Shown: positions 1 to 64,000 of the stretch, one piece after another
How positions within the stretch are numbered: position 1 is the first letter of the stretch
How the letters are laid out: each line of letters begins with the position of its first letter
Source: Micromonospora sp. NBC_00421
GTDB lineage: Bacteria > Actinomycetota > Actinomycetes > Mycobacteriales > Micromonosporaceae
NCBI RefSeq assembly: GCF_036017915.1
Contig: NZ_CP107929.1
Span: forward strand, 248,001 to 312,000
Length of the DNA stretch: 64,000 nt
Direction: 5' to 3'
Position numbers and translations under genes: made by a program
Notes under the pieces: model-generated
What the model was told of the DNA's origin: nothing
The model's input: the letters and a program-made list of their open reading frames with translations, nothing else
Databases searched by the model: none

Positions 1-10
1 GCTTCTCCTT

Positions 11-54
11 CCTTGCCGGCTGACCCGACCGGCCTTGCCGGCTGACCCGACCGG
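11..54. repeat. 22-bp exact tandem duplication
   Basis: Positions 11-32 are repeated exactly at 33-54 (the unit starts CCTTGCCGGCTGACC). Each copy contains a TGA, so this may be a duplicated 3' end of a gene to the left of the window, but nothing upstream is visible to prove it. It lies just beyond the 3' end of the reverse-strand phosphatase gene. Confidence 0.7.
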
Positions 55-97
55 GCCGCCTCCCCGGGTGCCCCGACCAGCTTCCCGGCCGGGAAGC

Positions 98-1765
98 TCA
101 GCGCAGCCCGGTCTCCGTCTCGACCGTGTACCGGTCCCGGTCGACCTGCGGCGGCAGCGTGCGGGCCGTGGTCGGTGGGCGGTCGTACGTCTGGTGCAGG
201 CCGGGCACCCGGTCCTCGACCACGAACGACGCCCGCGCGTAGGCCGGGGCACCCGCCCGGCTCACGTACGGCAGCACCATGAAGTCCGCCGTGAGCTGGG
301 CCGGGGTGATCGTGGTCCGGACGAAGCCGCGCAGGTCGTTCTGGAACCGCAGGTGCGGGTTGGTGCGCAGCCAGGGGTGCGAGCCGCTGGCCGAGTCGAA
401 CCCGTCCCCGCCCGAGGTGACCGAGGAACAGACCAGCTCGGTGCCGACCGTCCGGGCGGCCGGGTCGGTGTAGTCCAGCTTCAGGTCGGCCGCCCAGTGC
501 GCGTGCACGTCCCCGGTCAGCACCACCGGGTTGCGCACCCCGGCGTTCACCCAGCCCCGGGTGATCCGGTCCCGGGAGGCCAGGTAGCCGTCCCAGGCGT
601 CCATGCTGGTCAGCCGGGTCGGCCCGGGGTCGCGGTCCCGGGCGGCGAAGAACACCTGCTGGGCGAGCAGGTCCCAGCGGGTGTCGGAGCGGCGGAACCC
701 GTCCAGCAGCCATGCCTCCTGCGCCGTCCCGGTGATGGTGCGGTTCGCGTCGGCCGCCGCCGGGCAGTCCCGGTAGCCGTCCCCACAGGCCTGGTCGTCA
801 CGGAACTGCCGGGTGTCGAGCAGGTGGAAGGTGGCGAGCCGACCCCAGCGCAACCGCCGGTACAGCGCGATGTCCGGACCGCGCGGCACCGAGGCCCGCC
901 GCAACGGCATGTTCTCGTGGTACGCCTGGAAGGCGGCGGCCCGCCGGGCCAGGAAGTTCGGGTCCGGCTCCTCCGGCACCGCGCCGGCCCAGTTGTTCTC
1001 CACCTCGTGGTCGTCGAATACCACCGCCCAGGGGGCCACCGCGTGCGCCGCCTGCAGGTCCGGGTCGGTCTTGTACTGGGCGTGCCGTTGCCGGTAGTTG
1101 GCAAGCGTCCGGGTCTCCGGCCCCTCGTGCCCGCGCGGCCGGTCCGGGCCGTACTCCCGGGCGTACTCGTACTGGTAGTCGCCGAGGTGCAGGATCAGCT
1201 CCGGCGCGCTCTCGGCCAGCCGTCGGTACGCGGTGAAGTACCCCTGCTCGTAGTGGGAGCAGGAGACGAAGCCCAGGGCCAGTGCGGTGGGCAGGGATGC
1301 CGGGTCGGGGGCGGTGCGGGTGCGCGCGGTCGGGGAGAGGTGCCCCTCGGCCCGGAACCGGTAGAAGTACTCCCGTCCCGGCAGCAACCCGGTCAACTCG
1401 ACGTGCACGCTGTGCGCCGAGGTGGGCCGGGCGGTCTCCGTACCCCGCTGTACGACGTGCCGGAACAGCTCGTCGGCGGCCACCTCCCACTGCACCTCGA
1501 CGGCCCGGTCGGGCATGCCGCCCAACCCGTCCCCGGCCAGCGGTTGCGGGGCCAGCCGGGTCCACAGCACCACTCCCTGGTGGTCGGGGTCGCCGGAGGC
1601 CACCCCCAGGGTGAACGGCCAGATCAGCGGCCGGTGGCTGGCGGTGCCCACCGGCCGGGTCGGACGCCCGCCGGCGGCGTCGGCCGGCGTCGGCAGACCG
1701 GCGGTCGCGCCGGCCGCGCCGAGGGCCGCACCGGAGAGCAGGACGGTACGTCGGGACAGCGCCAC
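98..1765 (-). CDS. phoD: Secreted PhoD-type alkaline phosphatase/phosphodiesterase
   Basis: The 555-residue protein opens with a twin-arginine signal (SRRTVLLSGAALGAAGA) followed by an AxA cleavage region, so it should be exported folded by Tat. PhoD enzymes hydrolyse phosphomonoesters and phosphodiesters outside the cell with a metal cluster. The expected metal-ligand motifs are visible in order: CSHYEQGYF, LHLGDYQYEYA, VFDDHEVENNW and LTGDVHAHWAADL. An N-terminal fibronectin-like PhoD_N region precedes the metallophosphatase domain. The length is normal for the family. The GTG start is preceded by GGGAGG at a spacing of about 5 bases. It is transcribed divergently from the E1 gene. No Pho box was identified. 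Confidence 0.93.
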   Translation of the reverse strand: MALSRRTVLLSGAALGAAGATAGLPTPADAAGGRPTRPVGTASHRPLIWPFTLGVASGDPDHQGVVLWTRLAPQPLAGDGLGGMPDRAVEVQWEVAADELFRHVVQRGTETARPTSAHSVHVELTGLLPGREYFYRFRAEGHLSPTARTRTAPDPASLPTALALGFVSCSHYEQGYFTAYRRLAESAPELILHLGDYQYEYAREYGPDRPRGHEGPETRTLANYRQRHAQYKTDPDLQAAHAVAPWAVVFDDHEVENNWAGAVPEEPDPNFLARRAAAFQAYHENMPLRRASVPRGPDIALYRRLRWGRLATFHLLDTRQFRDDQACGDGYRDCPAAADANRTITGTAQEAWLLDGFRRSDTRWDLLAQQVFFAARDRDPGPTRLTSMDAWDGYLASRDRITRGWVNAGVRNPVVLTGDVHAHWAADLKLDYTDPAARTVGTELVCSSVTSGGDGFDSASGSHPWLRTNPHLRFQNDLRGFVRTTITPAQLTADFMVLPYVSRAGAPAYARASFVVEDRVPGLHQTYDRPPTTARTLPPQVDRDRYTVETETGLR

Positions 1766-1991
1766 GGGAACCTCCCAGGTCGGTTCGTTCCTGACTCCGG
1801 CAGCGTCGCGACCCGGGGTGACCGTCAGGTGACGGATGGAGACCGCCCTCGTCTCCGCTAGCCGAACAGCGGCCTGCGGGGAGCGGGCGCACCGGCTTCG
1901 GGGCTTGGTCCGGGCTGCCCGTGCCGGTGTGTGGGGGCCGGGTCACCCCGGGTCGGGTCGTGTCTGAGTGGGCGAGCGTGGCCTTCGTCGG

Positions 1992-1997
1992 TAATGC
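1992..1997 (+). promoter_or_regulatory. Possible -10 element of a leaderless E1 transcript
   Basis: TAATGC lies 7 bases before the GTG at 2005, which has no visible Shine-Dalgarno sequence. This spacing would place the transcription start at the start codon, a common arrangement in actinomycetes. No good -35 is seen, so the call is tentative. Confidence 0.35.
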
Positions 1998-2004
1998 TGA
2001 TCGC

Positions 2005-4776
2005 GTGACCACCCCGCAAGATCTCGACGACCGGTTCCGGGAGACCCTGGGCGCGTTGCCCGAGCCCGAGCGGCGGCATGACCCGGCGCAACCGGTACGG
2101 CCCGACGCCACGCTGACCGGACGACAGCTGCTGGCCCTCTTCGACGCGCAGGTGACCAGCCGCCAGCTCGACCTGGCCGGCCGCTGGCTGCGCAGCTTCG
2201 ACGAGGGTTTCCACACCGTCGGCTCGGCCGGACACGAGGCCAACGCGGCGGTGGCCGCCGCGCTGCGACCGACCGACCCGGCCCTGTTGCACTACCGCTC
2301 CGGCGCCTTCTACTGCCTGCGCGCCGCCCAGGCGGCAGGTGGCTTCCCGGGCGGGGACGGTTCCACCGGCCCGTTGCCGGACGACGGCCGGGAGGATGCC
2401 ACCGCCGACGACGGCACCGACCCGGCGGGCACGACGGACACCCTCGACGCCGTCGCGGTACGACCCTCCCCGGCGGAACCGGTCGCCTTCCGGGTGGCCA
2501 TCGACGGCACCACCGAACCGGTGCCCCGCCACCAGCCCACCGTCGCGCTGTCCACCGCTGCCGGCCCTGCCGGCTCCGGTGCGTTGCCCGCCACCGCGGA
2601 CACCGGCCCGGACGACGACCCCGCCGGCTCCGGCGCGGACACCGGCCCGGACGGCGACCCCGCCGGCTCCGGCGCGCTGCCCGCCGGCGCGGACACCGGC
2701 CCGGACGGCGATCCTGCCCACTCCGGCCCGGTGTTCGCCGGTTCCGGGAGCCCGCAGACCGTGGCGGGCGTGTCTCCCGCACCGGCCGACGGGTCGGGAC
2801 CGGGTGTGGACGGGTGGCAGGAGGCGTACGCCGAGGCGGCCCGGGACGTGCTGCGTGGCATGGTCGCCTCGGCCCGGGAGCCGTTGGCCGGTGGCCGGTC
2901 CAAGGTCTTCGGCCGGGCCGATCTGGCGGTGGTGCCGACCACCTCCACCGTCGCCTCGCACCTGCCCCGGGCGGTCGGGCTGGGACTGGCCGTGGAGCGG
3001 CTGCGCCGGATCGACACCGCCGGCCGGCGCGACGACCCGGCCGGTCCGCCACGTTCGCCGTGGCCTCGGGACGCCATCGTGGTGTGCTCGTTCGGCGACG
3101 CCTCGGTCAACCATGCCAGTGCCACCGCCGCGTTCAACACCGCCGGCTGGTACGACCACACCGGCCTGCGGATCCCGGTGCTCTTCGTCTGCGAGGACAA
3201 CGGCCTGGGCCTCAGCGTCCGGTCGCCCGACGGCTGGGTGGAGCGGATGCTGCGGTCCCGGCCCGGGGTGCGCTACTTCACTGCCGACGGCGTCGACCCG
3301 GTGGCCGTGCACGCGGTGGCCGTCGAGGCCGCCGGCTGGGTACGCCGGCACCGTCGCCCGGCGGTGCTGCACCTACGTACGGTGCGGTTGCTGGGACACG
3401 CCGGTGGGGACGTCGAGCGGGCGTACCGCAGCACCGCCGAGATCGCCGCCGACGAGGCACGTGACCCGGTGCTGGCCACCGCCCGGCTGCTCGTCGAGGC
3501 CGGGGTGGCCACCGGGGAGGAGCTGCTGGCCCGGTACGACGAGCGGGGCTGGCAGGTACGCCGTACCGCCGAGGAGGTGCTCGACGAGCCGAAGCTGGCC
3601 GCCCCGGCCGAGGTGGTGGCCCCGCTGTCGCCCCGCCGGCCGTCGCGGGTCGCCGCGACGGTGGCCCAGGCGGCCCAGCGGGCCGCCGGGCCGGACGCGG
3701 CCGGCCGGGTCGAGGCGTTCGGCGGCAAGCCTCCGGAGCTGGCCGGCCCGCTGACCCTGGCGCAGAGCATCAACGCCGCGCTCGCCGACGGGATGCTCAG
3801 CCATCCGCAGCTGGCCGTCTTCGGTGCCGACGTCGCCGCCAAGGGCGGGGTGTACGGGGTGACCAAGGGGCTGCGGGAGCGGTTCGGCGCGGCCCGGGTC
3901 TTCGACACCCTGCTCGACGAGACGTCGGTGCTGGGGCTGGGGCTGGGTGCCGGGCTGGCCGGGATGCTGCCGGTGCCGGAGATCCAGTATCTGGCGTACC
4001 TGCACAACGCCGAGGACCAGTTGCGGGGCGAGGCGGCCACCATGCAGTTCTTCTCCCAGGGGGCGTTCCGCAATCCGATGGTGGTGCGGGTACCGGGGCT
4101 GGCCTACCAGGAGGGGGCCGGCGGGCACTTCCACAACGACAACTCGGTGGCCGTACTGCGGGATGTGCCGGGTCTGGTGGTCGCGGTGCCGGCGCGGCCG
4201 GACGACGCCGCGCCGCTGCTGCGGACCTGCCTGGCCGCCGCGGTGGCGGACGGCACGGTCTCGGTGTTCCTGGAGCCGATCGCGCTCTACCACACCCGGG
4301 ACCTGTACGAGCCGGGGGACGGTGAGTGGCTGGGGGCGTACGCCGAGCCGGCCGCCTGGGCTGCCGGTCACGCGCCGATCGGCCGGGCCCGGGTGTACGG
4401 CGTCGGCTCGGCCGAGGACCTCACCATCGTCACTTTCGGTAACGGGGTACGCATGTCGCTGCGGGCGGCGTCGACCCTGGCCGACGAGGGCATCGGCAGT
4501 CGGGTGGTCGACCTGCGCTGGCTGGCGCCACTGCCGGTGGCGGACCTGATCCGGGAGGCGTCGGCGACCGGTCGGGTGCTGGTGGTGGACGAGACGCGGC
4601 GTTCCGGCGGGGTCGGTGAGGGGATCCTCGCGGCGCTCGTCGATGCCGGATATGTGGGTGCGGCGCGGCGGGTGGCGGCAGTTGACTCGTTTGTACCATT
4701 AGGTCCGGCTGCCCGTCAGGTGCTGGTCTCCGAGGATGCCATTACCCAGGGTGCCCGTACGCTGCTGGCACGGTAA
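2005..4776 (+). CDS. Fused alpha/beta E1 thiamine-diphosphate dehydrogenase with repeat-rich insertion
   Basis: The 923-residue product carries both halves of a 2-oxoacid dehydrogenase E1 in one chain, an enzyme that decarboxylates 2-oxoacids with thiamine diphosphate and passes the acyl group to E2. The alpha half has the ThDP motif [12 protein letters not shown] ending in ...CEDNGLGLS. The beta half contains transketolase-like pyrimidine-binding sequence ([38 protein letters not shown]) and a transketolase C-terminal domain. Between YCLRAAQ and RDVLRGMV about 160 residues of Pro/Gly/Asp/Thr-rich sequence interrupt the alpha half (roughly 2335-2815), including three tandem copies of a [15 protein letters not shown] unit. 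The GTG at 2005 is chosen because conserved sequence begins there; an upstream in-frame start at 1921 is possible. Substrate is not determinable: branched-chain oxoacid or pyruvate. It precedes DUF3052 and ahpE genes, a position held by aceE in mycobacteria. Confidence 0.88.
2596..2735 (+). repeat. In-frame tandem repeats inside the E1 gene
   Basis: Three tandem in-frame units encode variants of [13 protein letters not shown] ([30 protein letters not shown]), one separated by ALPAG. The DNA units share GACACCGGCCCGGACGGCGA. The repeats keep the reading frame and lie within a longer low-complexity insert. Confidence 0.8.
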
Positions 4777-4889
4777 ATTCCGTTCCACCCGGTGCGCCAC
4801 TTGCGCGACGGACCACAACTGTGTGGACTCTGCCTGACGGCGTCGCCGCGACGCCGCCGGGCAGGGACGAGATGAGGAGGCACGCGACA

Positions 4890-5327
4890 GTGAGCGCGAC
4901 CGCTGGTCAGGCCGCCGACGGGGTACGTCTCCTGGCGGACCGGTTCGGGATCGAACCGGGGATGGTCGTCATGGAGATGGGGTACGACGAGGACGTCGAC
5001 CAGGATCTCCGGGACGCCCTGACCGACCGCTGTGGAGAACTGGTCGACGAGGACACCGACGAGGTGGTCGACGCGGTGCTCGTCTGGTACCGCGACGGCG
5101 ACGGTGACCTCTTCGAGCTCCTCGTCGACGCCCTCGGCCCGCTGGCCGACGCGGGAGTCGTGTGGCTGTTGACGCCGAAGGCCGGGCGGGACGGGCACGT
5201 CGAGCCGAGTGAGGTCGCCGAGTCGGCGCAGACCGCCGGCCTCCAGCAGACCTCGACCCTCAACGCCGGCCTGGACTGGAGCGCCGCCCGGCTCGTGCTG
5301 CGTCGCGGGTCCAAGGGCCGCAAGTAG
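4890..5327 (+). CDS. DUF3052 family protein
   Basis: A 145-residue acidic cytoplasmic protein of unknown function, recognised by family-like sequence (ADRFGIEPGMVVMEMGYDEDVD near the start and LTPKAGRDGHVEPSEVAESAQTAGL-type C-terminal half). The GTG at 4890 follows GAGGAGG at 4874-4880 by about 9 bases and is preferred over the ATG at 4872. It lies between the E1 and peroxiredoxin genes on the same strand, about 110 bases after E1 and 94 before ahpE, and this gene order is kept in other actinobacteria. There are no membrane segments or signal peptide. Function is unknown. Confidence 0.85.
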   Translation: MSATAGQAADGVRLLADRFGIEPGMVVMEMGYDEDVDQDLRDALTDRCGELVDEDTDEVVDAVLVWYRDGDGDLFELLVDALGPLADAGVVWLLTPKAGRDGHVEPSEVAESAQTAGLQQTSTLNAGLDWSAARLVLRRGSKGRK

Positions 5328-5421
5328 GCCCCACCCGAATGGGAATCCCGCACCCGGGGCGCCGCCCACGGGTGTGGCAGGCTGGACCCACCCCAGACCC
5401 GACCCGACCCAAGGAGTTCGC

Positions 5422-5889
5422 ATGCCGATCGAGGTTGGCGCCGAGGCGCCCGACTTCCTGCTGAAGGACCAGAACAACCAGGAGGTACGGCTCTCGGACT
5501 ACCGGGGCGACCGCACCGTGCTGCTGGTCTTCTACCCGCTCGCCTTCACCGGCATCTGCCAGGGTGAGCTGTGCGAGGTACGGGACAACCTCAACGAGTA
5601 CGTCAACGACGACGTGCAGGTGCTCACCGTCAGCGTCGACTCGGTGTACGCCCACAAGATCTGGGCCGACAAGGAGGGCTACCAGTTCCCGCTGCTTGCC
5701 GACTTCTGGCCGCACGGGGCGGTCGCCCAGGCGTACGGCGTCTTCAACGACGTCGCCGGCATCGCCAACCGGGGCACCTTCGTCATCGACAAGGCCGGCG
5801 TCGTCCGGTTCGCCGAGATGAACATGCCGGGTGAGGCGCGCGACCAGCAGGGTTGGCGCAAGGCCCTCGCCGACACGGTCGCCGCCTGA
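5422..5889 (+). CDS. ahpE: AhpE-like peroxiredoxin with an extra cysteine
   Basis: This 155-residue protein closely resembles M. tuberculosis AhpE, a peroxiredoxin that reduces hydroperoxides and peroxynitrite through one peroxidatic cysteine. The active site reads PLAFTGICQGELC, giving Cys46 as peroxidatic residue. A second cysteine, Cys51, sits five residues later, the place of the resolving cysteine in PrxQ/BCP enzymes; the remembered mycobacterial AhpE sequence has Asp there. Other family features are FWPHGAVAQAYGVF and GIANRGTFVIDKAG. The ATG at 5422 follows AAGGAG at about 6 bases. It is a cytosolic antioxidant; regulation is not visible. Confidence 0.93.
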   Translation: MPIEVGAEAPDFLLKDQNNQEVRLSDYRGDRTVLLVFYPLAFTGICQGELCEVRDNLNEYVNDDVQVLTVSVDSVYAHKIWADKEGYQFPLLADFWPHGAVAQAYGVFNDVAGIANRGTFVIDKAGVVRFAEMNMPGEARDQQGWRKALADTVAA

Positions 5890-5993
5890 CCGGTCGACCG
5901 GGCACATCGGTTTCACACCGGGTACACCGTTGCGACGGGCCGGCGGCCGGCAGGTAAGCTTGCCAGCCACCGGCCCGCTCGTACGGGCGTTCC

Positions 5994-6065
5994 GGGCGCG
6001 TAGCTCAGTGGGAGAGCACTCGCCTTACAAGCGAGGGGTCGCAGGTTCGAAACCTGCCGCGCCCA
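5994..6065 (+). tRNA. tRNA-Val (anticodon TAC)
   Basis: A complete cloverleaf can be folded: acceptor GGGCGCG (5994-6000) pairs with CGCGCCC (6058-6064), the D stem is GCTC/GAGC, the anticodon stem CTCGC/GCGAG holds loop CTTACAA, and the T arm is GCAGG-TTCGAAA-CCTGC. The anticodon TAC at 6026-6028 reads GUA (and wobble) valine codons. The discriminator is A6065; CCA is not encoded. A strong GC hairpin follows at 6088-6113. Confidence 0.96.
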
Positions 6066-6087
6066 CCCGCACCACCAGCACCCGAAA

Positions 6088-6113
6088 CGGGCCGCCGGAT
6101 GACCGGCGGCCCG
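6088..6113 (+). terminator. Hairpin terminator after tRNA-Val
   Basis: CGGGCCGCCGG (6088-6098) and CCGGCGGCCCG (6103-6113) form a perfect 11-bp stem with an ATGA loop, 22 bases after the tRNA. There is no U-tract, as is usual in actinomycetes. Confidence 0.75.
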
Positions 6114-6215
6114 CTCCCGTCCCGCAGGACCGGCCGCGTGATGCGCGGCGGGGAACGATCACTGAATGGTGTCTACCTCACCGTAGGAGCCGTCGCCTCG
6201 CCCTGGAAGAGCCGG

Positions 6216-6679
6216 TCAGGCGACACACAACAGCAGTTCGTAGACGGGGTACCAGTCTGCGGTCAGGTCCTGTGAGGGCGAGTGCGGCGTGGTGTAGGAG
6301 CCCCCACTACTGAGGGCCATCTTGACCCGGTCGTTGGTGCCGGGCAGGTTGTTGATCCACCAGCCGGCCCCCACCAGTCGCCGGGGATCCCGGCGCGGCC
6401 GCAACCCCACGCCTTGCCGTATCCGGCGGCGTTGTCGTAGCCGCAGAACTTGCCCGATGGGCAGGAGGCGGCCAGTTCCGCCCGTGAATCCACGCCGCGT
6501 AGCATCGTCACGCCATTGCCGAGATCGATCAACTCGACCCCGTCGTCACGGGTGGCGTGACTCTTCTCTGCGAACTCGGTCGTCGTCCTCGACGGCGTGG
6601 CCGCCGACACTGGCACCGCGCTCACGAACAACGCACCCAGAGCGAGCGCGATGACCACAGCGGATTGACGAAAACGCAT
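6216..6679 (-). pseudogene. Secreted peptidase-inhibitor-I36-like protein, frameshifted
   Basis: The gene starts at 6679 with a clear Sec signal peptide (MRFRQSAVVIALALGALF...PVSAA) and continues through SCPSGKFCGYDNAAGYGKAW, typical of small secreted I36-type inhibitor or beta/gamma-crystallin-like proteins. After GIPGDWWG the frame breaks: the expected continuation, GAGWWINNLPGTNDRVKM, is in another frame and runs to a stop at 6216. Adding one base to the C5 run at 6368-6372 (G5 on the coding strand) restores one uninterrupted protein of about 154 residues. In the unshifted frame the protein ends in Arg/Pro-rich sequence at 6263. This is either a true frameshift or a homopolymer sequencing error. 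The precise inhibitor role is only inferred. Confidence 0.6.
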
Positions 6680-6975
6680 GTGAAGCCTCCATTCATGTCC
6701 AGCCGCGGAGCCGGTTGCCCCTCGTGAGAACCAGTGTCGACAGGCTGGGTGGAAGGTGCGTTGAAGGGCGCCGAGTCCGGCGGACCATCCAGTCGCACCT
6801 TGACAGCGGCCCGCACAGGTCCTGGTCGGCTGCTGTCATACGGGGAGCCTCGCCCTGCGTCGGCCGCGCCCCGTCGTGCCACCCGTGACCAGCACCGTCA
6901 CGATGGAGAAGGTCCTTGAGTTCGCCGCCGTCATCCTCGTCCGCGTCGGTGCGCCCACGGGTGCATACTCGCCTC

Positions 6976-7335
6976 GTGACCCAGGGACGCCAGCTGGCAG
7001 AGCGGATGTACGACGCGTTCAATCGCCGGGACGCCCCGGCCGCCGGGGAGATCTTCGCCGGCACCTTCTACAGCCATCCGTTGCGGGCCAGCGGCTGGGA
7101 GTGCGTGCAGCGGGCCTGGCAGCAGATGTGGGCGCAGCATCCCGACCTGAGGGTGACGCTGAAGGATCTGGTCGCGGACGGCGAACGTGTGGCGACCCGG
7201 ACCGAGATGGTCGGCTTCATCGACGGCCCGGCGGCAACGATGCTGGAGATGCTCACCGTCGACGGCGACCGGATCGTTGAGCTGTGGGGCCTGTCCGCCA
7301 GGCCGCAACCCGTACCCACCCCGCCCGAGGTCTGA
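6976..7335 (+). CDS. SnoaL-like/NTF2-fold small protein
   Basis: A 119-residue protein with the SnoaL/NTF2-like layout: an N-terminal helix with YDAFNRRDAPAAGEIFA, then SHPLRASGWECVQRAWQQMWAQHPDLRVTLKDLVADGERVATR, ending in DGDRIVELWGL. Such cone-shaped folds serve as hydrolases, isomerases or binding domains and the substrate cannot be read from sequence. The GTG at 6976 is chosen because it begins the conserved N-terminal helix; further upstream codons are Ser-rich and unlike the family. It is followed 62 bases later by an alpha/beta hydrolase on the same strand. Confidence 0.75.
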   Translation: MTQGRQLAERMYDAFNRRDAPAAGEIFAGTFYSHPLRASGWECVQRAWQQMWAQHPDLRVTLKDLVADGERVATRTEMVGFIDGPAATMLEMLTVDGDRIVELWGLSARPQPVPTPPEV

Positions 7336-7397
7336 GAGAGCGCCGTCAGTGGGGCTCTTCCGGGCCCCGACGCCCGGCGCAGGTAGTAAGGATCATC

Positions 7398-8189
7398 GTG
7401 AGCTACGCGGACGTCAACGGGTTGCGGCTCTGGTACGAGGAGCACGGCGAGGGACGACCGCTGGTGCTGCTGCACGGCGGCTACGGCGCGGTGGAGATGT
7501 TCGCCCCGATCCTGCCGGCGTTGGCGCAGCGCCGCCGGGTGATCGCGGTGGACCTCCAGGGCCACGGCCGGACCGCCGACGTGGACCGACCGCTGCGGTA
7601 CGAGTCGATGGCCGACGACGTCGCCGCGCTGCTGCGACACCTCGACCTGCCCGGGGCGGAGGTGCTGGGCTACTCCCTCGGCGGCGGGGTGGCGCTGCGT
7701 ACCGCGATCCAGCACCCGGAGCTGGTGCACCGTCTGGTGCTGGTCTCCACCCCGTGCAAGCGGCAGGGCTGGTATCCCGAGGTGCTGGCGGCTATGGCCG
7801 GTCAGGACGAGCAGTTCGGCGAGCGGATGCGCGGCACGCCCCCGCACCAGCTCTACGTGAGGATCGCTCCCCGGCCGCAGGACTGGCCGGTGCTGTGGGC
7901 CAAGACCGGCGCCCTGCTGCGCCGCGAGTACGACTGGTCGCCGGAGGTGGCAGCCCTCGCTGTGCCGATCCTGCTGGTCTTCGCCGACGCCGACGCGATC
8001 CCGGTCACCCACATGGCCGAGTTCTACCGGCTGCTCGGCGGCGGCCACCGGAACCCGGGCGGAGCCGGCACCGACCGCCCCACCTCCCGCCTGGCAGTAC
8101 TCCCCGGCCTTACCCACCACGACGTCCCCACCACACCCCTCCTACCCCACCTGGTCCTCCCCTTCCTCACCCACCAACTCCGCCCCTAG
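7398..8189 (+). CDS. Alpha/beta-fold hydrolase
   Basis: A 263-residue alpha/beta hydrolase with the oxyanion motif LLHGGYG, the nucleophile elbow GYSLGG and acid-region VFADADAIPV; GLTHHDV near the end probably supplies the catalytic His. It hydrolyses an unknown small ester or similar substrate in the cytosol. The GTG at 7398 begins the conserved N-terminus (SYADVNGLRLWYEEHG). The last 35 codons are markedly pyrimidine-rich on the coding strand (PTTPLLPHLVLPFLTHQLRP), merging into the C-rich flank of the palindromic repeat just after the stop. The gene converges on the APH-type kinase gene. Confidence 0.85.
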   Translation: MSYADVNGLRLWYEEHGEGRPLVLLHGGYGAVEMFAPILPALAQRRRVIAVDLQGHGRTADVDRPLRYESMADDVAALLRHLDLPGAEVLGYSLGGGVALRTAIQHPELVHRLVLVSTPCKRQGWYPEVLAAMAGQDEQFGERMRGTPPHQLYVRIAPRPQDWPVLWAKTGALLRREYDWSPEVAALAVPILLVFADADAIPVTHMAEFYRLLGGGHRNPGGAGTDRPTSRLAVLPGLTHHDVPTTPLLPHLVLPFLTHQLRP

Positions 8190-8200
8190 GTTTCTCGCGC

Positions 8201-8254
8201 GATCAAGAGGTTTGCGTCACGAGACCCGCCGCCGATGACGCGAACCTCTTGGTC
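8201..8254. repeat. Palindromic repeat copy A / bidirectional terminator
   Basis: Left arm GATCAAGAGGTTTGCGTCA (8201-8219) pairs with the right arm at 8236-8254 (TGACGCGAACCTCTTGGTC); the two differences form U-G pairs in RNA on one strand. It lies 12 bases after the hydrolase stop and reaches to within two bases of the convergent kinase stop, so it could end transcription from both sides. Two further copies occur at 9317-9379 and 52781-52840. Confidence 0.8.
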
Positions 8255-8255
8255 A

Positions 8256-9203
8256 TCATGCTGTCTCGGGGTGGGTGAGGCGGTGGGCCAGCCAGGGGAG
8301 GAGGGCGTCGGCCTGGGACTGTTGGAAGGGGCGGACGGTGGGGATGCCGGGCGGCGGCGGGCGGCGGGCGCTGTCGGTGAAGAAGCCGGCCAGGCCAGCG
8401 TAGAAGCCGGTCAGGACGGCGGAGTCGACGTCGGCGGTGCGCGGCGACCGGCGTAGCAGCATCTCGGTGTCGTGCCCGCCGTGCAGCCGTACGTTGACCA
8501 GCAACAGCGCGGTGTCCAGCCAGGCGGGGCCTCGACAGGCCCACGGCCAGTCCACCACGGTGACCCTCCCGTCCGGCCCGATCAGCAGGTTGTCGGCGCG
8601 GACGTCGAGATGGCACAGGGTGTCCCCGGTCAGCGCGGCCAGCCCCCGGTCGGCCGCCGCACAGAGTTCGGTCAGGTGCGTGGCTGCCCACGGGTCGAGC
8701 CGGGGTGGTGGGTCGGCGGCGATCCGCCGCCAGCCGGCGAAGTCGTGGGCCAGCCGCTCGGCGGCGGTCGGTACGTCCGGCACCGGGTTCGGAGTGAGCG
8801 TGGCGGCCAGGGTGTCGAGCGTGTGCAGTACCGGGTCGAGTTCGGCAGCTCGCCAGGGCGTGTGCGGGTGCCGGCCGTCGACGTCGGTGAGGACCAGCGC
8901 CACCCACTCGCCGTCGTCGTGGCAACCGAGCAGCCGGGGCGTCGGGGCGGTCCGGGGCAGGGCGGCGGTGTGCCGGGCTTCGGCGCGGTGCATCCGGGGG
9001 CTGTCCGGGTTCAGTGTCGGGCCGACCGCCTTGACGAACGCCCGCCGGCCGCCGGCCGTACTGACCCGGTCTGCGGTACCGGGGGAGTACCCACCGGGTT
9101 GGGAGACCGCCTCGACCACCCGGTCACCGATGATCTGCTCCACCGCCTGCCGGACGGACCAGGGCAACTCCCCCCAGCCAATCCTGCCCCCACCCCCACC
9201 CAT
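8256..9203 (-). CDS. Aminoglycoside phosphotransferase (APH)-family kinase
   Basis: The protein has the APH/choline-kinase fold signature: a nucleotide-binding N lobe (GGRRAFVKAVGP), catalytic loop CHLDVRADNLLIGPDGR with the HxDxxxxN residues, and metal-binding VDWPWA. It phosphorylates a hydroxyl group of a small molecule; the substrate is not predictable and resistance should not be assumed. The start is uncertain: the DNA before conserved RIGWGELPWSVRQAVEQI is a homopurine G tract that translates as poly-Gly, so ATG 9203 is used, though 9230 or 9302 are open in frame. It converges on the hydrolase and is divergent from the pyruvyl transferase gene. Confidence 0.82.
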   Translation of the reverse strand: MGGGGGRIGWGELPWSVRQAVEQIIGDRVVEAVSQPGGYSPGTADRVSTAGGRRAFVKAVGPTLNPDSPRMHRAEARHTAALPRTAPTPRLLGCHDDGEWVALVLTDVDGRHPHTPWRAAELDPVLHTLDTLAATLTPNPVPDVPTAAERLAHDFAGWRRIAADPPPRLDPWAATHLTELCAAADRGLAALTGDTLCHLDVRADNLLIGPDGRVTVVDWPWACRGPAWLDTALLLVNVRLHGGHDTEMLLRRSPRTADVDSAVLTGFYAGLAGFFTDSARRPPPPGIPTVRPFQQSQADALLPWLAHRLTHPETA

Positions 9204-9262
9204 ACCCCCACCCCCGCCCCCACCGTCCATCCCCCCACCATGCGCGGCCCCCCAACACCAAA
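9170..9262. repeat. C-rich tract (G-rich on the APH sense strand)
   Basis: The + strand is almost unbroken C runs (for example TGCCCCCACCCCCACCCA), so the antisense strand, which is the sense strand of the leftward kinase gene, is G-rich with many runs of three or more G. It spans the 5' end of the kinase gene and mirrors the G tract at 9381-9498. Confidence 0.85.
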
Positions 9263-9316
9263 CAACCGAATTACCCCCACACGCCTCACCCGCCCCTCGC
9301 ATCGAGGTGTATCACT

Positions 9317-9379
9317 CGGTGATCAAGAGATTCAGGTCAGGATCTCGACCCGGCGTGACGCAAACCTCTTGATCACCGG
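9317..9379. repeat. Palindromic repeat copy B
   Basis: Left arm CGGTGATCAAGAGATTCAGG... (9317-9339) and right arm TGACGCAAACCTCTTGATCA... (9356-9379) form an imperfect 23-bp dyad. Unlike copy A it lies between divergently transcribed genes, so it is not a simple gene-end terminator. Confidence 0.78.
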
Positions 9380-9380
9380 A

Positions 9381-9498
9381 CTGGGCTGGGGGTGGGGGAG
9401 GGGGAGGGAGGAGGGGAGGGAGGGCGGGGGTGGGGGTGGGGGTGGGCATGGGTTGGGGATGGGGGGGAATGCGGGCGGGACGGTTTGGGGAGGAGCGC
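9381..9498 (+). repeat. G-rich, quadruplex-prone leader tract
   Basis: About 18 runs of three or more G occur in roughly 110 bases (for example GGGTGGGGGAGGGGGAGGG), ending in the GGGGAGGAG that serves as the ribosome-binding site of the next gene. On the mRNA sense strand this can form one or several G-quadruplexes. Confidence 0.85.
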
Positions 9499-9500
9499 GG

Positions 9501-10649
9501 ATGAGGGGTCCTACCGGCTTGACCATCGGTGTGCTCGGCTCGTACGGGGGGCGGAACCTGGGGGACGAGGCGATCCTCACCGGGCTCCTCGCCGACCTAC
9601 GCGAGCAGGAGCCGAACGCCCGGATCATCGTGTTCTCCCGTAATCCAGCACATACCGCGCTGGCCCACCCGGACGTGGAGGCGGTGCCCTGGGAGGGCGT
9701 CAGCCGGGTCGACTCGTCCGAGGTGCTCGCCCAGCTCGACCTGCTCATCCTCGGCGGCGGCGGCATCCTGTACGACAAGGAGGCCCGCCGTTACCTGCGG
9801 GTCGTCCGGGTGGCCCAGGAACGCGGGCTGCCCCTGCTGACGTACGCGGTGGGTGTGGGGCCGCTCAACGACGGGGTGGACACCGGGATGGTCCGGGAGA
9901 CGCTGGCCGGGGCGACCGAGGTGACCGTCCGGGACCAGGAGTCCCGGATGGCGCTGGAGGAGGCCGGGCTGCTCAACCCGATCACCGTCACCGCCGACCC
10001 GGCGTTCCTGCTGGAGCCGGAGGACTTTCCCGCGCGGCTGCTGCGCGAGGAGGGGGTACCGGCCGGCAAGCGCCTGGTCGGTTTGAGCGTCCGCGAGCCG
10101 GGACGGGCCGCCGAGCGGCTCGACGTCGACGGGTACCACCGGTTGCTCGCCCAGATCGGCGACTTCCTGGTCCAACGGATCGACGCGCACGTGCTCTTCG
10201 TCCCGATGGAACGCGACGACATCCGGCACTCGCACGGGGTGCTGTCCCACATGGTCGCCGCCGACCGGGGACGGATCCTGCACGGCGACTATTCGCCCCG
10301 GCAGGTGCTCGGCCTGATGAGACACTTCGACCTGGCGGTCGGCATGCGGCTGCACTTCCTGATCTTCGCGGCTATGGTCGGCACCCCGTTCCTGCCCCTG
10401 CCGTACGCGGGGAAGGTCTTCGACCTGGCCCAGCGGCTCGGCGTGCCGGCGCTGCGCGGGGTGGAACGCGAGGTGGAGGGTCCGCTGTTGGCGGAGGTCG
10501 ACCGGCTCTGGGACGAACGGGAGTCCCGGCGGGAGGCCACCGCCCGGCGGGTCGCCGAGGTGTGTGAACAGGCCCGGGGCACCTCGCAGGTCACCCGGGC
10601 CGTGCTGGACGGCCTGCGGTCCCGCACCCTGGCCCGGATGGCCGCCTGA
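9501..10649 (+). CDS. Polysaccharide pyruvyl transferase family protein
   Basis: This 382-residue protein begins with the family hallmark IGVLGSYGGRNLGDEAILTG and continues with ILGGGGILYD, YAVGVGPL, VRDQESRMALEEAGL and the C-terminal VGMRLHFLIFAAMVGTPFL/LPYAGKV pattern of the pyruvyl transferase (CsaB/WcaK/AmsJ) superfamily. These cytosolic enzymes transfer pyruvate ketals or phosphorylated groups to cell-wall or exopolysaccharide sugars; the acceptor is unknown. The ATG at 9501 is set by GGGGAGGAG six bases upstream. It stands alone: no glycosyltransferase genes are next to it. The 5' leader is the G tract described separately, which could affect translation. Confidence 0.88.
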   Translation: MRGPTGLTIGVLGSYGGRNLGDEAILTGLLADLREQEPNARIIVFSRNPAHTALAHPDVEAVPWEGVSRVDSSEVLAQLDLLILGGGGILYDKEARRYLRVVRVAQERGLPLLTYAVGVGPLNDGVDTGMVRETLAGATEVTVRDQESRMALEEAGLLNPITVTADPAFLLEPEDFPARLLREEGVPAGKRLVGLSVREPGRAAERLDVDGYHRLLAQIGDFLVQRIDAHVLFVPMERDDIRHSHGVLSHMVAADRGRILHGDYSPRQVLGLMRHFDLAVGMRLHFLIFAAMVGTPFLPLPYAGKVFDLAQRLGVPALRGVEREVEGPLLAEVDRLWDERESRREATARRVAEVCEQARGTSQVTRAVLDGLRSRTLARMAA

Positions 10650-10654
10650 CCGAT

Positions 10655-10701
10655 CTGCGCAGGCCGGGTGGCGTCCGCCCACCTGCGCAGGCCGGGTGGC
10701 G
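10655..10701. repeat. Two 19-bp direct repeats just after a stop codon
   Basis: CTGCGCAGGCCGGGTGGCG occurs at 10655-10673 and 10683-10701 (28-bp period), starting five bases beyond the pyruvyl transferase stop. Function unknown. Confidence 0.7.
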
Positions 10702-10784
10702 CTGGCTCACCTGGTGTGTCGCCGCCGACCCCGACCCGCGCGCCCCTGCGGCGCACGCCCGACCGTCCCGGGACGACGGAGTGG

Positions 10785-10982
10785 TCAGACCGCCGGGCCG
10801 CGCCAGCGGTAGCGCCACGTGTCGCCCGCTGACTCCAGTTCGTAGATCTGGGCGTCGACCAGGCCCTGCGGGCCGAGGTGGTGGTGGGTCAGCGGGGGGC
10901 GCTCGTTGCTGTCCAGCTCGACGTCGACCGCCTCGCCGTCAGCCGGGCCGTCCGTCAGGGGAATCCGTACCGTCGAAGCCAT
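10785..10982 (-). CDS. Small conserved-looking hypothetical protein
   Basis: A 65-residue acidic protein (MASTVRIPLTDGPADGEAVD at the start, ending YRWRGPAV). It has no signal peptide, membrane segment or cysteine. Supported as a gene by an ATG start with AGGAT upstream, GC-rich third positions and the lack of a better frame; a short beta-rich fold is likely. Function is not recognised. It converges on the pyruvyl transferase and is divergent from the DinB-like gene. Confidence 0.65.
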   Translation of the reverse strand: MASTVRIPLTDGPADGEAVDVELDSNERPPLTHHHLGPQGLVDAQIYELESAGDTWRYRWRGPAV

Positions 10983-11066
10983 GCGCCCATCCTGCCAAGC
11001 CGGCCGCCGGACCGCAGGGTTTGGCCGGGACAGCGGGTCGCCACCGGATGCGGCTATCGTCCGGTG

Positions 11067-11588
11067 ATGGCGGAGATCCAGATCGACGTGACGCTAGCTC
11101 CGGTGCTCGCCCGCACCGGTGACGAGCGGGCCGTGCTCGACGCGTTCCTCGACTTCCACCGCGCGATCGTGCTGCGCAAGGCGCGGGGGTTGACCGACGC
11201 CGAGGCGACCCGCCGGCTGGTGCCGTCGGCGACCACCCTGGCCGGCCTCCTGCGGCACCTCACCCTGGTCGAGCGGAACTGGTTCCCCTACCTGCTCGAC
11301 CCGGCCCCCGGCGACGTCTTCCCCACCTCCGAGGAGGACGCGGCGGCCAGCTTCGCCCTGGCCGAGGGGGAGACCCTCGACTCGCTCGCCGATGCCTACG
11401 AGCGGGCCTGTGACCGCTCCCGGGAGTTGGCCGCCCGGTTCCCGCTGGACCATGTCGTCCCGCAACCGCAGCTCGGCGAGGTGTCGTTGCGCTGGATCAT
11501 GGTGCACATGATCGAGGAGACCGCCCGGCACGCCGGCCACGCCGACATCCTCCGTGAGCTGACCGACGGCAGCACCGGCCAGCTCTGA
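11067..11588 (+). CDS. DinB-like (DUF664) family protein
   Basis: A 173-residue four-helix-bundle protein of the DinB/YfiT type, with typical elements ERAVLDAFLDFHRAIVLRKARGL, LAGLLRHLTLVERNWF and the C-terminal WIMVHMIEETARHAGHADIL. The three family metal-ligand histidines are plausible at RHLTLVE, HMIEE and HAGHAD. Related proteins are mycothiol- or bacillithiol-dependent S-transferases, so a thiol-transfer or detoxification role is possible but not shown. An in-frame GTG at 11064 directly precedes the chosen ATG. Confidence 0.85.
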   Translation: MAEIQIDVTLAPVLARTGDERAVLDAFLDFHRAIVLRKARGLTDAEATRRLVPSATTLAGLLRHLTLVERNWFPYLLDPAPGDVFPTSEEDAAASFALAEGETLDSLADAYERACDRSRELAARFPLDHVVPQPQLGEVSLRWIMVHMIEETARHAGHADILRELTDGSTGQL

Positions 11589-11750
11589 CCCGCACCCGGG
11601 GCCGTCGCGGTCGTCGGGCCGGAGGCGGCAGGGCCACTCCGCCCGTCCCATCAGGGCGGGCGACGTCAGTCGGGGCGGGCGGCCATGGCGCCGACGGTAA
11701 CCGGTTACCGCCGCCTATCCTGGCCCCCGGGCGTCGACGAGGGGGAAAAC

Positions 11751-14700
11751 GTGCTGGTCGTCCACGGGGCGTGGCTGGTCGGGACCGGGCTGGCGGTCTG
11801 GGCGGAGGATTCCACCCGGCCGACGCAGGTGCCGCGACGGCCCGGTCGGGCCCCCCGCGAGCGCCCCCACCCCTTCGCCGCCGAACCGGCCGCGCTGTCC
11901 GCGCTGCTCGGCGACCACCCGGCCGGCACCGTGCTGCTCACCCTCCCCACCCGGGCCGGTGCGCCGCTGCACTCCCCGGAGCTGGTCCCGGCCACCGTCG
12001 CGGAACCGGTCCGCGGCCCGGTCACCCTCGCCGGCTGGCGAACCCCCACCCTCCGGTACGCCCCGGACGACGCGCTCGACCTGCTGCGTGCCCTCGACGG
12101 GCTCGATGCCGTGGTCGGGGCCGGCCTGCGCCACCTCGCCGAGTTGGCCGGCTTCGCGGTCGACCTGGTGGCCCGGGGCCGGTTGCTGCCCGGCGTGGCC
12201 GATCGCCCGCCGGGGGACGTACCCCGGTCACCGGCCGGTCGGTCGGCGCGTTCCGCCGGGGCGGCGGTCGGGTGGGCGGTGTGGCGGCCCCTGCTCACCG
12301 GCGCGGACGCCGCCTGGGCCCGGTCGCTGGCCCTCGCCCTGCCCCCGGCCGTCCGGGCCGCCGCCGATGCGGCGACCCCCACCTCCCGTTCCCGCCCCGC
12401 CGCAGGCCGGGCGGCCGGGGTGACCAACGGGAAATCGCCCGGTAGCGGTGCGGTCGAGACCCCCGGTTCGCGGCCCGTCTCCGGTGTGGTCGAGGCTGCC
12501 GTGATGCCGCCCGGTCCCGGTGCCGAGGCGGCGGAGGGTCGGTCCGGTCCCGGTGTCGCCGGGGCCGGTGTGCTGGTCGCCGACGTGCTGGACCTGCTCA
12601 CCGATGCCGCCGCCCGACGGGTGCTGGCCGACACAGACCTGGTCAGGGGCGGCCGACGTGACGGGGCGACGGCCGGCTGGCTGGCGGCGCTGACCGGCCC
12701 GCAACGCCGGTTCACCGCCGAACCCACCGCGCTGGCCACCCTCCGTGCCGAGCTGGACGCCTGGCAGCGCGACGCGGTCGGCGGCCCGGTCCGGGCCAGT
12801 TTCCGGCTGGTCGAGCCGGCCGACGACGAGATCGTCGACGCCCTGACCGTGGTGCCGGCCGACCCGTCGACAGTCGTCGGTCAGGGTGGACGGTGGCGGA
12901 TCGAGTTCGGTCTCCAGGCCGCCGACGAACCGGGCCTGCATGTCGCCGCCTGTGACATCTGGCGGACGCCGGAGCGGCTGCCGGCGCTCGCAGGCCGGTG
13001 GGACGACCCGCAGGAGACCCTGCTGGCCGAGCTGGGCCGGGCCGGGCGGCTCTGGCCGGAGCTGGACCAGGCGCTGCGCACCCCCGCCCCGGAGCAGCTC
13101 GAACTGGACGTCGAGGGGGCCCACCGGTTCCTGCGCGACGGTGCTCCGGTGCTGCACGCCGCCGGCTTCGGGGTGCAGTTGCCGTCCTGGTGGCGGCGGC
13201 CGTCGGCCCGGCTCGGCACCCGGTTGCAGGCCCGCAGCCGCACGGCCCCGGGCACCGTCGCCGCCGCCTCCGGCGGGCTCGGGCTGGACGCGCTCGTCGA
13301 CTACCGCTGGGAGGTGGCGCTCGGTGACGAGACGGTCGACGCCGACGAGCTGGCCGCCCTGGCCGCGTTGAAGACGCCCCTGGTGCGGCTGCGCGGCCGG
13401 TGGGTGGAGCTGGACCCGAAGCGGTTGGCCGCCGGGCTGCGGCTGCTGCGCTCCTCCGGTGAGTTGACAGTCGCCGACCTGCTCAAGATGGGGTTGGGCG
13501 GGGCGGACCGGTCGGACGCGCTGCCGGTGCTGGAGGTGACCGCCGACGGACCGCTCGGTGACCTGCTGGCCGGGCAGGCCGAACGGCGGCTCGTGCCACT
13601 GGACCCGCCGTCCGCCTTCAAGGGCACCCTGCGGCCGTACCAGCGGCGTGGCCTGGCCTGGCTGGCCTTCCTCCAGTCGCTGGGGCTCGGCGGGGTGCTC
13701 GCCGACGACATGGGGCTGGGCAAGACGGTGCAGCTGCTCGCCCTGCTCGCCGGGGACCCACCGGACGCCGGGCCGACCCTGCTGGTCTGTCCGATGTCGC
13801 TGGTCGGCAACTGGCAGCGGGAGGCGGCCCGGTTCACCCCCGGGCTGCGCGTGCACGTGCACCACGGCGCGGACCGGGCCCGGGACGCGGAGTTCGAGGC
13901 GGCGGTGCACGCCGCCGACCTGGTACTCACCACCTATTCGGTGGCCGCCCGGGACGCCGTCGCGCTGGCGTCGGTGGGTTGGCACCGGGTGGTGGTCGAC
14001 GAGGCCCAGGCGATCAAGAACGCGGCCACCCGGCAGGCCGAGGCGATCCGGGGGCTGCCCGCCCGGCACCGGGTCGCCGTCACCGGTACGCCTGTGGAGA
14101 ACCGGCTGGCCGACCTCTGGTCGATCATGCAGTTCGCCAATCCCGGCCTGCTCGGCCCGGCGAGCAGCTTCCGGCAGTCGTACGCGGTGCCGATCGAGCG
14201 GCACGGGGACACCGACGCCGCGGCGCGGCTGCGCCGGATCACCGGTCCGTTCGTGCTGCGCCGGCTCAAGACCGACTCCTCGATCATCTCCGACCTGCCG
14301 GAGAAGCTGGAGATGGAGGTGCTCTGCAACCTCACCGCCGAGCAGGCCTCGCTCTACCGGGCGATCGTCGACGAGATGCTGGCGAAGATCGAGTCCAGCG
14401 ACGGGATGGAACGGCGGGGCCTGGTGCTGGCCACCATGACCCGGCTGAAACAGGTCTGCAACCATCCCGCCCAACTGCTGCGCGACGGCTCGCCGCTGGC
14501 CGGCCGGTCCGGCAAGCTGCAACGGTTGGAGGAGATCGTCGACGAGGTGCTCGCGGCCGACGAGAAGGCCCTCCTGTTCACCCAGTACGCCGAGTTCGGC
14601 GCGCTGCTGCGCGGCCACCTGTCGGCCCGCTTCGGCCGGGAGGTGCTCTATCTGCACGGCGGGGTCGGCAAGGCCGACCGGGACGACCTGGTCACCCGGT

Positions 14701-15047
14701 TCCAGTCCCCGGACGGACCGGCCCTGTTCGTGCTCTCGCTCAAGGCCGGCGGGACCGGGCTCACCCTGACCGCCGCCAACCACGTGGTGCACGTGGACAG
14801 GTGGTGGAACCCGGCGGTGGAGGACCAGGCCACCGACCGGGCGTTCCGGATCGGCCAGCGGCGGCGGGTGCAGGTCCGCAAGTTCGTCTGCGCCGGCACC
14901 GTCGAGGAGAAGGTGGCCGCGATGATCGCCGACAAGCGGGGCCTGGCCGCGTCCGTGGTGGGTAGTGGCGAACAGTGGGTCACCGAGCTGTCCACCGGGC
15001 AGCTGCGGGAGCTGTTCGCGCTGGACGCCGGGGCGGTGGTCGAATGA
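11751..15047 (+). CDS. SNF2-family helicase/ATPase (HelZ type)
   Basis: The 1,098-residue protein is a bacterial SNF2/Rad54-like ATPase. An N-terminal half of uncertain fold contains an SNF2-associated (DUF3670-like) region around residues 400-600. The motor follows: Walker A GVLADDMGLGKTVQLLALL, motif II VVVDEAQAIKN, motif III TGTPVENRL, and the C-terminal helicase lobe (TQYAEFGALL, LSLKAGGTGLTLTAANHV, RAFRIGQRRRVQVRKFV). Such proteins translocate on double-stranded DNA. A stretch of about 70 residues near residue 240-290 is low complexity (Gly/Pro/Ala). GTG 11751 follows AGGGGGAAA; an upstream ATG at 11685 is in frame. It overlaps the SWIM gene by four bases (ATGA), indicating translational coupling. 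Confidence 0.93.
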   Translation: MLVVHGAWLVGTGLAVWAEDSTRPTQVPRRPGRAPRERPHPFAAEPAALSALLGDHPAGTVLLTLPTRAGAPLHSPELVPATVAEPVRGPVTLAGWRTPTLRYAPDDALDLLRALDGLDAVVGAGLRHLAELAGFAVDLVARGRLLPGVADRPPGDVPRSPAGRSARSAGAAVGWAVWRPLLTGADAAWARSLALALPPAVRAAADAATPTSRSRPAAGRAAGVTNGKSPGSGAVETPGSRPVSGVVEAAVMPPGPGAEAAEGRSGPGVAGAGVLVADVLDLLTDAAARRVLADTDLVRGGRRDGATAGWLAALTGPQRRFTAEPTALATLRAELDAWQRDAVGGPVRASFRLVEPADDEIVDALTVVPADPSTVVGQGGRWRIEFGLQAADEPGLHVAACDIWRTPERLPALAGRWDDPQETLLAELGRAGRLWPELDQALRTPAPEQLELDVEGAHRFLRDGAPVLHAAGFGVQLPSWWRRPSARLGTRLQARSRTAPGTVAAASGGLGLDALVDYRWEVALGDETVDADELAALAALKTPLVRLRGRWVELDPKRLAAGLRLLRSSGELTVADLLKMGLGGADRSDALPVLEVTADGPLGDLLAGQAERRLVPLDPPSAFKGTLRPYQRRGLAWLAFLQSLGLGGVLADDMGLGKTVQLLALLAGDPPDAGPTLLVCPMSLVGNWQREAARFTPGLRVHVHHGADRARDAEFEAAVHAADLVLTTYSVAARDAVALASVGWHRVVVDEAQAIKNAATRQAEAIRGLPARHRVAVTGTPVENRLADLWSIMQFANPGLLGPASSFRQSYAVPIERHGDTDAAARLRRITGPFVLRRLKTDSSIISDLPEKLEMEVLCNLTAEQASLYRAIVDEMLAKIESSDGMERRGLVLATMTRLKQVCNHPAQLLRDGSPLAGRSGKLQRLEEIVDEVLAADEKALLFTQYAEFGALLRGHLSARFGREVLYLHGGVGKADRDDLVTRFQSPDGPALFVLSLKAGGTGLTLTAANHVVHVDRWWNPAVEDQATDRAFRIGQRRRVQVRKFVCAGTVEEKVAAMIADKRGLAASVVGSGEQWVTELSTGQLRELFALDAGAVVE

Positions 15048-16027
15048 CCCCCCGGGGTGCCGGACCCGGCGCGGGTGGTGCCGGGGCGGGGGGTTCGTTC
15101 GCCGAGTTCGGGCCGCCGCGCCGGGTCGACGACGGGCTCAAGGCCCGCAGCGCCCGGGGTGCGATCGGGGTCTCCTGGTGGTCCCGACGCTTCCTGGAGG
15201 TGCTGGAGTCGTTCGCGCTCGGCACCCGGCTCACCCGGGGGCGGGCGTACGCCCGCCGGGGTCAGGTGCGCCGACTCGACGTGTCACCCGGGCGGGTCGA
15301 GGCGAGCGTGCAGGGCTCCCGGCCGCAGCCGTACCCGGTGGTCATCGCCCTGCCCCCCTTTCCCGCCGCGCTCTGGGAGCGGGTCGAGCGGGAGTTGGCC
15401 GGGCAGGCGTTCTTCAGCGCCCGACTGCTCGCCGGTGACCTGCCCGCAGAGCTGGAGCAGGTGTTCGCCGCCGCCGGGGCGCCCCTGTTCCCCGCCTCGG
15501 TGGGGGAGTTGACCCAGCATTGCGGTTGTCCCGACTTCGCGGTGCCGTGCAAACACCTCGCGGCGACGTTCTACCTGCTCGCCGAGGCGTTCGACGCCGA
15601 TCCGTTCCAGTTGCTGCACTGGCGGGGCCGCAGCCGCGACGAACTGCTGGGCCGGCTCCGTACGCTCCGCGCCGAGGCGGTCGGGTCACCCGCACCCGTC
15701 GACGGCTCGCCTGTCGACGTCGCGTCGGGTGGTGCGCCCGGCCGGACACCGGTCGCCGTACCGTCGCTCGTGGACGGTGCGGACGTCGGGTCGGACACCA
15801 CCGTGGCGGGGTCGGCCCGGGTGCTCGCCGACCTGCCCGACGTGCCGCTCACCGAGGCGGCGGACCGGTTCTGGTTGCCGCCGGTGCCGCTACCGGACCG
15901 GCCGACGATCCTGGCCACCGACCCGGAACTGCTGTTGCGTCAGCTCGGCTCGCCCGCACCGGCGATCGGCGGCCCCGGCCTGCTGGAACGCCTGCGTCGG
16001 GCCTACCAGGCCCTCGGCCCGGGCTGA
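15044..16027 (+). CDS. SWIM zinc-finger protein
   Basis: The 327-residue protein carries a SWIM zinc-binding motif CGCPDFAVPCKHLAATFYLL (CxCx(n)CxH) near residue 165, preceded by a conserved YARRGQVRRLDVSPGRVEASVQG region. SWIM domains bind nucleic acid or protein partners. The start ATG overlaps the helicase stop, and this helicase/SWIM pair is common in actinobacteria, so the two products probably act together on DNA. The last 110 residues are variable, with an Ala/Pro/Gly-rich linker. A mechanistic role (repair, chromosome dynamics or defence) is not established from sequence. Confidence 0.9.
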   Translation: MTPRGAGPGAGGAGAGGSFAEFGPPRRVDDGLKARSARGAIGVSWWSRRFLEVLESFALGTRLTRGRAYARRGQVRRLDVSPGRVEASVQGSRPQPYPVVIALPPFPAALWERVERELAGQAFFSARLLAGDLPAELEQVFAAAGAPLFPASVGELTQHCGCPDFAVPCKHLAATFYLLAEAFDADPFQLLHWRGRSRDELLGRLRTLRAEAVGSPAPVDGSPVDVASGGAPGRTPVAVPSLVDGADVGSDTTVAGSARVLADLPDVPLTEAADRFWLPPVPLPDRPTILATDPELLLRQLGSPAPAIGGPGLLERLRRAYQALGPG

Positions 16028-16064
16028 CCGGTCTCGGTCCGGCCGGTATCGGGTGGGCCGAGTG

Positions 16065-16328
16065 TCAGCGCCAGCGCCAGCGGTGCCGGAAGTGCCACAT
16101 CAGGCCGGTGTTGGCCGCCAGGAGCACGACGCACATCGCGCCGGCCGATCGTCCGGCCAGGACGGTCATCGCGGGCAGCGACGCCCACAGGATGACGGTC
16201 AGCAACATCAGCCAGCGTCCGCGTCGGGCCCGGACCCGATGGTCGAGTCTCGCGAAGAACTTCGGGTCGCTCTCCCGGAGCTGCCGGGTGATCTGTTCGA
16301 ATCTGCGCTGATCCTCTTTGCTGAGCAT
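16065..16328 (-). CDS. DUF3040 small membrane protein
   Basis: An 87-residue protein with an amphipathic N-terminal helix (MLSKEDQRRFEQITRQLRES), a basic stretch (RVRARRGR) and two closely spaced membrane helices (WLMLLTVILWASLPAMTVLA and GAMCVVLLAANTGLMWHF), ending in a basic tail. This layout is typical of DUF3040, a common actinobacterial membrane family of unknown function. It converges on the SWIM gene and is divergent from the DUF1800 operon. Confidence 0.82.
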   Translation of the reverse strand: MLSKEDQRRFEQITRQLRESDPKFFARLDHRVRARRGRWLMLLTVILWASLPAMTVLAGRSAGAMCVVLLAANTGLMWHFRHRWRWR

Positions 16329-16829
16329 GGCGGTGCCTTCCCCTCACGGCTTCGGCGGTTCGGCGGCTTACCCGCTTCGGCGGCGGGTCACGCCCTCCTG
16401 CTGTTGCTACTTTCGGTCCCGGCTGCGCGCACGCGGGAACGGGCCGGTCGGCGACGGGACGGGCGGCCCGAAACCGGGCCACGGGGGTGCCCGGGGCGAC
16501 CTCAACGGCGGCTTACCGGTGCCTTAAGTTTCGCTGTGCCGGTGAACGTCGCGCTCGGCGACGCGTACCGCGGGAACGGTACGGCAGGGTCGCAGCCGGA
16601 CACGTCGTTCCTGCTGGGGACGCCGCCGCCCGGCCGGGGCGGAACCGCCCGGCCGAGGGTGCCGCTGAGCTGCGTCTTAAGTGCCCTTCCGGGCCGTCGT
16701 GAGCAGCCTTGAAGGCCTCTCACCCGTTGGCTACGTTCCCGTGGCAACTCCTCCGGCAACAGCCGCCGCACCCGCCACCCGCCTCCGGTCGCAGTGGTAC
16801 GGCGCACCGAAAGAAAACGGGACCGGTAC
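16329..16829. other. 501-bp intergenic region before the redox operon
   Basis: No convincing gene is present. It holds a short hairpin (CGTACCG at 16564-16570 with CGGTACG at 16577-16583), CTTAAGT-like words near 16523 and 16676, and a promoter candidate at 16709-16737. It separates the divergent DUF3040 gene from the DUF1800 operon. Confidence 0.6.
16709..16737 (+). promoter_or_regulatory. Candidate housekeeping promoter of the DUF1800 operon
   Basis: TTGAAG (16709-16714) and TACGTT (16732-16737) are separated by 17 bases, close to the actinomycete principal sigma-factor consensus. It would give a 5' leader of about 85 bases before the ATG at 16830. Confidence 0.5.
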
Positions 16830-18872
16830 ATGGCCGACCAGAATGTGCCACCGCACCGACCGCGCGACGACCGCGGCTGGGACGGACGACGACATCCCGC
16901 CGCCGACGGATATCCCACGGTGTCCTACGACGCCCCCGGTCATCCCGCCGCATCGCACGGCGAGCACGGGTACCCGCCCGCCGGTGTGTCCCGGGGCCCG
17001 CAGTGGGTCGGCCCCGAGGGCCTGGGTCGGCAGGCGTTCCACCAGCCGGCCGGCAGCGGACTGCCCACCCTGGACGACGACGGGGACGGCGACCGGGGCC
17101 GGGTCGGCCGACGACGCGCCCTGGTCGCGCTGGGCGGCACCGCCGCCGTGGTGGCCGGTGGCGCGGCGCTGGCGATGAGCCCCCAGGTGCGGGGCCTGTT
17201 CGGTGCCGACACCGCCGCCGGGGACGCCACCGGGGCCACCGTCACCGACGGCACGCCGGCGCGCCCCAGCGGCCAGCAGCCGAGCACGGTACGCACCTAC
17301 ACCGAGCAGAACGAGAGCTACATGGGCTCCCGGGCCGGTGCGGCGCTGAAGAAGAACTCGCCCAGCGGGGGGCGCACCTTCTCCGGCCCGGCCGCCGCCG
17401 CGGCGGAGACCCCGGTGACGGTGAAGACCGTGCTGGCCAAGGACCCGGTCCGGCATCTGGCCAGCCGGGCCACCTTCGGGGCCACCCCTAAGGTGCTCGC
17501 CGACATCAGGCGGATGGGCATCGACGCCTGGGTGCGTCAGCAGCTCGACCCGGAGAAGATCGCGCCGAGCGCCGCCGAGCTGAAGCTCGCCGAGCTGCCC
17601 ACCCTCAAGCTGACCAGCCAGCAGCTGCGTGACCAGCGGGAACAGCTCAACGAGCGGGGGGCGCAGCCGGAGAAGGAGATGGTCGACGGCACGCTGGCCC
17701 GGCAGATCTGGTCGGAGCGGCAGCTCTACGAGGTGATGGTCGACTTCTGGAACGACTTCCTGCACGTCGCGGCGGACTTCGACGGCGGTGAGGCGTACCG
17801 CAACTCGTTCGACCGGGACGTGGTCCGCAAGCACGCCATGGGCAGCTACCCGGACATGCTGGTGGCTGCGAACAAGCACCCGGCGCTGCTGCTCTACCTC
17901 AACCAGAACGACTCCCGGGCCGACGCGGTCAACGAGAACCTGGCCCGGGAGAACCTGGAGCTGTACTCGGTCGGGGTCGACGGCGGCTACACCGAGAAGG
18001 ACGTCCGCCAGGCCGCCCTGCTCCAGACCGGTCGGGGCGTCGACGACGGGAAGTACGTCTTCCGCGACGAGCGGCACTACCGGGGCAAGGTGAAGATCCT
18101 GGGCTTCAGCCACCCCAACGAATCGGCCGACCCGAAGAAGGCCGACCAGGTCATCGACGCCTATATCACCTACATCGCACTGCACCCGTCGACCGCCCGG
18201 TACGTGGCCCGCAGCCTGGCCACCCGGTTCGTCTCGGACACCCCGCCGAAGTCCCTGGTGGATCGGCTCGCCAAGATCTACACGGTCAACAAGGGCTCGG
18301 TGAAGCCGCTGCTCATGTCGCTGTTCAGCTCCTCGGAGTTCTGGGCGGCGGTGGGCCAGAAGGTGCGCCGGCCGATGGAGTACCTGGTCGCCACGTACCG
18401 GACGCTGGGGGTCCAGCCGCAGGCCGGACCGGGTTTCCGGCAGGGTGACAGCAAGCGCACCGCGTTCGCCCAGGGGCTGCGCCAGGTCCACGACAAGCTG
18501 CGCGAGCTGGGCCAGTACCCGATGGGCCAGCCCACCCCGGACGGTTACCCGGACGTCTACGTCGCCTGGACGTCGGCCGGCACGATGGTCAACGGGTGGA
18601 ACGAGGCCGCCGACCTGATCGCCGGCAACCGCACCCAGTTCACGTACACCAGACCGGAGAAGTTGGTGGCCAAGCCGCCGACGACCGCCGGGGCGTACGT
18701 GGACGCGCTGGCCCAGCGGCTGGTGCACCAGAAGCTGTCCGCGCGCGAGAGGAACCTGATCCTCGGGGTGGCCGGGGTGCCCGCCACCGCCAAGGTCGAC
18801 GCCACCTTCGACGGTGCCGTCACCGCCGTCGCGCGGGCGATCCTCGCGTCCCCCCAGCACCACCTGCGGTGA
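16830..18872 (+). CDS. DUF1800 family protein, probably Tat-exported
   Basis: A 680-residue protein. About 90 residues of polar Pro/Gly/His-rich sequence precede an internal twin-arginine segment, GRVGRRRALVALGG, followed by a hydrophobic helix; export by Tat or N-in membrane anchoring is likely. The body is a DUF1800 domain (LASRATFGATPKVLADIR, MVDFWNDFLHV, DRDVVRKHAMGSYPDMLVA, LARENLELYSVGVDGGYTEKDV, ARSLATRFVSDTPP). DUF1800 proteins are very often encoded next to DUF1501 proteins; their biochemical role is unknown. It is the first gene of a five-gene cluster; the DUF1501 gene starts 8 bases downstream. Confidence 0.88.
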   Translation: MADQNVPPHRPRDDRGWDGRRHPAADGYPTVSYDAPGHPAASHGEHGYPPAGVSRGPQWVGPEGLGRQAFHQPAGSGLPTLDDDGDGDRGRVGRRRALVALGGTAAVVAGGAALAMSPQVRGLFGADTAAGDATGATVTDGTPARPSGQQPSTVRTYTEQNESYMGSRAGAALKKNSPSGGRTFSGPAAAAAETPVTVKTVLAKDPVRHLASRATFGATPKVLADIRRMGIDAWVRQQLDPEKIAPSAAELKLAELPTLKLTSQQLRDQREQLNERGAQPEKEMVDGTLARQIWSERQLYEVMVDFWNDFLHVAADFDGGEAYRNSFDRDVVRKHAMGSYPDMLVAANKHPALLLYLNQNDSRADAVNENLARENLELYSVGVDGGYTEKDVRQAALLQTGRGVDDGKYVFRDERHYRGKVKILGFSHPNESADPKKADQVIDAYITYIALHPSTARYVARSLATRFVSDTPPKSLVDRLAKIYTVNKGSVKPLLMSLFSSSEFWAAVGQKVRRPMEYLVATYRTLGVQPQAGPGFRQGDSKRTAFAQGLRQVHDKLRELGQYPMGQPTPDGYPDVYVAWTSAGTMVNGWNEAADLIAGNRTQFTYTRPEKLVAKPPTTAGAYVDALAQRLVHQKLSARERNLILGVAGVPATAKVDATFDGAVTAVARAILASPQHHLR

Positions 18873-18880
18873 GGCAGTCG

Positions 18881-20284
18881 ATGGAGAAGCCGGTGACGCA
18901 CCCGATGGAGAAGACCGTGCCCCCGTTCCCCCTGCACCCCGAATGCCCCGACCTGCGCCGGCTGGCCGACGACCCGGCCGAGGCGCTGCTGCGCGCCGAG
19001 GCCGACGTGGTCGCCGCCGAGAACGCCGCCGAGGCCGACCGCTACCGCCGGCTGGAGGACCTGGAGGAGGCCCAGCAGGACGGGCGCGGGGTGACCCGGC
19101 GGACCTTCGTCGCCGGGGCCGCCGCCACCGCCACCACGCTGGCCACCGCCCAGTTCGTCACCACCTCCGCCTCGTTCGCGGCGACGAAGACCGGCACCCT
19201 GATCCACGTCTTCCTCTACGGCGGGCTGGACGGGCTGAGCCTGGTCGCCCCGGCCGACGACCCGGTGCTGGCCAAGGCCCGCCCGGACCTGCTGCTCGGC
19301 GACGACTCGCTGGCCCTGGGCCGGGGCTTCAAGCTGACCAGCGCCTTCGCCCCGCTGGAGAAGTGGCTCAGGGCCGGTCAGCTCGGCTTCGTCCCGGCGG
19401 TCTCCGACGAGCGGCTGTCCCGCAGCCACTTCCAGGCCGCCGACGCCTGCAACCTGGGCGGCCTGCCCAACGAGACAGGCGGCCGGGGCTGGCTGGACAG
19501 CCTGGTCGACTCCCTCGGCAAGGGCACCGCGTTCCGCAGCGTGGGCATCGGCAGCACGCTGCCCCGCTCGCTGGTCGGCACCAACGGCGCGCTGTCGCTC
19601 AACAGCGTCGGCTCGTTGCGGCTCAACGGCGACGACCGCTACCGGGCGGCCACCGAGAAGGCGATCCGGGGCCTGTTCACCGGGATCAACCACCCGGTCG
19701 AGGAGGCGGTGATCGAGGGGATGGGCGCGCTGTCGACCGCCCAGAAGCTCGCCGCGAAGCCGTACCAGCCGGCGGAGGGCGTCGAGTACGAGGGCGTCGG
19801 GTACGCCTTCCAGCAGCTCGCCCAGTTGATCAAGGGTGGGGCGAACGTCCGGGTCGCCACGGTCGGCATGGGCGGCTACGACACGCACGAGAACCAGGGC
19901 ACCCGCTCCGGCGGTCAGCTGCACCGGCGGCTCGGCGAGCTGGCGAACGCGATGGCGGCCTTCTTCACCGACCTGGGTGACCGGGCCGCCGACGTCACGA
20001 TCATGGTGTCCAGCGAGTTCGGCCGCCGGGTCGCCTCCAACGGCGGCGGCACCGACCACGGCCACGGCGGGGTGGTCACCATCCTGTCCGGTCGTAAGCT
20101 CGCCGGTTCGCTGCTGGGCACCTGGGACGGACTGAGCGATCTGGACTCGGGCGACGTACCTGAGTACAACAACATGTTCGACGTCTACGGTGCGGTGGCG
20201 CAGGGCCGGTTCGGGCTGACCACGGCGCAGGTGGACAAGATCTTCCCGAGGAAGAAGTTCACTCCGATGAAGCTCTACGCGTGA
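18881..20284 (+). CDS. DUF1501 family protein with Tat-like signal
   Basis: The 467-residue protein has a long charged N-terminal region, then a twin-arginine motif and hydrophobic segment (GVTRRTFVAGAAATATTLAT) near residue 72. The body matches DUF1501, a sulfatase/alkaline-phosphatase-like fold (VFLYGGLDGLSLVAPADDP, DACNLGGLPNETGGRGWLD, MGGYDTHENQG, MVSSEFGRRVASNGGGTDHG, with the last two resembling metal-ligand sites). Substrate and reaction are unknown. ATG 18881 is 8 bases after the DUF1800 stop. Its own stop overlaps the next start (GTGA), so translation is coupled to the reductase-like gene, which is the most informative part of its context. Confidence 0.87.
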   Translation: MEKPVTHPMEKTVPPFPLHPECPDLRRLADDPAEALLRAEADVVAAENAAEADRYRRLEDLEEAQQDGRGVTRRTFVAGAAATATTLATAQFVTTSASFAATKTGTLIHVFLYGGLDGLSLVAPADDPVLAKARPDLLLGDDSLALGRGFKLTSAFAPLEKWLRAGQLGFVPAVSDERLSRSHFQAADACNLGGLPNETGGRGWLDSLVDSLGKGTAFRSVGIGSTLPRSLVGTNGALSLNSVGSLRLNGDDRYRAATEKAIRGLFTGINHPVEEAVIEGMGALSTAQKLAAKPYQPAEGVEYEGVGYAFQQLAQLIKGGANVRVATVGMGGYDTHENQGTRSGGQLHRRLGELANAMAAFFTDLGDRAADVTIMVSSEFGRRVASNGGGTDHGHGGVVTILSGRKLAGSLLGTWDGLSDLDSGDVPEYNNMFDVYGAVAQGRFGLTTAQVDKIFPRKKFTPMKLYA

Positions 20285-21702
20285 CCCGTCCGGGCCTGCC
20301 CGCAGCCGGCCGTCATACCGGGGAACAGTCCCGGTACGGCGGCCGGTCGGCTGCGTCCGTACCCTCGCCGCCGGCCCGGCCCCGACGCGGGTCCGCCGGT
20401 CGGCGGGTGCTGTCCGGGCTGTTCTGGCTGGGCCTGGTGGCCGCGGTCCTGCCGTGGTGGCTCGACACCCCGGCCGGCTCGTTGGCCGGCACCGCCGACC
20501 TGCTCACCGCCGCCGGTCGGGTCACCGGCCTGGTCGCCGGCTACCTGCTGCTGGTGCAGGTGCTGATGATGAGCCGCCTCGGTGTGCTGGAACGCGGGGT
20601 CGGCGGTGAGCGGCTGTCCCGGGTGCACCGCGACCTCGGGGCGACCCTGCTGGTGGCGGTGTCGGCCCACCTGTCGTTGCTGGTGGTCGGCTACGCGCGG
20701 ACCCAGGACAACCCGGTCACCGCCCAGGTGGGGGTGCTGCTGCGCGACTTCGACGACATGGTGTCCGCCTTCGTCGCGGCCGGCATCCTGCTGCTCGTCG
20801 GCGGCACCGGCATCCGGGCGATCCGCCGGGCCATGCCCTACGAACTCTGGCACCACCTGCACCTGACCAGCTATCTGGCGCTGCTGCTCGGCTTCGGCCA
20901 CCAGTTCAGCAACGGCGCGCAGCTCTTCCCGCCCGGCCCGGTACGCACCTGCTGGATCGCCGGTTACCTGCTGGTGGCCGCCGCCCTGCTCTGGGGCCGG
21001 CTGGTCGCGCCGCTGCTGCTCAACCTGCGGCACCGGCTGCGGGTGGCCGACGTGGTGGCGGAGAGCCCGGACACCGTCTCGATCTACCTGACCGGCCACC
21101 GGCTCCACCAACTCGACCTGCTCGGCGGGCAGTACCTGCGCTGGCGGTTCCTGGCCCGGGGCTGCTGGTGGCAGTCACACCCGTTCTCGCTCTCCGCCGC
21201 GGCGAACGGCCGCTGGCTGCGGCTCACCGTCAAGGTGGTCGGCAGGCACACCGCCGACCTGCGCGATCTCGACCCGGGCACCCGGGTCTGGGCGGAGGGT
21301 CCGTCCGGCACCTTCACCGCCGCGCACCGGACCCGGGAACGGGCCCTGCTGATCGCCGGCGGCAGCGGCATCGGCCCGCTGCGGGCGATGCTCGAGGAGT
21401 TGCCGCCCGGCGCGGCCCTGATCTACCGGGCCCGCACCCCGGCCGACGTGCTGCTGCAGCACGAACTGGACTGGCTTGCCCAGGCCCGGCAGACCTCCGT
21501 CTGGTATGTCGTCGGCTCCCGCGCCGACGCCGGCCCCCGGCAGGTGATGAGCCCGGACGGGCTGCGCCGGCTGGTGCCCGACCTGATCCGCCGGGACGTG
21601 TACCTGTGTGGGCCGCAGGGGCTGGTCGACTCCTCGGTGCGGGTGCTCCGCCAGGCCGGCGTGCCCCGTCGGCAGATCCACCTCGCCCCGTTCGAGCTGT
21701 AG
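20281..21702 (+). CDS. Ferric-reductase-like flavohaem membrane oxidoreductase
   Basis: The 473-residue protein has about six N-terminal membrane helices with histidines placed for b-haem binding (SAHLSLLV; YELWHHLHLTSYLALLLGFGHQ), then an FAD-binding domain (SHPFSLSA) and an NAD(P)-binding domain (ALLIAGGSGIGPLRAML, VYLCGPQGLV). This is the architecture of ferric reductase/NADPH oxidase proteins, which carry electrons from cytosolic NAD(P)H through FAD and haem across the membrane. The GTG start overlaps the DUF1501 stop by four bases. Only 13 bases separate it from the FMN-binding protein gene, a plausible acceptor. Confidence 0.9.
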   Translation: MTRPGLPAAGRHTGEQSRYGGRSAASVPSPPARPRRGSAGRRVLSGLFWLGLVAAVLPWWLDTPAGSLAGTADLLTAAGRVTGLVAGYLLLVQVLMMSRLGVLERGVGGERLSRVHRDLGATLLVAVSAHLSLLVVGYARTQDNPVTAQVGVLLRDFDDMVSAFVAAGILLLVGGTGIRAIRRAMPYELWHHLHLTSYLALLLGFGHQFSNGAQLFPPGPVRTCWIAGYLLVAAALLWGRLVAPLLLNLRHRLRVADVVAESPDTVSIYLTGHRLHQLDLLGGQYLRWRFLARGCWWQSHPFSLSAAANGRWLRLTVKVVGRHTADLRDLDPGTRVWAEGPSGTFTAAHRTRERALLIAGGSGIGPLRAMLEELPPGAALIYRARTPADVLLQHELDWLAQARQTSVWYVVGSRADAGPRQVMSPDGLRRLVPDLIRRDVYLCGPQGLVDSSVRVLRQAGVPRRQIHLAPFEL

Positions 21703-21715
21703 AAAGGCACCTGAC

Positions 21716-22309
21716 ATGCGTCGCGCGCTTCTCGCGATCACCGGGCTGGCCGCCGGCACCACCGCCCTGGTGGTGCTCAAGGGCGCACCGGGCGGCAGCC
21801 AGGTCGCCCAGGACCTGCCGGCCGGCGTACCCGTCGGGACGCCCGGACGGACCGGTCCGGCCAGCCCTGGCGTGGCTCCGGACCGGGCCGCCGCGACGAC
21901 CCGGCCGACCGGTCGCCCCGGGGCCACGGCGAGCCGCACCCCCGGTGCCGCCCGGACCACCGCAGGTGGCAGCGGCACCCGGCGCACCCCGGCCGCCCCG
22001 AGGAGCACCGCCGCCGCGCCGAAGTCGACCACCCGCAAGGTCACCGGCCCGGTGGTCGTCACGGAGTTCGGCAACGTGCAGGTGCAGCTCACCGTCTCCG
22101 GCACGAAGATCGTCAACGCGGTGGCCCTGGAACTGCCCCAGGGCGGCCAGTCCGACCTGCGCAGCAAACGGGTGGACGACGCCTACAGCGGCACCTCCGG
22201 GGACGTGGTGCGCCAGCAGGGCGCCAGCCTGGACACGATCTCCCAGGCGACCGCCACCAGCAACGGCTACCGACAGTCGTTGCAGGCCGCGCTCGACCAG
22301 GCGCGCTGA
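21716..22309 (+). CDS. Membrane-anchored FMN-binding domain protein
   Basis: A 197-residue exported protein: an N-terminal hydrophobic segment (ALLAITGLAAGTTALVVL), a Thr/Pro/Ala-rich linker of about 90 residues that would span the cell wall, and a C-terminal FMN_bind domain. The domain contains DTISQATATSNGY, matching the flavinylation consensus in which ApbE attaches FMN to a threonine (in the ATATS segment, about residue 181). It would be an extracytoplasmic one- or two-electron flavin carrier. The start ATG follows AAAGG at about 10 bases. Its stop overlaps the ApbE start (TGATG). Confidence 0.9.
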   Translation: MRRALLAITGLAAGTTALVVLKGAPGGSQVAQDLPAGVPVGTPGRTGPASPGVAPDRAAATTRPTGRPGATASRTPGAARTTAGGSGTRRTPAAPRSTAAAPKSTTRKVTGPVVVTEFGNVQVQLTVSGTKIVNAVALELPQGGQSDLRSKRVDDAYSGTSGDVVRQQGASLDTISQATATSNGYRQSLQAALDQAR

Positions 22310-23079
22310 TGACCGTGCCGTCGACCCGGCCCGGTCTGCGCCGGGTCGAGCACGTCATGGGTACGGCGATCAGCCTGGACCTCGCCGACGACCTGCCCGC
22401 CGCCACCCTCGGGACGCTTGCCGACGACACGTTCCGCTGGCTGCGCGAGGTCGACGCCCGGTTCACCACCTACCGCGAGGACAGCGAGGTACGCCGGTTC
22501 GACCGGGGGGAGCTGCCGCTGGCCGGGGCGTCGGCGGACCTGCGCGCGGTGCTGGCCCGCTGCGCCGACCTGTGGGGCGACACCGACGGCTACTTCGACG
22601 CGTACGCCACCGGGAGGTGGGACCCCTCCGGTTACGTCAAGGGTTGGGCGGCCCAGGTCGCCTCGGACCGGCTGGTGGCGGCCGGGGCGGGCCAGCACTG
22701 CCTCAACGCCGGCGGTGACGTCCGGGTACGCGGGCACTCGTCGTCCGGGCAGCCGTGGCGGATCGGCGTCCGGCATCCCTGGGACGCGTCCGCCACCTGC
22801 CTGGTGCTCACCGGCACCGACCTGGCGGTGGCCACCTCGGGCGTCTACGAGCGGGGGCACCACGTCCTGGATCCCCGGCGGGGTGAGCCGGCCCGGGGCC
22901 TGCGCTCGGTCACCGTGGTCGGCCCGGACCTGGGCGTCGCGGACGCGTACGCCACGGCGGCGGTGGCGATGGGCGTGGCCGGCGTCGGCTGGCTCGACCG
23001 GCTCCCCGGCCACCTGCACGCGGTGGTCACCGACGACCGTCGGCTGCTGCGCTCCACCACCCTGCCGCTTGCCGACTGA
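22309..23079 (+). CDS. apbE: FAD:protein FMN transferase (ApbE)
   Basis: ApbE cleaves FAD and attaches FMN covalently to a Thr/Ser of target proteins on the outer face of the membrane. The 256-residue protein is family-like: MGTAISLDL, REVDARFTTYREDSEVRRF, GYFDAYATGRWDPSGYVKGW, NAGGDVRVRG, ATSGVYERGHHVLDP and a C-terminal DAYATAAVAMG metal site region. It has no obvious signal peptide and is shorter than Gram-negative ApbE (about 340). It lies directly after its likely substrate, with a one-base overlap, at the end of the five-gene cluster. Confidence 0.93.
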   Translation: MTVPSTRPGLRRVEHVMGTAISLDLADDLPAATLGTLADDTFRWLREVDARFTTYREDSEVRRFDRGELPLAGASADLRAVLARCADLWGDTDGYFDAYATGRWDPSGYVKGWAAQVASDRLVAAGAGQHCLNAGGDVRVRGHSSSGQPWRIGVRHPWDASATCLVLTGTDLAVATSGVYERGHHVLDPRRGEPARGLRSVTVVGPDLGVADAYATAAVAMGVAGVGWLDRLPGHLHAVVTDDRRLLRSTTLPLAD

Positions 23080-23410
23080 CCCCGACCAGGCGGTTCAGGG
23101 CCAGTGGCGAGGTGGGTTCAGTGGGTGGTGCCGGTCCGTGGGTGGTGCCCGTCGGCGTGCTGGTCACCGGGTGGTGCGCCGGGTACCGGCCGGACGGGAG
23201 CCGGTCGGCCGGGGCCGCCCCGGTCGGGAACCGGCGGGCCGGGTGTCCGACCAGTGGCGTGGTCGCCACCGGTGCGGTGGCTCGGTGTCGTCGGTGTACG
23301 GCATCTCGTCGTCCCTGGCCATGTCCTACCCCCGCTCCGGTGGCGCGGTCGGGCCGTCGTGGTGTGCAACGAGTCCGGCGTCGGCCCGGACGCTGGCGGG
23401 CCTGCCCTGC
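23080..23410. other. 331-bp region without a supported gene
   Basis: G/T-rich sequence with GGGTGGTG-like words; two weak hairpins (CGACCA 23248-23253 with TGGTCG 23260-23265; GCCACC 23265-23270 with GGTGGC 23276-23281) could stop convergent transcription. No credible reading frame is seen. Confidence 0.5.
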
Positions 23411-24082
23411 TCAGTGGCCGCGCCGCGGGAGCGGGAGCTGGCCGGGCAGCAGCTCCGGGGTCAGCGTCACCCCGTCGGCCCGTAACACCTCGATCAGGGT
23501 GTTCTGCAACAGGTACGAGTCGGGCAGTTGCCAGCGGGCCTGCTCCGGGGCGACCGCCCAGCGCACCGTGCCCTCGGGCAGCCGGGTGGGCGGTGCCGGA
23601 ATCCACGAGCCGGTCCCGTGCCGTACCACGTGGAAGCAGTGCTCCAGTTCGGGGCGGAGCGGGTCGCCGGGGCGGACCAGGAACATCCATCGTCCGGTCG
23701 GGGTCACCACCACCGGACCCCGGGCGCCCGGGCCGGCCGGGTGGCCGGGAACCGCGTCGAGCAGCCGCCGGCCGAGGTGCGCCGAGATCTCCAGCACGTC
23801 GAAGGCGCGGCCGGTGGGCAGCAGCACCCCGTGCGGGCGGCTGCGCCACCAGGTGGCCACCCGGGCCGGGTCGGTGCTCGCCCCGCGCTCCCAGTTCTCC
23901 AGGGCGGGATGGCAGCCGACGGTGGGGCAACCGGCCCGGCCGCACACGAAGCGGCTGCGCGCGAGACAGGCGCCGGGCGTCACCTCCCAGCCGTGTACCG
24001 CGTACCGCACCGCGATCCGGCGCAGCCGGACCCGTTCGATCGGTGACAGCTGGGCGACCCTCGGCCCGACGACTTCCCACAT
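23411..24082 (-). CDS. Bifunctional DNA primase/polymerase-like protein
   Basis: A 223-residue protein resembling the N-terminal prim-pol domain found in many short actinobacterial proteins: AVRYAVHGWEVTPGACLARS, CGRAGCPTVGCHPALENWE (Cys-rich insertion) and WRSRPHGVLLPTGRAFDVLEIS. In true prim-pols this domain makes primers on phage or plasmid DNA; here no helicase follows and acidic catalytic residues are not obvious (DVLE is the only candidate), so polymerase activity is doubtful. ATG 24082 has GGAG 10 bases upstream; an in-frame GTG at 24121 is an alternative. It is divergent from the XRE gene, sharing an operator-bearing region. Confidence 0.7.
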   Translation of the reverse strand: MWEVVGPRVAQLSPIERVRLRRIAVRYAVHGWEVTPGACLARSRFVCGRAGCPTVGCHPALENWERGASTDPARVATWWRSRPHGVLLPTGRAFDVLEISAHLGRRLLDAVPGHPAGPGARGPVVVTPTGRWMFLVRPGDPLRPELEHCFHVVRHGTGSWIPAPPTRLPEGTVRWAVAPEQARWQLPDSYLLQNTLIEVLRADGVTLTPELLPGQLPLPRRGH

Positions 24083-24179
24083 GTTCCGTGCTCTCCGCTC
24101 ACTCCGACCGGTCACGGCCACCCCTCACGTCGAGCGCCGTCACTGTCCCGACCCGGGATCGTTGTCCTGACGAACGGCT

Positions 24180-24194
24180 CGTGCAACTTGCACG
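24180..24194. promoter_or_regulatory. 15-bp perfect operator palindrome
   Basis: CGTGCAACTTGCACG is a perfect dyad (7+1+7). It lies in the 255-bp divergent region between the prim-pol-like and XRE genes, about 144 bases before the XRE start. Autoregulation by the XRE protein is inferred. Confidence 0.6.
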
Positions 24195-24337
24195 GGAAAG
24201 GTAAGAGAACGAGCTGCATGAAAGGCGCACCTGCTGTGCGACCTGCGAATACCTGGAACGGACGGATCGGAAGCGCCCCGCGCGGGACGTCCGGAGACCG
24301 GGCCGGACGAACCGACGATGGGGAGGAATGAGAGAAG

Positions 24338-25564
24338 ATGGACGAGCTGCCGATAGGGCGACGGGTGGCCTACTGGCGCGGGCGGCGCAAGATGTCCCAA
24401 CAGGTCTTCGCCGACCGGCTCGGCAAGTCCAAGAGCTGGGTCGACAAGGTCGAACGCGGGGTACGCCGACTTGACAAGTTCTCCGTCCTGTACGAGATCG
24501 CCGTCATCCTCCGGATCGACGTGCAGCTGCTGCTCGGCAAGGACCCGGAACGGCGTACCGACGCACTCAGCTGCATCGACCAGATCGAGGTGCAGGAGAT
24601 CCGGGCGGCCCTGGAGCAGTACAGCTCGATGACCGCGTACTTCGACGCCGTGTCGCACCCGCCGCCGCTGTTCGACATGCGCAAGGCCGTCACGCACGCC
24701 TGGCTCACCTACCAGTACGGCCGCTACGGGATGCTCACCCGGGCGCTGCCGAAGCTGCTGCGCGAGGCCCAGGCCGCCGACGCCGGCTACCACGGTGACC
24801 AGGCGAAGGAAGCCGCCCACCTGCTAGGGCAGGTCTACCAGATCGCCTCCTCGGTGCTGCGCAAACTGGGCGAGTGCGAGTTGGCCTGGTTGGCAGCCGA
24901 CCGGTCGATGGCGGTGGCCCAACGCGCCGACGACCCGCTGCTGGCAGGTGTCGCCACCTCCCGGGTCTGCAACGCGCTGGTGGCGATGGGCCGGGCCCGC
25001 CCCGCCCTGGAACTGAACGTCAGCATCGCCAACCGGCTCGCCCCCGGCGGCATGAACGACAGCGAGCCGGCCCGGCTCTCCGTCTATGGCACGCTGCTGT
25101 TGCAGGGTGCGATGGCAGCCGCCCGGTTCGGCGACTCGGACGCCGTCGAGGAACTGTTCCACGGTGCCCACGAGGCGGCCGTCATGCTGGGCGGCGACCA
25201 GAACCACTACTGGACCTCGTTCGGCCCGACGAACCTCGAACTGCACCGGGCCGCCGCCGCGGTGGAGATGGGCGACGGCGGGCGGGCGGTGGAGATCCAC
25301 CAGCGCATCCCGGAGCCGAGCTTCAACGGGCTGCTGCCCGAACGCCGGGCCCACCACCTGCTCGACATCGCCCGGGGCTACACCCAGCTCGGTGACATCG
25401 CCATGGCGGGGGAGATGCTGCTGCGCGGCGACCGGCTCGCCTCGTCGGAGATCCGCTGCCGGCCCATCGCCCACGAAGTGCTCTCCGACGTCCTGCGTCG
25501 CACACGGGGTGCGTTGCCCGGGCCGCTGGCGGAGTTGGCTGAGCAGATGGGAGTCGGAGTATGA
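24338..25564 (+). CDS. XRE-family regulator with TPR-like C-terminal region
   Basis: The 408-residue protein starts with a helix-turn-helix (RVAYWRGRRKMSQQVFADRLGKSKSWVDKVERGVRRLDKF), followed by about 330 residues of helical, TPR-like sequence with repeated Ala/Leu pairs (LAWLAADRSMAVAQRADDP, ATSRVCNALVAMGRARPAL, RAHHLLDIARGYTQLGDIAMAGEML). Such actinobacterial regulators usually sense a ligand or peptide in the TPR part. The ATG at 24338 follows GGAGG at about 11-15 bases. A flavoprotein gene starts 16 bases downstream, a pairing frequent in streptomycetes and relatives. Confidence 0.88.
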   Translation: MDELPIGRRVAYWRGRRKMSQQVFADRLGKSKSWVDKVERGVRRLDKFSVLYEIAVILRIDVQLLLGKDPERRTDALSCIDQIEVQEIRAALEQYSSMTAYFDAVSHPPPLFDMRKAVTHAWLTYQYGRYGMLTRALPKLLREAQAADAGYHGDQAKEAAHLLGQVYQIASSVLRKLGECELAWLAADRSMAVAQRADDPLLAGVATSRVCNALVAMGRARPALELNVSIANRLAPGGMNDSEPARLSVYGTLLLQGAMAAARFGDSDAVEELFHGAHEAAVMLGGDQNHYWTSFGPTNLELHRAAAAVEMGDGGRAVEIHQRIPEPSFNGLLPERRAHHLLDIARGYTQLGDIAMAGEMLLRGDRLASSEIRCRPIAHEVLSDVLRRTRGALPGPLAELAEQMGVGV

Positions 25565-25580
25565 GCACGACGGTGGCCGG

Positions 25581-26162
25581 ATGAGCGGCGGCCCGCACCA
25601 GAGCAGCGAGCACCGAGCGGTGCTCTACGTCATCGCCTGCGGTTCGCCGCTGGCCCGTCACCTCGACCGCCTGGTCGACCTGGCCCAGGACGACGGCTGG
25701 GAGGTCTGCGTCGTCACCACCCCCGACGGGGCGAAGTTCGTGGACCGGGCCGCGTTGGCCCGGCAGACCGGGCACCCGGTCCGTACCCACTACAAGAACC
25801 CGGGCGACCCGGACGTGCTCCCCCCGGCCGACGCGATGGTGGTCTGCCCGGCCACCGTCAACACGGTCAACAAGTGGGCGGCCGGGATCACCGACACCCT
25901 GGCCCTGGGCCTGCTGGTCGAGGGCCAGGGCAAGGGGGTGCCGGTGGTGGTGGTGCCGTTCACCAATGCGGCGATGGCCGGGCATCCGGCCTTCCAGACC
26001 GGTCTGCAACGACTGCGCGAGTGGGGTGCCACGGTGCTCTTCGGCGACCACGTCTACCCGCTGCACCCGCCCGGTACGGGGGAACGGCACCTGCACGCCT
26101 TTCCGTGGGAGGCGGCGGTGGCGGCCCTGCCGGACCGGTCCCGGGCCGCCTCGGCCGCCTGA
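25581..26162 (+). CDS. Flavoprotein of the phosphopantothenoylcysteine decarboxylase type
   Basis: A 193-residue HFCD-family flavoprotein with YVIACGSPLARHL, VCVVTTPDGAKFVD, MVVCPATVNTVNKWAAGITDTLALGLL and VVVVPFTNAAMAGHPAF. Relatives bind FMN and decarboxylate cysteine derivatives, but the standalone actinobacterial versions beside XRE regulators have no assigned substrate; the catalytic His and Asn of CoaC are matched only loosely (the PATVNTVNKWAAG segment is present). It probably acts with or under control of the preceding regulator. Not the CoaBC of coenzyme A synthesis, which is a larger fusion. Confidence 0.85.
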   Translation: MSGGPHQSSEHRAVLYVIACGSPLARHLDRLVDLAQDDGWEVCVVTTPDGAKFVDRAALARQTGHPVRTHYKNPGDPDVLPPADAMVVCPATVNTVNKWAAGITDTLALGLLVEGQGKGVPVVVVPFTNAAMAGHPAFQTGLQRLREWGATVLFGDHVYPLHPPGTGERHLHAFPWEAAVAALPDRSRAASAA

Positions 26163-26217
26163 CCCGACCGACGGGCGTGGGCGTGGCCGCCGCTGCGCGC
26201 CGGTAAGCTGACCGGCC

Positions 26218-27084
26218 GTGAGCACAACCGCGTCCCCGCCGTCCGTCGCCGATGTCGTCTCCGAGCTGGATCGGTGTTTTCCGCCCGCCTGGGCCGAGGA
26301 GTGGGACCGGGTCGGTCTGGTGCTCGGCGAGCCCACCGACCCGGTCCGCCGGGTCTACGGCACGGTGGACGTCGTCCCCGAGACGGTCGCCGAAGCCCTC
26401 GCCGCAGGTGCCGACCTGATCGTCGCGCACCACCCGTTGCTGCTGCGCGGCGTCTCGTCGGTCGCCCCGACCACCTGGAAGGGGCGGATCGTGCACGACC
26501 TGATCCGCGCCGGGGTGGCCCTGTACGTGGCGCACACCAACGCCGACATCGCCGCGCCGGGCGTCTCCGACGCGTTGGCCGCCCGGTTCGGGTTGACCGG
26601 CCTGCGGCCCCTCGAACCCTCCGCCCCGGGCTCCCCGGCGGCCGGTGGCGGTCGGGGCATCGGCCGGGTCGGTGAGCTGCCCGCCCCGCTGACGCTTGCC
26701 GAGTTGACCCGGTACGCCGCCGCCGTCCTGCCCGCCACCGTGTGGGGGGTTCGCGCCGGCGGCGATCCCGGGCGTATCGTGCGTACCCTCGCGGTCAGCG
26801 GCGGCTCGGGCGAGGGTTTCCTGGCCGCGGCGACCGCTGCCGGGGCGGACGCCTTCCTCACCTCCGACCTGCGGCACCACGCCGCCGGCGAGCACCTCGC
26901 CGCCGGTGGGCCCGCCCTGCTGGAGGCCGCACACTGGGCGACCGAACGACCCTGGCTGGACGACGTGGCCGCCCACCTGCGGGCCGGCTTCGGCGTCGAG
27001 ACCGTGGTGTCCGACCTGGACACCGACCCGTGGACCGTGCACGCCGCCGCACCCGCGATGGACGACAAGGAGCCCCGACCGTGA
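26218..27084 (+). CDS. Nif3-like dinuclear metal-centre protein
   Basis: The 288-residue protein belongs to the Nif3/YbgI family of toroidal hexamers with a dimetal site: AEEWDRVGLVLGEP, DLIVAHHPLLLRG (metal His pair), GVALYVAHTNADIA and, near the end, AFLTSDLRHHAAGEH. Sometimes annotated as GTP cyclohydrolase 1 type 2; real function is uncertain. The GTG start at 26218 begins conserved sequence. Its stop overlaps the start of the zinc-ribbon gene (GTGA), and the three-gene order Nif3, zinc ribbon, RNase H matches M. tuberculosis Rv2230c-Rv2228c as remembered. Confidence 0.92.
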   Translation: MSTTASPPSVADVVSELDRCFPPAWAEEWDRVGLVLGEPTDPVRRVYGTVDVVPETVAEALAAGADLIVAHHPLLLRGVSSVAPTTWKGRIVHDLIRAGVALYVAHTNADIAAPGVSDALAARFGLTGLRPLEPSAPGSPAAGGGRGIGRVGELPAPLTLAELTRYAAAVLPATVWGVRAGGDPGRIVRTLAVSGGSGEGFLAAATAAGADAFLTSDLRHHAAGEHLAAGGPALLEAAHWATERPWLDDVAAHLRAGFGVETVVSDLDTDPWTVHAAAPAMDDKEPRP

Positions 27085-27818
27085 AGGCTGAACCCCAGGT
27101 CCAGCGCCGCCTGCTCGATCTTCAGGCGATCGACACCACCCTCGCCCAGCTCGCCCACCGTCGCCGGTCGCTGCCCGAACGGGCCGAGCTGGAGGGGTTG
27201 GCCCGCGAGTTGTCCGCGCTGGAGGACGACCGGGTCCGCGCCCAGGTCGCCGTGGACGACCTGGACCGGGACATCGCCCGGCTGGAGAAGGACATCGACC
27301 AGGTACGGGCCCGCAAGAGCAAGGACGAGGCCCGGCTGGCCAGCGGCAGCGGGCCGGCCCGCGAGCTGGAGGCGCTCCAGCACGAGCTGGTCTCCCTCAA
27401 CCGCCGCCAGGGCGACCTGGAGGACGCCGAGCTGGAGCTGATGGAGCAGCGGGAGACGGCCCAGGCGACCCTCGACGGGATCGAGGCCCGGATCGCCGAG
27501 ACCCGGGACCGGCGGTCCGCCGCCGAGCAGCGCCGCGACGACAGCCTGGCCGCCATCGCCAAGGAGGAGGAGTTCAAGAAGGGCGCGCGCAAGCCGCTCG
27601 CCGCGGACCTCCCCGCCGAGCTGGTGACCCTGTACGACAAGATCCGCGAGGACACCGGGCTCGGCGCGGCGCTGCTCACCGCGGGCCGCTGCGGCGGTTG
27701 CCGGTTGGATCTCTCCGGCGCGGACCTGGCCCGGATCCGCAGGTCGGACCCGGACGAGGTGGTCCGCTGCGAGGACTGCCGACGGATCATGGTGCGTACC
27801 AACGAGTCGGGGCTGTAG
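27081..27818 (+). CDS. Coiled-coil protein with C-terminal C4 zinc ribbon
   Basis: The 245-residue protein is a long charged coiled coil (residues about 10-180, e.g. LEDDRVRAQVAVDDLDRDIA and ELMEQRETAQATLDGIEARI) ending in a zinc ribbon with CGGC and CEDC pairs. Homologues bind nucleic acid or protein and are near-universal in actinobacteria beside Nif3; a role in RNA or ribosome-related processes has been suggested for some, but is not visible here. The GTG start overlaps the Nif3 stop by four bases; RNase H starts four bases after its stop. Confidence 0.9.
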   Translation: MKAEPQVQRRLLDLQAIDTTLAQLAHRRRSLPERAELEGLARELSALEDDRVRAQVAVDDLDRDIARLEKDIDQVRARKSKDEARLASGSGPARELEALQHELVSLNRRQGDLEDAELELMEQRETAQATLDGIEARIAETRDRRSAAEQRRDDSLAAIAKEEEFKKGARKPLAADLPAELVTLYDKIREDTGLGAALLTAGRCGGCRLDLSGADLARIRRSDPDEVVRCEDCRRIMVRTNESGL

Positions 27819-27822
27819 CCCG

Positions 27823-29034
27823 GTGGCGGTGCGTGCGGTCGTCATCGAGGCCGACGGCGGCTCCCGGGGCAACCCCGGGCCGGCCGGTTACGGTGCCGTG
27901 GTCCGGGACCCGGCCTCCGGCGAGGTGCTGCTGGAGCGCGCCGAGTCGATCGGGACGGCCACCAACAACGTCGCCGAGTACCGGGGGCTGATCGCCGGGT
28001 TGGAGGCCGCCGCCGAACTGGGCGCGGTCGAGGTCGACGCCCGGATGGACTCGAAGCTGGTGGTCGAGCAGATGTGCGGCCGGTGGCAGATCAAACACCC
28101 GGGGCTGCGTCCGCTCGCCGCGCGGGCCGCCGCGCTTGTCGACCGGTTCGACACCGTCCGGTTCAGTTGGATTCCCCGGGAACGCAACAAGCACGCCGAC
28201 GCCCTGGCCAACGCGGCGATGGACGCCGCCGCCGGCAAGCCGTCCCGGCCGGTGGCCGCGCCGGTCGACGTCGCGCCGTCCCGGCCGGTGGCGGCGGCCG
28301 ACTCACCGGCCCGGGCGCAGGCCCGCGAGGTGGCCGCCCGCGCCGACACCCGGACCGCCGGCACCGACCCGGCGACCGTCAAGGCGTCCTGGGAGCCGAG
28401 GCCGACCTTCACCGCCACCCGGCTGATCCTGGTCCGGCACGGTGCGACCGAGTGGACCGTGCAGCATCGCTACGCCGGCCGCGCCGACGTCCCGCTGTCC
28501 GAGTCCGGCCAGGCCCAGGCGCGGGCCACCGCCGCCCGGGTGGCCGCGCTGGCCCCGTCCGTCGCGGCCGTGCTCAGCTCCCCGCTGTCCCGGTGTACGG
28601 CCACCGCCGAGGCGATCGCCGGGGCGCTCGGCGAGCTGCCGGTACGCCCGCAGGACGACTGGATCGAGTGCGACTTCGGCGACTGGGACGGCCACACCTT
28701 CGCCGAGGTACGCGACCGGTGGCCCGGCGAGTTGGACGCCTGGCTCGCCTCCACCCGGATCGCCCCGCCGGGCGGTGAGTCGTTCGCCGAGGTCGCGCAG
28801 CGGGTCGACCGGGCGATGGCGGCGCTACGGGAGGCGTACCCGGGGGAGACCGTGGTGGTCGTCTCGCACGTCTCGCCGATCAAGCTGGCGTTGCGCGACG
28901 CCCTCGCGGCCGGGGACGCCTTCCTGCACCGGCTCTACCTGGACGCGGCCGGCATCTCGGTGCTCGACATGTGGCCCGACGGCGGGGTCGCGGTCCGCTC
29001 GGTCAACGACACCGCCCACCTCCCGACCGACTGA
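27823..29034 (+). CDS. Bifunctional RNase HI / acid phosphatase (CobC-like)
   Basis: The 403-residue fusion has an N-terminal RNase HI domain (EADGGSRGNPGPAGYGAVV, the DExD-type catalytic Asp/Glu; NVAEYRGLIAGLEAA; ARMDSKLVVEQMCGRW) that cuts RNA in RNA-DNA hybrids, a Pro/Ala-rich linker of about 60 residues, and a histidine-phosphatase domain (LVRHGATEWTVQHRYAGRAD, SSPLSRCTATAEAI, VVSHVSPIKLALRDAL). It corresponds to M. tuberculosis Rv2228c, in which the C-terminal domain is an acid/CobC-like phosphatase. It is the third gene of a translationally packed set. Confidence 0.94.
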   Translation: MAVRAVVIEADGGSRGNPGPAGYGAVVRDPASGEVLLERAESIGTATNNVAEYRGLIAGLEAAAELGAVEVDARMDSKLVVEQMCGRWQIKHPGLRPLAARAAALVDRFDTVRFSWIPRERNKHADALANAAMDAAAGKPSRPVAAPVDVAPSRPVAAADSPARAQAREVAARADTRTAGTDPATVKASWEPRPTFTATRLILVRHGATEWTVQHRYAGRADVPLSESGQAQARATAARVAALAPSVAAVLSSPLSRCTATAEAIAGALGELPVRPQDDWIECDFGDWDGHTFAEVRDRWPGELDAWLASTRIAPPGGESFAEVAQRVDRAMAALREAYPGETVVVVSHVSPIKLALRDALAAGDAFLHRLYLDAAGISVLDMWPDGGVAVRSVNDTAHLPTD

Positions 29035-29233
29035 TCCCGGGTAGGACGTCGATCGGCCCGGGACGTCCCGGGCCGGTTCGTCGTGGGTCGATGCGTCGGG
29101 CTGTGCGTCGCGCCGTTCGGCGCAGCCGGGCGGCCGTTGGGCGCATCGTCAAGCGCCGATCGACGATGACTGGCTCCACCGGGTCGTAGCGTCCGGCCGT
29201 TACCGGCCGGCACGACTACCGGAGGTGGATCAG

Positions 29234-29476
29234 ATGACCGCTGGCGAACCGGAGACGCCGCGTACCGCGTCGTCCAGGGCGAAGGACCACAGCCCCTGGA
29301 ACTGGTTGCTCTTCGTCCCGATCGTGGTGCCGCTGATCCCGGTGCTGTTCAACGCGGACTCGCCCCGGCTGTTCGGCTTCCCGCGCTTCTACTGGCTGCA
29401 ACTGGTCTGGATCCTGCTCGGGGTGGCCACCACCACGCTGGTCTACCAGATGACCAAGAAGCGGGGTGACCACTAA
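29234..29476 (+). CDS. DUF3311 small membrane protein
   Basis: An 80-residue protein with two membrane helices (NWLLFVPIVVPLIPVLFN and FYWLQLVWILLGVATTTLVY) and a basic C-terminus, as in DUF3311. GGAGG at 29221-29225 favours ATG 29234 over the GTG at 29225. Its TAA stop shares one base with the next ATG, so it is coupled to the symporter, and DUF3311 proteins typically accompany such symporters as small subunits or assembly partners. Confidence 0.85.
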   Translation: MTAGEPETPRTASSRAKDHSPWNWLLFVPIVVPLIPVLFNADSPRLFGFPRFYWLQLVWILLGVATTTLVYQMTKKRGDH

Positions 29477-31131
29477 TGTGGCGGGATCATCTGGTCGAGA
29501 TCATCGTGTTTTCGGCGCTCTTCCTGCTGGTGAGCGCGATGGGCTTCGTGGCGGCCCGGTGGCGGGCGCCGAAGGACATGGCACACCTCGACGAGTGGGG
29601 TCTGGGCGGGCGCAGCTTCGGCGGCTGGATCACCTGGTTCCTGGTCGGCGGTGACCTCTACACGGCGTACACGTTCGTTGCGGTGCCGGCGTTGATGTTC
29701 GGGGCGGGCGCGGCCGGGTTCTTCGCCGTGCCGTACACGATCGTCATCTACCCGCTGGTGTTCCTGGTGCTCTGCCGACTCTGGTCGGTGTCGCACCGGC
29801 ACGGTTTCGTCACCCCGGCCGACTTCGTCCGCCGCCGGTTCGACTCGCCGGTGCTGGCCCTGCTGATCGCGATCACCGGCATCGTCGCGACCATGCCGTA
29901 CATCGCGTTGCAGTTGGTCGGCATCGAGGCGGTACTCAAGACGATGGGGGTCACCGGTGACAACGCGGTGGCCCGGCACCTGCCGATCATCATCGCCTTC
30001 GCGATCCTGGCCGCCTACACCTACCAGTCCGGGTTGCGCGCCCCGGCGCTGATCGCCTTCGTCAAGGACAGCCTGATCTACGTCGTCATCCTGGTGGCGG
30101 TCATCTATCTGCCGTACAAGCTGGGGGGTTGGGGTTCGATCTTCGACGCCGCGGACGCGAAGTTCGCCGCCTCGCCGAACCCGAACGACGGCATCCTGCT
30201 CAACGCCGACAACCAGCTCCAGTACGTCACCCTGGCGTTCGGTTCGGCATTGGCGCTGTTCCTCTATCCACACAGCATCACCGGCGTGCTTGCCAGCCGG
30301 AGCCGGGACGTGATCAAACGGAACATGTCGGCGTTGCCGGCGTACAGCCTGCTGCTCGGGTTGATCGCGTTGCTCGGCTTCATGGCCATCGCGGCCGGGG
30401 TGAAGCCGTTGCCCGGGGCGAAGGAGGGCACCGTCGACAGCAACACGGTGGTGCCTGTGCTGTTCGACAAGCAGTTCCCGGACTGGTTCGCCGGGGTGGC
30501 GTACGCGGCGATCGGCATCGGCGCACTGGTGCCGGCGGCCATCATGTCGATCGCGGCGGCGAACCTGTTCACCCGCAACATCTACCGGGAGTACCTGAAG
30601 CGGGACGCCAGCCCGGCCCAGGAGGCGAACGTCTCGAAGATCACCTCGCTGGTCGTGAAGGTCGGCGCGGTGGCCTGCATCGTCTTCCTCGACCCGCAGT
30701 TCTCCATCGACCTACAGCTGATCGGTGGCGTGATCATCCTCCAGACGCTACCGGCGGTGGCACTGGGCCTCTACACCCGCTGGTTCCACCGGGGCGCGCT
30801 GATCGCCGGCTGGGCGGCCGGTATGGGGCTGGGCATGTGGATGCTCTACCAGATCCCCAATCCCGTCTCGAAGCGCGCGCACTTCGGCGGGTCGGCGTTC
30901 CCACTGTCCGACTTCGGCGTCGACACCAAGAAGACGATCTACGTCGGCATCGTCGCGGTGCTGGTGAACCTGGTGGTGGCGGTGCTGGTCACGCTGGCGC
31001 TGCGGGCGGCGAAGGTGGCCGAGGGCGTGGACGGCACCACCCCCGACGACTACTTCGCCGACGAGGGCGACCCGCGCGTCACCCCCGGCCCCGACCGGGA
31101 CGCCGACTCGGCCCGCGAACCGGTCGCCTGA
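29476..31131 (+). CDS. Sodium:solute symporter, probable monocarboxylate uptake permease
   Basis: The 551-residue protein has about 13 membrane helices and SSF-family features (GLGGRSFGGWITWFLVGGDLYTAYTF, GFVTPADFVRRRF, ALFLYPHSITGVLASRSRDV, GIGALVPAAIMSIAAANLFTRNIYREYL). Together with the DUF3311 partner this matches the MctP-type monocarboxylate (acetate, lactate, propionate, pyruvate) symporters, but the substrate is inferred. The C-terminal tail is acidic and disordered (TPDDYFADEGDPRVTPGPD). A C-rich tandem repeat starts within 20 bases of the stop. Confidence 0.88.
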   Translation: MWRDHLVEIIVFSALFLLVSAMGFVAARWRAPKDMAHLDEWGLGGRSFGGWITWFLVGGDLYTAYTFVAVPALMFGAGAAGFFAVPYTIVIYPLVFLVLCRLWSVSHRHGFVTPADFVRRRFDSPVLALLIAITGIVATMPYIALQLVGIEAVLKTMGVTGDNAVARHLPIIIAFAILAAYTYQSGLRAPALIAFVKDSLIYVVILVAVIYLPYKLGGWGSIFDAADAKFAASPNPNDGILLNADNQLQYVTLAFGSALALFLYPHSITGVLASRSRDVIKRNMSALPAYSLLLGLIALLGFMAIAAGVKPLPGAKEGTVDSNTVVPVLFDKQFPDWFAGVAYAAIGIGALVPAAIMSIAAANLFTRNIYREYLKRDASPAQEANVSKITSLVVKVGAVACIVFLDPQFSIDLQLIGGVIILQTLPAVALGLYTRWFHRGALIAGWAAGMGLGMWMLYQIPNPVSKRAHFGGSAFPLSDFGVDTKKTIYVGIVAVLVNLVVAVLVTLALRAAKVAEGVDGTTPDDYFADEGDPRVTPGPDRDADSAREPVA

Positions 31132-31150
31132 CCCGCCCCGTCCCCGCTCC

Positions 31151-31210
31151 GTCCCCGCCCCTGCCGCTCCGTCCCCGCCCCTGCCGCTCCGTCCCCGCCC
31201 CTGCCGCTCC
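31151..31210. repeat. 20-bp C-rich tandem repeat, three exact copies
   Basis: GTCCCCGCCCCTGCCGCTCC is repeated three times in tandem, with degenerate copies on both sides (31141-31150 and 31211-31240). It begins 20 bases after the symporter stop. Confidence 0.9.
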
Positions 31211-31497
31211 GTCCCCGCCTGCCGCTCTGTCCCCGCCTGCCGCCCTCCGCTACCCGTCCTTCCGCCATCCCTTCCTCGATGCGGAATCGGTAGGCGGGTG
31301 GCCGATGGGGTGGCCGGTGGGGTGTGCCGGCGAGGCCGGCTCGACGCGGAGCGGGTGGACCGGGCGGGGTGGACCGGACCGGGTGGACCAGGTCGACCGG
31401 GTGGACTGGGCGGACCGGGCGGACTGGGCGGGCACGCTACGGACCACGTCGGAGCCAGCCCGTGGAGGCGTTGTGGACAATGGTGCTGGCCGATGGG

Positions 31498-31551
31498 CTG
31501 GTCGCCCTGGTCGCCCTGGTCGCCCTGGTCGCCCTGGTCGCCCTGGTCGCC
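31498..31551. repeat. 9-bp tandem repeat, six copies
   Basis: CTGGTCGCC is repeated six times exactly. Being a multiple of three it could encode LVALVA, but no surrounding frame supports translation. Confidence 0.9.
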
Positions 31552-31687
31552 GGTGGGGCCGGCTTTGACGGGCGCGCCACGGACCACGTCGGATCCAGCC
31601 GGTGGGGGCGTCGCAGATGGTGTGCACCGGCCCCTGGGCCCTCGGTCCTGGGCCTCGGTCGGTGGTGTACCTGTACTACTTCGCGCC

Positions 31688-31760
31688 CTGTAGAGCTGAT
31701 GACGTTAGCGATTCACGATCTTCCAGGCCGGCTGAATCGCTAACGTCTTCAGCTCTACAG
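31688..31760. repeat. 28-bp inverted repeat (long hairpin)
   Basis: The left arm 31688-31715 (CTGTAGAGCTGATGACGTTA...) and right arm 31733-31760 are complementary with one mismatch around a 17-base loop. It is lower in GC than its surroundings, more than 500 bases from either neighbouring gene end, and could be a mobile palindromic element or an RNA hairpin. Confidence 0.88.
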
Positions 31761-31809
31761 CATCCGAATGTGATTACCCACCCTCCCGTCTCTATCGAGT
31801 AGGTCCGGG

Positions 31810-31862
31810 CTTCAGCACGCCTTCAGCACGCCTTCAGCACGCCTTCAGCACGCCTTCAGCAC
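31810..31862. repeat. 11-bp tandem repeat, four full copies plus a partial
   Basis: CTTCAGCACGC is repeated in exact tandem from 31810, the fifth copy being cut short at 31862. Confidence 0.9.
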
Positions 31863-32237
31863 CGCCTCCATCCGGTCCACCTGCTGGCTCGCCAGTTTGG
31901 TCGCCTTGCCTAACTTCCGGCAGCCGGAAGCCGGCAGCGTTCGGGGGTGAGACGCCGGCATCCGGGTGAGCGTGGTCCTCGCCACCTTCGGTGTGGCACC
32001 AGTCGCCCTGGGGGTTGCCCTGGTTCGCGCTGAGGGCTGCCATAACGGGACGGGACGTGGCTGCCCTGCCTGCCCCGCGGCCAGCAGTCGCGAGGTCGGG
32101 CGGCGGGCGGCAGGCGGTGCAGCGCAGCGGGCGGCGGGGTCGGGTGGCGGGCGGCAGGCGGTGCAGGGCAGCGGGGCAGAGGGGCCGGCAGGGCAGCGGG
32201 GCAGCGGGGCCGGCAGGGCGGTGGGGCGGGCAGGGCG

Positions 32238-32304
32238 GTGGGGCCGGCAGGGCGGCGGGCGGCGGGGCCGGTGGGGCCGGCAGGGCGGTGGGGCCGGCAG
32301 GGCG
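32238..32304. repeat. 17-bp G-rich repeats next to the MarR gene end
   Basis: GTGGGGCCGGCAGGGCG occurs exactly at 32238-32254, 32271-32287 and 32288-32304, inside a longer G-rich stretch (about 32080-32315) ending at the MarR stop codon. Confidence 0.85.
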
Positions 32305-32315
32305 GTGGGGCGGGG

Positions 32316-32795
32316 TCAGCGGCGGCGGGTACGGGAGTCGAGGGCCTCGTTGAGTCGGCCCAGCAGGGTGGCCAGGGTGTCCCGGTCGGCGGGGGTCCAG
32401 TCGGCGAGGATGTCGCCGTAGAGCCGGGTCCGGGCGGCCTGGACGGCGGCCATCCGGTGCAGCCCGGCGGGGGTGGGGGAGATCACCGTGCCGCGCCCGT
32501 CGGCCGGGTCGGGGGCGCGGGTGATCAGGCCGTCGCGTTGCAGCGCCGACACCTGGCGGGTCACCGTGGAGCCGTCCAGGTTGAGCCGGGCGGCAAGCGC
32601 CGAGACGTTCTGCGGGCCGGTGGCGTCCAGGTGCCGCAGGATCACGTACGCCGCCCGGTCGAGGACCCGGTGCTCGGCGCTGCCGGTGGCCCGGCGGGTC
32701 GCCTCGCCCAGCCGCATCAGCAGGGCGACTTCGGTCTCGATCCGGCCGAGCGTGCCGTCGCCCGGGTCCGTTCCCGTCGCGGGTTCGTCGGTCAT
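32316..32795 (-). CDS. MarR-family transcriptional regulator
   Basis: A 159-residue winged-helix protein: dimerisation helices at both ends, recognition region NVSALAARLNLDGSTVTRQVSALQRDGLITR and wing DPADGRGTVISPTPAG. It is divergent from the MFS transporter, with 77 bases between starts and two TGTAnnnTACA dyads in that gap, a classic MarR-controls-exporter arrangement. The ligand is presumably a small toxic compound exported by the transporter. Confidence 0.92.
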   Translation of the reverse strand: MTDEPATGTDPGDGTLGRIETEVALLMRLGEATRRATGSAEHRVLDRAAYVILRHLDATGPQNVSALAARLNLDGSTVTRQVSALQRDGLITRAPDPADGRGTVISPTPAGLHRMAAVQAARTRLYGDILADWTPADRDTLATLLGRLNEALDSRTRRR

Positions 32796-32798
32796 GGC

Positions 32799-32831
32799 TG
32801 TATGCTACAACAAAACTAACTGTACGATACA
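32799..32831. promoter_or_regulatory. Paired MarR-type operators
   Basis: TGTATGCTACA (32799-32809) and TGTACGATACA (32821-32831) both fit TGTA-N3-TACA and are centred 22 bases apart, about two helical turns. The second extends to CTGTACGATACAG. They flank AT-rich ACAAAACTAAC, which probably contains promoter elements for both directions. Confidence 0.75.
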
Positions 32832-32872
32832 GCTATCTTCGGCCTCGGCTGGACAAGGACAAGGGGGCTGGA

Positions 32873-34105
32873 GTGGATCGGCGTAACGAACCACACCGCA
32901 GTGCCATCTACGCCACCACGCTGGTGGCCTTCCTCGCCATCGCCGGCATCGCCGTGGTGGACCCCATCCTGCCCGCCATCGGCACCGCGATCGGGGTCAC
33001 CGCCTGGCAGGTCGAACTGCTCTTCACCGCGTACATCGCGGTGATGGCGGTCGGGATGATCCCGGCGACCCTGGCCAGCGGACGGTTCGGCTTCAAGCCG
33101 GTGCTCGTCACCGGCGTCTCGGTGGTCGGCCTGGCCGCCATCGCCGCCTCGTTCAGCAACGACATCGTGCAACTGTCGGTGCTGCGTGGCGTCTGGGGGC
33201 TGGGCAACGCGATGTTCTTCGCCACCGCCATGGTGGTGCTTGTCAACCTGGCCAACGACCGGGAATGGGTGGTCGGCCTCTTCGAGACCGCGCTCGGCCT
33301 CGGGTTCGCCGTCGGTCCGCTGATCGGCGGCCTGCTCGGTGAGGTCAGCTGGCGACTGCCGTTCTTCGTCTGCGGCGTGTTCATGGTGTTCGCCCTGATC
33401 GTGGCCGCCCGCAGGCTTCGCGAGCCGACCAACCGGCAGGCCCCCGTACGGCTGGGGCAGATCTTCGCCACCTACCGCCGGCCGGCGTTCGTCACCCTCT
33501 GCGTGGTCACCGCCGCGTACAACTTCGTCTTTTTCGTGGTGCTCGGCTACACGCCGCTCTTCCTCGGTCTCGACGTCATCCCCCTGGGGCTGGCCTTCAC
33601 CGGCTGGGGCCTCGGCCTGGCCGCCGGCATCCTGCTGGTCGGCCACCGGCTGGCCCACCGGATCGGCGCGGTGCAGACCGTCGGGGTGGCCCTGCTCGGC
33701 TTGCTGGCCTGCATGGTCCTCTTCGCGACCTCGGCCGGCACCGCCGAGGCGCTTGTGGTGCTGGTCGTCGCCGGCCTGTGCATGGGCCTGGCCAACGCCA
33801 ACCTCACCGACCTGGCCCTCGGCCTCGGCTCCGGTGACCGCCGGGTCGCCACCGGGGCGTTCAACCTGGTCCGTTGGGGCGCTGCCGCACCCGCCCCGAT
33901 CCTCTCCGGCAAGCTCGCCGAACACAGCCTGGCGCTGCCGTTCTGGGTCGGCTTCGGGGTGCTCGCCGTCGGTCTGCTGGTCTACCTGGCCTTCGCGCAC
34001 CTGATGGCCGCCGGCTATGGCGAACGGGTGCTCTGGTCGCGCTGGAACCGGGCCGCCCGGCAGGCCGAACACGCCCCCGAGGAACCGGTCGGCGAGGCGT
34101 ACTGA
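32873..34105 (+). CDS. MFS transporter, probable drug or metabolite exporter
   Basis: The 410-residue protein has 12 predicted membrane helices and MFS features (VVDPILPAIGTAIGVTAWQVELLFTAY in TM1-2, ASGRFGFKPVLVTG in the first cytosolic loop, GLGFAVGPLIGGLLGEVSWR like motif C of proton antiporters). It probably exports a small hydrophobic compound under control of the divergent MarR protein. The GTG start follows GACAAGGGGGCTGGA. Substrate is unknown. Confidence 0.9.
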   Translation: MDRRNEPHRSAIYATTLVAFLAIAGIAVVDPILPAIGTAIGVTAWQVELLFTAYIAVMAVGMIPATLASGRFGFKPVLVTGVSVVGLAAIAASFSNDIVQLSVLRGVWGLGNAMFFATAMVVLVNLANDREWVVGLFETALGLGFAVGPLIGGLLGEVSWRLPFFVCGVFMVFALIVAARRLREPTNRQAPVRLGQIFATYRRPAFVTLCVVTAAYNFVFFVVLGYTPLFLGLDVIPLGLAFTGWGLGLAAGILLVGHRLAHRIGAVQTVGVALLGLLACMVLFATSAGTAEALVVLVVAGLCMGLANANLTDLALGLGSGDRRVATGAFNLVRWGAAAPAPILSGKLAEHSLALPFWVGFGVLAVGLLVYLAFAHLMAAGYGERVLWSRWNRAARQAEHAPEEPVGEAY

Positions 34106-34157
34106 CGGTCGAGCGTTCCGGTCGGCGTGCGCTCTCGCGTTGCGGTGGCGCGGCTGC

Positions 34158-34919
34158 TCAGCCCAGCGCGCGCCAGAGCAGGTAGAGGCCGATCGTCGTA
34201 CCGAAGCAGACGATCAGCGACCGGAGCACCACCGGCGGCAGCCGACGGGTCACCCGGGCGCCCACGTACCCGCCGAACATGGTGGCCGGCGCGACCACCG
34301 CCACCGCCGCCCAGTTCACCGGCCCGAACAGGGCGAACACCACAAGCGTGGTCAACCCCACCACGGCGGAGAGCAGGTTCTTCACCGCCGACACCCGGGC
34401 CAGCGTCGCGTCCAACACCAGGGCCAGGCCGGCGACCAGCATCACCCCCAGCGCCGCGCCGAAGTAGCCGCCGTACACCGTGCCGACCGCGACCATCGCC
34501 TGCACCGTGAGGGTACGGCGGCGCGTGCCCAGGTCGGCCGGGTGACCGACCAGCCGGCGCAGCGGCCCCTGGAAGGCCAGCACCGCCGTGGCCCCGAGCA
34601 CCAGGAACGGCACCACCAGCTCGAACGCCCGCGCCGGGGTGGCCAGCAGGAGCAGGCAGCCGACACCCGTGCCGAGCACCGCCGTCGGCAGCAACGGCCA
34701 CAGCGTCCGCCGGGGCGGCAGGTCCATCCGGCTGCCCGCCACACTCGCCACGTAGCCGGGAAAGACCGACACCGAGTTGCTGACGTTGGCCGCGACAGGC
34801 GGCAGACCCACCGCGATCATCGCCGGAAAGGTGATCAGCGAACCACCGCCGGCCGCCGCGTTCACCGTGCCCGCGGCGAGACCGGCGACGAGCAGCAGCG
34901 CGGCATCGGAGAGGTCCAT
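34158..34919 (-). CDS. TauE/SafE family sulfite/organosulfur exporter-like protein
   Basis: A 253-residue membrane protein with about eight helices and the family N-terminal motif LAAGTVNAAAGGGSLITFPAM, plus the internally repeated second-half motif (TLARVSAVKNLLSAVVGLTT, FGGYVGARVTRRLPP). TauE/SafE proteins export sulfite or sulfoacetate or related anions; the substrate is not determinable. It converges on the MFS gene with 52 bases between stops. Confidence 0.88.
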   Translation of the reverse strand: MDLSDAALLLVAGLAAGTVNAAAGGGSLITFPAMIAVGLPPVAANVSNSVSVFPGYVASVAGSRMDLPPRRTLWPLLPTAVLGTGVGCLLLLATPARAFELVVPFLVLGATAVLAFQGPLRRLVGHPADLGTRRRTLTVQAMVAVGTVYGGYFGAALGVMLVAGLALVLDATLARVSAVKNLLSAVVGLTTLVVFALFGPVNWAAVAVVAPATMFGGYVGARVTRRLPPVVLRSLIVCFGTTIGLYLLWRALG

Positions 34920-35035
34920 GGTGCCCAGAGGCTAGTACGCCCTGATCAGCGCGCTCCCACCGCGTCAACCGCGTACCATTCTCGGCTTCGTCGCGGCGCG
35001 GACCGGGGCGGCATCGGTGGGGCACGTCGCGTCGT

Positions 35036-35041
35036 TAGGAT
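35036..35041 (+). promoter_or_regulatory. -10 element of the RNase P RNA gene
   Basis: TAGGAT ends 7 bases before the predicted 5' end of the RNase P RNA at 35048, the expected distance to a transcription start. The -35 (around 35013-35018, ATCGGT) is weak. Confidence 0.5.
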
Positions 35042-35047
35042 GGGAGC

Positions 35048-35479
<432 letters not shown>

Positions 35480-35481
35480 CC

Positions 35482-35517
35482 ACCAGCTCAGAGCCGTGAT
35501 CAAGGCTCTGAGCTGGT
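35482..35517 (+). terminator. Terminator of the RNase P RNA gene
   Basis: ACCAGCTCAGAGCC (35482-35495) and GGCTCTGAGCTGGT (35504-35517) form a perfect 14-bp stem with an 8-base loop, followed by TCTATGTT. Confidence 0.85.
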
Positions 35518-35732
35518 TCTATGTTCGGGCGTCGATGGTCGTCCAGCCATGTCCAGCCGTAGCAGGTGTGAAGCTCGGCGCGGATCTTGATGAGACGCAC
35601 GAAGATCGGCCGGGTGAACTGAGGCCCGGCCGCGTCGGCCAGCCCGCCGAGTCGAAGCAGGTAACCCTCGATGATCACGCCGTGGACGATGGCCCGCGAG
35701 AAGGGTGACAGCGGCGAAGCCTCGTTCTACGG

Positions 35733-35747
35733 TCGTTCATTGAACGA
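35733..35747. promoter_or_regulatory. 15-bp operator-like palindrome
   Basis: TCGTTCATTGAACGA is a perfect dyad (7+1+7) 24 bases before the ATG of the NTF2-like gene, in a TetR-operator-like position. No regulator gene is adjacent. Confidence 0.55.
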
Positions 35748-35771
35748 GCGTCGAACGAAGGGATCGAGGCG

Positions 35772-36203
35772 ATGGCCGTCACGTCACGCGAGATCGTCGA
35801 GCGGCTGCTACAGGCGGGTCGCGACCTGGATATCGAAGCGTTCGTAGAGGTGATGGCACCCGACGGGTACATCGAGTGGCCGTACCGGCCGCCCGGCGTC
35901 CCCGCGCGGGTGCGGGGCCGCGCGGAGATCCGCAGGCACCTGGCCGGGGTGGCCGGGGCGCTGGTGCGGTTCGACGAGTACCGCGATGTCGTCGTGCACG
36001 AGACCACCGACCCGGAGGTCATCATCGTGGAGTACGAGGCACACGGCGTCCTCACTGCCACCGCCGAGCCGTTCCACCAGCAGGTCATCGCCGTGTTCCG
36101 GGTGAAGAACGGGCAGGTCGTGTCGTACCGCGACTACATCAACCCGCTGCCCTTGATGGAAGCGCTCGCGAGCCTCGGCGGCACCCGCCGGACCGGTGTG
36201 TAG
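35772..36203 (+). CDS. NTF2-like (SnoaL/PhzA-B type) protein
   Basis: A 143-residue NTF2-fold protein: SREIVERLLQAGRDLDIEAFVEVMAPDGYIEWPYRPPG, RVRGRAEIRRHLAG, VIIVEYEAHGVL and VIAVFRVKNGQVVSYRDYINPLPL. The pattern resembles PhzA/PhzB-like and ketosteroid-isomerase-like proteins; the reaction is unknown. A palindrome TCGTTCATTGAACGA overlapping the probable promoter suggests control by an unlinked repressor. It stands alone between the RNase P RNA gene and a lipoprotein gene transcribed the opposite way. Confidence 0.85.
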   Translation: MAVTSREIVERLLQAGRDLDIEAFVEVMAPDGYIEWPYRPPGVPARVRGRAEIRRHLAGVAGALVRFDEYRDVVVHETTDPEVIIVEYEAHGVLTATAEPFHQQVIAVFRVKNGQVVSYRDYINPLPLMEALASLGGTRRTGV

Positions 36204-36214
36204 CTGCGGCAGGG

Positions 36215-36697
36215 TCAGGTGTGGTCGCGGCAGCCGACCTGGTCGCCGAGCTCCTTCGGGATGCCGTACGGGCGGCATTCCAGCGCACTGCCCTCGCCGA
36301 TCTTCTTCCACCCGCTCGCCGAGTGCGTGAAGAGCAGCACGCCGTCGCCCTGTTGCGCCGGGTCGACGGCGATCACCCCGGCGGTCGCCCACTGCCGGGC
36401 ACACCTGATCTGGTCGGGGTCGATCCGGTGCGTCTTTCTGTCCAGCCCCGATGCCTGCTGGAGGGTGGCGGCGCTGACCGGGCAGGCCGCCCTGGTGGCC
36501 GCCGGCGTGGCGGCCACCGCCCTACGCGTCGGGGATGGGCTGTCGGGTGACGGGGCAGCGCCGGTGGTGGCCGTTGTGCCGGGTACGGGCGACGCGGTGC
36601 CGGAACCGGCCACCGGGTCGGGTGCGGTGGTGTCGCAGGCGGCCAGAGCCGCCAGCAGGACGACGGGCATGAGGACTCGCAGGTTCTTCAGTGACAT
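36215..36697 (-). CDS. Putative lipoprotein
   Basis: A 160-residue secreted lipoprotein: signal MSLKNLRVLMPVVLLAALAAC with lipobox LAAC, then a Thr/Pro/Ser-rich spacer of about 50 residues and a small C-terminal domain containing CPVSAATLQQASGLDRKTH, RCARQWATAGVIAVD and ECRPYGIPKELG. The downstream cysteines may form disulfides. ATG 36697 has GGAGG four bases before AACG; it is preferred over upstream in-frame starts because it begins the signal peptide. The C-terminal domain resembles small secreted actinobacterial proteins of unknown function. Confidence 0.82.
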   Translation of the reverse strand: MSLKNLRVLMPVVLLAALAACDTTAPDPVAGSGTASPVPGTTATTGAAPSPDSPSPTRRAVAATPAATRAACPVSAATLQQASGLDRKTHRIDPDQIRCARQWATAGVIAVDPAQQGDGVLLFTHSASGWKKIGEGSALECRPYGIPKELGDQVGCRDHT

Positions 36698-36922
36698 CGT
36701 TCCTCCGGTCCGGACGGCGACGCTGCTTTGTCGATACACCCCCGACCGGCGCACCAGGTTGCAGCCGGGTCGGAATCCGATCAGGTCTTCTCTCAACGTC
36801 TCGGCGGGCGGTGGAACGACAGAGGCGTCCGAGAAGTCGCCGTGGGCGGGCATCGCGCTCGGCTGGGCCGGGCATCGACGTCGCCGGCGGACGGTGCCGA
36901 CGTCGATGCCCGGAGGTTCAGG

Positions 36923-38356
36923 TCAGGTGGCGCACCCGTGCGGCCTGTCGGCCGTGAGGTCGGCCAGCGAGCACATCCTCAACAGCGGATAGTGCGGCCC
37001 CATCACGGTGGCGGCGGTCTCCGCCGAGCTGTCCACCGGCACGTTCTGGGTGGCGTGCGGGAAACCGGCGACCGGCATCAGGTTGCGCAGCAGGACCATG
37101 TGCGGGGCCGCCGGGTAGGAGACGGAGAACGGCAGGAAGGTGGCGTCGTCCACCGCCTCGATCGCCGTCCGCTGCTGCTCCCGGCCGAGCACGTACGTGT
37201 AGTAGCCGTGCCGGTCGAGGCGGGTGTCGTCGTCGTAGCGGCAGCCGAGGCTCGCCGGCGCGTCGGTGAACCGGTTGATCACGACGGGCTTGACCTGGCC
37301 GCCGAGATTGGTGCACATCGAGAAGTAGCGCAGGTCGGTGTGCCGGCGCGGCCAGACGCCCGGATGGTTGCCGGAGACCGTGCGGGGCGCCCGGCCCCGG
37401 ATCACCACGACCTGGTCCGCCGCCGGCGGAGTTACCCAGGCGCCGAGATACGCGTTGTCCGGGTTCGGCGCGAGGTTCTCCACCTCGGACGTTCGGGTGA
37501 AGAGCTTCTGCCCGGTCTCCTCCGGCAACCCCGGCCCACCTGGCCCACCCGGCCCACCTGGCCCACCTGGCCCACCTGGTCCGCCGGGCCCAGGTCCGCC
37601 TGGATGTCCAGGGCCCCCAGGGTGATGTCCGGGTACGCCCGGCCCGCCCCCGGGATGCCCAGGCCCGCCGGGCCCACCCGCGCCGGACCTTCCCGTGTCC
37701 GCCACCGCTGCCGTGGTGGGGGCGATGCCTCCCGAGGTGCAGGGCGGCAGGGTCTGCGGCACCCCGTCGAGGGTGAGGGTGATGATGGGCAGGACCACCG
37801 TCGCATCGCCACCGGCCGGCAGGTAGACCCGGAAGATCACCGATGCCTTCGCGCCGGGCAGGGCCTCCTCGCGGGCCAGGGGCATTCGGTTGGTCTGGCC
37901 GACGGCCACCTCGGGGCTGATGGTGAGGGTGAACCGGCCGCCCGGCGACGCGGCGGTCTGCCACGGATTCAGGCTGCCCGTGTCCGGTGTGATCAGGTAA
38001 TCCGGCATGCTGGAGCTGACACCATTACGCGTGAAGTAGGTGGGCTTGTCGTCGTACACGTTGAAAGACGCGTATCTGGCGTCGGGAAAGACCCCGGAGA
38101 TGGTGATTTCCAGGCCGGGCGTCACCGGATAGACGGTTGACCAGTAGGTGGCGGCGGTGTCCGGCCAGTAGGCGTTCAGGCTTGTCGCCCCGTACTTCGA
38201 CGACCAGGCGCAGGTCGGCATGCTGACGGCGGCGGCGGAACGTTCCGCCTCGGCGGGGGTGGCTACCAGGGGAATGGCCAGTGCGATCAGCCCGGACAGC
38301 AACAGGAATGGCCGACGCGTGACCCGCGTCGCTGGTGCGAGTACGGAGAGTGGCAT
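36923..38356 (-). CDS. Secreted protein with collagen-like Gly-Pro repeat region
   Basis: The 477-residue protein has a Sec signal (RRPFLLLSGLIALAIPLVATPAEA) and two globular halves separated by about 60 residues of Gly-X-Y-like repeats (GGPGGPGHPGGGPGVPGHH..., then GPGGPGGPGGPGG). The first half includes MPTCAWSSKYGATSLNAYWP, the second LGAWVTPPAADQVVVIRGRA and RYFSMCTNLGGQVKPVV. The sequence brings to mind DUF1254/DUF1214-like envelope proteins but no firm family was recognised. The flanking DNA before the start carries several dyads and direct repeats. Subcellular location outside the membrane is clear; function is not. Confidence 0.8.
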   Translation of the reverse strand: MPLSVLAPATRVTRRPFLLLSGLIALAIPLVATPAEAERSAAAVSMPTCAWSSKYGATSLNAYWPDTAATYWSTVYPVTPGLEITISGVFPDARYASFNVYDDKPTYFTRNGVSSSMPDYLITPDTGSLNPWQTAASPGGRFTLTISPEVAVGQTNRMPLAREEALPGAKASVIFRVYLPAGGDATVVLPIITLTLDGVPQTLPPCTSGGIAPTTAAVADTGRSGAGGPGGPGHPGGGPGVPGHHPGGPGHPGGPGPGGPGGPGGPGGPGGPGGPGLPEETGQKLFTRTSEVENLAPNPDNAYLGAWVTPPAADQVVVIRGRAPRTVSGNHPGVWPRRHTDLRYFSMCTNLGGQVKPVVINRFTDAPASLGCRYDDDTRLDRHGYYTYVLGREQQRTAIEAVDDATFLPFSVSYPAAPHMVLLRNLMPVAGFPHATQNVPVDSSAETAATVMGPHYPLLRMCSLADLTADRPHGCAT

Positions 38357-38377
38357 GCGTCGACTTGATCAGAAACT

Positions 38378-38389
38378 TGTGTCGACACA
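38378..38389. promoter_or_regulatory. 12-bp perfect palindrome near the secreted protein start
   Basis: TGTGTCGACACA lies 22 bases upstream of the reverse-strand ATG at 38356, overlapping its likely promoter. A repressor site is inferred. Confidence 0.5.
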
Positions 38390-38440
38390 GTTACTTTCGC
38401 GGTCAATTATCGTTGCTGCGTCGAGCGCCCCGGCCCATCT

Positions 38441-38500
38441 GTGATAACTATTTCCCGGCAGTGATGACTATTTCGGGAAAGCCAGATCCGGGATATCTGG
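38441..38500. promoter_or_regulatory. Direct and inverted repeats in an AT-richer regulatory region
   Basis: GTGATAACTATTTC (38441-38454) and GTGATGACTATTTC (38461-38474) are direct repeats exactly 20 bases apart. TTTCCCG/CGGGAAA forms an inverted pair across them, and CCAGAT (38482-38487) pairs with ATCTGG (38495-38500). The helical-phase spacing suggests tandem binding of a dimeric regulator. The only correctly oriented nearby gene is the secreted protein at 36923-38356. Confidence 0.5.
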
Positions 38501-38645
38501 TCGGGTGGTGCGGTGGAGTGTGGACAGCGGCCGGGATTCGCCCGTTCAAGAAGGTCTCCGACCTGGGTGGGCAGGTGCGGCCGGCTACCCCCGGCCCGGG
38601 CGGCCGGGGGCACGGCGTGCTCCGCCGTCGCCCCCGCCGTCCGGA

Positions 38646-39134
38646 TCAGGCCTTCATCGGTACGCGGGTCAGCAGCGCCGCGAGGCGGCCGGCCACTCCC
38701 GGAGCGTGCAGGTGTAGCCGGGCGACGTTGACGGCGTCCGTGCCGACCACGGCGAGCAGGGCCTGCTCGCTGACCGCGTAGACGCTCAGGTAACCGCCCT
38801 GGTTGCGTACCGTGGACTGTTGGAAGTCTCCCTGGCCGAGCCGCATCCCGACCTGCCGGCCGAGGCCGAAGGTGGTCGCGGCGAGCGCGGCCAGGTCGTT
38901 CGGGTCCACCTCGTTCTGCAGATTGTGCGTGATGAGCAGACCGTCGACGCCGCCCAGCACGCAGCCGTGCACCCCCGGGATCTGGTGCCGCAGTTCCGCC
39001 AGCTCGCGACCGATCGCCGGATACGGCAACGAGCGGTCCCCGGCGAGCGACGGCGGGAGCGGCCGGGCGGCCGGCAGCTTGGTGGCGCGCGCGGAGCGGC
39101 GGGGCAGGATCGTCTCGGTCTTGTCTGCGCTCAC
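38646..39134 (-). CDS. Roadblock/LC7 domain protein (second of a pair)
   Basis: A 162-residue protein with a disordered basic N-terminus and a roadblock/LC7 domain (GRELAELRHQIPGVHGCVLGGVDGLLITHN, LAALAATTFGLGRQVG, GYLSVYAVSEQALLAVVG). Bacterial roadblock proteins usually partner Ras-like GTPases (MglA/MglB type) or gas-vesicle and conservon clusters. Its GTG start overlaps the stop of the upstream roadblock gene by four bases. No GTPase, sensor kinase or DUF742 gene is next to it, so the partner must lie elsewhere. Confidence 0.85.
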   Translation of the reverse strand: MSADKTETILPRRSARATKLPAARPLPPSLAGDRSLPYPAIGRELAELRHQIPGVHGCVLGGVDGLLITHNLQNEVDPNDLAALAATTFGLGRQVGMRLGQGDFQQSTVRNQGGYLSVYAVSEQALLAVVGTDAVNVARLHLHAPGVAGRLAALLTRVPMKA

Positions 39135-39502
39135 AGTTCCAGGCTCTCCTCGATGGTGCGCAGCTGGTGCCGGGCCATGGCCAGGTTGGCCCGGCTCTTG
39201 CTCACCATCAGATAGAGGAACAGGCCCTTGCCGGTGCGGCCGGTCAGCGGACGGATCAGGTGGTACTGGCTGCCGAGTGTGATCAGGATGTCCTCGATCT
39301 CATCCTCGATCTTGAGCATTTCCAGGGTGCGCATCTTGGCGCGGACGACGTCGGTGTTGCCGGCGGCGGCGACGGTCAGATCGATCTCGCCGGTGCCACC
39401 GGCCACGCCGAGGGTCATTCCGCTGCTGTAGTCGACGAGCGCCACCCCGATCGCTCCGTCGATACTCATCGCGTTCTTCAGGGCGACGTCCAGGCTAGCC
39501 AC
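39131..39502 (-). CDS. Roadblock-like protein (first of a pair)
   Basis: A 123-residue protein with roadblock-like sequence (LDVALKNAMSIDGAIGVALVDYSSGMTLG, DIEDILITLGSQYHLIRPL, GLFLYLMVSKSRANLAMARHQL). GTG 39502 is chosen because GGGAG lies 9 bases upstream and conserved sequence begins there; an in-frame upstream start at 39607 would add 35 unlike residues. It is translationally coupled to the following roadblock gene, so the products may form a heterodimer. Confidence 0.8.
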   Translation of the reverse strand: MASLDVALKNAMSIDGAIGVALVDYSSGMTLGVAGGTGEIDLTVAAAGNTDVVRAKMRTLEMLKIEDEIEDILITLGSQYHLIRPLTGRTGKGLFLYLMVSKSRANLAMARHQLRTIEESLEL

Positions 39503-39810
39503 GGTGGTGTTCTCCCGGTTCGACAGGGCGGCGCCGTCGACACCTTCGTCGTCCCGCCCAGCTGACGGGCGGGGGCAGCGCCGCAAGAGGTCTGACGAGG
39601 CTCGCACACACCCTCGCCCGGTCGCATCCGGGGCAGGCGCATCGACCTGTCCGGCCGACCAGGGTCGGCCGGCGGTCCCGTCAAGAGGACCATGCCGAAG
39701 GATGGTTCATCTCGGGGCGAGCTGATACCAAGTACCTGCTCCGGACGGTAGGGGCGGAAGTCCCTCATTCCCGCGCCAGTAGCCGTACCCCGGACAGCGC
39801 GGACGAGGGC

Positions 39811-41073
39811 TCAGCCGGACCAGGCGACGATCCGGGCCACCCGGTCGAAGTGCCGGGTCAACTCCGCGTCGAGGCGCTCCATCCGGCTCTCGTCCAGCGT
39901 CACCGCCGGCTCGTGGGTGGCGCGGGCGGCGAGCATCCGGTGGCGCAGCCCGGCCGGCGGGTGCGAGGCGAACAGCGACGCCTGTTCCCGGACCGACAAC
40001 TGGCGGACCAGTGGCATGCGCCCGGCCGCCGCCGTCCTGGCCTGCGCCACCCCGGACCGCCACTGTCGTGGCCCCTGCCCGGCCCGGGACGCCTGCCGCA
40101 CCACCAGGGCCACCGAGTCCCCACTGAGTAGGACGTCGAGCAGGTCGCGCGCACCGGTGCTGCCCGCCGTCCGGGCGGCTAACTCGTCGGCGAGGTACTC
40201 GGCCCGCTGACTGTCCCGCAACGCCGTCCAGACCAGCAGCAGGTGGACGCCGAAGAGCAGCCGGGACAGTACCCACGAGACCGCCCGGCCCAACGCCTCG
40301 CCGACCATCTCCAGCAACCCGCCGGCCCGGTCGGCGGGAGACGGCCGGAACAGGTCGGCGGCGTCGCCGAGCATCGTCAGTGCGGGCTGGGTGACCAGCA
40401 GCCGGCGTACGTCGCCGTTGACGAAGTGCGCCAACTCGTGGCCGATCAGCGCAACGCGCTGCGCCCCGTCGAGGGCGCCCCACAGCGGCAGCCCGAGACA
40501 GAGCACCCGCTGCCGCCGCAGCCCCACCGACGTCGAGTACGCGTTGAAGCTGTCGTCCACCCCGATCACCTGCGGCACGGGCGCTCCGACCGCCGCCGCC
40601 ACCTCCGCGACCAGCGCGTGCAACTCCGGCGCGTGCGAGCGGTCGAGCACCTCCAGATCGGTGCCGAGCCGCCCGAACCGGGGCCGCAGCACCACCGCCA
40701 GCACGACCAGCACCGCCCCGGGGAACACAGCGAGATTCGGGAAAGGGTACGCGAAGAGCAGCCAGCAGCCGAGCCCGGCCAGCGCCAGCACCCCGACCGT
40801 CAACAGCAGTGAGGCGGTCGCCGTCACCACTCCCGCCGTTCCCGGTCCGGCCGATTCCAACGGGCGGCCGACGAGGTCGGCGTACTGCCGACGGTTCAGC
40901 CGGGCGGCGATCCGGTGGGTGCGTCGGTCGACCCATCCCCAGCCGAACTCGGGTGCCCGACACCCCGGGTCGTAGGCGTCCAGGTTCCACTCGCAGTCCG
41001 GGCACCAGGGCATCGCCGCACGTATCGACACCGTCGTCGTCGCGCAGCGCGGACACGTCCCCGGCTCGATCAC
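39811..41073 (-). CDS. M48-family membrane metallopeptidase with N-terminal zinc ribbon
   Basis: About 420 residues. An N-terminal CPRC...CPDC zinc ribbon is followed by two membrane helices (VVTATASLLLTVGVLALAGLGCWLLF and NLAVFPGAVLVVLAVVL), then an M48 peptidase domain with IGVDDSFNAYSTSVGLRRQRV, the zinc site GHELAHFVNGD, and the third-ligand region SQRAEYLADELAAR, ending in FASHPPAGLRHRML. This is HtpX/Ste24-like, acting on membrane or secreted proteins. The start is uncertain: GTG 41073 lies just before the zinc ribbon with no ribosome-binding site; in-frame GTGs at 41112 and 41205 are possible. Confidence 0.85.
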   Translation of the reverse strand: MIEPGTCPRCATTTVSIRAAMPWCPDCEWNLDAYDPGCRAPEFGWGWVDRRTHRIAARLNRRQYADLVGRPLESAGPGTAGVVTATASLLLTVGVLALAGLGCWLLFAYPFPNLAVFPGAVLVVLAVVLRPRFGRLGTDLEVLDRSHAPELHALVAEVAAAVGAPVPQVIGVDDSFNAYSTSVGLRRQRVLCLGLPLWGALDGAQRVALIGHELAHFVNGDVRRLLVTQPALTMLGDAADLFRPSPADRAGGLLEMVGEALGRAVSWVLSRLLFGVHLLLVWTALRDSQRAEYLADELAARTAGSTGARDLLDVLLSGDSVALVVRQASRAGQGPRQWRSGVAQARTAAAGRMPLVRQLSVREQASLFASHPPAGLRHRMLAARATHEPAVTLDESRMERLDAELTRHFDRVARIVAWSG

Positions 41074-41372
41074 GACGTTCGATTCTGCCAGGGGCTGTCG
41101 AAGTCGTACCACCGGCTTCTCGGCTCGCCCGATCCCGCCCACCGCCGACCATTCCGGGGTGGCGTCGCGGTCGGCGGGCCCGCCCCCACGGCCGCTCCCG
41201 GACACGGCCGACGCGGGTGCCGCCGGGACCTGATGGGACAGCCTCCGGGCAGGTCGGGACCGGTTTGACGATTCCGTCTCCGGGGCGTCCGAGCACGTCT
41301 ACTGTGGAAGGGGTCGCGACCAATTGCGGCGATCCGGTGGCGGTCGGGCTGCGCCCGGTGCACAGTGATCTC

Positions 41373-41576
41373 ATGAACGACAGCGGAAGTGGTGGGCACT
41401 ACTACTGGTGCACCCGACACCACCGGGTCGAGACCGATGCCGACGTGTGCCCTGCCAAGCACGTTCTCGGACCGTATCCATCGGCTGCCGACGCGGAGAA
41501 CGCCCTGCAAAAGGTGCAGGAGCGTAACGAGGCGTGGGAGGCCGAAGACGCCCGCTGGGCCGGGGAGGGCAACTGA
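41373..41576 (+). CDS. Small CxH-containing conserved protein
   Basis: A 67-residue protein starting MNDSGSGGHYYWCTRHHRVE, with a Cys/His pair (WCTRHH ... CPAKH) that could bind zinc, then LGPYPSAADAENALQKVQERNEAWEAED, an acidic helix. Similar small proteins are common in streptomycetes and relatives; function is unknown. It is divergent from the M48 peptidase and upstream of the histone-like gene. Confidence 0.78.
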   Translation: MNDSGSGGHYYWCTRHHRVETDADVCPAKHVLGPYPSAADAENALQKVQERNEAWEAEDARWAGEGN

Positions 41577-41658
41577 ACGGCGCGGGACGGCCCGCGTCGA
41601 GGACTCCGTGCCTCCGTGCGGAGGCACGCGGGAGCATGTCCCCAAGGAGGGAACCGAG

Positions 41659-42594
41659 ATGGCCGAAGCAACAAAGGCCACCACCCGCCCGGCCGCGACG
41701 AAGACCGCCGCGGCGGAGCGGACCGCAGGCGCGACCCGGAGCACTGCGGCCCGCCGCTCCATCACGACCACGGCTGCGGCCCGTAAGGCGACGGCAGGCC
41801 GGGCGACGGCGAGCGCGGCGGGTGCCGGCTCGGGCCGGACGCCGGTCGCCGGTATGGCCACGGCCAGGAAGACGGCGGCCGGCAGGACCGGCGCGGCGAA
41901 GAAGGCGACGGCGGCCAAGAGCACCGCCAAGAAGGCTCCCGCGTCGAAGTCGACGGCGAAGAAGGCCCCGGCGGCCAGGAGCACCGCGTCGAAGTCGACC
42001 GCGCGGAAGGCCCCGGCGAAGAAGGCCGCCGGCAAGACCACCGCCGCCGCCCGGAAGACCGCCGGGGCGGCGAAGAAGACCACGGCCACCGCCCGGACCA
42101 CAGCGGCCAAGAAGACCACCGCGGCGAAGCGGACGACAGCGGCAGCGGCGAAGAAGACCACCGCGACCGCCCGCACCGCGGCGAAGAAGACCACGGCCGT
42201 GAAGAAGACGGCGCCCGCGAAGACCACGGCGGCCCGGAAGACGGCGCCCGCGAAGACCACGGCGGCCCGGAAGACGACGCCCGCGAAGACGACGGCGGCC
42301 CGGAAGACCACGACGGCGAAGAAGACGACGCCCGCGAAGAAGACCGCCGCCGCGAAGAAGGCACCGGCCAGGAAGTCGACCGCTAAGACGGCTCCCGCGT
42401 CGAAGTCGACGGCGAAGAAGGCCCCAGCCCGAAAGACGAGCGCGACGACCGCCCGCAAGGCGGCGACGAAGGCGACAGCAAGGAAGACGCCCGCCAAGAA
42501 GGTCACCGCCCGCAAGGCCCCCGGACGTACGGCGGCAGCGCGGGCCACCGCGCCGGCCGGTGCCCGGTCACGCGCCCGGAAGGCCACCGGCTGA
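41659..42594 (+). CDS. Histone H1-like Lys/Ala/Thr-rich protein
   Basis: A 311-residue, extremely basic, low-complexity protein made of repeats such as AARKTAPAKTT and KKTTAAKR, with KAPAKKAAGKTT and ASKSTAKKAPA blocks; no HU or other folded domain precedes them. It resembles the C-terminal tails of eukaryotic H1, of mycobacterial HupB and of bacterial H1-like proteins, so nonspecific DNA compaction is the likely role. AAGGAGG at 41644-41650 fixes the ATG at 41659. The DNA includes near-perfect 33-bp repeats (about 42200-42310), which may expand or contract between strains. Confidence 0.82.
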   Translation: MAEATKATTRPAATKTAAAERTAGATRSTAARRSITTTAAARKATAGRATASAAGAGSGRTPVAGMATARKTAAGRTGAAKKATAAKSTAKKAPASKSTAKKAPAARSTASKSTARKAPAKKAAGKTTAAARKTAGAAKKTTATARTTAAKKTTAAKRTTAAAAKKTTATARTAAKKTTAVKKTAPAKTTAARKTAPAKTTAARKTTPAKTTAARKTTTAKKTTPAKKTAAAKKAPARKSTAKTAPASKSTAKKAPARKTSATTARKAATKATARKTPAKKVTARKAPGRTAAARATAPAGARSRARKATG

Positions 42595-42659
42595 CCGTAC
42601 GGAGACCGTCGCCCGCCTGCCGGAGGGCGGATCACGCGGCACGCTGCCAGGATTGACCC

Positions 42660-44093
42660 GTGGTCATCCGACGTGTGCTCGCGCCCCGCATCGACTTCGG
42701 CGCGCTGCGCCGTGAGCTGGGACTGCCTGACGGCTTCCCGGCCGCGGCGCAGCGCGAGGCGGACGAGGCGGCCGCCGCCCCGCCGCCCGCCGTGGCCGAC
42801 CGTACCGACGTCCCCTTCGTCACGGTCGACCCGGCCACCTCCCGCGACCTGGACCAGGCGATGCACCTCGGCCGCCGGCCCGGCGGCGGCTACCGGGTGC
42901 GGTACGCGATCGCCGACGTCGCCACCCACGTCCGCCCCGGTGGTCCACTGGAGGAGGAGACCTGGCGGCGCGGGCAGACCGTCTACCTGCCCGACGGCAA
43001 CGTGCCGTTGCATCCGCCCACCCTCAGCGAGGGGGCCGCCAGCCTGCTGCCCGACGTCGACCGGGCGGCGGTGCTCTGGACCATCGACCTCGACGCCGAC
43101 GGGGCCACCGTCGCCGTCGGGCTGGAGCGCGCCCTGGTCCGCAGCCGCGCCAAGCTGGACTACCCGGGGGTGCAGGTGGCCGCCGACGCCGGCCGGCTCC
43201 CCGAACCGATCGCGCTGCTGCCCGAGATCGGTGCCCTGCTCACCGCCCGTGGCCTGCGTCGGGGTGCGGTCAACCTGCCGCTGCCCGAGCAGGACGTCGA
43301 GCCCGACGGGGACGGCTGGCGGCTGGTGCTGCGCGGTCCGGGCCCGATGGAGGACCACAACGCCCAGATCTCCCTGCTCACCGGGATGGCCGCGGCGGAC
43401 ATCATGCTCGCCGGCCGGATCGGGCTGCTGCGGACCATGCCGGCGCCGAAGCCGGAGGCGGTGGACCGGCTGCGCGCGGCGGCGGCCCCGCTGGGCGTGC
43501 ACTGGCCGGACGGGGTACGGGTGGGCGAGGTGCTGGCCGGGTTGGACGCCTCGCAACCCCGGGCCGCCGCCTTCGTCGACCAGGCGGCCGAGCTGATGCG
43601 TGGTGCGGCGTACACGGCGTTCGACGGCGAGCTGCCCGAGCAGCCGCAGCACGGCGGGGTCGCCGCCGCGTACGCCCACGTCACCGCCCCGCTGCGTCGG
43701 CTCGCCGACCGGTACGCCACGGAGGTCTGCCTGGCCCTGCACGAGGGTCGCCCGGTGCCGGAGTGGGCCCGGACGGCGCTGCCCCGGCTGCCGGAGGTGA
43801 TGGCCTCGACCGACCGGACGGCGGGCACGGCCACCCGGGGTGCGATCGAGTTGGCCGAGGCGGTGCTGCTGGAACACCGGGTGGGGGAGACGTTCTCGGC
43901 GGCGGTGCTGGACACCGACGCGCCCCTGAACGGCCAGTCGAAGCCCGGCCGGGTCCCCGGCGGGACGGTGGCGCTTGACGATCCGCCGGTGCGGGCCCGC
44001 TGCACCGGGGAGCTGCCGCTGGGCGAGCGGGTCACCGTACGCCTGGTCACCGCCGACCCGGTCGACCGCAAGGTCCTCTTCGCCCGCGCCTGA
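42660..44093 (+). CDS. RNB-domain ribonuclease (RNase II/R family, short form)
   Basis: The 477-residue protein contains the RNB catalytic domain: FVTVDPATSRDLDQAMHLGR with the metal-binding aspartates, YRVRYAIADVATHVRPGGPLEEE, PDGNVPLHPPTLSEGAASLLP, and the later HVTAPLRRLADRYATEVCL motif. It hydrolyses RNA 3' to 5'. It lacks the cold-shock and long S1 regions of E. coli RNase II/R, like other compact actinobacterial members. The GTG start is inferred at 42660. Confidence 0.9.
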   Translation: MVIRRVLAPRIDFGALRRELGLPDGFPAAAQREADEAAAAPPPAVADRTDVPFVTVDPATSRDLDQAMHLGRRPGGGYRVRYAIADVATHVRPGGPLEEETWRRGQTVYLPDGNVPLHPPTLSEGAASLLPDVDRAAVLWTIDLDADGATVAVGLERALVRSRAKLDYPGVQVAADAGRLPEPIALLPEIGALLTARGLRRGAVNLPLPEQDVEPDGDGWRLVLRGPGPMEDHNAQISLLTGMAAADIMLAGRIGLLRTMPAPKPEAVDRLRAAAAPLGVHWPDGVRVGEVLAGLDASQPRAAAFVDQAAELMRGAAYTAFDGELPEQPQHGGVAAAYAHVTAPLRRLADRYATEVCLALHEGRPVPEWARTALPRLPEVMASTDRTAGTATRGAIELAEAVLLEHRVGETFSAAVLDTDAPLNGQSKPGRVPGGTVALDDPPVRARCTGELPLGERVTVRLVTADPVDRKVLFARA

Positions 44094-44226
44094 ACTCCCC
44101 GGCCCGCGTCCTCGTCCCCGGCGGTCGGGACCGTCCCCGGCGGCCGGTCGACGAGGCCGCCGGGCAGCCGAGAGGAGAGCGCCGGGGGCACCGCGCCGCG
44201 CCCGGCCGGTTTGCGAGGATGGCGGT

Positions 44227-44925
44227 ATGGCATACGACGCGAGCACCCTCCCCGACGTGTCCGGGCTGACCGTCGGCATCATCGGTGGCACCGGCGACCA
44301 GGGGCGGGGGCTGGCCTACCGGTTCGCCCGGGCCGGTCAGCAGGTGCTGATCGGGTCCCGTGCCGCCGAGCGGGCCGCCGAGGTGGCGGCGGAGATCGCC
44401 GCGCTGCCCCGGATGCCCGCCGGGGTCGACGTGACCGGCGCGGACAACGACGAGGTGGCCCGCCGCAGCGACGTGGTGGTGATCGCGGTGCCGTGGGACG
44501 GGCACGCGGCCACCGTCACCGCGCTGGCCGGGCCGCTGGCCGGCAAGATCGTCGTCGACTGCGTCAACCCGCTCGGCTTCGACAAGCAGGGCCCGTACGC
44601 CCTGCCGGTCGCCGAGGGCAGCGCCGTGCAGCAGGCGGCGGCCCTGCTGCCGGATTCCCGGGTGTGCGCGGCGTTCAACCACGTCAGCGCGCCGCTGCTG
44701 GCCGACCCGGAGGTCGACCGGATCGACCTCGACGTGCTGATCTGCACCGAGGATCGGGAACTGGTCGACGTCGTCGGCGCGCTTGCCGCCCGGATCCCCG
44801 GCATGCGCGGCATCTATGCCGGCCGGCTGCGCAACGCCCACCAGATCGAGGCGTTCACCGCCAACCTGATCGCCATCAACAAGCGCTACAAGGCGCACGC
44901 CGGCATCCGGGTCACCGACCTCTGA
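44227..44925 (+). CDS. npdG: NADPH-dependent F420 reductase
   Basis: The 232-residue protein matches the F420:NADP oxidoreductase family: Rossmann motif VGIIGGTGDQGRGLAYRFAR, GSRAAERAAEVAAEIA (NADP 2'-phosphate site), VIAVPWDGHAATV, VDCVNPLGFDKQGPYALPV, AAFNHVSAPLLADPEV and RIPGMRGIYAGRLRNAHQIEAFTANLIAIN. It moves hydride between NADPH and coenzyme F420, supplying reduced F420 to secondary metabolism and redox enzymes, and indicates an F420-using organism. Confidence 0.92.
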   Translation: MAYDASTLPDVSGLTVGIIGGTGDQGRGLAYRFARAGQQVLIGSRAAERAAEVAAEIAALPRMPAGVDVTGADNDEVARRSDVVVIAVPWDGHAATVTALAGPLAGKIVVDCVNPLGFDKQGPYALPVAEGSAVQQAAALLPDSRVCAAFNHVSAPLLADPEVDRIDLDVLICTEDRELVDVVGALAARIPGMRGIYAGRLRNAHQIEAFTANLIAINKRYKAHAGIRVTDL

Positions 44926-44962
44926 CCGCCACCCGTTCCCGGCGGCCGTGGTGGACGTCCCG

Positions 44963-45484
44963 TCAGAAGTTGATGTCGACCCCGACCTTCTTGCAGGCGG
45001 CGTTCGCCATCGCGCTGGTCTTCTGGAACTCGGGACGGCCGGCGGCGGCTGCCATGTCCGGGGCGGTCGCCACCCGGCCGGCGGCAGCGCCGAACGCGGC
45101 CAGCGCGGTGGCGGCCTCGCTGGCGGGGGTGCCGGCCGTGGCCTTCGCCAGGCCCGTCGCCATCTCGGAGTAGGCCTTCTTCAGGGCCGGGGCCGGGTCG
45201 CCACCCGACGTCGCGGCCTTCACCACGTCGGCCTTCGTCTCGTCGGCGATCTTCTTCGCCGTCGTGCAGAGCTTCTTGTCGGCGGCCGGGTCGGCGGCAG
45301 CGGCCGGGCCGGTGGTCGCCGGGCCGGTGGTGGCGGGGTCGGTGGTGGCCGGGGAGGCGGACGGCGCAGTGCTGGCGGACGCCGACGGCGCGGCCGTCGT
45401 CGACGGTTCCGCCGTGCTGCACGCCGCGAGGGCCAGCACGGAGACACAGGTCAGGGCGACAGTTGACAAGCGAACATGATCCAC
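44963..45484 (-). CDS. Putative lipoprotein with helical C-terminal domain
   Basis: A 173-residue lipoprotein: signal VALTCVSVLALAAC with lipobox LAAC, a Ser/Thr/Ala/Pro-rich spacer of about 45 residues, then a helical domain (KKLCTTAKKIADETKADVVKAA, ... SAMANAACKKVGVDINF). Two domain cysteines may pair. The GTG start has AGGG upstream. Function is unknown. It lies between the F420 reductase gene and panB, ending opposite the former. Confidence 0.82.
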   Translation of the reverse strand: MDHVRLSTVALTCVSVLALAACSTAEPSTTAAPSASASTAPSASPATTDPATTGPATTGPAAAADPAADKKLCTTAKKIADETKADVVKAATSGGDPAPALKKAYSEMATGLAKATAGTPASEAATALAAFGAAAGRVATAPDMAAAAGRPEFQKTSAMANAACKKVGVDINF

Positions 45485-45643
45485 GAGCGAACCCTAGCGG
45501 CTTTCGCCGATCCCCGGTCAACCCGTTTCGGCCTGCCAACCCGGACACCTGTCCGCCGGGCCCGGGTGCGGCAGTTCCGACAGCGGTCCGGTGGGCGGTG
45601 GCGGCTCCTCCGGGGAGGAGGCACCGCCACCGCGCCACCCGAC

Positions 45644-46489
45644 TCAGAACGTGTGCTCGGTGGCGGGGAAGTCGCCGCCGCGTACCTCGTCGGCGAACCG
45701 GCGGGTCGCCTCGGTCAGCGCCCCGGCCAGGTCGGCGTAGCGCTTGACGAACCGGGGGGCCTTTCCGGTGCGCAGCCCTGCCATGTCCTGCCAGACCAGC
45801 ACCTGGGCGTCGGTGTCCGGGCCCGCGCCGATGCCGACGGTGGGGATCGTCAGTTCGGCGGTGACCCGCTTGGCCACCTCGCCCGGCACCATCTCCAGCA
45901 CCACCGCGAACGCCCCCGCCCCGGCCACCGCCCGCGCGTCGGCGAGCACCTCGTCGGCGGTGTCGCCGCGCCCCTGCACCCGGTAGCCGCCCAGGGTGTG
46001 CTCGCTCTGCGGGGTGAACCCGATGTGCGCCATCACCGGGATGCCCGCACCGGTGATCGCCGCGATCTGGTCGGCGCAGCGCCGGCCGCCCTCCAGCTTC
46101 ACCGCGTGGCAGCCGCCCTCCTTCATGAACCGCACCGCCGTGCGCAGCGCCTGGGTCGGCCCCTCCTCGTACGAGCCGAACGGCAGGTCGCCGACGACCA
46201 GGGTGTGCCGGGTCGCCCGGACCACGGCGCGGACCAGCGGCAACAACTCGTCGACTGTCACCGGCAGGGTGGTCTCGTAACCGAACACGTTGTTCGCCGC
46301 CGAGTCGCCGACCAGCAGCGCCGGGATCCCCGCCTGGTCGAAGATCGCGGCGGTGTACTGGTCGTACGAGGTGAGCATCGCCCACCGGTCGCCGCGCTCC
46401 TTGGCGGCGATCAGGTCACGGGTGCGGACCCGGCGGGTGGCCGGCCCGCCGTACAGGGCGGTCACCTCGGTCGGGGTGGACTCCACCAT
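45644..46489 (-). CDS. panB: 3-methyl-2-oxobutanoate hydroxymethyltransferase
   Basis: PanB makes ketopantoate from 2-oxoisovalerate and methylene-THF, the first step of pantothenate and coenzyme A synthesis. The 281-residue protein has canonical motifs: [88 protein letters not shown] and [20 protein letters not shown]. The ATG at 46489 has AAGGAGA upstream and starts conserved sequence. It is followed by nadE on the same strand, 160 bases away. Confidence 0.95.
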
Positions 46490-46651
46490 GGCTGTCTCCT
46501 TTCCTCGAGGCCGCTGTCGCGGTCCCCGGGCTCCGTCGCGATCGTCGCACCACACGACCTGTCGACGGCAGGGAACAGTGCAGGATGTCACTCCGTCGGG
46601 ACGGCACCCGGCCGCCCCGGAGGTCGGGCGCCGCCCCGACGGGTCGGGTGC

Positions 46652-48412
46652 TCAGCCGTCCTCGCGCCACCGGTTGGTGATCGGCAGGCGGCGGTCCCGG
46701 CCGAACGCCTTCATCGAGATCTTGGTGCCGGGCGCGGACTGCCGACGCTTGTACTCGGCGGTGTCCACCAGCCGCAGCACCTTGTCGACCACCGCCGGGT
46801 CGTGACCGGACTCCACCAGACCGGCCCGGCCCAGGTCACCGTCGACGTAGCCGATCAGGATCGGGTCCAGCACGTCGTAGTCGGGCAGGTTGTCGCTGTC
46901 GAGCTGGCCGGGGCTCAACTCGGCCGACGGGGGCTTGCCGATGGAGTTCTCCGGGATCGGCGGGGTCTCACCCCGCCGGGCCGCATCGGCGTTGCGCCAC
47001 TTCGCCAGCCGCCAGACCAGCGTCTTCCAGACGTCCTTGACCGGGTTGAAGCCGCCGACCGAGTCGCCGTAGAGGGTCGAGTAGCCGACCGCCAGCTCGC
47101 TCTTGTTGCCGGTGGTGAGGACCAGATGGCCCTCCTGGTTGGACAGTGCCATCAGGATCACCCCGCGGACCCGGGCCTGGAGGTTCTCCACCGCCACCCC
47201 GGACAGCGAGATGTTCGCCAGGAAGGTGTCCACCATCGGCTGGATCGGCTCGACCCGGTAGTCCAGGCCGGTCCGCTTGGCGAGGTCCTCGGCGTCGGCC
47301 CGGGAGTGCTCCGAGGAGTGCTGGCTGGGCAGCGAGACGCCGACCACCCGCTGCGGCCCGAGCGCGTCGACCGCCAGCACGGCCACCACCGCCGAGTCGA
47401 TCCCGCCGGACAGGCCCAGCACCACCGAGGGGAACCGGTTCTTGTCGACGTAGTCGCGCAGGCCCAGCACCAGCGCGTGCCACACCTCGGCCTCGTCGGC
47501 GACCGGCGCCAGCAGACCGCCGTCGGCCGCCGGCCCGGTCGGTGCCGCCGGAATCCCCTCGACGGTACGACGTACCACCCGCATCCCGTCGGCGAGGTCC
47601 TCGGTGTCGGCGGCGTGCGGGCCCGCCCCGGCCAGCTCCACGTCGTGCACCAGCAGGTGCTCGACGAACTGCGGCGCGCGGGTGAGCAGGTCCCCGTCGG
47701 CCGTGACGATCATCGAGTCGCCCTCGAAGACCAGCTCGTCCTGGCCGCCGACCATGTTGACGTACGCGATCGGGGCACCGGCCTCGACGGCCCGGCGGCG
47801 CACCAGCGGCAACCGGACGTCGTCCTTGTTCAACTCGTACGGCGAGCCGTTGATGTTGACCACCAGGCCGACACCCGCCTGCCGGGCCACCGCGAACGGG
47901 CCGCCGGCCTGCCACAGGTCCTCGCAGATGGTAAGCGCCACGTCCACCCCGCCGACCCGGACCACGGTCAGGGTGTCCCCGGGCACGAAGTAGCGGTCCT
48001 CGTCGAAGACGCCGTAGTTGGGCAGGTGGTGCTTGAAGTAGTGGGCCACCACCTCGCCCCGGTGCAGCAGCGCGGCGGCGTTGCGGGCCCCCCGACCCGG
48101 CCGGGCGTCCCCGCTGACCTGGGGCGGACCGTCGGCGTCCAGGTAGCCGACCACGGCCGGCAGGTCGCCGAGGCCGTCGGCGGCCAGGTCGGCGGCGAGC
48201 CGGCGCAGCGCGGCCTGCGAGGCGGCGACGAAGGAACGGCGGAAGACCAGGTCCTCGACCGGGTAGCCGGTGAGCACCATCTCCGGGAACGCGACGAGCT
48301 GGGCACCGGCGTCGGCGGCCCGACGGGTCCAGGCGCGGATCAGCTCGGCGTTGCCGGCCGTGTCGCCGACGGTCGGGTTGACCTGGCACAGGGCCAGACG
48401 CAGGGTGGGCAT
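46652..48412 (-). CDS. nadE: Glutamine-dependent NAD+ synthetase
   Basis: The 586-residue enzyme amidates nicotinic acid adenine dinucleotide to NAD+. The N-terminal nitrilase-like glutaminase domain has the Glu/Lys/Cys triad regions (VAFPEMVLTGYP, YFKHHLPNYGVFDE, ALTICEDLWQAGGP). The C-terminal synthetase domain begins near residue 275 with the PP-loop motif VVLGLSGGIDSAVVAVLAVD and contains TTGNKSELAVGYSTLYGDSVGGFNP. ATG 48412 starts conserved MPTLRLALCQVNPTVGD. Divergent from glnA2. Confidence 0.95.
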   Translation of the reverse strand: MPTLRLALCQVNPTVGDTAGNAELIRAWTRRAADAGAQLVAFPEMVLTGYPVEDLVFRRSFVAASQAALRRLAADLAADGLGDLPAVVGYLDADGPPQVSGDARPGRGARNAAALLHRGEVVAHYFKHHLPNYGVFDEDRYFVPGDTLTVVRVGGVDVALTICEDLWQAGGPFAVARQAGVGLVVNINGSPYELNKDDVRLPLVRRRAVEAGAPIAYVNMVGGQDELVFEGDSMIVTADGDLLTRAPQFVEHLLVHDVELAGAGPHAADTEDLADGMRVVRRTVEGIPAAPTGPAADGGLLAPVADEAEVWHALVLGLRDYVDKNRFPSVVLGLSGGIDSAVVAVLAVDALGPQRVVGVSLPSQHSSEHSRADAEDLAKRTGLDYRVEPIQPMVDTFLANISLSGVAVENLQARVRGVILMALSNQEGHLVLTTGNKSELAVGYSTLYGDSVGGFNPVKDVWKTLVWRLAKWRNADAARRGETPPIPENSIGKPPSAELSPGQLDSDNLPDYDVLDPILIGYVDGDLGRAGLVESGHDPAVVDKVLRLVDTAEYKRRQSAPGTKISMKAFGRDRRLPITNRWREDG

Positions 48413-48659
48413 GCCCTCATCTTGCCCCAGCGGCTGCCGGTCAATCAGGCCGCTCCGACGAGACGACGGCCACCCTTTTCCGGTCCCCGGCCGGCCGGGT
48501 GCGGGTGGCGGGGCCGTCCGCTGATCCGTCGGTCGGGACACCGCAGGACGAGCGGCAGCAGGTCGCGTAACGTCTGCTTAACCAGGCCGGGGAAGACTGG
48601 GCGGTCAGGACGGATCGGCCGCCCGGTGCCGGACGTACGTCGCGCGAGGGGTTGGGGAA

Positions 48660-50009
48660 GTGGACCGTCAGCAGGAGTTCGTCCTCCGTACGCTGGAAGA
48701 GCGGGACATCCGTTTCGTCCGGCTGTGGTTCACCGACGTGCTGGGCACGCTCAAGAGCGTCTCGGTCGCTCCGGCGGAGCTGGAGGCCGCCTTCGAGGAG
48801 GGCATCGGGTTCGACGGCTCGGCCATCGAGGGCTTCGCCCGGGTCTTCGAGTCCGACATGGTCGCCATGCCGGACCCGACCACCTTCCAGGTCTTCCCGT
48901 TCGAGGGTGGAGTCAGCGGCGAGAGTGCCCGGATGTTCTGCGACATCCTGCTGCCCGACGGCGGCCCGTCCTGGGCCGACCCGCGGCACGTGCTGCGCCG
49001 GATGCTGTCCAAGGCGGCCGAGAAGGGCTTCACCTTCTACACCCACCCCGAGATCGAGTTCTTCCTGCTGGAGAACGGCCCGCAGGACGGCTCGGTGCCG
49101 ACCGCCGTGGACACCGGCGGTTACTTCGAGCACACCACGCACGCGGTGGCGCGGGACTTCCGCCGCCAGGCCGTGCTGGCGCTGGAGCGGATCGGCATCT
49201 CGGTCGAGTTCAGCCACCACGAGGTCGCCCCCGGCCAGCAGGAGATCGACCTGCGGTACGCCGACGCGCTGACCACCGCCGACAACATCATGACCTTCCG
49301 GCACGTGGTCAAGGAGGTGGCGCTCTCCACGGGGGTGCAGGCCAGCTTCATGCCGAAGCCCTTCACCGACCAGCCGGGCAGCGGCATGCACACCCACCTG
49401 TCGCTGTTCGAGGGGGAGCGCAACGCGTTCCACGACTCCGGCGACCCGATGAAGCTGTCGAAGGTGGCCAAGTCGTTCATCGCCGGTCTGCTGATGCACG
49501 CCCGGGAATACACCGCGGTCACCAACCAGTGGGTCAACTCGTACAAGCGGCTGTTCCCGCAGGCGTTGCCGGACCGGATCACCGAGAGCCCGGCGTACGT
49601 CTGCTGGGGGCACCTGAACCGGTCCGCGCTGGTCCGCGTCCCCGCGTACGGCAAGCCGAACTCGGCCCGGGTGGAGGTCCGCTCGCTGGACTCGGCGACC
49701 AACCCCTACCTGGCGTTCGCGGTGATGCTCGGCGCCGGCCTGAAGGGCATCGAGGAGGGCTACGAGCTGCCGCCCGGCGCGGAGGACGACGTCTGGTCGC
49801 TGACCAGCGCCGAGCGCCGCGCGATGGGCTACGAGGCGCTGCCGGAGAACCTGTCCGAGGCGATCGACGTGATGGCCGGCTCGGAACTGGTCGCCGAGGT
49901 GCTCGGCGAGCACGTCTTCGACTTCTTCCTGCGCAACAAGCGGGCCGAGTGGGAGCAGTACCGCCGCGAGGTCACCCCGTACGAGCGGCAGCGTTACCTG
50001 TCGCTGTAA
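48660..50009 (+). CDS. glnA: Glutamine synthetase type I, GlnA2-like
   Basis: The 449-residue protein has the complete GS core: FTDVLGTLKSVSV, GFDGSAIEGFARV, HPEIEFFLLENG, HHEVAPGQQEIDL, FMPKPFTDQPGSGMHTHLSL and KPNSARVEVRSLDSATNPYL. It is closest in style to M. tuberculosis GlnA2. Where the adenylylation site of GlnA1 has NLYDLP, this protein reads DDVWSL, so the target tyrosine is replaced and control by GlnE is unlikely. It starts with GTG at 48660, divergent from nadE; glnE is 4.7 kb downstream. Confidence 0.94.
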   Translation: MDRQQEFVLRTLEERDIRFVRLWFTDVLGTLKSVSVAPAELEAAFEEGIGFDGSAIEGFARVFESDMVAMPDPTTFQVFPFEGGVSGESARMFCDILLPDGGPSWADPRHVLRRMLSKAAEKGFTFYTHPEIEFFLLENGPQDGSVPTAVDTGGYFEHTTHAVARDFRRQAVLALERIGISVEFSHHEVAPGQQEIDLRYADALTTADNIMTFRHVVKEVALSTGVQASFMPKPFTDQPGSGMHTHLSLFEGERNAFHDSGDPMKLSKVAKSFIAGLLMHAREYTAVTNQWVNSYKRLFPQALPDRITESPAYVCWGHLNRSALVRVPAYGKPNSARVEVRSLDSATNPYLAFAVMLGAGLKGIEEGYELPPGAEDDVWSLTSAERRAMGYEALPENLSEAIDVMAGSELVAEVLGEHVFDFFLRNKRAEWEQYRREVTPYERQRYLSL

Positions 50010-50219
50010 CCCGCCGCACCCGCCGCCCCGGGGCCGGGGCCGTTCGGACCCGGGGCCCCGGCGGCTCGGATCCGGCGAGGCCGGGCCGTCGGGGCCCCGG
50101 ATCTGCCGATGGTCCGGGCTCCGGCCTGGCCGGGGGGTATCGGGGGTGGCGCGGTGCCGCTATCGTCTCGATCACCGTGCCGGCAGCCGTGCCGGGCGCA
50201 GGAGGTCGGGAGGCCGTCG

Positions 50220-50645
50220 GTGCTGGAGGATCTGCTCACCGGAGCATGGCAGAGCGTCGTGTTCGGTGTCGTCGGGGTGGCGCTGATGGCGGCCGGCTTC
50301 GTGCTGGTCGACCTGCTCACCCCGGGCAAGCTGCGCGAGCTGATCTGGGTACGCCGCAACGGCAACGCCGGGCTGCTGCTGGCCGCCAACCAGCTCGGTG
50401 TCGCCGGCATCGTGTTCACCGCGATCGTGACCAGCTACGACGACTTCGCCAAGGGGCTCGCCTCGACGGTGGTCTTCGGGTTGATCGGGCTGGCCGTCAT
50501 GGCGCTGGCCTTCGGCGTCCTGGACCTGCTCACCCCGGGCCGGCTCGGCGAGGTGATCTGCGCGGACGAGCCGCACCCGGCGGCCCGGGTCAGCGCCGCC
50601 ACCCACTTCGGCGCGGCCCTGATCGTCTGCGCCTGCATCGCCTGA
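50220..50645 (+). CDS. DUF350 membrane protein
   Basis: A 141-residue membrane protein with four helices arranged as an internal duplication: VGVALMAAGFVLVDLLTPGKLRELIW and IGLAVMALAFGVLDLLTPGRLGEVIC. DUF350 proteins (UPF0719-like) are conserved, of unknown function, often linked to spermidine synthase-like or membrane stress genes. The GTG is preceded by GGAGG at a distance of about 13 bases with an AGG nearer. It follows glnA2 in the same direction after a GC-rich hairpin-prone spacer. Confidence 0.82.
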   Translation: MLEDLLTGAWQSVVFGVVGVALMAAGFVLVDLLTPGKLRELIWVRRNGNAGLLLAANQLGVAGIVFTAIVTSYDDFAKGLASTVVFGLIGLAVMALAFGVLDLLTPGRLGEVICADEPHPAARVSAATHFGAALIVCACIA

Positions 50646-50795
50646 CCCTGCGGCCACACGCCTGCACCGCCTGAATCCGGCCCGTGGCCTGCGCCGTCCC
50701 GCTGGGGGCGGTCCGGGTGACGGGCCGGCTGCGTCCGCGTCCGGCCCCACCTGTCGACCGGCCGGTTCGTCGTACCCCCGTCGTAGTGTGCGGGG

Positions 50796-51488
50796 GTGAA
50801 CCGGACGGATCGTCTCTATGCCCTGGTGGAGGAGCTGCGGGCGGTGTCACCCCGGCCGCGCAGCGCCCGCTGGCTGGCCGCCCGCTTCGAGGTGAGCACC
50901 CGCACCGTCGAACGGGACATCATCGCCCTCCAGGGCACCGGCGTGCCGATCTGGGCCGAGCCCGGCCGCACCGGCGGTTACGTGGTGGACCGGTCGCACA
51001 CCCTGCCACCGGTCAACCTGACCGCCGCCGAGGCGGTGGCGATGGCGGTGGCCCTGCACGGGCTCGCCGGCACCCCGTTCGCCGTGGCGGGCGGCACCGC
51101 GCTGCGCAAACTGCTGGCGGTGCTGCCGGCCGCCGACGCCGCCGACGCACGCCTGCTCGCCGGCCGGGTGCTGCTGGTCGGCACCGGGCCGACCACCTCC
51201 GTCCCGGCTGTCGTCGCCGACGCGGTCTCCGCCCGCCGGGTGCTCCGCCTGCGGTACGCCGACCGCTGCGGTGTGGTCTCGTCGCGTGAGGTCGAGCCGT
51301 TGGGCTACCTGGGCAACAGCCGGCACTGGTACCTGCTGGCCTGGTGCCGGCTCCGCGACGGGCTGCGCTGCTTCCGTACCGACCGGATCTGCGGGGTGGA
51401 GGCGTTGCCGGAGCGGGTGACCCGGGAGTTCTCCCCGACCGAGCTGGATGTCCCGCCCGAGCGGGTGCGCCGACTGACCCTGGTGTGA
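50796..51488 (+). CDS. WYL-domain HTH transcriptional regulator (YafY type)
   Basis: The 230-residue protein has an HTH_11 winged helix (RSARWLAARFEVSTRTVERDI, ALQGTGVPIWAEPGRTGGYVVD) and a WYL domain (RVLRLRYADRCG, REVEPLGYLGNSRHWYLLAWCRLRDGLRCFRTDRI) that in related proteins binds nucleic acid or small ligands. The GTG start is supported by conserved NRTDRLYALVEELR. It precedes a VOC-family gene in the same direction, which is a plausible target. Confidence 0.88.
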   Translation: MNRTDRLYALVEELRAVSPRPRSARWLAARFEVSTRTVERDIIALQGTGVPIWAEPGRTGGYVVDRSHTLPPVNLTAAEAVAMAVALHGLAGTPFAVAGGTALRKLLAVLPAADAADARLLAGRVLLVGTGPTTSVPAVVADAVSARRVLRLRYADRCGVVSSREVEPLGYLGNSRHWYLLAWCRLRDGLRCFRTDRICGVEALPERVTREFSPTELDVPPERVRRLTLV

Positions 51489-51712
51489 GCAGCCGACCCG
51501 GGTGCGAGGAGTGAGTCCCGGGGCGGATCGCCCGGCGTCGTCATGCCGACCGTCAGGAGCGACACCCGTCGGCCTGGTGCCCGGCCGGAGTCCGGTGCCG
51601 ACGACGGGCCGGCTCTTTCCGTAAACACCGACAGGACGCTGTCGCGGACGCCCGGGAGGCTGGCTCCCGAACCCACCGGCCGCCCGGCCGGCAGGGGAAC
51701 AGGAGGCGACGC

Positions 51713-52087
51713 GTGACCAGCACACCCATCACCTGGTTCGAGATCGGCACCGACCGGCCGGACGAGGTGCAAGGCTTCTACGCGGAGTTGTTCGGCTGGA
51801 CCTTCGTCGAGGAGGGTACGGCCGAGGGTGGTTCCTACCGGACGACCGGCGCGGGACAGCCGGCGGGCATCGGCGGAGGCATCCGGGCCATCGCCGAGGG
51901 CGCCCCCGGCTACGCGATCCTCTACGCCGAGGTGACCGACGTGACGCAGACGTGCCGCCGGGCCGAGACGGCGGGCGGCACGGTGCTGACGCCGCCCCGG
52001 ACCACGCCGGGCGGGTTGACCCTCGCCCTGCTGCGTGACCCGTCGGGCAACCACCTCGGTGTCTTCTCCCCGGCGGGCACCGCCTGA
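51713..52087 (+). CDS. VOC (glyoxalase/bleomycin-resistance fold) protein
   Basis: A 124-residue VOC-superfamily protein: TWFEIGTDRPDEVQGFYAELFGWTFVEE, EGAPGYAILYAEVTDVTQTCRRAETAGG, GLTLALLRDPSGNHLGVFS. VOC metalloenzymes or binding proteins act on many small molecules; no substrate can be named. GTG 51713 follows AGGAGGCG. It lies 225 bases downstream of the WYL regulator and ends at a very strong hairpin. Confidence 0.85.
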   Translation: MTSTPITWFEIGTDRPDEVQGFYAELFGWTFVEEGTAEGGSYRTTGAGQPAGIGGGIRAIAEGAPGYAILYAEVTDVTQTCRRAETAGGTVLTPPRTTPGGLTLALLRDPSGNHLGVFSPAGTA

Positions 52088-52093
52088 TGCAAG

Positions 52094-52142
52094 GGGCCGA
52101 AGTTGCGGTGTCCCGGTGCATCGGACACCGCAACTTCGGCCC
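52094..52142. terminator. Perfect 20-bp hairpin between convergent genes
   Basis: GGGCCGAAGTTGCGGTGTCC (52094-52113) and its exact complement (52123-52142) enclose a 9-base loop, seven bases after the VOC stop. It would terminate rightward transcription and, being symmetric, leftward transcription too. Confidence 0.88.
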
Positions 52143-52154
52143 ATCTGCGTTGAT

Positions 52155-52184
52155 CTTCGGCCCGCCGGGTCGGGCGGGCCGAAG
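52155..52184. terminator. Second hairpin sharing the CTTCGGCCC motif
   Basis: CTTCGGCCCGCC (52155-52166) pairs exactly with GGCGGGCCGAAG (52173-52184). It begins 13 bases after the larger hairpin and ends six bases before the stop of the leftward secreted-protein gene. Confidence 0.8.
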
Positions 52185-52189
52185 GTGGG

Positions 52190-52666
52190 TCACCTGCCGG
52201 GCGTACCCGCCGGGCCGTCGTGGTGGCCTCGGCCACCCGGACCCGGGAAGACGCCGGCCTCGACGGCCTTGGTGATCGCGTCGGCCTGCTCCTGGGTGAG
52301 CTTGCCGTCCTTGACCGCCTGGGCCAGCCGCTCGGTCAGCTTCGCCTGCCGGTCCTCGGCCGACGGGCGCTCCGGCCGGTCACCCTTGACCTGGTCCTTG
52401 TGCTGCGCGCGCACCTTCTCCAGGGCGGCGGTCACCTTGTCGGTGTCCACGCCCAGCTCCGTGGCCAGCGCCTCGGCGAACTCGTTCTGCCGGTCGGCGC
52501 GCTGCTGCTGCCGGTCGGTGCCCTGGTCGGCCGCACTGCTGACGCTCGGCGTCGGGGTGGAGCCACTCTCGGCGAAGGCCACCGTGGGAGCGGCGATCCC
52601 CACCCCGAGCACACCGGCGGCGGCAAGGCCGACCAGCACCTGCTTCTTCGACATGGTGCGGGACAT
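52190..52666 (-). CDS. Small secreted protein with charged helical body
   Basis: A 158-residue protein with a Sec signal (KKQVLVGLAAAGVLGVGIAA...AFA), then a charged helical region (FAEALATELGVDTDKVTAAL, LTERLAQAVKDGKLTQEQADAI) resembling secreted proteins with repeated Lx(2)G(K/V)LTQEQAD helices, and a His/Gly-rich tail. No cysteines are present. ATG 52666 has GGAGG at a good distance. Function is unknown; metal or surface binding through the GGRGHHDG tail is conceivable only. Confidence 0.82.
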   Translation of the reverse strand: MSRTMSKKQVLVGLAAAGVLGVGIAAPTVAFAESGSTPTPSVSSAADQGTDRQQQRADRQNEFAEALATELGVDTDKVTAALEKVRAQHKDQVKGDRPERPSAEDRQAKLTERLAQAVKDGKLTQEQADAITKAVEAGVFPGPGGRGHHDGPAGTPGR

Positions 52667-52780
52667 CGTTCCTCCAGTACGTCGGTGGTGATGCGTTGAC
52701 GTCACCGACAGTGACCGCCGAACCTGAGAACCCCCCGTCCCGACCCTGTCCCCAAGCTGAAAATCCGCCCCGCCGGCCCC

Positions 52781-52840
52781 GGTGATCAAGAGGTTTCGGC
52801 CAGGAATGCGCTTTCCATCCCCGCAAACCTCTTGATCACC
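52781..52840. repeat. Palindromic repeat copy C
   Basis: GGTGATCAAGAGGTTT (52781-52796) and AAACCTCTTGATCACC (52825-52840) are exact complements around a 28-base loop. It lies between two leftward genes, upstream of the secreted-protein gene. Same core as copies A (8201-8254) and B (9317-9379). Confidence 0.88.
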
Positions 52841-52888
52841 CGGGCGGGACGGGGCGGGGCGGGGGCGCGGGGGGGTGGGGGTGGGGGG
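52841..52888 (+). repeat. G-rich tract beside palindrome copy C
   Basis: Directly right of the palindrome the + strand is almost only G runs (GGGGCGGGGCGGGGGCGCGG, then GGGGTGGGGGTGGGG) up to the carboxypeptidase stop codon. The sequence left of the palindrome is C-rich, as at copies A and B. Confidence 0.85.
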
Positions 52889-53824
52889 TTACTGGACGGC
52901 GGGGGAGATGGTGAGGGTTCCGGTGTTGGTGTCGAGGGTGGCTTCGGTGCCTACCGGGACGGTGAGTTGGTGGGGGCCGTGGCCGATCGGCAGGCCGCCG
53001 AGGACCGGTACGCCGAGGTCGCCCAGGCGGTCGTTGAGGACGTCCACGACTGTGGTGTCCCAGCCGTCGGCGCAGTCGGTGAACTGGCCGACGGCGACCC
53101 CGGCCAGGCCGGCCAGCGCCCCGGCGCGGCGTAGGTGGGTGAGCATCCGGTCGACCTTGTACGGGGGTTCCTGCACCTCCTCGACGAGCAGCACCGCCCC
53201 GGTCAGGTCCGGCATGTCCGGGGTGCCGAGGGTGGCGGTGAGCAGGCAGAGGTTCCCGCCGAGCAGCCGGCCGACCGCCCGGCCGGGAACCCGCACCGGA
53301 TAGGTCTCCTCCCCGGGCACCGCCGCCATGGTGACCGGTGCGGTGGTCATCAGCGCGGCGTGCAGCGACTCCGCCGAGCGCAGCGGGGTCCGCTCGTCGA
53401 CCCAGGCGGCCCCGGGGCCGTGCACGCCGGCCAGCCGGGCACCCCGCCACAGGGCGAGCTGGAGGGCGGTGATGTCGGAGAACCCGGCCACCACCTTCGG
53501 ATCCCGCCGGACGGCGGCCATGTCGACCAGGTCGACCACCCGCTGTGCGCCGTACCCGCCCCGGGTGCAGATCACGCCGCGGACCTGCGGGTCGGCGAAG
53601 GCGGCGTTCAGGTCGGCGGCGCGAAGCGCGTCGTCCCCGGCGAGGTAACCCCGTCGGGCGTACGCGTGGGGGGCCACCACCGGGCGCAGCCCCCAGCCGG
53701 TCAACAGCTCGATGCCGCGTGCCACCCGCTCCGGGCGGGTCGGCCCGGACGGCGAGACCAGCAGCACCGTGTCGCCCTCGCACAGCACGGGCGGGCGCAG
53801 CACGGGCGGGTCGTCGTCGATCAC
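52889..53824 (-). CDS. LD-carboxypeptidase (peptidase S66/MccF family)
   Basis: The 311-residue enzyme belongs to serine peptidase family S66, which trims tetrapeptides from murein during recycling or hydrolyses microcin-like adenylates. Visible features: LLVSPSGPTRPERVARG, RGVICTRGGYGAQRVVDLVD, nucleophile segment VVAGFSDITALQLA (Ser), GRLLGGNLCLLTATLGT, LLVEEVQEPPYKVDRML (Glu) and GLPIGHGPHQLTVPVG (His). The GTG start is conserved-sequence based. It is cytosolic. The 3' end runs into a G-rich (+ strand) tract. Confidence 0.92.
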   Translation of the reverse strand: MIDDDPPVLRPPVLCEGDTVLLVSPSGPTRPERVARGIELLTGWGLRPVVAPHAYARRGYLAGDDALRAADLNAAFADPQVRGVICTRGGYGAQRVVDLVDMAAVRRDPKVVAGFSDITALQLALWRGARLAGVHGPGAAWVDERTPLRSAESLHAALMTTAPVTMAAVPGEETYPVRVPGRAVGRLLGGNLCLLTATLGTPDMPDLTGAVLLVEEVQEPPYKVDRMLTHLRRAGALAGLAGVAVGQFTDCADGWDTTVVDVLNDRLGDLGVPVLGGLPIGHGPHQLTVPVGTEATLDTNTGTLTISPAVQ

Positions 53825-53903
53825 AGCGGCAGAGCCTAGTCGCCCCGCCGCGCGGACCGAGGCGTTCCCGGCGGCGGTCGACGTACCCGATAGCCTCGAC
53901 GGC

Positions 53904-54668
53904 GTGGGAACCGCACTGGTGATCGAGAACGACCCGACCGACGACCCCCGAAGGTTGGGGGAGTGGCTGGTGGAGGGGGGCCTGGAGCTGCGGGTGCTGC
54001 GCCCGTACGCCGGCGACGACCTCCCCGACGACCTGGCCGGATACGTGGCGCTGGTGGTGCTCGGCGGCGACCAGCGGGCCTACCCGGCACCCGACGGCAC
54101 CCCCGGGGCGCCCTGGTTCCCGAAGCTGGAGGGGTTGCTGCGCAAGGCGGTCCGGCACCGGGTGCCGACCCTGGGCGTCTGCCTCGGCGCGCAACTGCTC
54201 GCCACCGCGCACGCCGGCCTGGTCGAGCGCAGCCCGTCCGGCCCCGAGGTGGGCCCGGGGGTGGTCGGCCGGCGCGATGCCGCCGAGAGTGACCTGCTGT
54301 TCCGGTACGTGCCGCTGATCCCGGACGTGCTCCAGTGGCATTCCGACGAGATCACCGAGCTGCCCCGGGCCGCCACCCTGCTGGCCGCCTCGACCCGCTA
54401 CCCGCACCAGGCGTTCCGGCTCGGTGACCGGGCCTGGGGCCTCCAGTTCCACATCGAGTGCGACACCGCGATGATCGCCGGTTGGGCCCGCGACTCCGCG
54501 CTCCTGGCCGAGCTGGGCTACGACGAGGACCTGGTGGTGGCCGCCTGCGACCGGGTGATGGCCGACGTCGAGGAGGTGTGGCAGCCGTTCGCCGTCCGGT
54601 TCGCCGCCCTCGCCCTCGGCGAGCTGGACGACGACACCCGCCGCAGCCTGCCGCTGCTCGGGCACTGA
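53904..54668 (+). CDS. Class I glutamine amidotransferase
   Basis: A 254-residue standalone GATase1 protein with the nucleophile motif GVCLGAQLLATAHAG (Cys near residue 95) and the His/Glu segment LQFHIECD. It is related to GMP synthase-like amidotransferases that release ammonia from glutamine or hydrolyse gamma-glutamyl groups. It lies one base from glnE, so a role in nitrogen metabolism is reasonable, although specificity is unknown. The GTG at 53904 begins conserved sequence (TALVIENDP). Confidence 0.9.
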   Translation: MGTALVIENDPTDDPRRLGEWLVEGGLELRVLRPYAGDDLPDDLAGYVALVVLGGDQRAYPAPDGTPGAPWFPKLEGLLRKAVRHRVPTLGVCLGAQLLATAHAGLVERSPSGPEVGPGVVGRRDAAESDLLFRYVPLIPDVLQWHSDEITELPRAATLLAASTRYPHQAFRLGDRAWGLQFHIECDTAMIAGWARDSALLAELGYDEDLVVAACDRVMADVEEVWQPFAVRFAALALGELDDDTRRSLPLLGH

Positions 54669-54669
54669 G

Positions 54670-57600
54670 ATGAGCAGACCGACCAGGGGACGCCTGGCCC
54701 GCTACGGCTTCGCCGAGGGTGACGGCGGGGTCCGCGCCGCCGACCTGCTCGGCGCGGACGGGCTCGGGCTGTGGCGGGCCGACGAGCAGGAGCCCACCGA
54801 CGGGCCGGCGGCCGACCTGCTGGCCGCGCTCTCCCGGGCCGCCGACCCGGATCTGGCGCTGCGCCAACTGCACCGGATGGTGGAGACCGAACGCCGCGCC
54901 ACCGGCAACGGCGCGGCCGGGCCGGGCCGTAGCGCCTCGACGGCGACCGGGCCGGGGGCGACGGCGGGAGACAACGGTGTGGCCGGGCCGGTGGGCGGGT
55001 CGGCGCTGCTGAGCGGGCTCGCCGCCGACCCCGGTCTGCGCCGACGGCTGGTCGCCGTGCTCGGCGCCTCCTCCGCCCTGGGTGACCACCTGGTCGCCAA
55101 CCCCGGGCAGTGGACGGTGCTCGGGACCGCCCCGGACGGGCTGGCCCCCGCCGCCGACGGCCGGCTCGATCTGGTCCTGGCCGGCCGGCTGACCACCGCC
55201 ACCGCACCGGTTGCGGTGCTGCGGCAGGCGTACCGGCTGGCGTTGCTGCGGATCGCGGCGGCCGACCTGACCGGCGGGCGTGGCCTGGAACAGGTGATGG
55301 CGGCGCTCTCCGCGCTGGCCGACGCCACCCTGGCGGCGGCGTACGAGATCGCGGTGGGCGAGCTGCCGGCGGGCACGTCCCGGCCCCGGCTGGCCGTGGT
55401 GGCGATGGGCAAGTGCGGGGGCGACGAGCTGAACTACGTCTCGGACGTCGACGTGATCTTCGTGGCCGCGACCGACGAGGACCTGCCCGCCGCGACCGCC
55501 GTCGCCACCCGGCTGATCCACGTCTGCGGGCTGGTCGCCTGGCCGGTCGACGCCGCGCTGCGCCCCGAGGGCAACCGTGGCCCGCTCGTCCGCACCCTGG
55601 CCAGCCACCTCGCCTACTACCAGCGGTGGGCCCGCACCTGGGAGTTCCAGGCGCTGCTCAAGGCCCGCCCGGCCGCCGGTGACCTGGCGTTGGCCGGCGA
55701 GTGGATCGACGCCCTCGCCCCGCTGGTCTGGCGGGCGTCCGAGCGACCCGAGGCGGTCTCCGACGTGCGCGCCATGCGCCGCCGGATCATCGACAACATC
55801 CCGCCCAAGGAGCTGGACCGCGAGATCAAACGGGGCCCCGGCGGGCTGCGGGACATCGAGTTCGCCGTCCAGCTGCTGCAGCTGGTGCACGGCCGGGGCG
55901 ACGAGTCGCTGCGGGTGCCGGGCACCGTGCCGGCGCTGCGCGCGTTGGTGACAGGCGGTTACGTCGGGCGGGCCGACGGCGAGGCGCTGCTGCGCGGGTA
56001 CCGGTTCCTGCGCGGCGTCGAGCACCGGCTCCAGCTCCAGGCGCTGCGGCGTACCCACACCGTGCCGACCGAGCCGGCCGCACTGCGCTGGCTGGCCACC
56101 GCGCTCGGCTACGCCGCCATCCCGGGCCGCAGCGCCGTGGAGAGCTTCCGCGCCGACTGGGTCGCCCACGCCACCGAGGTACGCCGGCTGCACGCCAAAC
56201 TGCTCTACCGGCCGCTGCTGGAGTCGGTGGCCCGGGTGCCCGCCGACGGGCTGCGGCTCACCCCGGAGGCGGCCCGGCACCGGCTGGAGATCCTCGGTTT
56301 CGCCGACCCGGCGGGGGCGCTGCGGCACCTCCAGGCCCTCACCGGCGGGGTCAGCCGGACCGCCGCGATCCAGCGGACCCTGCTGCCGGTGCTGCTCAGC
56401 GAGTTCGCCGACGCGCCCGAACCGGACCGGGGGCTGCTCAACTACCGGCAGGTCTCCGACAAGCTCGGCAGCACCCCGTGGTACCTGCGGTTGCTGCGTG
56501 ACTCGGGCCCGGTGGCCCGCCGACTGGCCCGGGTGCTGTCGTCGTCCCGCTACGCGGCCGACCTGCTGGCCCGGGAGCCGGAGGCGCTGCGGCTGCTGGC
56601 CGAGGAGACCGAGCTGACGCCCCGGCCCAGGGAGGTGCTCTGCGACGGGTTCGCCGCCGCCGCCGCCCGGCACGCCGACCCGGTCGAGGCGACCCGGGCG
56701 GTACGCGCGCTGCGCCGGCGGGAACTCGTCCGGATCGCCTGCGCCGACGTGCTCAGCCGGGCCGGCGGGCTGGCCCCGCGCCCCGAACGCGGCGCACCGG
56801 CCGGCCCGCTGGCCGACGTCACCCGGGTCGGCACCGGGCTGTCCTACGTCACCGACGCCACCCTCTCCGCCGCGCTGCGCGCCGTCCGGGCCGCCCAACC
56901 GGAGCTGCCCGGCCTGCGGTTCGCGGTGATCGGTCTGGGCCGGCTCGGCGGGTACGAATCGAACTACCTCTCCGACGCCGACGTGCTCTTCGTCTACGAC
57001 CCGCCGGCCGGGACGCCGGAGAGCACGGCCAGCGCCACCGCGCACGCCATCGCCGAGGAACTACGCCGGCTGCTCGCCGCCCCGGCCCCCGACCCGGCGC
57101 TCGGCGTCGACGCCGATCTGCGCCCGGAGGGACGGCAGGGACCGCTGGTCCGCAGCCTCGCCGCCTACGCCCAGTACTACGCCCGCTGGTCGCGGGTCTG
57201 GGAGGCGCAGGCGCTGCTGCGGGCCCGGTTCGTCTGCGGCGACGCCGACCTGGGCACCGAGTTCGAGACGATGATCGACCCGGTCCGCTACCCGGCCGAC
57301 GGGTTGACCCGGGAGCAGGTCGTCGAGATCCGGCGGATCAAGGCCCGGGTGGAGAACGAACGGCTGCCCCGGGGCGCCGACCCGGCCACCCACACCAAGC
57401 TCGGTCGGGGTGGCCTGGCCGACGTCGAGTGGGCGGTGCAACTGCTCCAGCTCCGGCACGCCGGGGCGTACCCGCAGCTGCGCGGCACGCGTACCCTCGA
57501 CGCTCTCGCGGCGGCGCGGGACGCCAAGCTTGTCGACCCGGCGGACGCCGCCGCGATGGCCGCCGGGTGGACCCTCGCCGCGCAGGTCCGCAACGCGCTG

Positions 57601-57765
57601 ATGCTGGTCCGGGGGCGGGCCGGCGACCAGCTCCCCCGGCACGGGGTGGAGTTGGCCGGCGTGGTGCGGCTGCTCGGCGCGGACGACCCGGGGGAGTTCC
57701 TCGACGACTACCTGCGCACCGCCCGGCGGTCCCGGGCCGCCATGCAGCGGGTCCTGGAGGGCTGA
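54670..57765 (+). CDS. glnE: Glutamine synthetase adenylyltransferase/deadenylase
   Basis: The 1,031-residue bifunctional enzyme adenylylates GlnA-type glutamine synthetase when nitrogen is plentiful and removes AMP when it is scarce. Both nucleotidyltransferase domains are present: AMGKCGGDELNYVSDVDVIF (first) and IGLGRLGGYESNYLSDADVL (second), each with LRPEG...GPLVR motifs and RIIDNIPPKELDREIKRGPG- or RIKARVENERLPRG-like linkers. The start ATG is one base after the amidotransferase stop, so the two are cotranscribed. The probable substrate GlnA1 is not in the window, and the local GlnA2 lacks the target tyrosine. Confidence 0.95.
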   Translation: MSRPTRGRLARYGFAEGDGGVRAADLLGADGLGLWRADEQEPTDGPAADLLAALSRAADPDLALRQLHRMVETERRATGNGAAGPGRSASTATGPGATAGDNGVAGPVGGSALLSGLAADPGLRRRLVAVLGASSALGDHLVANPGQWTVLGTAPDGLAPAADGRLDLVLAGRLTTATAPVAVLRQAYRLALLRIAAADLTGGRGLEQVMAALSALADATLAAAYEIAVGELPAGTSRPRLAVVAMGKCGGDELNYVSDVDVIFVAATDEDLPAATAVATRLIHVCGLVAWPVDAALRPEGNRGPLVRTLASHLAYYQRWARTWEFQALLKARPAAGDLALAGEWIDALAPLVWRASERPEAVSDVRAMRRRIIDNIPPKELDREIKRGPGGLRDIEFAVQLLQLVHGRGDESLRVPGTVPALRALVTGGYVGRADGEALLRGYRFLRGVEHRLQLQALRRTHTVPTEPAALRWLATALGYAAIPGRSAVESFRADWVAHATEVRRLHAKLLYRPLLESVARVPADGLRLTPEAARHRLEILGFADPAGALRHLQALTGGVSRTAAIQRTLLPVLLSEFADAPEPDRGLLNYRQVSDKLGSTPWYLRLLRDSGPVARRLARVLSSSRYAADLLAREPEALRLLAEETELTPRPREVLCDGFAAAAARHADPVEATRAVRALRRRELVRIACADVLSRAGGLAPRPERGAPAGPLADVTRVGTGLSYVTDATLSAALRAVRAAQPELPGLRFAVIGLGRLGGYESNYLSDADVLFVYDPPAGTPESTASATAHAIAEELRRLLAAPAPDPALGVDADLRPEGRQGPLVRSLAAYAQYYARWSRVWEAQALLRARFVCGDADLGTEFETMIDPVRYPADGLTREQVVEIRRIKARVENERLPRGADPATHTKLGRGGLADVEWAVQLLQLRHAGAYPQLRGTRTLDALAAARDAKLVDPADAAAMAAGWTLAAQVRNALMLVRGRAGDQLPRHGVELAGVVRLLGADDPGEFLDDYLRTARRSRAAMQRVLEG

Positions 57766-57783
57766 GCCCGACGTCGGTGTGGT

Positions 57784-57825
57784 GGCCCGGCCGGGCTCTC
57801 CAGGCCGGGCTCTCCCGGCCGGGCC
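57784..57825. terminator. Hairpin between convergent glnE and oxidoreductase-methyltransferase genes
   Basis: GGCCCGGCCGGG (57784-57795) and CCCGGCCGGGCC (57814-57825) form a 12-bp stem around an 18-base loop, between stops at 57765 and 57828. Confidence 0.7.
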
Positions 57826-57827
57826 CG

Positions 57828-59522
57828 TCACCGGCGGCGGACCAGCACCAGATGGTCGATCAGGGTGCCGGTCTCGCCGTTCGGGGTGGTGGCCTGCCGC
57901 TGTGGCGCGTCCAGCCGCTCGACGTGCCACCCGTCCGGATCGAGGTCGAGGTCGGCCAGGGTCTCCTGCGGGGTGGGGAACCGCACGTGGTGATGTGCGG
58001 CGTTGCCCCACGGCGGCACCGCGCCGTGCTCGACCACCAGCAACCGTCCGCCCGGGGCGACCGCCCGCGCCGCGGACCGCAGCACCTCGGCCCGGGGGAA
58101 CTCCAGCGGCGACTGGAGGAACTGCGCCGAGACCAGGTCGAACACCCCGGCCGGGAAGGTCCGGGCCAGGTCGTGCCGCTGGAAGTCGACAAGCGCCGCC
58201 ACCCCGGCGGCCGTCACGGCGGCGGCCGACCGCGCCAACGCGGTGCCGGAGACGTCGACCGCGGTCACCCGCCAGCCCTGCCGGGCCAGCCACACCGCGT
58301 CGCCGCCCTCGCCGCAACCCAGGTCGAGGGCGGTGCCCGGCGGCAGCGCCCCGACCACGTCGACCAGATGCGGATTCGGTCGCCCGCTCCATTGCTGCTC
58401 CCGGGCCCGGTACAGCTCGTCCCAGTGCCGGGCGGTCTCCTCGTCCACGGTCCGGTCGGGGTCCGCGTCGTTGGTAGTGCGTTGCGCGGCCGCCGTCCGG
58501 TCGGGGTCCGCGTCGTTCGTCGTGCGTTGCGCGGCGACGGCCCGGTCGGTCTCTTCGTCGATCAGGTCGGCGTTCAGCGCGGCGGCGGCCTTCAGGCCCG
58601 CGGCGGCGGCGGCGATCACGGTGGCCTGCGGGTCGGTGACGTTGCCGGCCGCCCACACCCCGGGCACCCCGGTCGCGCCGGTGGCGTCCGCGGCGACCCG
58701 GTCGCCGAAGGCGTGCCCGCCGACGACGAAGTCCTCGGTGCCCAGCCCGAGGCCGGTGAGGACGGCGGCCCGTGCGGCGAACCGGGGTGCCACCACCAGC
58801 GCCTCCCGGGGGACCATCGGGCCGGAACGCAGCCGTACGCCGGTGAGCCGGTCGGCGGTGACCTCCACCGCCGCCACCTCGCCGTCGACCACAGTGACGC
58901 CCCGGGCGGCCAGCTTCTCCGCCTGGTCGGCGGGCAACGGCCCGGCGGTGTGCGTGAAGACCACCACGTCGTCGGTGAGCTGACGGAACAGCAGCGCCTG
59001 GTGGGCGGCCATCGGACCGGTGGCGAGCACCCCGACGGCCTGGTCGCGTACCTCCCAACCGTGGCAGTAGGGGCAGTGCAGCACGTCCCGACCCCACCGG
59101 TCGGCCAGGCCCGGCACGTCGGGCAACTCGTCGACCAGGCCGGTGGTGACCAGCAGCCGCCGGGCGTGCAGGGTACTGCCGTCGGCCAGGGTCACCGCGA
59201 ACCGCGCCGGACCGGCGCTGTCGGTCAGGTGTGCGGGGTCGTCCGGGTGTGCGGGGTCGACGGGGTGTGCGGCGGTGACCGTGCCGTCGAGCACTGCCAC
59301 CCCGTACCGGGCCACCTCGGCGCGGCCGGTCGCGTACAGGGCGGTGGGCGGGACACCCTCGCTGGTCAGGAAGTTGTGCACGTGGTCGGCGGGGGCGTTG
59401 CGCGGGGCACCGCCGTCCACCACCACCACGTCGCGGCGGAACCGGCCCAGGGCGAGCGCGCCGCTGAGCCCGGCCGCGCCGCCGCCGACTACCACCACGT
59501 CGTGCACCACCGGGTACGCCAT
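57828..59522 (-). CDS. Fusion of thioredoxin-reductase-like flavoprotein and SAM methyltransferase
   Basis: The 564-residue protein joins two enzymes. Residues 1-300: FAD/NAD(P) oxidoreductase of thioredoxin-reductase type (DVVVVGGGAAGLSGALALGR, active-site CPYC in HCPYCHGWEVRD, GVWAAGNVTDPQATVI). Residues about 355-564: class I methyltransferase (LDLGCGEGGDAVWLARQGWRV, VDVSG). A linker between carries two 15-residue near-identical repeats (AAQRTTNDADPDRT), a 45-bp DNA duplication at about 58450-58535. Both parts look intact. ATG 59522 has GAGGAGG upstream. It is divergent from the XRE-cupin regulator. A reduction-linked methylation or detoxification is inferred only. Confidence 0.9.
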   Translation of the reverse strand: MAYPVVHDVVVVGGGAAGLSGALALGRFRRDVVVVDGGAPRNAPADHVHNFLTSEGVPPTALYATGRAEVARYGVAVLDGTVTAAHPVDPAHPDDPAHLTDSAGPARFAVTLADGSTLHARRLLVTTGLVDELPDVPGLADRWGRDVLHCPYCHGWEVRDQAVGVLATGPMAAHQALLFRQLTDDVVVFTHTAGPLPADQAEKLAARGVTVVDGEVAAVEVTADRLTGVRLRSGPMVPREALVVAPRFAARAAVLTGLGLGTEDFVVGGHAFGDRVAADATGATGVPGVWAAGNVTDPQATVIAAAAAGLKAAAALNADLIDEETDRAVAAQRTTNDADPDRTAAAQRTTNDADPDRTVDEETARHWDELYRAREQQWSGRPNPHLVDVVGALPPGTALDLGCGEGGDAVWLARQGWRVTAVDVSGTALARSAAAVTAAGVAALVDFQRHDLARTFPAGVFDLVSAQFLQSPLEFPRAEVLRSAARAVAPGGRLLVVEHGAVPPWGNAAHHHVRFPTPQETLADLDLDPDGWHVERLDAPQRQATTPNGETGTLIDHLVLVRRR

Positions 59523-59601
59523 GGTCACTGCCTCCTCGCGGCGGGTCCGTCCCACCGACGCCCCGGATCGTCCCCCCGGATCGCCATGCTGCCAAACATC
59601 G

Positions 59602-59616
59602 TTGCCGGAATGGCAA
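59602..59616. promoter_or_regulatory. TTGCC-N5-GGCAA dyad in the divergent region
   Basis: TTGCCGGAATGGCAA lies between the divergent oxidoreductase-methyltransferase and XRE-cupin genes, 9 bases before the XRE GTG. Related GCCAAAC precedes it at 59591-59597. Autorepression by the XRE-cupin protein is inferred. Confidence 0.6.
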
Positions 59617-59625
59617 ACTGGTGCG

Positions 59626-60348
59626 GTGACCGAAGACCACACCGATCAGGAAGCGGAACCCGGGCCGGCTCAGGGGGGCGGGCAGGGTCAGGGGCAGTGG
59701 GTGGTGCCGGGCGGGACGGCAGACGTCGGCTCCGACGAGGTGCTGACCACCGTCGGGCCGCGCCTGCGCGCCCTACGCCAGCAGCGCGGCGTGACCCTGA
59801 GTCAGCTCGGTACGGCGACCGGGATCTCGGTCAGCACGCTGTCCCGGCTGGAGTCCGGCGGGCGGCGGCCCACCCTGGAACTCCTGCTCGCCCTGGCCCG
59901 CTTCCACCGGGTGCCGCTGGACGACCTGGTCGGTACGCCGCAGATCGGGGACCCCCGGGTGCACCGCCGGCCGGTTGTCCGACACGGCGTCACCATCGTG
60001 CCGCTGACCCGTCGCCCGGGTGGCGTCCAGGCGTACAAGATGATCTATCCGCCCGGGGTGCCGGTGGGGGAGCCGACCCAGCAGGTGCACGAGGGGTACG
60101 AGTGGCTCTACGTGCTCTCCGGTCGGGTCCGGCTGCTGCTCGGCGGCCACGATCTCACCCTCGACTCCGGTGAGGTCGCCGAGTTCGACACCCGTACGCC
60201 CCACTGGTTCGGTAACCCGTACGACGCTCCGGCGGAGATTCTCAGTCTTTTCGGGCCGCAGGGGGAGCGGCTGCACGTCCGCGCCCGCCCCTCCCCGACC
60301 CGTCGCCGGGGCGGTGCCGAGCAAGATCCTGCTCGATCAATGTTGTAG
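59626..60348 (+). CDS. XRE-family regulator with cupin sensor domain
   Basis: A 240-residue protein: a polar N-terminus of about 40 residues, helix-turn-helix RLRALRQQRGVTLSQLGTATGISVSTLSRLESGGRRPTLEL, and a C-terminal cupin_2 domain (HEGYEWLYVLSGRVRLLLGGHDLTLDSGEVAEFDTRTPHWFGN) that probably binds a metal and ligand. Such proteins commonly repress the neighbouring oxidoreductase. The GTG 59626 is the only suitable start before the HTH. The stop TAG lies inside a 29-bp inverted repeat. Confidence 0.9.
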   Translation: MTEDHTDQEAEPGPAQGGGQGQGQWVVPGGTADVGSDEVLTTVGPRLRALRQQRGVTLSQLGTATGISVSTLSRLESGGRRPTLELLLALARFHRVPLDDLVGTPQIGDPRVHRRPVVRHGVTIVPLTRRPGGVQAYKMIYPPGVPVGEPTQQVHEGYEWLYVLSGRVRLLLGGHDLTLDSGEVAEFDTRTPHWFGNPYDAPAEILSLFGPQGERLHVRARPSPTRRRGGAEQDPARSML

Positions 60349-60398
60349 TGGCCTGCTCGGCGCTTGGGTGGCCACTGCATCGTGGATCGAGCACGATC
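60325..60398. terminator. 29-bp imperfect inverted repeat spanning a stop codon
   Basis: Arms 60325-60353 and 60370-60398 match at 24 of 29 positions around a 16-base loop. The XRE-cupin stop (60346-60348) is inside the left arm. It lies before the convergent membrane-protein gene (stop 60452) and could act as a bidirectional terminator. Confidence 0.75.
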
Positions 60399-60451
60399 AT
60401 GGAACGGGTGGGGTGGCTGTGCCCGGCCGGATCGGCGGCGGCGGTGGCGGG

Positions 60452-62287
60452 TCAGCCGTGCAGGGTCCAGACGCCGGCGCGCGGGACGGTGACCAGGGTC
60501 CACGTGCCGTCGGCGGTGACGGTGGCGTCGTCCGAGGCGGTCAGCCAGCGGTTGTGCCGTACCCGGATCGGGACCCGGGCGGCGGCGGCGGTCCGGAACG
60601 TCAGCGTGGCACCGTCCTGCCGCACCAGCTCTCCGGGTGCGGCGACCAGCGGAGTCGGGTCGGTCACCGCGTACAACCGCCAGTGCGGGGTGGACCAGAC
60701 CTCGGTCAGGTACGGCAACCCCGCGCCGACCAGCTCCGCCTCGGCCCGGCCCACCCAGGACAGCGGCGCGTCCGGGACGGCGACGTACTGCACGGCGTTC
60801 CCGTCCAGCCAGGCCCGGTAGCTGTCGGCGGTCAACGGCACTCCGGTGCCGGTGGCCCCCGGGACGGTGGTGAAGAAGAGCGGGTTGCGGCCGATGTCGA
60901 CCTGGCGCAGCCAGCCCCGGGCCAGCGGCACCTCGCCGAGCTGCGCGGCCTCCCAGTAGTTGCGGGTCGGCGGCACCTCCACCCGACCGGTGAGCCCGCG
61001 CCGGCTCAGCTCCGCGGCGAGCGGGTCGAAGTAGGCCCGGGCGGCGGTCGGATCGTCGGCACTGCGCAGGTCGGCCGCCACCACCGGCGGTAGCCACCAG
61101 CACACCACCGCCAACAACGCCGCCAGAACCACCCCACCGGCCCGGGACGTCTGCCCGCCCTCGGAACTCCGCTCGGTGCGTGCCGGTCCGCCTACCGGGG
61201 CCGGGGCGATCGCCCGGGGGGTCAGGCGGAACGCGGTGGGGAGTCGGGCGGTGAGCCAGGTCGGTGGGCGGGCGGCGGCGGCCAGCACCGGCAGCGCGAA
61301 CATGGTCACCAGTCGGGTCGCGTTCAACCCGACCGGGGTGTGCACCAGCGCCGCCGCCAACACCCCGGCTGCCGACAGCAACGCCGCCACCCGCAGCGGC
61401 CGGTACGCCACCAGCGCCGCCACCAGCAGGCTGACGGTGACCGACCGCAGGGTGTCGGTGCTGCTGATGTTCATCCAGCCGCCCTCGCCGAACAGCAGCC
61501 CGGTGACCGCCAGCGGCACCGCTGCCGCGACTCCGAGCAGCAGTCCGTCGGCGTACCGGCGGGTGACAAGCAACGCCACCCCGGCCAGGCCGACGAACAG
61601 ACCGGCCACCGGGCTGGTCGCCGAGGCCAGCAACGCGCCGACCACCACCAGGGTCGGCCTGGCCCAGCGCCCGCCGCAGGCCCGGCGGCCAACCTGCTGA
61701 CCAGGGTGACGAACCTGGTCGCGCTGCTGACCGCCCCGGTTCCCGCCCCGACGGATCAGTCGGCCCGAGCCGGTCGACCGGTTCCAGCGTCCGCCCGGGC
61801 CGGTCGAGGGCGACCCGGGTCCGGCATCGGCGGTGGGCCGGGCGTCGGGTGCGGCATCGGCGGTCGGCAGGGTCAGGGCGAGCAGGGCGGCCAGCCCGAA
61901 CGCCACCCCGAGGGCGTAGGTGACCCGGCCGGAGACCAGGTTGCCGGTGATCGTCAGCACCCCGACCAGGCTGCCGAGCAGTGGCCTGGGCACACCGGTG
62001 CGTGCCAGCAGGGCGGCGAACGCGGCGGCCGAGCCGACCAGGGCCAGCGCGCCCGTCACCCGTACCCCCAGGGTCGCCATCAGCGGCGGCGAGACCAGGC
62101 TGTAGCCGAACGGCTGGATGCCGGCGTACCAACGCAGGTCGACCAGGGCAAAGCCGTGCGCGGCGAAGAAGTCGGCGCGCGCCACCTGGGCGGACAGGTC
62201 GGAACCCAGTCGGGGCAGCGCCAGCCACACCCCGGCGAGCACGACGGCGAAACCGGTGGCCGACCCCACCACCCTGTTGCCCCGCAT
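60452..62287 (-). CDS. Large multi-spanning membrane protein, glycosyltransferase-like
   Basis: The 611-residue protein has roughly 10-12 N-terminal and central membrane helices and an extracytoplasmic C-terminal domain of about 200 residues (VEVPPTRNYWEAAQLGEV..., DSYRAWLDGNAVQYVAVPD, ending TVPRAGVWTLHG). The topology is like C-type polyprenyl-sugar glycosyltransferases of mycolata and Micromonosporaceae, but no catalytic motif is certain. A 70-residue polar, Gly/Arg-rich stretch interrupts the helices near residue 150-215. GGAGG supports ATG 62287. It is divergent from the MptB gene by 35 bases, and a joint role in cell-envelope mannan assembly is plausible. Confidence 0.75.
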   Translation of the reverse strand: MRGNRVVGSATGFAVVLAGVWLALPRLGSDLSAQVARADFFAAHGFALVDLRWYAGIQPFGYSLVSPPLMATLGVRVTGALALVGSAAAFAALLARTGVPRPLLGSLVGVLTITGNLVSGRVTYALGVAFGLAALLALTLPTADAAPDARPTADAGPGSPSTGPGGRWNRSTGSGRLIRRGGNRGGQQRDQVRHPGQQVGRRACGGRWARPTLVVVGALLASATSPVAGLFVGLAGVALLVTRRYADGLLLGVAAAVPLAVTGLLFGEGGWMNISSTDTLRSVTVSLLVAALVAYRPLRVAALLSAAGVLAAALVHTPVGLNATRLVTMFALPVLAAAARPPTWLTARLPTAFRLTPRAIAPAPVGGPARTERSSEGGQTSRAGGVVLAALLAVVCWWLPPVVAADLRSADDPTAARAYFDPLAAELSRRGLTGRVEVPPTRNYWEAAQLGEVPLARGWLRQVDIGRNPLFFTTVPGATGTGVPLTADSYRAWLDGNAVQYVAVPDAPLSWVGRAEAELVGAGLPYLTEVWSTPHWRLYAVTDPTPLVAAPGELVRQDGATLTFRTAAAARVPIRVRHNRWLTASDDATVTADGTWTLVTVPRAGVWTLHG

Positions 62288-62322
62288 GCCCACCTCCGGT
62301 CCGCGACCACGGTACTGGCAGC

Positions 62323-63765
62323 ATGGCGGACGTGCCTCACCACCTGTCCCGCTGGCTCGGTCTGTTCGGCTCGGTGCTGCTCGCCATCGCCGCGTACCTC
62401 GGGGGTGCGCTGCCGGGTGGGGAACTGCGCCCCACCCCGGTCAGCATCTGGCAGAGCCGGCACGGGCCGCTGATCCTGATCCTCTGGCTGGTCGGCACCG
62501 GGCTGCTGGCCTGGGCCTGGTGGACCCTGCGCGACCGGGTGCCGTCGACCCGGTGGGCGCTGGTCACCGCCGGGCTCTGGGTGCTGCCGCTGCTGTTCGC
62601 GCCGCCGCTGGGCAGCCGGGACGTGTACGCGTACTCCTGTCAGGGCGCCAGCTACGTGGCCGGGATCAACCCGTACGAGCAGGGGGTGTCGGCGCTGCCC
62701 TGCCCCTGGATCGACACCATCTCCTACATCTGGCGGGACACCCCCGCACCGTACGGACCGCTGTTCGTGATGATCGCCGGGGCGATCGTCCGGGCCACCG
62801 GGTCACTCGACACCGACACCGCGCTGACCGTGAACATCGCCCTGTTCCGGCTGCTCGCGGTGCTCGGGGTGGTGTTGATCGCCGCCTGCCTGCCGGTGCT
62901 GGCCCGGCGCTGCGGCGTACCGGTGGGGCGGGCGCTCTGGCTGGCGCTGGCCTCCCCGCTGGTCGGCGTACACCTGGTCTCGGGGGCGCACAACGATGCG
63001 CTGATGATCGGTCTGCTGGCCGCCGGCCTGGCCGTGGTGGCGACCCACCCGGGGCGGCGTTGGCCGCTGCTGGCCGGTGGGGTGCTGCTCGGCCTGGCCG
63101 GCGCGGTGAAGGTGACCGCCCTGGTGGTGGTGCCGTTCGCAGTGCTGGCCGCGCTGGCCGGGCCGTACCGGATCCGGGGAATGCTGCGCGACGGACTGCC
63201 GGTCGCCGGCGGTGCGCTGGTCGCGGTGGTCGGCGCGACCCTGGCGGCGGGCCTGGACTTCGGCTGGATCGCCGGCCTGGAACAGGGCGGCCTGGTGATC
63301 GCCTGGACGTCGCCGTCGACCGCGGTCGGGCAGACCGCCGGGTACGTGGCGGCGCTGTTCGGCGCGGACGTCGACGCGCTGCCGGTGACCCGGGCGATCG
63401 GCATGATGGTGCTGGCGGTGCTGCTTGTCTGGTTGTGGTGGCGGGCCCGCACCCGGGACCCGTTCTGGCACGCCGGCCTGGCCCTGGTCGCGACGGTGGC
63501 CCTCGCCCCGCTGTTCCACCCCTGGTACTGGCTCTGGCCGATGGCGGTGCTCGCCGCGACGACCCGCCGGACGACCAGGTGGTTCGCGCTGGTGGCGTTG
63601 ATCTCGGCGTTCCTGGTGCTGCCCGACGGCACCGGGCTGGCCCGGTTCACCAAGCTGCCCGGCGCCCCGCTGATGACGGTGTTGGTGATCGTCGTGGCCG
63701 TCCGGTTGGTACGGTCGGCTCGGGCGGACCGGCGGCCCACCACCGCCGATTCGACCGCCGACTGA
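62323..63765 (+). CDS. mptB: MptB-type polyprenol-phosphomannose alpha-1,6-mannosyltransferase
   Basis: The 480-residue membrane glycosyltransferase (GT-C/GT87-like) has about 12 helices, with GSRDVYAYSCQGASYVAGINPYEQG near residue 100 (acidic catalytic loop), SGAHNDALMIGLLAAGLAVV, GAVKVTALVVVPFAV and HPWYWLWPMAVLA. MptB uses polyprenyl-phosphate mannose outside the membrane to extend the alpha-1,6-mannan core of lipoglycans; this substrate is inferred from family. ATG 62323 is used; a GTG at 62332 is possible. Three copies of a 14-base word containing its TGA stop follow. Confidence 0.85.
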   Translation: MADVPHHLSRWLGLFGSVLLAIAAYLGGALPGGELRPTPVSIWQSRHGPLILILWLVGTGLLAWAWWTLRDRVPSTRWALVTAGLWVLPLLFAPPLGSRDVYAYSCQGASYVAGINPYEQGVSALPCPWIDTISYIWRDTPAPYGPLFVMIAGAIVRATGSLDTDTALTVNIALFRLLAVLGVVLIAACLPVLARRCGVPVGRALWLALASPLVGVHLVSGAHNDALMIGLLAAGLAVVATHPGRRWPLLAGGVLLGLAGAVKVTALVVVPFAVLAALAGPYRIRGMLRDGLPVAGGALVAVVGATLAAGLDFGWIAGLEQGGLVIAWTSPSTAVGQTAGYVAALFGADVDALPVTRAIGMMVLAVLLVWLWWRARTRDPFWHAGLALVATVALAPLFHPWYWLWPMAVLAATTRRTTRWFALVALISAFLVLPDGTGLARFTKLPGAPLMTVLVIVVAVRLVRSARADRRPTTADSTAD

Positions 63766-63814
63766 ACTACCGATCCGACCGCCGACTGAACCGTCGGTTT
63801 CGACCGCCGACTGA
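63752..63814. repeat. Three spaced copies of a stop-containing 14-mer
   Basis: CGACCGCCGACTGA occurs at 63752-63765 (ending with the mptB stop), 63776-63789 and 63801-63814 at spacings of 24 and 25 bases. Confidence 0.85.
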
Positions 63815-63827
63815 GGAGAGATGGCCG

Positions 63828-64000
63828 GTGACCGGACCGGGCGTGCCGACCGGAGGGCGGGCCCGTTCGGCGCGTTACCTCGGGTTGACCGGAGCGGTGC
63901 TGCTCGGCGTGGCCGGCTGGCTGGGCGGGGTGCTGCCTCAGGTGCCGCCGACCGGCCCGTGGCGGGCACCGTACGGCCCCGCCGCGGTGTGCTGCTGGCT
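63828..64000 (+). CDS. Second MptB-like glycosyltransferase, 5' part only
   Basis: The first 57 codons of a gene running off the right edge. The start GTG at 63828 follows GAGGAGAG. It begins with a short polar segment and a membrane helix (YLGLTGAVLLGVAGWLGGVL), then PPTGPWRAPYGPAA, closely paralleling the N-terminus of the preceding MptB-like protein. It is probably a paralogue in the same operon. Confidence 0.7.
   Translation, partial: MTGPGVPTGGRARSARYLGLTGAVLLGVAGWLGGVLPQVPPTGPWRAPYGPAAVCCW

Follow-up and report, generated by a model that had tools for sequence, protein, structure and literature searches.

Dispersed palindromes of Micromonospora lie between mirror-image, strand-skewed flanks

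Dispersed palindromes are common in bacteria. Here we describe a family of them in Micromonospora sp. NBC_00421 and its relatives whose flanks carry a mirror-image strand skew: read outward from the palindrome, 347 of the 350 flanks that were scored have the G-rich sign. Such a compositional footprint, ~250 bp long on each side, would be a new property. A DNA process centred on the dyad best fits the symmetry of the skew, and the reading that we prefer, at a probability of roughly 0.38, is that these are protein-bound palindromes at gene ends and that the skew was left by dyad-centred breakage with biased outward repair. At title and abstract level no account of the family appeared among the papers listed from the open PMC literature, a body that takes in neither subscription papers nor preprints, and among the matches listed for the core letters all were on unrelated subjects.

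Three dyads in the window

The window is the whole stretch of 64,000 nucleotides that was analyzed, positions 248001-312000 of the 7.23-Mb genome. The initial annotation had noticed in it three dyads with the same core, and this was borne out, although the first spans given for B and C carried a few extra outer bases. The dyads and their flanks are as follows, with GC skew measured over 100 bp to the left and right of each dyad:

8201-8254, unstranded, dyad A: 28-nt gap between left arm 8201-8213, exact, and right arm 8242-8254, with 2 mismatches
8000-8200 (limit approximate), unstranded, A left flank, C-rich: skew -0.69 (nearest 100 bp), enters hydrolase gene end
8255-8450 (limit approximate), unstranded, A right flank, G-rich: skew +0.48 (nearest 100 bp), enters kinase gene 3' end
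9321-9374, unstranded, dyad B: 28-nt gap between left arm 9321-9333, with 2 mismatches, and right arm 9362-9374, exact
9160-9320 (limit approximate), unstranded, B left flank, C-rich: skew -0.58, takes in poly-Gly N-terminal codons of the kinase frame
9375-9500, unstranded, B right flank, G-rich: skew +0.85, ends at pyruvyl transferase start
52784-52837, unstranded, dyad C: 28-nt gap between left arm 52784-52796, exact, and right arm 52825-52837, exact
52680-52783, unstranded, C left flank, weakly C-rich: skew -0.22
52838-52960 (limit approximate), unstranded, C right flank, G-rich: skew +0.67, enters carboxypeptidase 3' end

Nine arm matches with at most 3 mismatches occur in the window against 2.4 expected, a number reached by 0 of 100 shuffles, and six of the nine are the arms of A, B and C. 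The gene contexts had been described correctly. Dyad A lies between the convergent genes of an alpha/beta hydrolase and an APH-like kinase, with the hydrolase stop 11 bp away on one side and the kinase stop 1 bp away on the other; dyad B lies between the divergent genes of the APH-like kinase and a polysaccharide pyruvyl transferase; dyad C lies between two co-directional minus-strand genes, 51 bp past the LD-carboxypeptidase stop. The plus strand is C-rich to the left and G-rich to the right of each dyad, as had been claimed, and the skew does enter coding ends, at the hydrolase end, the poly-Gly N-terminus of the kinase and the carboxypeptidase 3' end. The window also contains a tRNA (5994-6065) and the class A RNase P RNA (35056-35475).

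Architecture and distribution of the family

The core is not confined to these three sites. The exact pattern of two 13-bp arms has 51 copies in the whole genome, a reversed control pattern has 0, and a looser pattern has 71. The unit is 54-55 bp long and consists of two conserved arms of ~19-22 bp, with the sequence CCGGTGATCAAGAGGTTTRCGTCA and its mirror, flanking a variable centre of 16-17 nt; the consensus is CCCCGGTGATCAAGAGGTTTRCGTCA-N16-TGACGYAAACCTCTTGATCACCGGGG. Among 72 dyads with up to 4 arm mismatches, a set drawn from 1.25 of the 7.23 Mb and mostly from around known exact copies, the gap between the 13-bp arms is 28 nt in 68 and 29 nt in 4. Nearly all of the information content of 68 dyads of this genome is in the arms and very little in the N16 centre, and at some sites the centres of orthologous copies are related.

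Exact dyads are present in 96 of 160 Micromonospora genomes, with 0 to 60 copies per genome. A superfamily consensus, GATCAWGARGTTNNNGKCA and its mirror, is found in 112 of 350 genomes of the host's taxonomic family (3 of 44 genera), and among 296 genomes of the class a looser form of it occurs in four, three of them Micromonospora; the dyad family thus occurs almost only in this genus. At the site of dyad C, 30 loci inspected by eye comprise 4 with the present dyad, 10 with a dyad of sister arms (GATCATG...) and the same architecture, 2 with other palindromes and 14 with none. Five sister-arm dyads with flanks have the same skew (10 of 10 flanks).

Other dispersed palindromes were also seen. 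At window positions 60308-60432 this genome has a palindrome of the GTAGTGGCC family, where the relatives G086 and G060 have one present dyad and G155 has three; the ~1.06-kb stretch 31158-32223 contains tandem repeats and a GAGCTGATGACGT palindrome, and G086, G060 and G155 have two present dyads there. Further families in stretches of this genome and of G086 are GTAGTGGCCTC, GAGCTGATGACGT, GATCATGGAGTTGTGGTGG and CTTTGCTCTGCCGCC. The GATCATGGAGTTGTGGTGG palindrome is 81 bp long with near-identical copies, unskewed in this genome and skewed in G086.

Mirror-image skew of the flanks

Merging neighbouring dyads gave 57 sites with 114 flanks in this genome. Read outward, the GC skew lies between 0.59 and 0.64 over the stretch 20-80 bp, has dropped to 0.31 by 120-140 bp and is near 0 past 240 bp, with G rising to 0.66 and C and A falling to 0.14 and 0.08. 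The sign expected from the initial annotation, which had proposed a repeat family with a common C-to-G switch, is carried by 113 of the 114 flanks. In records of other Micromonospora, 124 distinct dyads supplied 236 flanks, those shorter than 150 bp being left out, and 234 of the 236 carry it as well. Neither outcome that the initial annotation had named as refuting it, a core without enrichment or copies without a common skew change, was seen. Of the 114 flanks, 102 have a G-quadruplex motif on the strand that reads outward and 0 on the one that reads inward, against 105 of 4000 random stretches. The flanks are also rich in tandem arrays (72 of 114, against 74 of 708 control flanks).

Several simpler origins of the skew were rejected. 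It is not a general property of gene ends, since the difference is 0.04-0.05 for 359 dyad-free gaps and 1.10 for dyads, nor of any hairpin, since 262 other inverted repeats in the fetched DNA of this genome, a class that still holds some copies of other dispersed palindrome families, average 0.04. It is not common to REP-type repeats: the mean over 19 pattern-located REP clusters of E. coli K-12 is -0.13. An extension of the palindrome into the flanks fails as well, since the two flanks of a given site are no more alike than flanks taken from different sites.

A 400-kb stretch of G086, picked by position, has 22 C-to-G switches of at least 0.75. Of these, 14 are near at least one present-family arm, 6 coincide with dispersed palindromes of other kinds and 2 with plain hairpins; each of its 21 opposite switches lies within 440 bp of a C-to-G switch. 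The 300 kb scanned in G060 yield 15 C-to-G switches, nine with present-family arms and one more with a single weak arm match; among the switches inspected or aligned, four are without any palindrome.

The arms as possible half-sites

Neighbouring dyads are spaced in steps of ~10 bp. The outer gaps are 27-29 bp (27 doublets), 38-40 bp (9) or 49 bp (6) in 42 of the 44 doublets listed, and 26 and 32 bp in the other two; there are 45 doublets in all, counted by hand in six genomes and some of them related by common descent. When like spacers are grouped, 17 gaps below 60 bp are left (18, 28, 29 nine times, 38, 39, 40, 49, 50 and 50), whereas the longer gaps of 76, 80 and 88 bp are not all in phase. 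The common 29-bp gap drives the phase statistic, so that the weight rests on the rarer gap classes. Of 13 cases of extra arms, 12 have a repeat distance of 22 or 30-32 bp.

Arm position 14 is paired in 47% of 68 dyads of this genome, against 45% expected for independent arms. These two observations, the spacing and the chance-level pairing, make the arms look like putative protein half-sites that are read as duplex DNA. Some pairing persists, however, at position 15 in this genome (71 against 58%) and at positions 14 (81 against 68%) and 15 (88 against 75%) in other species, which weakens the duplex reading, and the arms can fold as strong hairpins too.

Evolution of sites and flanks

In the region compared, 13 sites of this genome were examined, of which nine could be aligned to G086 and eight of these nine keep a dyad. 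The number of dyads per site varies (copy A has two in G086 and one in the others, copy B three in G155 and one in the others), centres are often wholly different between relatives, flanks gain and lose tandem repeats, and dyad families replace each other at given sites. The dyad of the weakest-flank site, 179028, is absent in G086. Three further weak-flank sites, whose dyad each of the four relatives searched retains, speak against the idea that a weak flank marks a young copy, and flank strength does not simply reflect age. At one site G060 has skewed flanks (0.84) without the dyad that G086 carries there, which may be a loss of the dyad or flanks that arose first. Where sites differ, the flanks fail to align, and none of the comparisons showed a clean empty site next to a target duplication; solo arms, which could bound an autonomous element, were looked for by eye among 100 of 202 matches listed.

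At third codon positions near dyads, C>G changes have a rate of 0.159 (7 of 44) against 0.093 far from them, and G>C changes of 0.061 (16 of 261) against 0.082, which suggests a small and uncertain substitution bias toward G. The change rate of neutral sites in the near flank (0.201, against 0.182 at far third positions) gives no sign of selection on single flank bases. Point-mutation bias as the sole cause was rejected, since the present substitution spectrum predicts an equilibrium skew of 0.11-0.41 against about 0.70 observed and an unclassified substitution run within 100 bp has 82 losses of G against 28 gains.

Gene neighbourhood and a possible role at gene ends

Genes were called by a simple home-made rule for all counts of context and side. 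By this rule, which mislabels the truly divergent copy B and calls the convergent copy A co-directional, 21 of the 57 sites are convergent, 32 co-directional and 4 divergent, whereas the 576 background gaps divide into 136, 302 and 138 of these classes. At least one gene ends at 53 of the 57 sites and at 80 of 84 classified sites in other Micromonospora, so an end-of-gene role is possible; the median distance past the gene is 74 nt in this genome and 37 nt in the other species. A role in ending transcription may keep the dyads at gene ends.

The main rival explanation, a serious possibility if well short of an even chance, is that the sites are two-way terminators or insulators, in which ~200 nt of C-rich, G- and U-poor incoming RNA precede a stable hairpin, both directions being selected, including against antisense transcription. 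The positions just past genes and the avoidance of divergent gaps speak for it. All three dyads of the window can form stable hairpins, which fold better than shuffles (z -4.7 for A, -2.6 for B and -6.4 for C), and the strand incoming at 20-60 bp has C 0.66 and G 0.14, the C-rich, G-poor composition of Rho-type termination. Passages of PMC8269248 describe U-lacking stem-loop ends and bidirectional ends in Streptomyces.

Against termination stands the absence of the U-run that follows the hairpin in canonical intrinsic terminators (T is 0.07 in the first 20 bp outward), and a scan for intrinsic terminators with loops of up to 8 nt found 0. The skew is moreover equally strong on both sides of genes. 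Flank profiles are alike beside gene 3' ends (73) and 5' ends (37) at 55 of the 57 sites, copies B and 2415476, called inside a gene, being dropped, and in other species 114 flanks at 3' ends and 54 at 5' ends agree, a count that leaves out dyads close to the ends of loci, 10 that the rule placed within genes and 3 remote from any gene. Four divergent sites elsewhere average 1.00 against 0.77-0.79. Other hairpins and convergent gaps are without skew, near-flank sites are not conserved, and the phased spacing suggests duplex DNA. The initial annotation held that a simple terminator role does not explain the set: the equal skew at 3' and 5' sides agrees with this, yet the sites do sit at gene 3' ends.

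In coding ends the skew is strongest at third codon positions, and in genes pointing at the dyad it is 0.51 near and 0.07 far. With dnaA, at 5.83 Mb, as the origin, no fork asymmetry was found (approach minus exit side -0.030, standard error 0.030, n=57); when the origin was instead placed by assumption, the figure was almost identical, a coincidence that was checked.

Proposed breakage and repair centred on the dyad

A mechanism that would fit these data is that a putative protein complex reads the arms as double-stranded half-sites, that the bound or extruded palindrome is nicked or broken again and again, and that repair synthesis running outward, with slippage, yields an outgoing strand in which G is plentiful and C and A are scarce. 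Support for the repair reading comes from the skew being symmetric about the dyad and equal on gene sides and fork sides, and from the phased gaps, the chance-level pairing of position 14, the tandem arrays and the C>G excess near dyads. It is weakened by the low equilibrium skew and the net loss of G, by the dyad-less G060 flanks, which also fit flanks coming first, and by the terminator-like position of most sites at gene 3' ends. Biased repair of the flanks, which had been suggested at the outset, is possible and draws weak support from the substitutions, but the skew that they predict falls short of the one observed.

Strand-asymmetric mutation around break hotspots elsewhere is a comparable case. 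Excerpts of PMC4245961 and PMC6265447 describe palindromes as break hotspots and SbcCD as cleaving hairpins or DNA near protein blocks. The fuller proposal, that a putative Micromonospora protein on phased palindromes makes or invites the breaks and that the flanks, as a scar of strand-biased repair, record where they occurred, is doubtful as it stands. If the flanks are a repair scar, chromosome break sites could be read from sequence; if they are selected, a genus-wide two-way transcription boundary would be revealed.

Other explanations

Another hypothesis, rather unlikely in our judgement, is that the dyads are sites of a chromosome-organising or boundary protein and that the flanks are selected as DNA structure, such as G-quadruplexes of the outward strand. 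The phased half-sites and the outward G-quadruplex motifs would suit it, as would the distribution of exact copies, of which only 2 of 51 are less than 0.6 Mb away from dnaA (P 0.006, post hoc), but flanks that change fast without site conservation and exact copy numbers that vary so widely among species argue against it.

It is also improbable that the dyads are REPIN-like or MITE-like non-autonomous mobile elements which prefer gene ends that were already skewed. Inverted repeats, a fixed-length variable centre, many copies and the replacement of one family by another at a site are what such elements would show, and the layout matches that given for REPINs in parts of PMC3116915. However, the Y1 (RAYT-type) transposase, PF01797, has 0 matches in this genome in a search that finds it in 5 of 14 control genomes, eight of the nine aligned sites are common to G086, dyad-free gaps are not pre-skewed, E. 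coli REPs are without skewed flanks, and a clean empty site was not seen. An outward start of transcription or replication with R-loops, as the initial annotation had also suggested, is very improbable: the C-to-G sign is the one expected at a bidirectional start, but divergent gaps are avoided and a scan for sigma-70-like promoters, the one type that it covers, found none in window positions 7900-9800.

Comparison with known systems

In phased multi-site operators, such as resolvase res sites and iterons, half-site spacing varies by whole helical turns. The dyads resemble them in half-sites repeated at such spacing and differ in being dispersed over the chromosome at gene ends, as candidate sites of a putative protein.

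With bacterial terminators, as passages of PMC8269248 present them, the dyads share a stable hairpin soon after stops, C-rich incoming RNA and a frequent position between convergent genes. Unlike terminators, they lack a U-run, have equal skew at gene 5' and divergent sites, have phased arms and form one sequence family genome-wide.

The closest layout is that of REP sequences and REPINs: inverted conserved ends, a fixed-length variable centre, an extragenic position and many copies are all found in the dyads. The portions of PMC3116915 that describe REPINs and REP-BIMEs report two inverted arms at a fixed distance, a less conserved centre and tandem groups, and the dyads likewise have fixed-distance arms, many extragenic copies and higher-order tandem groups. 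They differ in their ~10-bp phased arms and in the absence of the Y1 transposase from this genome, for which reason we do not file them as REPINs, and they differ from the REPs of E. coli in the mirrored, skewed flanks that accompany them.

What the first reader, a model, noticed from the sequence alone, without database searches (positions are those of the whole stretch)
8201..52888. Family of GATCAAGAGGTTT palindromes flanked by opposite C and G tracts
Three dyads with the same core (8201-8254, 9317-9379, 52781-52840) occur in this window. At each one the + strand is C-rich to the left and G-rich to the right, most extreme at copies B and C, so reading outward from the palindrome the strand is always G-rich. 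The skew extends into neighbouring coding ends: the poly-Gly N-terminus of the kinase, the Pro/Leu-rich end of the hydrolase, and the carboxypeptidase 3' end. Copy A is between convergent genes, B between divergent genes, C between co-directional genes, so a simple terminator role does not explain the set. It may be a new repeat family that acts as an R-loop, replication or recombination signal, or whose flanks evolve by biased repair.
Basis: partly seen in the sequence, partly recalled or inferred. Interest (0 to 1): 0.72.

Follow-up and report, generated by a model that had tools for sequence, protein, structure and literature searches.

The report
Palindromes that skew neighbouring DNA bases
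A family of about 54-base palindromes scattered through Micromonospora and related genomes is flanked on both sides by DNA that is lopsided in G and C, even inside a gene, which points to an unknown DNA process that starts at each palindrome and works outward.

Summary
Confirmed and widened. The three dyads belong to a 54-56 bp palindrome family: 94 dyads in this genome (reversed control 0), and a superfamily in 120 of 300 Micromonosporaceae genomes. The C-left/G-right switch holds at 64 of 65 sampled clusters, contrast 1.12 against 0.06-0.09 in dyad-free intergenic controls. It fades over about 200 nt, is as strong beside genes transcribed away from the dyad as toward it, is absent on average at 126 other hairpins, and is more than halved where relatives show no dyad. 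In two species a dyad lies in frame inside ada-alkA; in one, four-fold codon sites flip from C:G 42:3 to 2:34 across it.

Dyads sit at gene 3' ends like terminators, but termination does not explain the skew. Substitutions favour G/T on the outward strand with little extra divergence, and dyad centres invert between species. Best reading: DNA processing at the dyad, with outward repair tracts resolved by a strand-asymmetric bias. The break and conversion steps are inferred. Not REP/RAYT. No printed description found.

The parts
8201..8254 (.). dyad A, 54 bp, between convergent genes (alpha/beta hydrolase + and APH-family phosphotransferase -)
8101..8200 (+). C-rich left flank of A (skew -0.72), covering the 3' end of the hydrolase gene
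8255..8354 (+). G-rich right flank of A (skew +0.50), the 3' end of the phosphotransferase gene on the - strand
9321..9374 (.). dyad B, 54 bp (arms extend to 9317-9378), between divergent genes; a dyad is also found in the matching locus of G036 (L212, skew -0.51/+0.67)
9221..9320 (+). C-rich left flank of B (skew -0.58)
9375..9474 (+). G-rich right flank of B (skew +0.86), upstream of a polysaccharide pyruvyl transferase-family gene
52784..52837 (.). dyad C, 54 bp with perfect 13-bp arms, between two genes on the - strand; a dyad lies at the same place in L090 (M. cabrerizensis) and L100 (M. noduli)
52684..52783 (+). C-rich left flank of C (skew -0.23)
52838..52937 (+). G-rich right flank of C (skew +0.68), running into the 3' end of a peptidase S66 (LD-carboxypeptidase family) gene

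Best explanation
The dyads are 54-56 bp palindromic elements of Micromonosporaceae that settle, or survive, mainly at gene 3' ends. I think each is a place where DNA is repeatedly opened or cut (cruciform or hairpin cleavage, or a break by a protein that reads the arms), after which repair tracts run outward about 150-250 nt on both sides. At mismatched sites in those tracts the outcome favours G or T on the outward strand (C or A on the strand whose 3' end points at the dyad). Over time this builds a C-rich left and a G-rich right flank in intergenic and coding DNA alike. A candidate cause is the actinobacterial mismatch endonuclease NucS, which prefers G-G, G-T and T-T mismatches: if the invading strand is the one with its 3' end at the dyad, removal of those mismatches favours the classes seen. 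Shown: the family, its placement, that the skew goes with the dyad, independence from transcription direction, the substitution asymmetry, and inversion of dyad centres between species. Inferred: the break or cruciform, the repair tract, conversion between chromosome copies, and NucS.
For: Skew centred on the dyad and fading over about 200 nt in intergenic and coding DNA. Equal on sides transcribed toward (95.50 .66 .54 .31) and away (35.53 .60 .49 .35), and in other species (164 and 48 sides). In-frame intragenic dyads with codon flips: four-fold C:G 42:3 before and 2:34 after in L073, 30:15 and 6:32 in L048. Orthologous sites: aligned-flank skew -0.42/+0.36 with a dyad (19), -0.15/+0.16 without one by the pattern used (70). 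Within 150 nt, dyad genome against relatives classed as dyad-free: C>G 484:140, C>T 249:58, A>G 90:54, but A>T 17:15 and G>T 78:64; log2 shifts against distal sites 1.69, 1.66, 1.29, 0.11, 0.16 (37 loci). Between dyad-bearing pairs third-position C>G is about 2.6 times and G>C about 0.5 times the distal rate (my arithmetic, 508 sites), as expected of a fixation bias. Central 16 nt inverted in 20 of 153 orthologous pairs, about 3% expected. Near-identical, probably young copies in G180 have almost no skew (6 copies). NucS found in 6 of 6 genomes tested; its mismatch preference in PMC8228993 (passage).
Against: No break, cruciform or conversion was observed. Centre inversions could come from replication template switching, and the 20 pairs fall by eye in about eight loci. 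Left and right skew of a site are not correlated (rho 0.17, n = 51) nor is skew with arm mismatches. C>A against A>C also leans, 26:13 (shift 0.69, interval -0.29 to 1.76), which a strict G/T against C/A rule does not predict. On away sides coding counts are few and mixed: C>G 33:14, C>T 15:3, but A>G 13:21. Dyad-dyad pairs also show a weaker bias (C>G 104:67, C>T 73:34). The gene 3'-end niche and the exclusion of other hairpins at convergent genes are not explained by this mechanism alone. In G180 even the nine non-identical copies have weak skew. NucS is general in actinobacteria, so its presence says little.
Confidence: 0.42

Rival explanations
1. Two-way transcription terminator or insulator: hairpin plus unstructured C/A-rich transcript on approach from either side (perhaps Rho-assisted), with both flanks selected because sense and antisense transcripts must stop.
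For: Dyads sit at gene 3' ends with the same convergent > co-directional > divergent gradient as other hairpins, and convergent intergenic regions with a dyad rarely hold another strong hairpin (4 of 31 against 45 of 104, p 0.0025). The inward transcript is C-rich and G-poor and folds less than the outward one (-13.8 against -25.4 kcal/mol).
Against: Sides without inward gene transcription are equally skewed. Two dyads lie in frame inside a gene with full skew. Other hairpins have no skew. Inward RNA is no less structured than shuffles of its own composition (mean z -0.02). Exclusion of other hairpins is not significant at co-directional genes (2 of 26 against 49 of 360, p 0.55).
Confidence: 0.2
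2. Selection on DNA: the G-rich outward strands are themselves a signal or structure (for example flanking G-quadruplex-prone tracts around a protein site), kept by selection on both sides.
For: G4-like motifs on the outward strand right of 54 of 65 and left of 56 of 65 clusters, inward orientation 0 of 130; a G>C change is accepted at about half the distal rate (arithmetic).
Against: Selection on four-fold sites up to about 200 nt away, against codon choice, inside ada-alkA is hard to justify; flank sequences turn over freely between species while keeping only composition; young G180 copies lack them.
Confidence: 0.2
3. Pure mutation pressure: the outward strand is exposed (R-loop, flap, or leading-strand-like synthesis starting at the dyad) and its cytosines are lost to G and T.
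For: C>G and C>T on the outward strand both rise. The polarity and G+T excess resemble the skew switch at a replication origin (recalled), on a 200-nt scale.
Against: Divergence is only slightly higher near the dyad (third-position identity 0.765 and 0.740 against 0.772 far away), and the reverse change G>C falls to about half instead of staying constant (arithmetic; small counts, stationarity assumed).
Confidence: 0.15

Closest known systems
REP/BIME repetitive extragenic palindromes with RAYT transposases
   Same: short palindromes, about 100 copies per genome, intergenic, depleted between divergent genes, doublets
   Different: no Y1 (RAYT) transposase gene in the dyad-rich genomes tested; fixed 54-56 bp; flanking skew field, which I know from no REP family (recalled)
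MITE-like non-autonomous elements
   Same: inverted arms, patchy presence (G180 61 copies, five others of its genus 0), near-identical copies in G180 with shared flanking sequence
   Different: no autonomous partner or target duplication was looked for beyond the pattern searches; many sites are shared by species
Bidirectional intrinsic terminators (recalled)
   Same: hairpin-forming palindrome at convergent and co-directional gene ends
   Different: no A/T tracts; C and G tracts instead; skew independent of transcription; found in frame inside a gene
GC-biased gene conversion at recombination hotspots (recalled)
   Same: local fixation bias around a point, reaching synonymous sites
   Different: bias is between C and G (strand-asymmetric, sign change at the centre), not AT against GC; palindrome-centred; recombination not shown here
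GC-skew switch at replication origins and at CpG-island promoters (recalled)
   Same: C-rich left and G-rich right on one strand, T over A on the G side
   Different: about 200-nt scale, about 100 sites per genome, centred on a palindrome, independent of gene direction

Membership tests
REP/RAYT | high-copy short extragenic palindrome | tested here: met
   94 dyads; 65 of 65 sampled clusters intergenic
REP/RAYT | Y1-type (PF01797) RAYT gene in the genome | tested here: not met
   0 in G000, G036, G011, G115, G048, G149, G140, G059, G321, G180, G159, G196, G215, G227, G240; found in 2 of 26 genomes, G099 (0 dyads) and G006 (2 dyads)
MITE | related autonomous transposon with the same terminal repeats | tested here: inconclusive
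   4 lone arms among 61 stretches, 3 of them beside a dyad and one in a degenerate dyad; the rest of the genome was not read
MITE | target-site duplication | not tested
   no exact empty/occupied pair was examined for it
Intrinsic terminator, bidirectional | hairpin at gene 3' ends | tested here: met
   32 convergent, 31 co-directional, 2 divergent clusters
Intrinsic terminator, bidirectional | T tract after and A tract before the hairpin | tested here: not met
   outward flank is G 0.61-0.66 and T 0.07-0.12 within 3-60 nt
Rho-dependent terminator | C-rich, G-poor RNA before the end point | tested here: met
   toward sides, outward G skew 0.31-0.66, i.e. C-rich inward RNA
Rho-dependent terminator | that bias confined to the transcribed approach | tested here: not met
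   away sides equal; intragenic dyads
Biased gene conversion | favoured change up and reverse change down at synonymous sites | tested here: met
   about 2.6x and 0.5x at third positions in dyad-dyad pairs (arithmetic; 508 sites)
Biased gene conversion | recombination or heteroduplex at the site | not testable with these tools
   only indirect: centre inversions
Rfam RNA family | match to a described structured RNA | tested here: not met
   0 matches up to E = 1 in window 8000-9700, which holds A and B; C not searched

The most novel reading that the evidence does not exclude
The dyads are micro-origins of repair synthesis: a sequence-specific machine opens or cuts a 54-bp palindrome at about 100 places per genome, synthesis or conversion runs outward about 200 nt on both sides, and a strand-asymmetric correction bias rewrites the neighbourhood, codons included, while the palindrome centre flips. 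This would be an undescribed palindrome-centred, strand-asymmetric conversion system of actinobacteria.
Probability: 0.35. Interest if true: 0.92.

Novelty: new variant of a known kind. Interest (0 to 1): 0.8.

Why it matters
About 100 short sites per genome carry a symmetric, strand-specific base-composition field that ignores gene direction and overrides codon choice. If it comes from biased repair, it offers natural, replicated test sites for how mismatch repair without MutS (NucS) and recombination shape bacterial genomes. If it comes from selection, there is an unknown DNA signal at gene ends across a family of antibiotic producers. Either way, base skew and codon bias near gene ends in these genomes should not be read as translation or replication signals before dyads are masked.

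Tried and rejected
Chance: rejected (reversed-pattern controls 0). Generic effect of hairpins or gene ends: rejected (126 other hairpins average -0.02/+0.03; dyad-free intergenic controls 0.06-0.09; coding ends without a dyad nearby 0.03 and -0.03). Insertion into already skewed sites: disfavoured, because orthologous sites without a dyad are much less skewed. REP/RAYT: rejected for lack of the transposase. Selection for unstructured RNA beyond composition: no sign. Skew predicted by arm perfection, or shared in size by the two sides: no. Cross-pairing inside doublets: weak (41 of 64 across, 30 of 64 within). My note of 18 of 18 shared sites in G036 was a miscount: one search shows 17 of 17.

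Literature: letters of the core and variants gave 5 and 35 papers (15 of the 35 listed); none of the titles shown concerns this. Concept searches showed nothing on it in their capped lists. I read passages of PMC11109978 and PMC8228993; all other papers were seen as listings with abstract starts. The library lacks most subscription papers. Statements on REP, MITE, terminators, hotspots, origins and CpG islands are recalled.

Limits: genes were called by my own codon-score script. 49 of 61 own stretches were chosen because they hold dyads. The 353 comparisons come from a dyad-selected pool, so 343 sharing a dyad is biased. In one search, 13 of 60 relatives' stretches were anchored on one side only and dropped; 47 were counted. 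In one search all 120 stretches were used, 89 classed dyad-free and 31 with a dyad; 4 of the 89 are G036 sites and others may hide variants (the four relatives at locus L182 are skewed although classed without). Relatives count separately, so the 37 loci are the units. In one search, 89 of 120 were kept. In one search, 56 of 122 proteins could be parsed.
Full report
WHAT WAS CLAIMED AND WHAT IS THERE. The three dyads are real. The window is bases 248001-312000 of a single 7.23-Mb contig. The core with up to one mismatch occurs 98 + 104 times and the dyad with up to three mismatches 94 times; the reversed pattern never. I took 60 stretches of 20 kb (49 around known copies, 11 blind) plus the window. 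They hold 81 dyads, spacing 28 in 77 and 29 in 4, in 65 clusters (51 single, 12 double, 2 triple); none of the clusters lies in the 11 blind stretches. 9 of 16 neighbouring pairs in clusters have an 83-bp period.

WHERE THEY SIT. With my own gene caller, 32 clusters are between convergent, 31 between co-directional and 2 between divergent genes, none inside a gene. Against intergenic regions of 60 bp or more, convergent sites are enriched (p 5e-9) and divergent ones depleted (p 2e-7). Convergent regions with a dyad rarely have another strong hairpin (4 of 31 against 45 of 104, p 0.0025); for co-directional ones the difference is not significant (2 of 26 against 49 of 360, p 0.55). So dyads occupy a terminator-like niche.

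THE SKEW. On the + strand 64 of 65 clusters are C-rich left and G-rich right; the contrast over 100 nt is 1.12, against 0.06-0.09 in 395 dyad-free intergenic controls. On the outward strand G is 0.61-0.66 and C 0.14-0.20 from 3 to 60 nt, both 0.36-0.38 by 250-400 nt, and T exceeds A from 20 to 300 nt. The decay runs through coding 3' ends too. Other named species show it at 110 of 113 exact dyads. A scan for strong switches found 59 sites of this polarity, 50 at dyad clusters, and 3 of the opposite polarity, none at dyads. Of the other 9, one is a degenerate dyad and three carry a GATCATGGAGTT variant palindrome. 126 other strong hairpins average no skew.

NOT TRANSCRIPTION. Sides whose gene runs toward the dyad (95) and away from it (35) have the same skew, here and in other species (164 and 48 sides); coding parts on away sides are positive in 7 of 7 here and 21 of 23 elsewhere. 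The strongest case is intragenic. Of three dyads flagged inside genes in other species, one (L140) only overlaps a gene end. The other two, in M. gifhornensis (L073) and M. zingiberis (L048), lie in frame inside an ada-alkA fusion gene, between two blocks that align to solved 3-methyladenine glycosylase chains. In L073 four-fold sites are C:G 42:3 in the 60 codons before and 2:34 in the 60 after the dyad, mixed again beyond about 80 codons; L048 gives 30:15 and 6:32. Of 56 parsed proteins, 5 (three species: M. gifhornensis, M. maris, M. zingiberis) encode this form and 27 more carry a related D[QH]E[VL] piece; DNA was seen for two only. Selection for termination should not do this within one translated message.

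THE SKEW GOES WITH THE DYAD BETWEEN SPECIES. Over seven relatives, orthologous sites with a dyad have aligned-flank skew -0.42/+0.36 (19 sites, 18 with both signs), those without -0.15/+0.16 (70 sites, 48 with both signs). Relatives classed dyad-free keep some third-position skew (0.43 within 100 nt against 0.66 here); I read this as traces of lost dyads or missed variants. G036 (probably M. matsumotoense: its 870,808-base contig has the length of NZ_FMCU01000001.1) had a dyad at all 17 sites anchored on both sides. For window copy B, dyads lie in the matching loci of G036, G048, G011 and G115, and none was found by the same pattern in 25 loci of other relatives.

SUBSTITUTION PATTERN. In coding DNA within 150 nt, relatives classed dyad-free against this genome, outward strand: C>G 484:140, C>T 249:58, A>G 90:54, A>T 17:15, G>T 78:64, C>A 26:13. 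At 500-1800 nt: 4502:4214, 1643:1215, 1077:1588, 180:172, 709:650, 613:503. Log2 shifts with locus bootstrap: 1.69 [1.28, 2.17], 1.66 [0.92, 2.51], 1.29 [0.73, 2.04], 0.11, 0.16, 0.69 [-0.29, 1.76] (37 loci). Divergence rises only slightly. On away sides counts are few: C>G 33:14, C>T 15:3, A>G 13:21. Dyad-dyad pairs show a weaker bias, C>G 104:67 and C>T 73:34. For those pairs my arithmetic (508 third-position sites, stationarity assumed) puts C>G at about 2.6 times and G>C at about 0.5 times the distal rate, which fits a fixation bias (scaled strength about 1.6) better than extra mutation. A bias for G or T over C or A on the outward strand, neutral within each class, is what removal of G-G, G-T and T-T mismatches carried by the other strand would give. 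NucS prefers those mismatches (PMC8228993, passage) and is encoded in 6 of 6 genomes tested. That step is inference.

THE DYAD ITSELF. The pattern GATCAWGRRGTT-N20..40-AACYYCWTGATC occurs in 120 of 300 Micromonosporaceae genomes: 102 of 106 same-genus and 18 of 194 others, in 11 of 44 genera, reversed control 0. Arms differ by species (G215 mostly TAGCGAC/GTCGCTA among the copies listed). Both flanks have the expected sign at 10 of 13 sites in G020, 9 of 11 in G227 and 15 of 16 in genera g10 and g31. In G180, 6 near-identical copies average -0.16/-0.03 and 9 others -0.22/+0.11, and several near-identical copies share flanking sequence: recent spread before the field builds up is my reading. 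The central 16 nt are direct in 53, inverted in 20 and unrelated in 80 of 153 orthologous pairs, about 3% each expected; one pair is a 16 of 16 inversion (L156 8149 and L263). No Y1 transposase gene accompanies the family in the dyad-rich genomes tested.

CONCLUSION. The dyad is a REP-like or MITE-like palindrome in a terminator-like niche; the skew field is a dyad-centred DNA effect independent of transcription direction. I favour outward repair tracts with a strand-asymmetric outcome bias (0.42). Two-way termination (0.2), a selected DNA signal (0.2) and mutation pressure (0.15) remain.

Noticed in passing
L073 7169-7222; L048 2964-3017: Dyads in frame inside an ada-alkA (DNA-3-methyladenine glycosylase 2) gene; 27 of 56 parsed homologs carry a related peptide piece in a linker of variable length.
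   Followed up: partly
L195 5661 and 16476; L199 16496: GATCATGGAGTTGTGG palindromes with the same C/G switch, while near-identical 72-82 bp copies with CGATCATGGAGT arms at L173 9085, L174 16464, L188 8870, L191 17637 and L199 1877 have little skew.
   Followed up: no
window 31688-31760; L192 1666-1759; L156 1273-1346: Another repeated palindrome (GGAGCTGATGACGT or similar arms of 28-34 nt) between convergent genes, without the C/G switch.
   Followed up: no
L152 3515; L207 4654: TTTGCTCTGCTGC / GCAGAGCAAAG palindromes at two C/G switch sites; a related 12-mer is in 5 places, 4 with both signs.
   Followed up: no
L171, L174, L178, L180, L182, L186, L198: Dyad doublets at 83-bp period with a 29-bp linker; the units of L171 and L174 look like one 137-bp unit in opposite orientation (by eye).
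   Followed up: partly
L156 11828; L158 8652; L190 9961: A single dyad arm duplicated in tandem beside a dyad.
   Followed up: no
G180 (genus g31): 61 dyads in one genome while five others of its genus in the sample have none; near-identical copies suggest recent spread.
   Followed up: partly
G042, G073, G099, G114: Four same-genus genomes without the superfamily dyad; three are small (5.1-5.6 Mb), possibly the Salinispora branch (guess); G099 has 7 Y1 transposase genes.
   Followed up: no
window 31265: A C/G switch without a dyad, beside C-rich tandem repeats.
   Followed up: no
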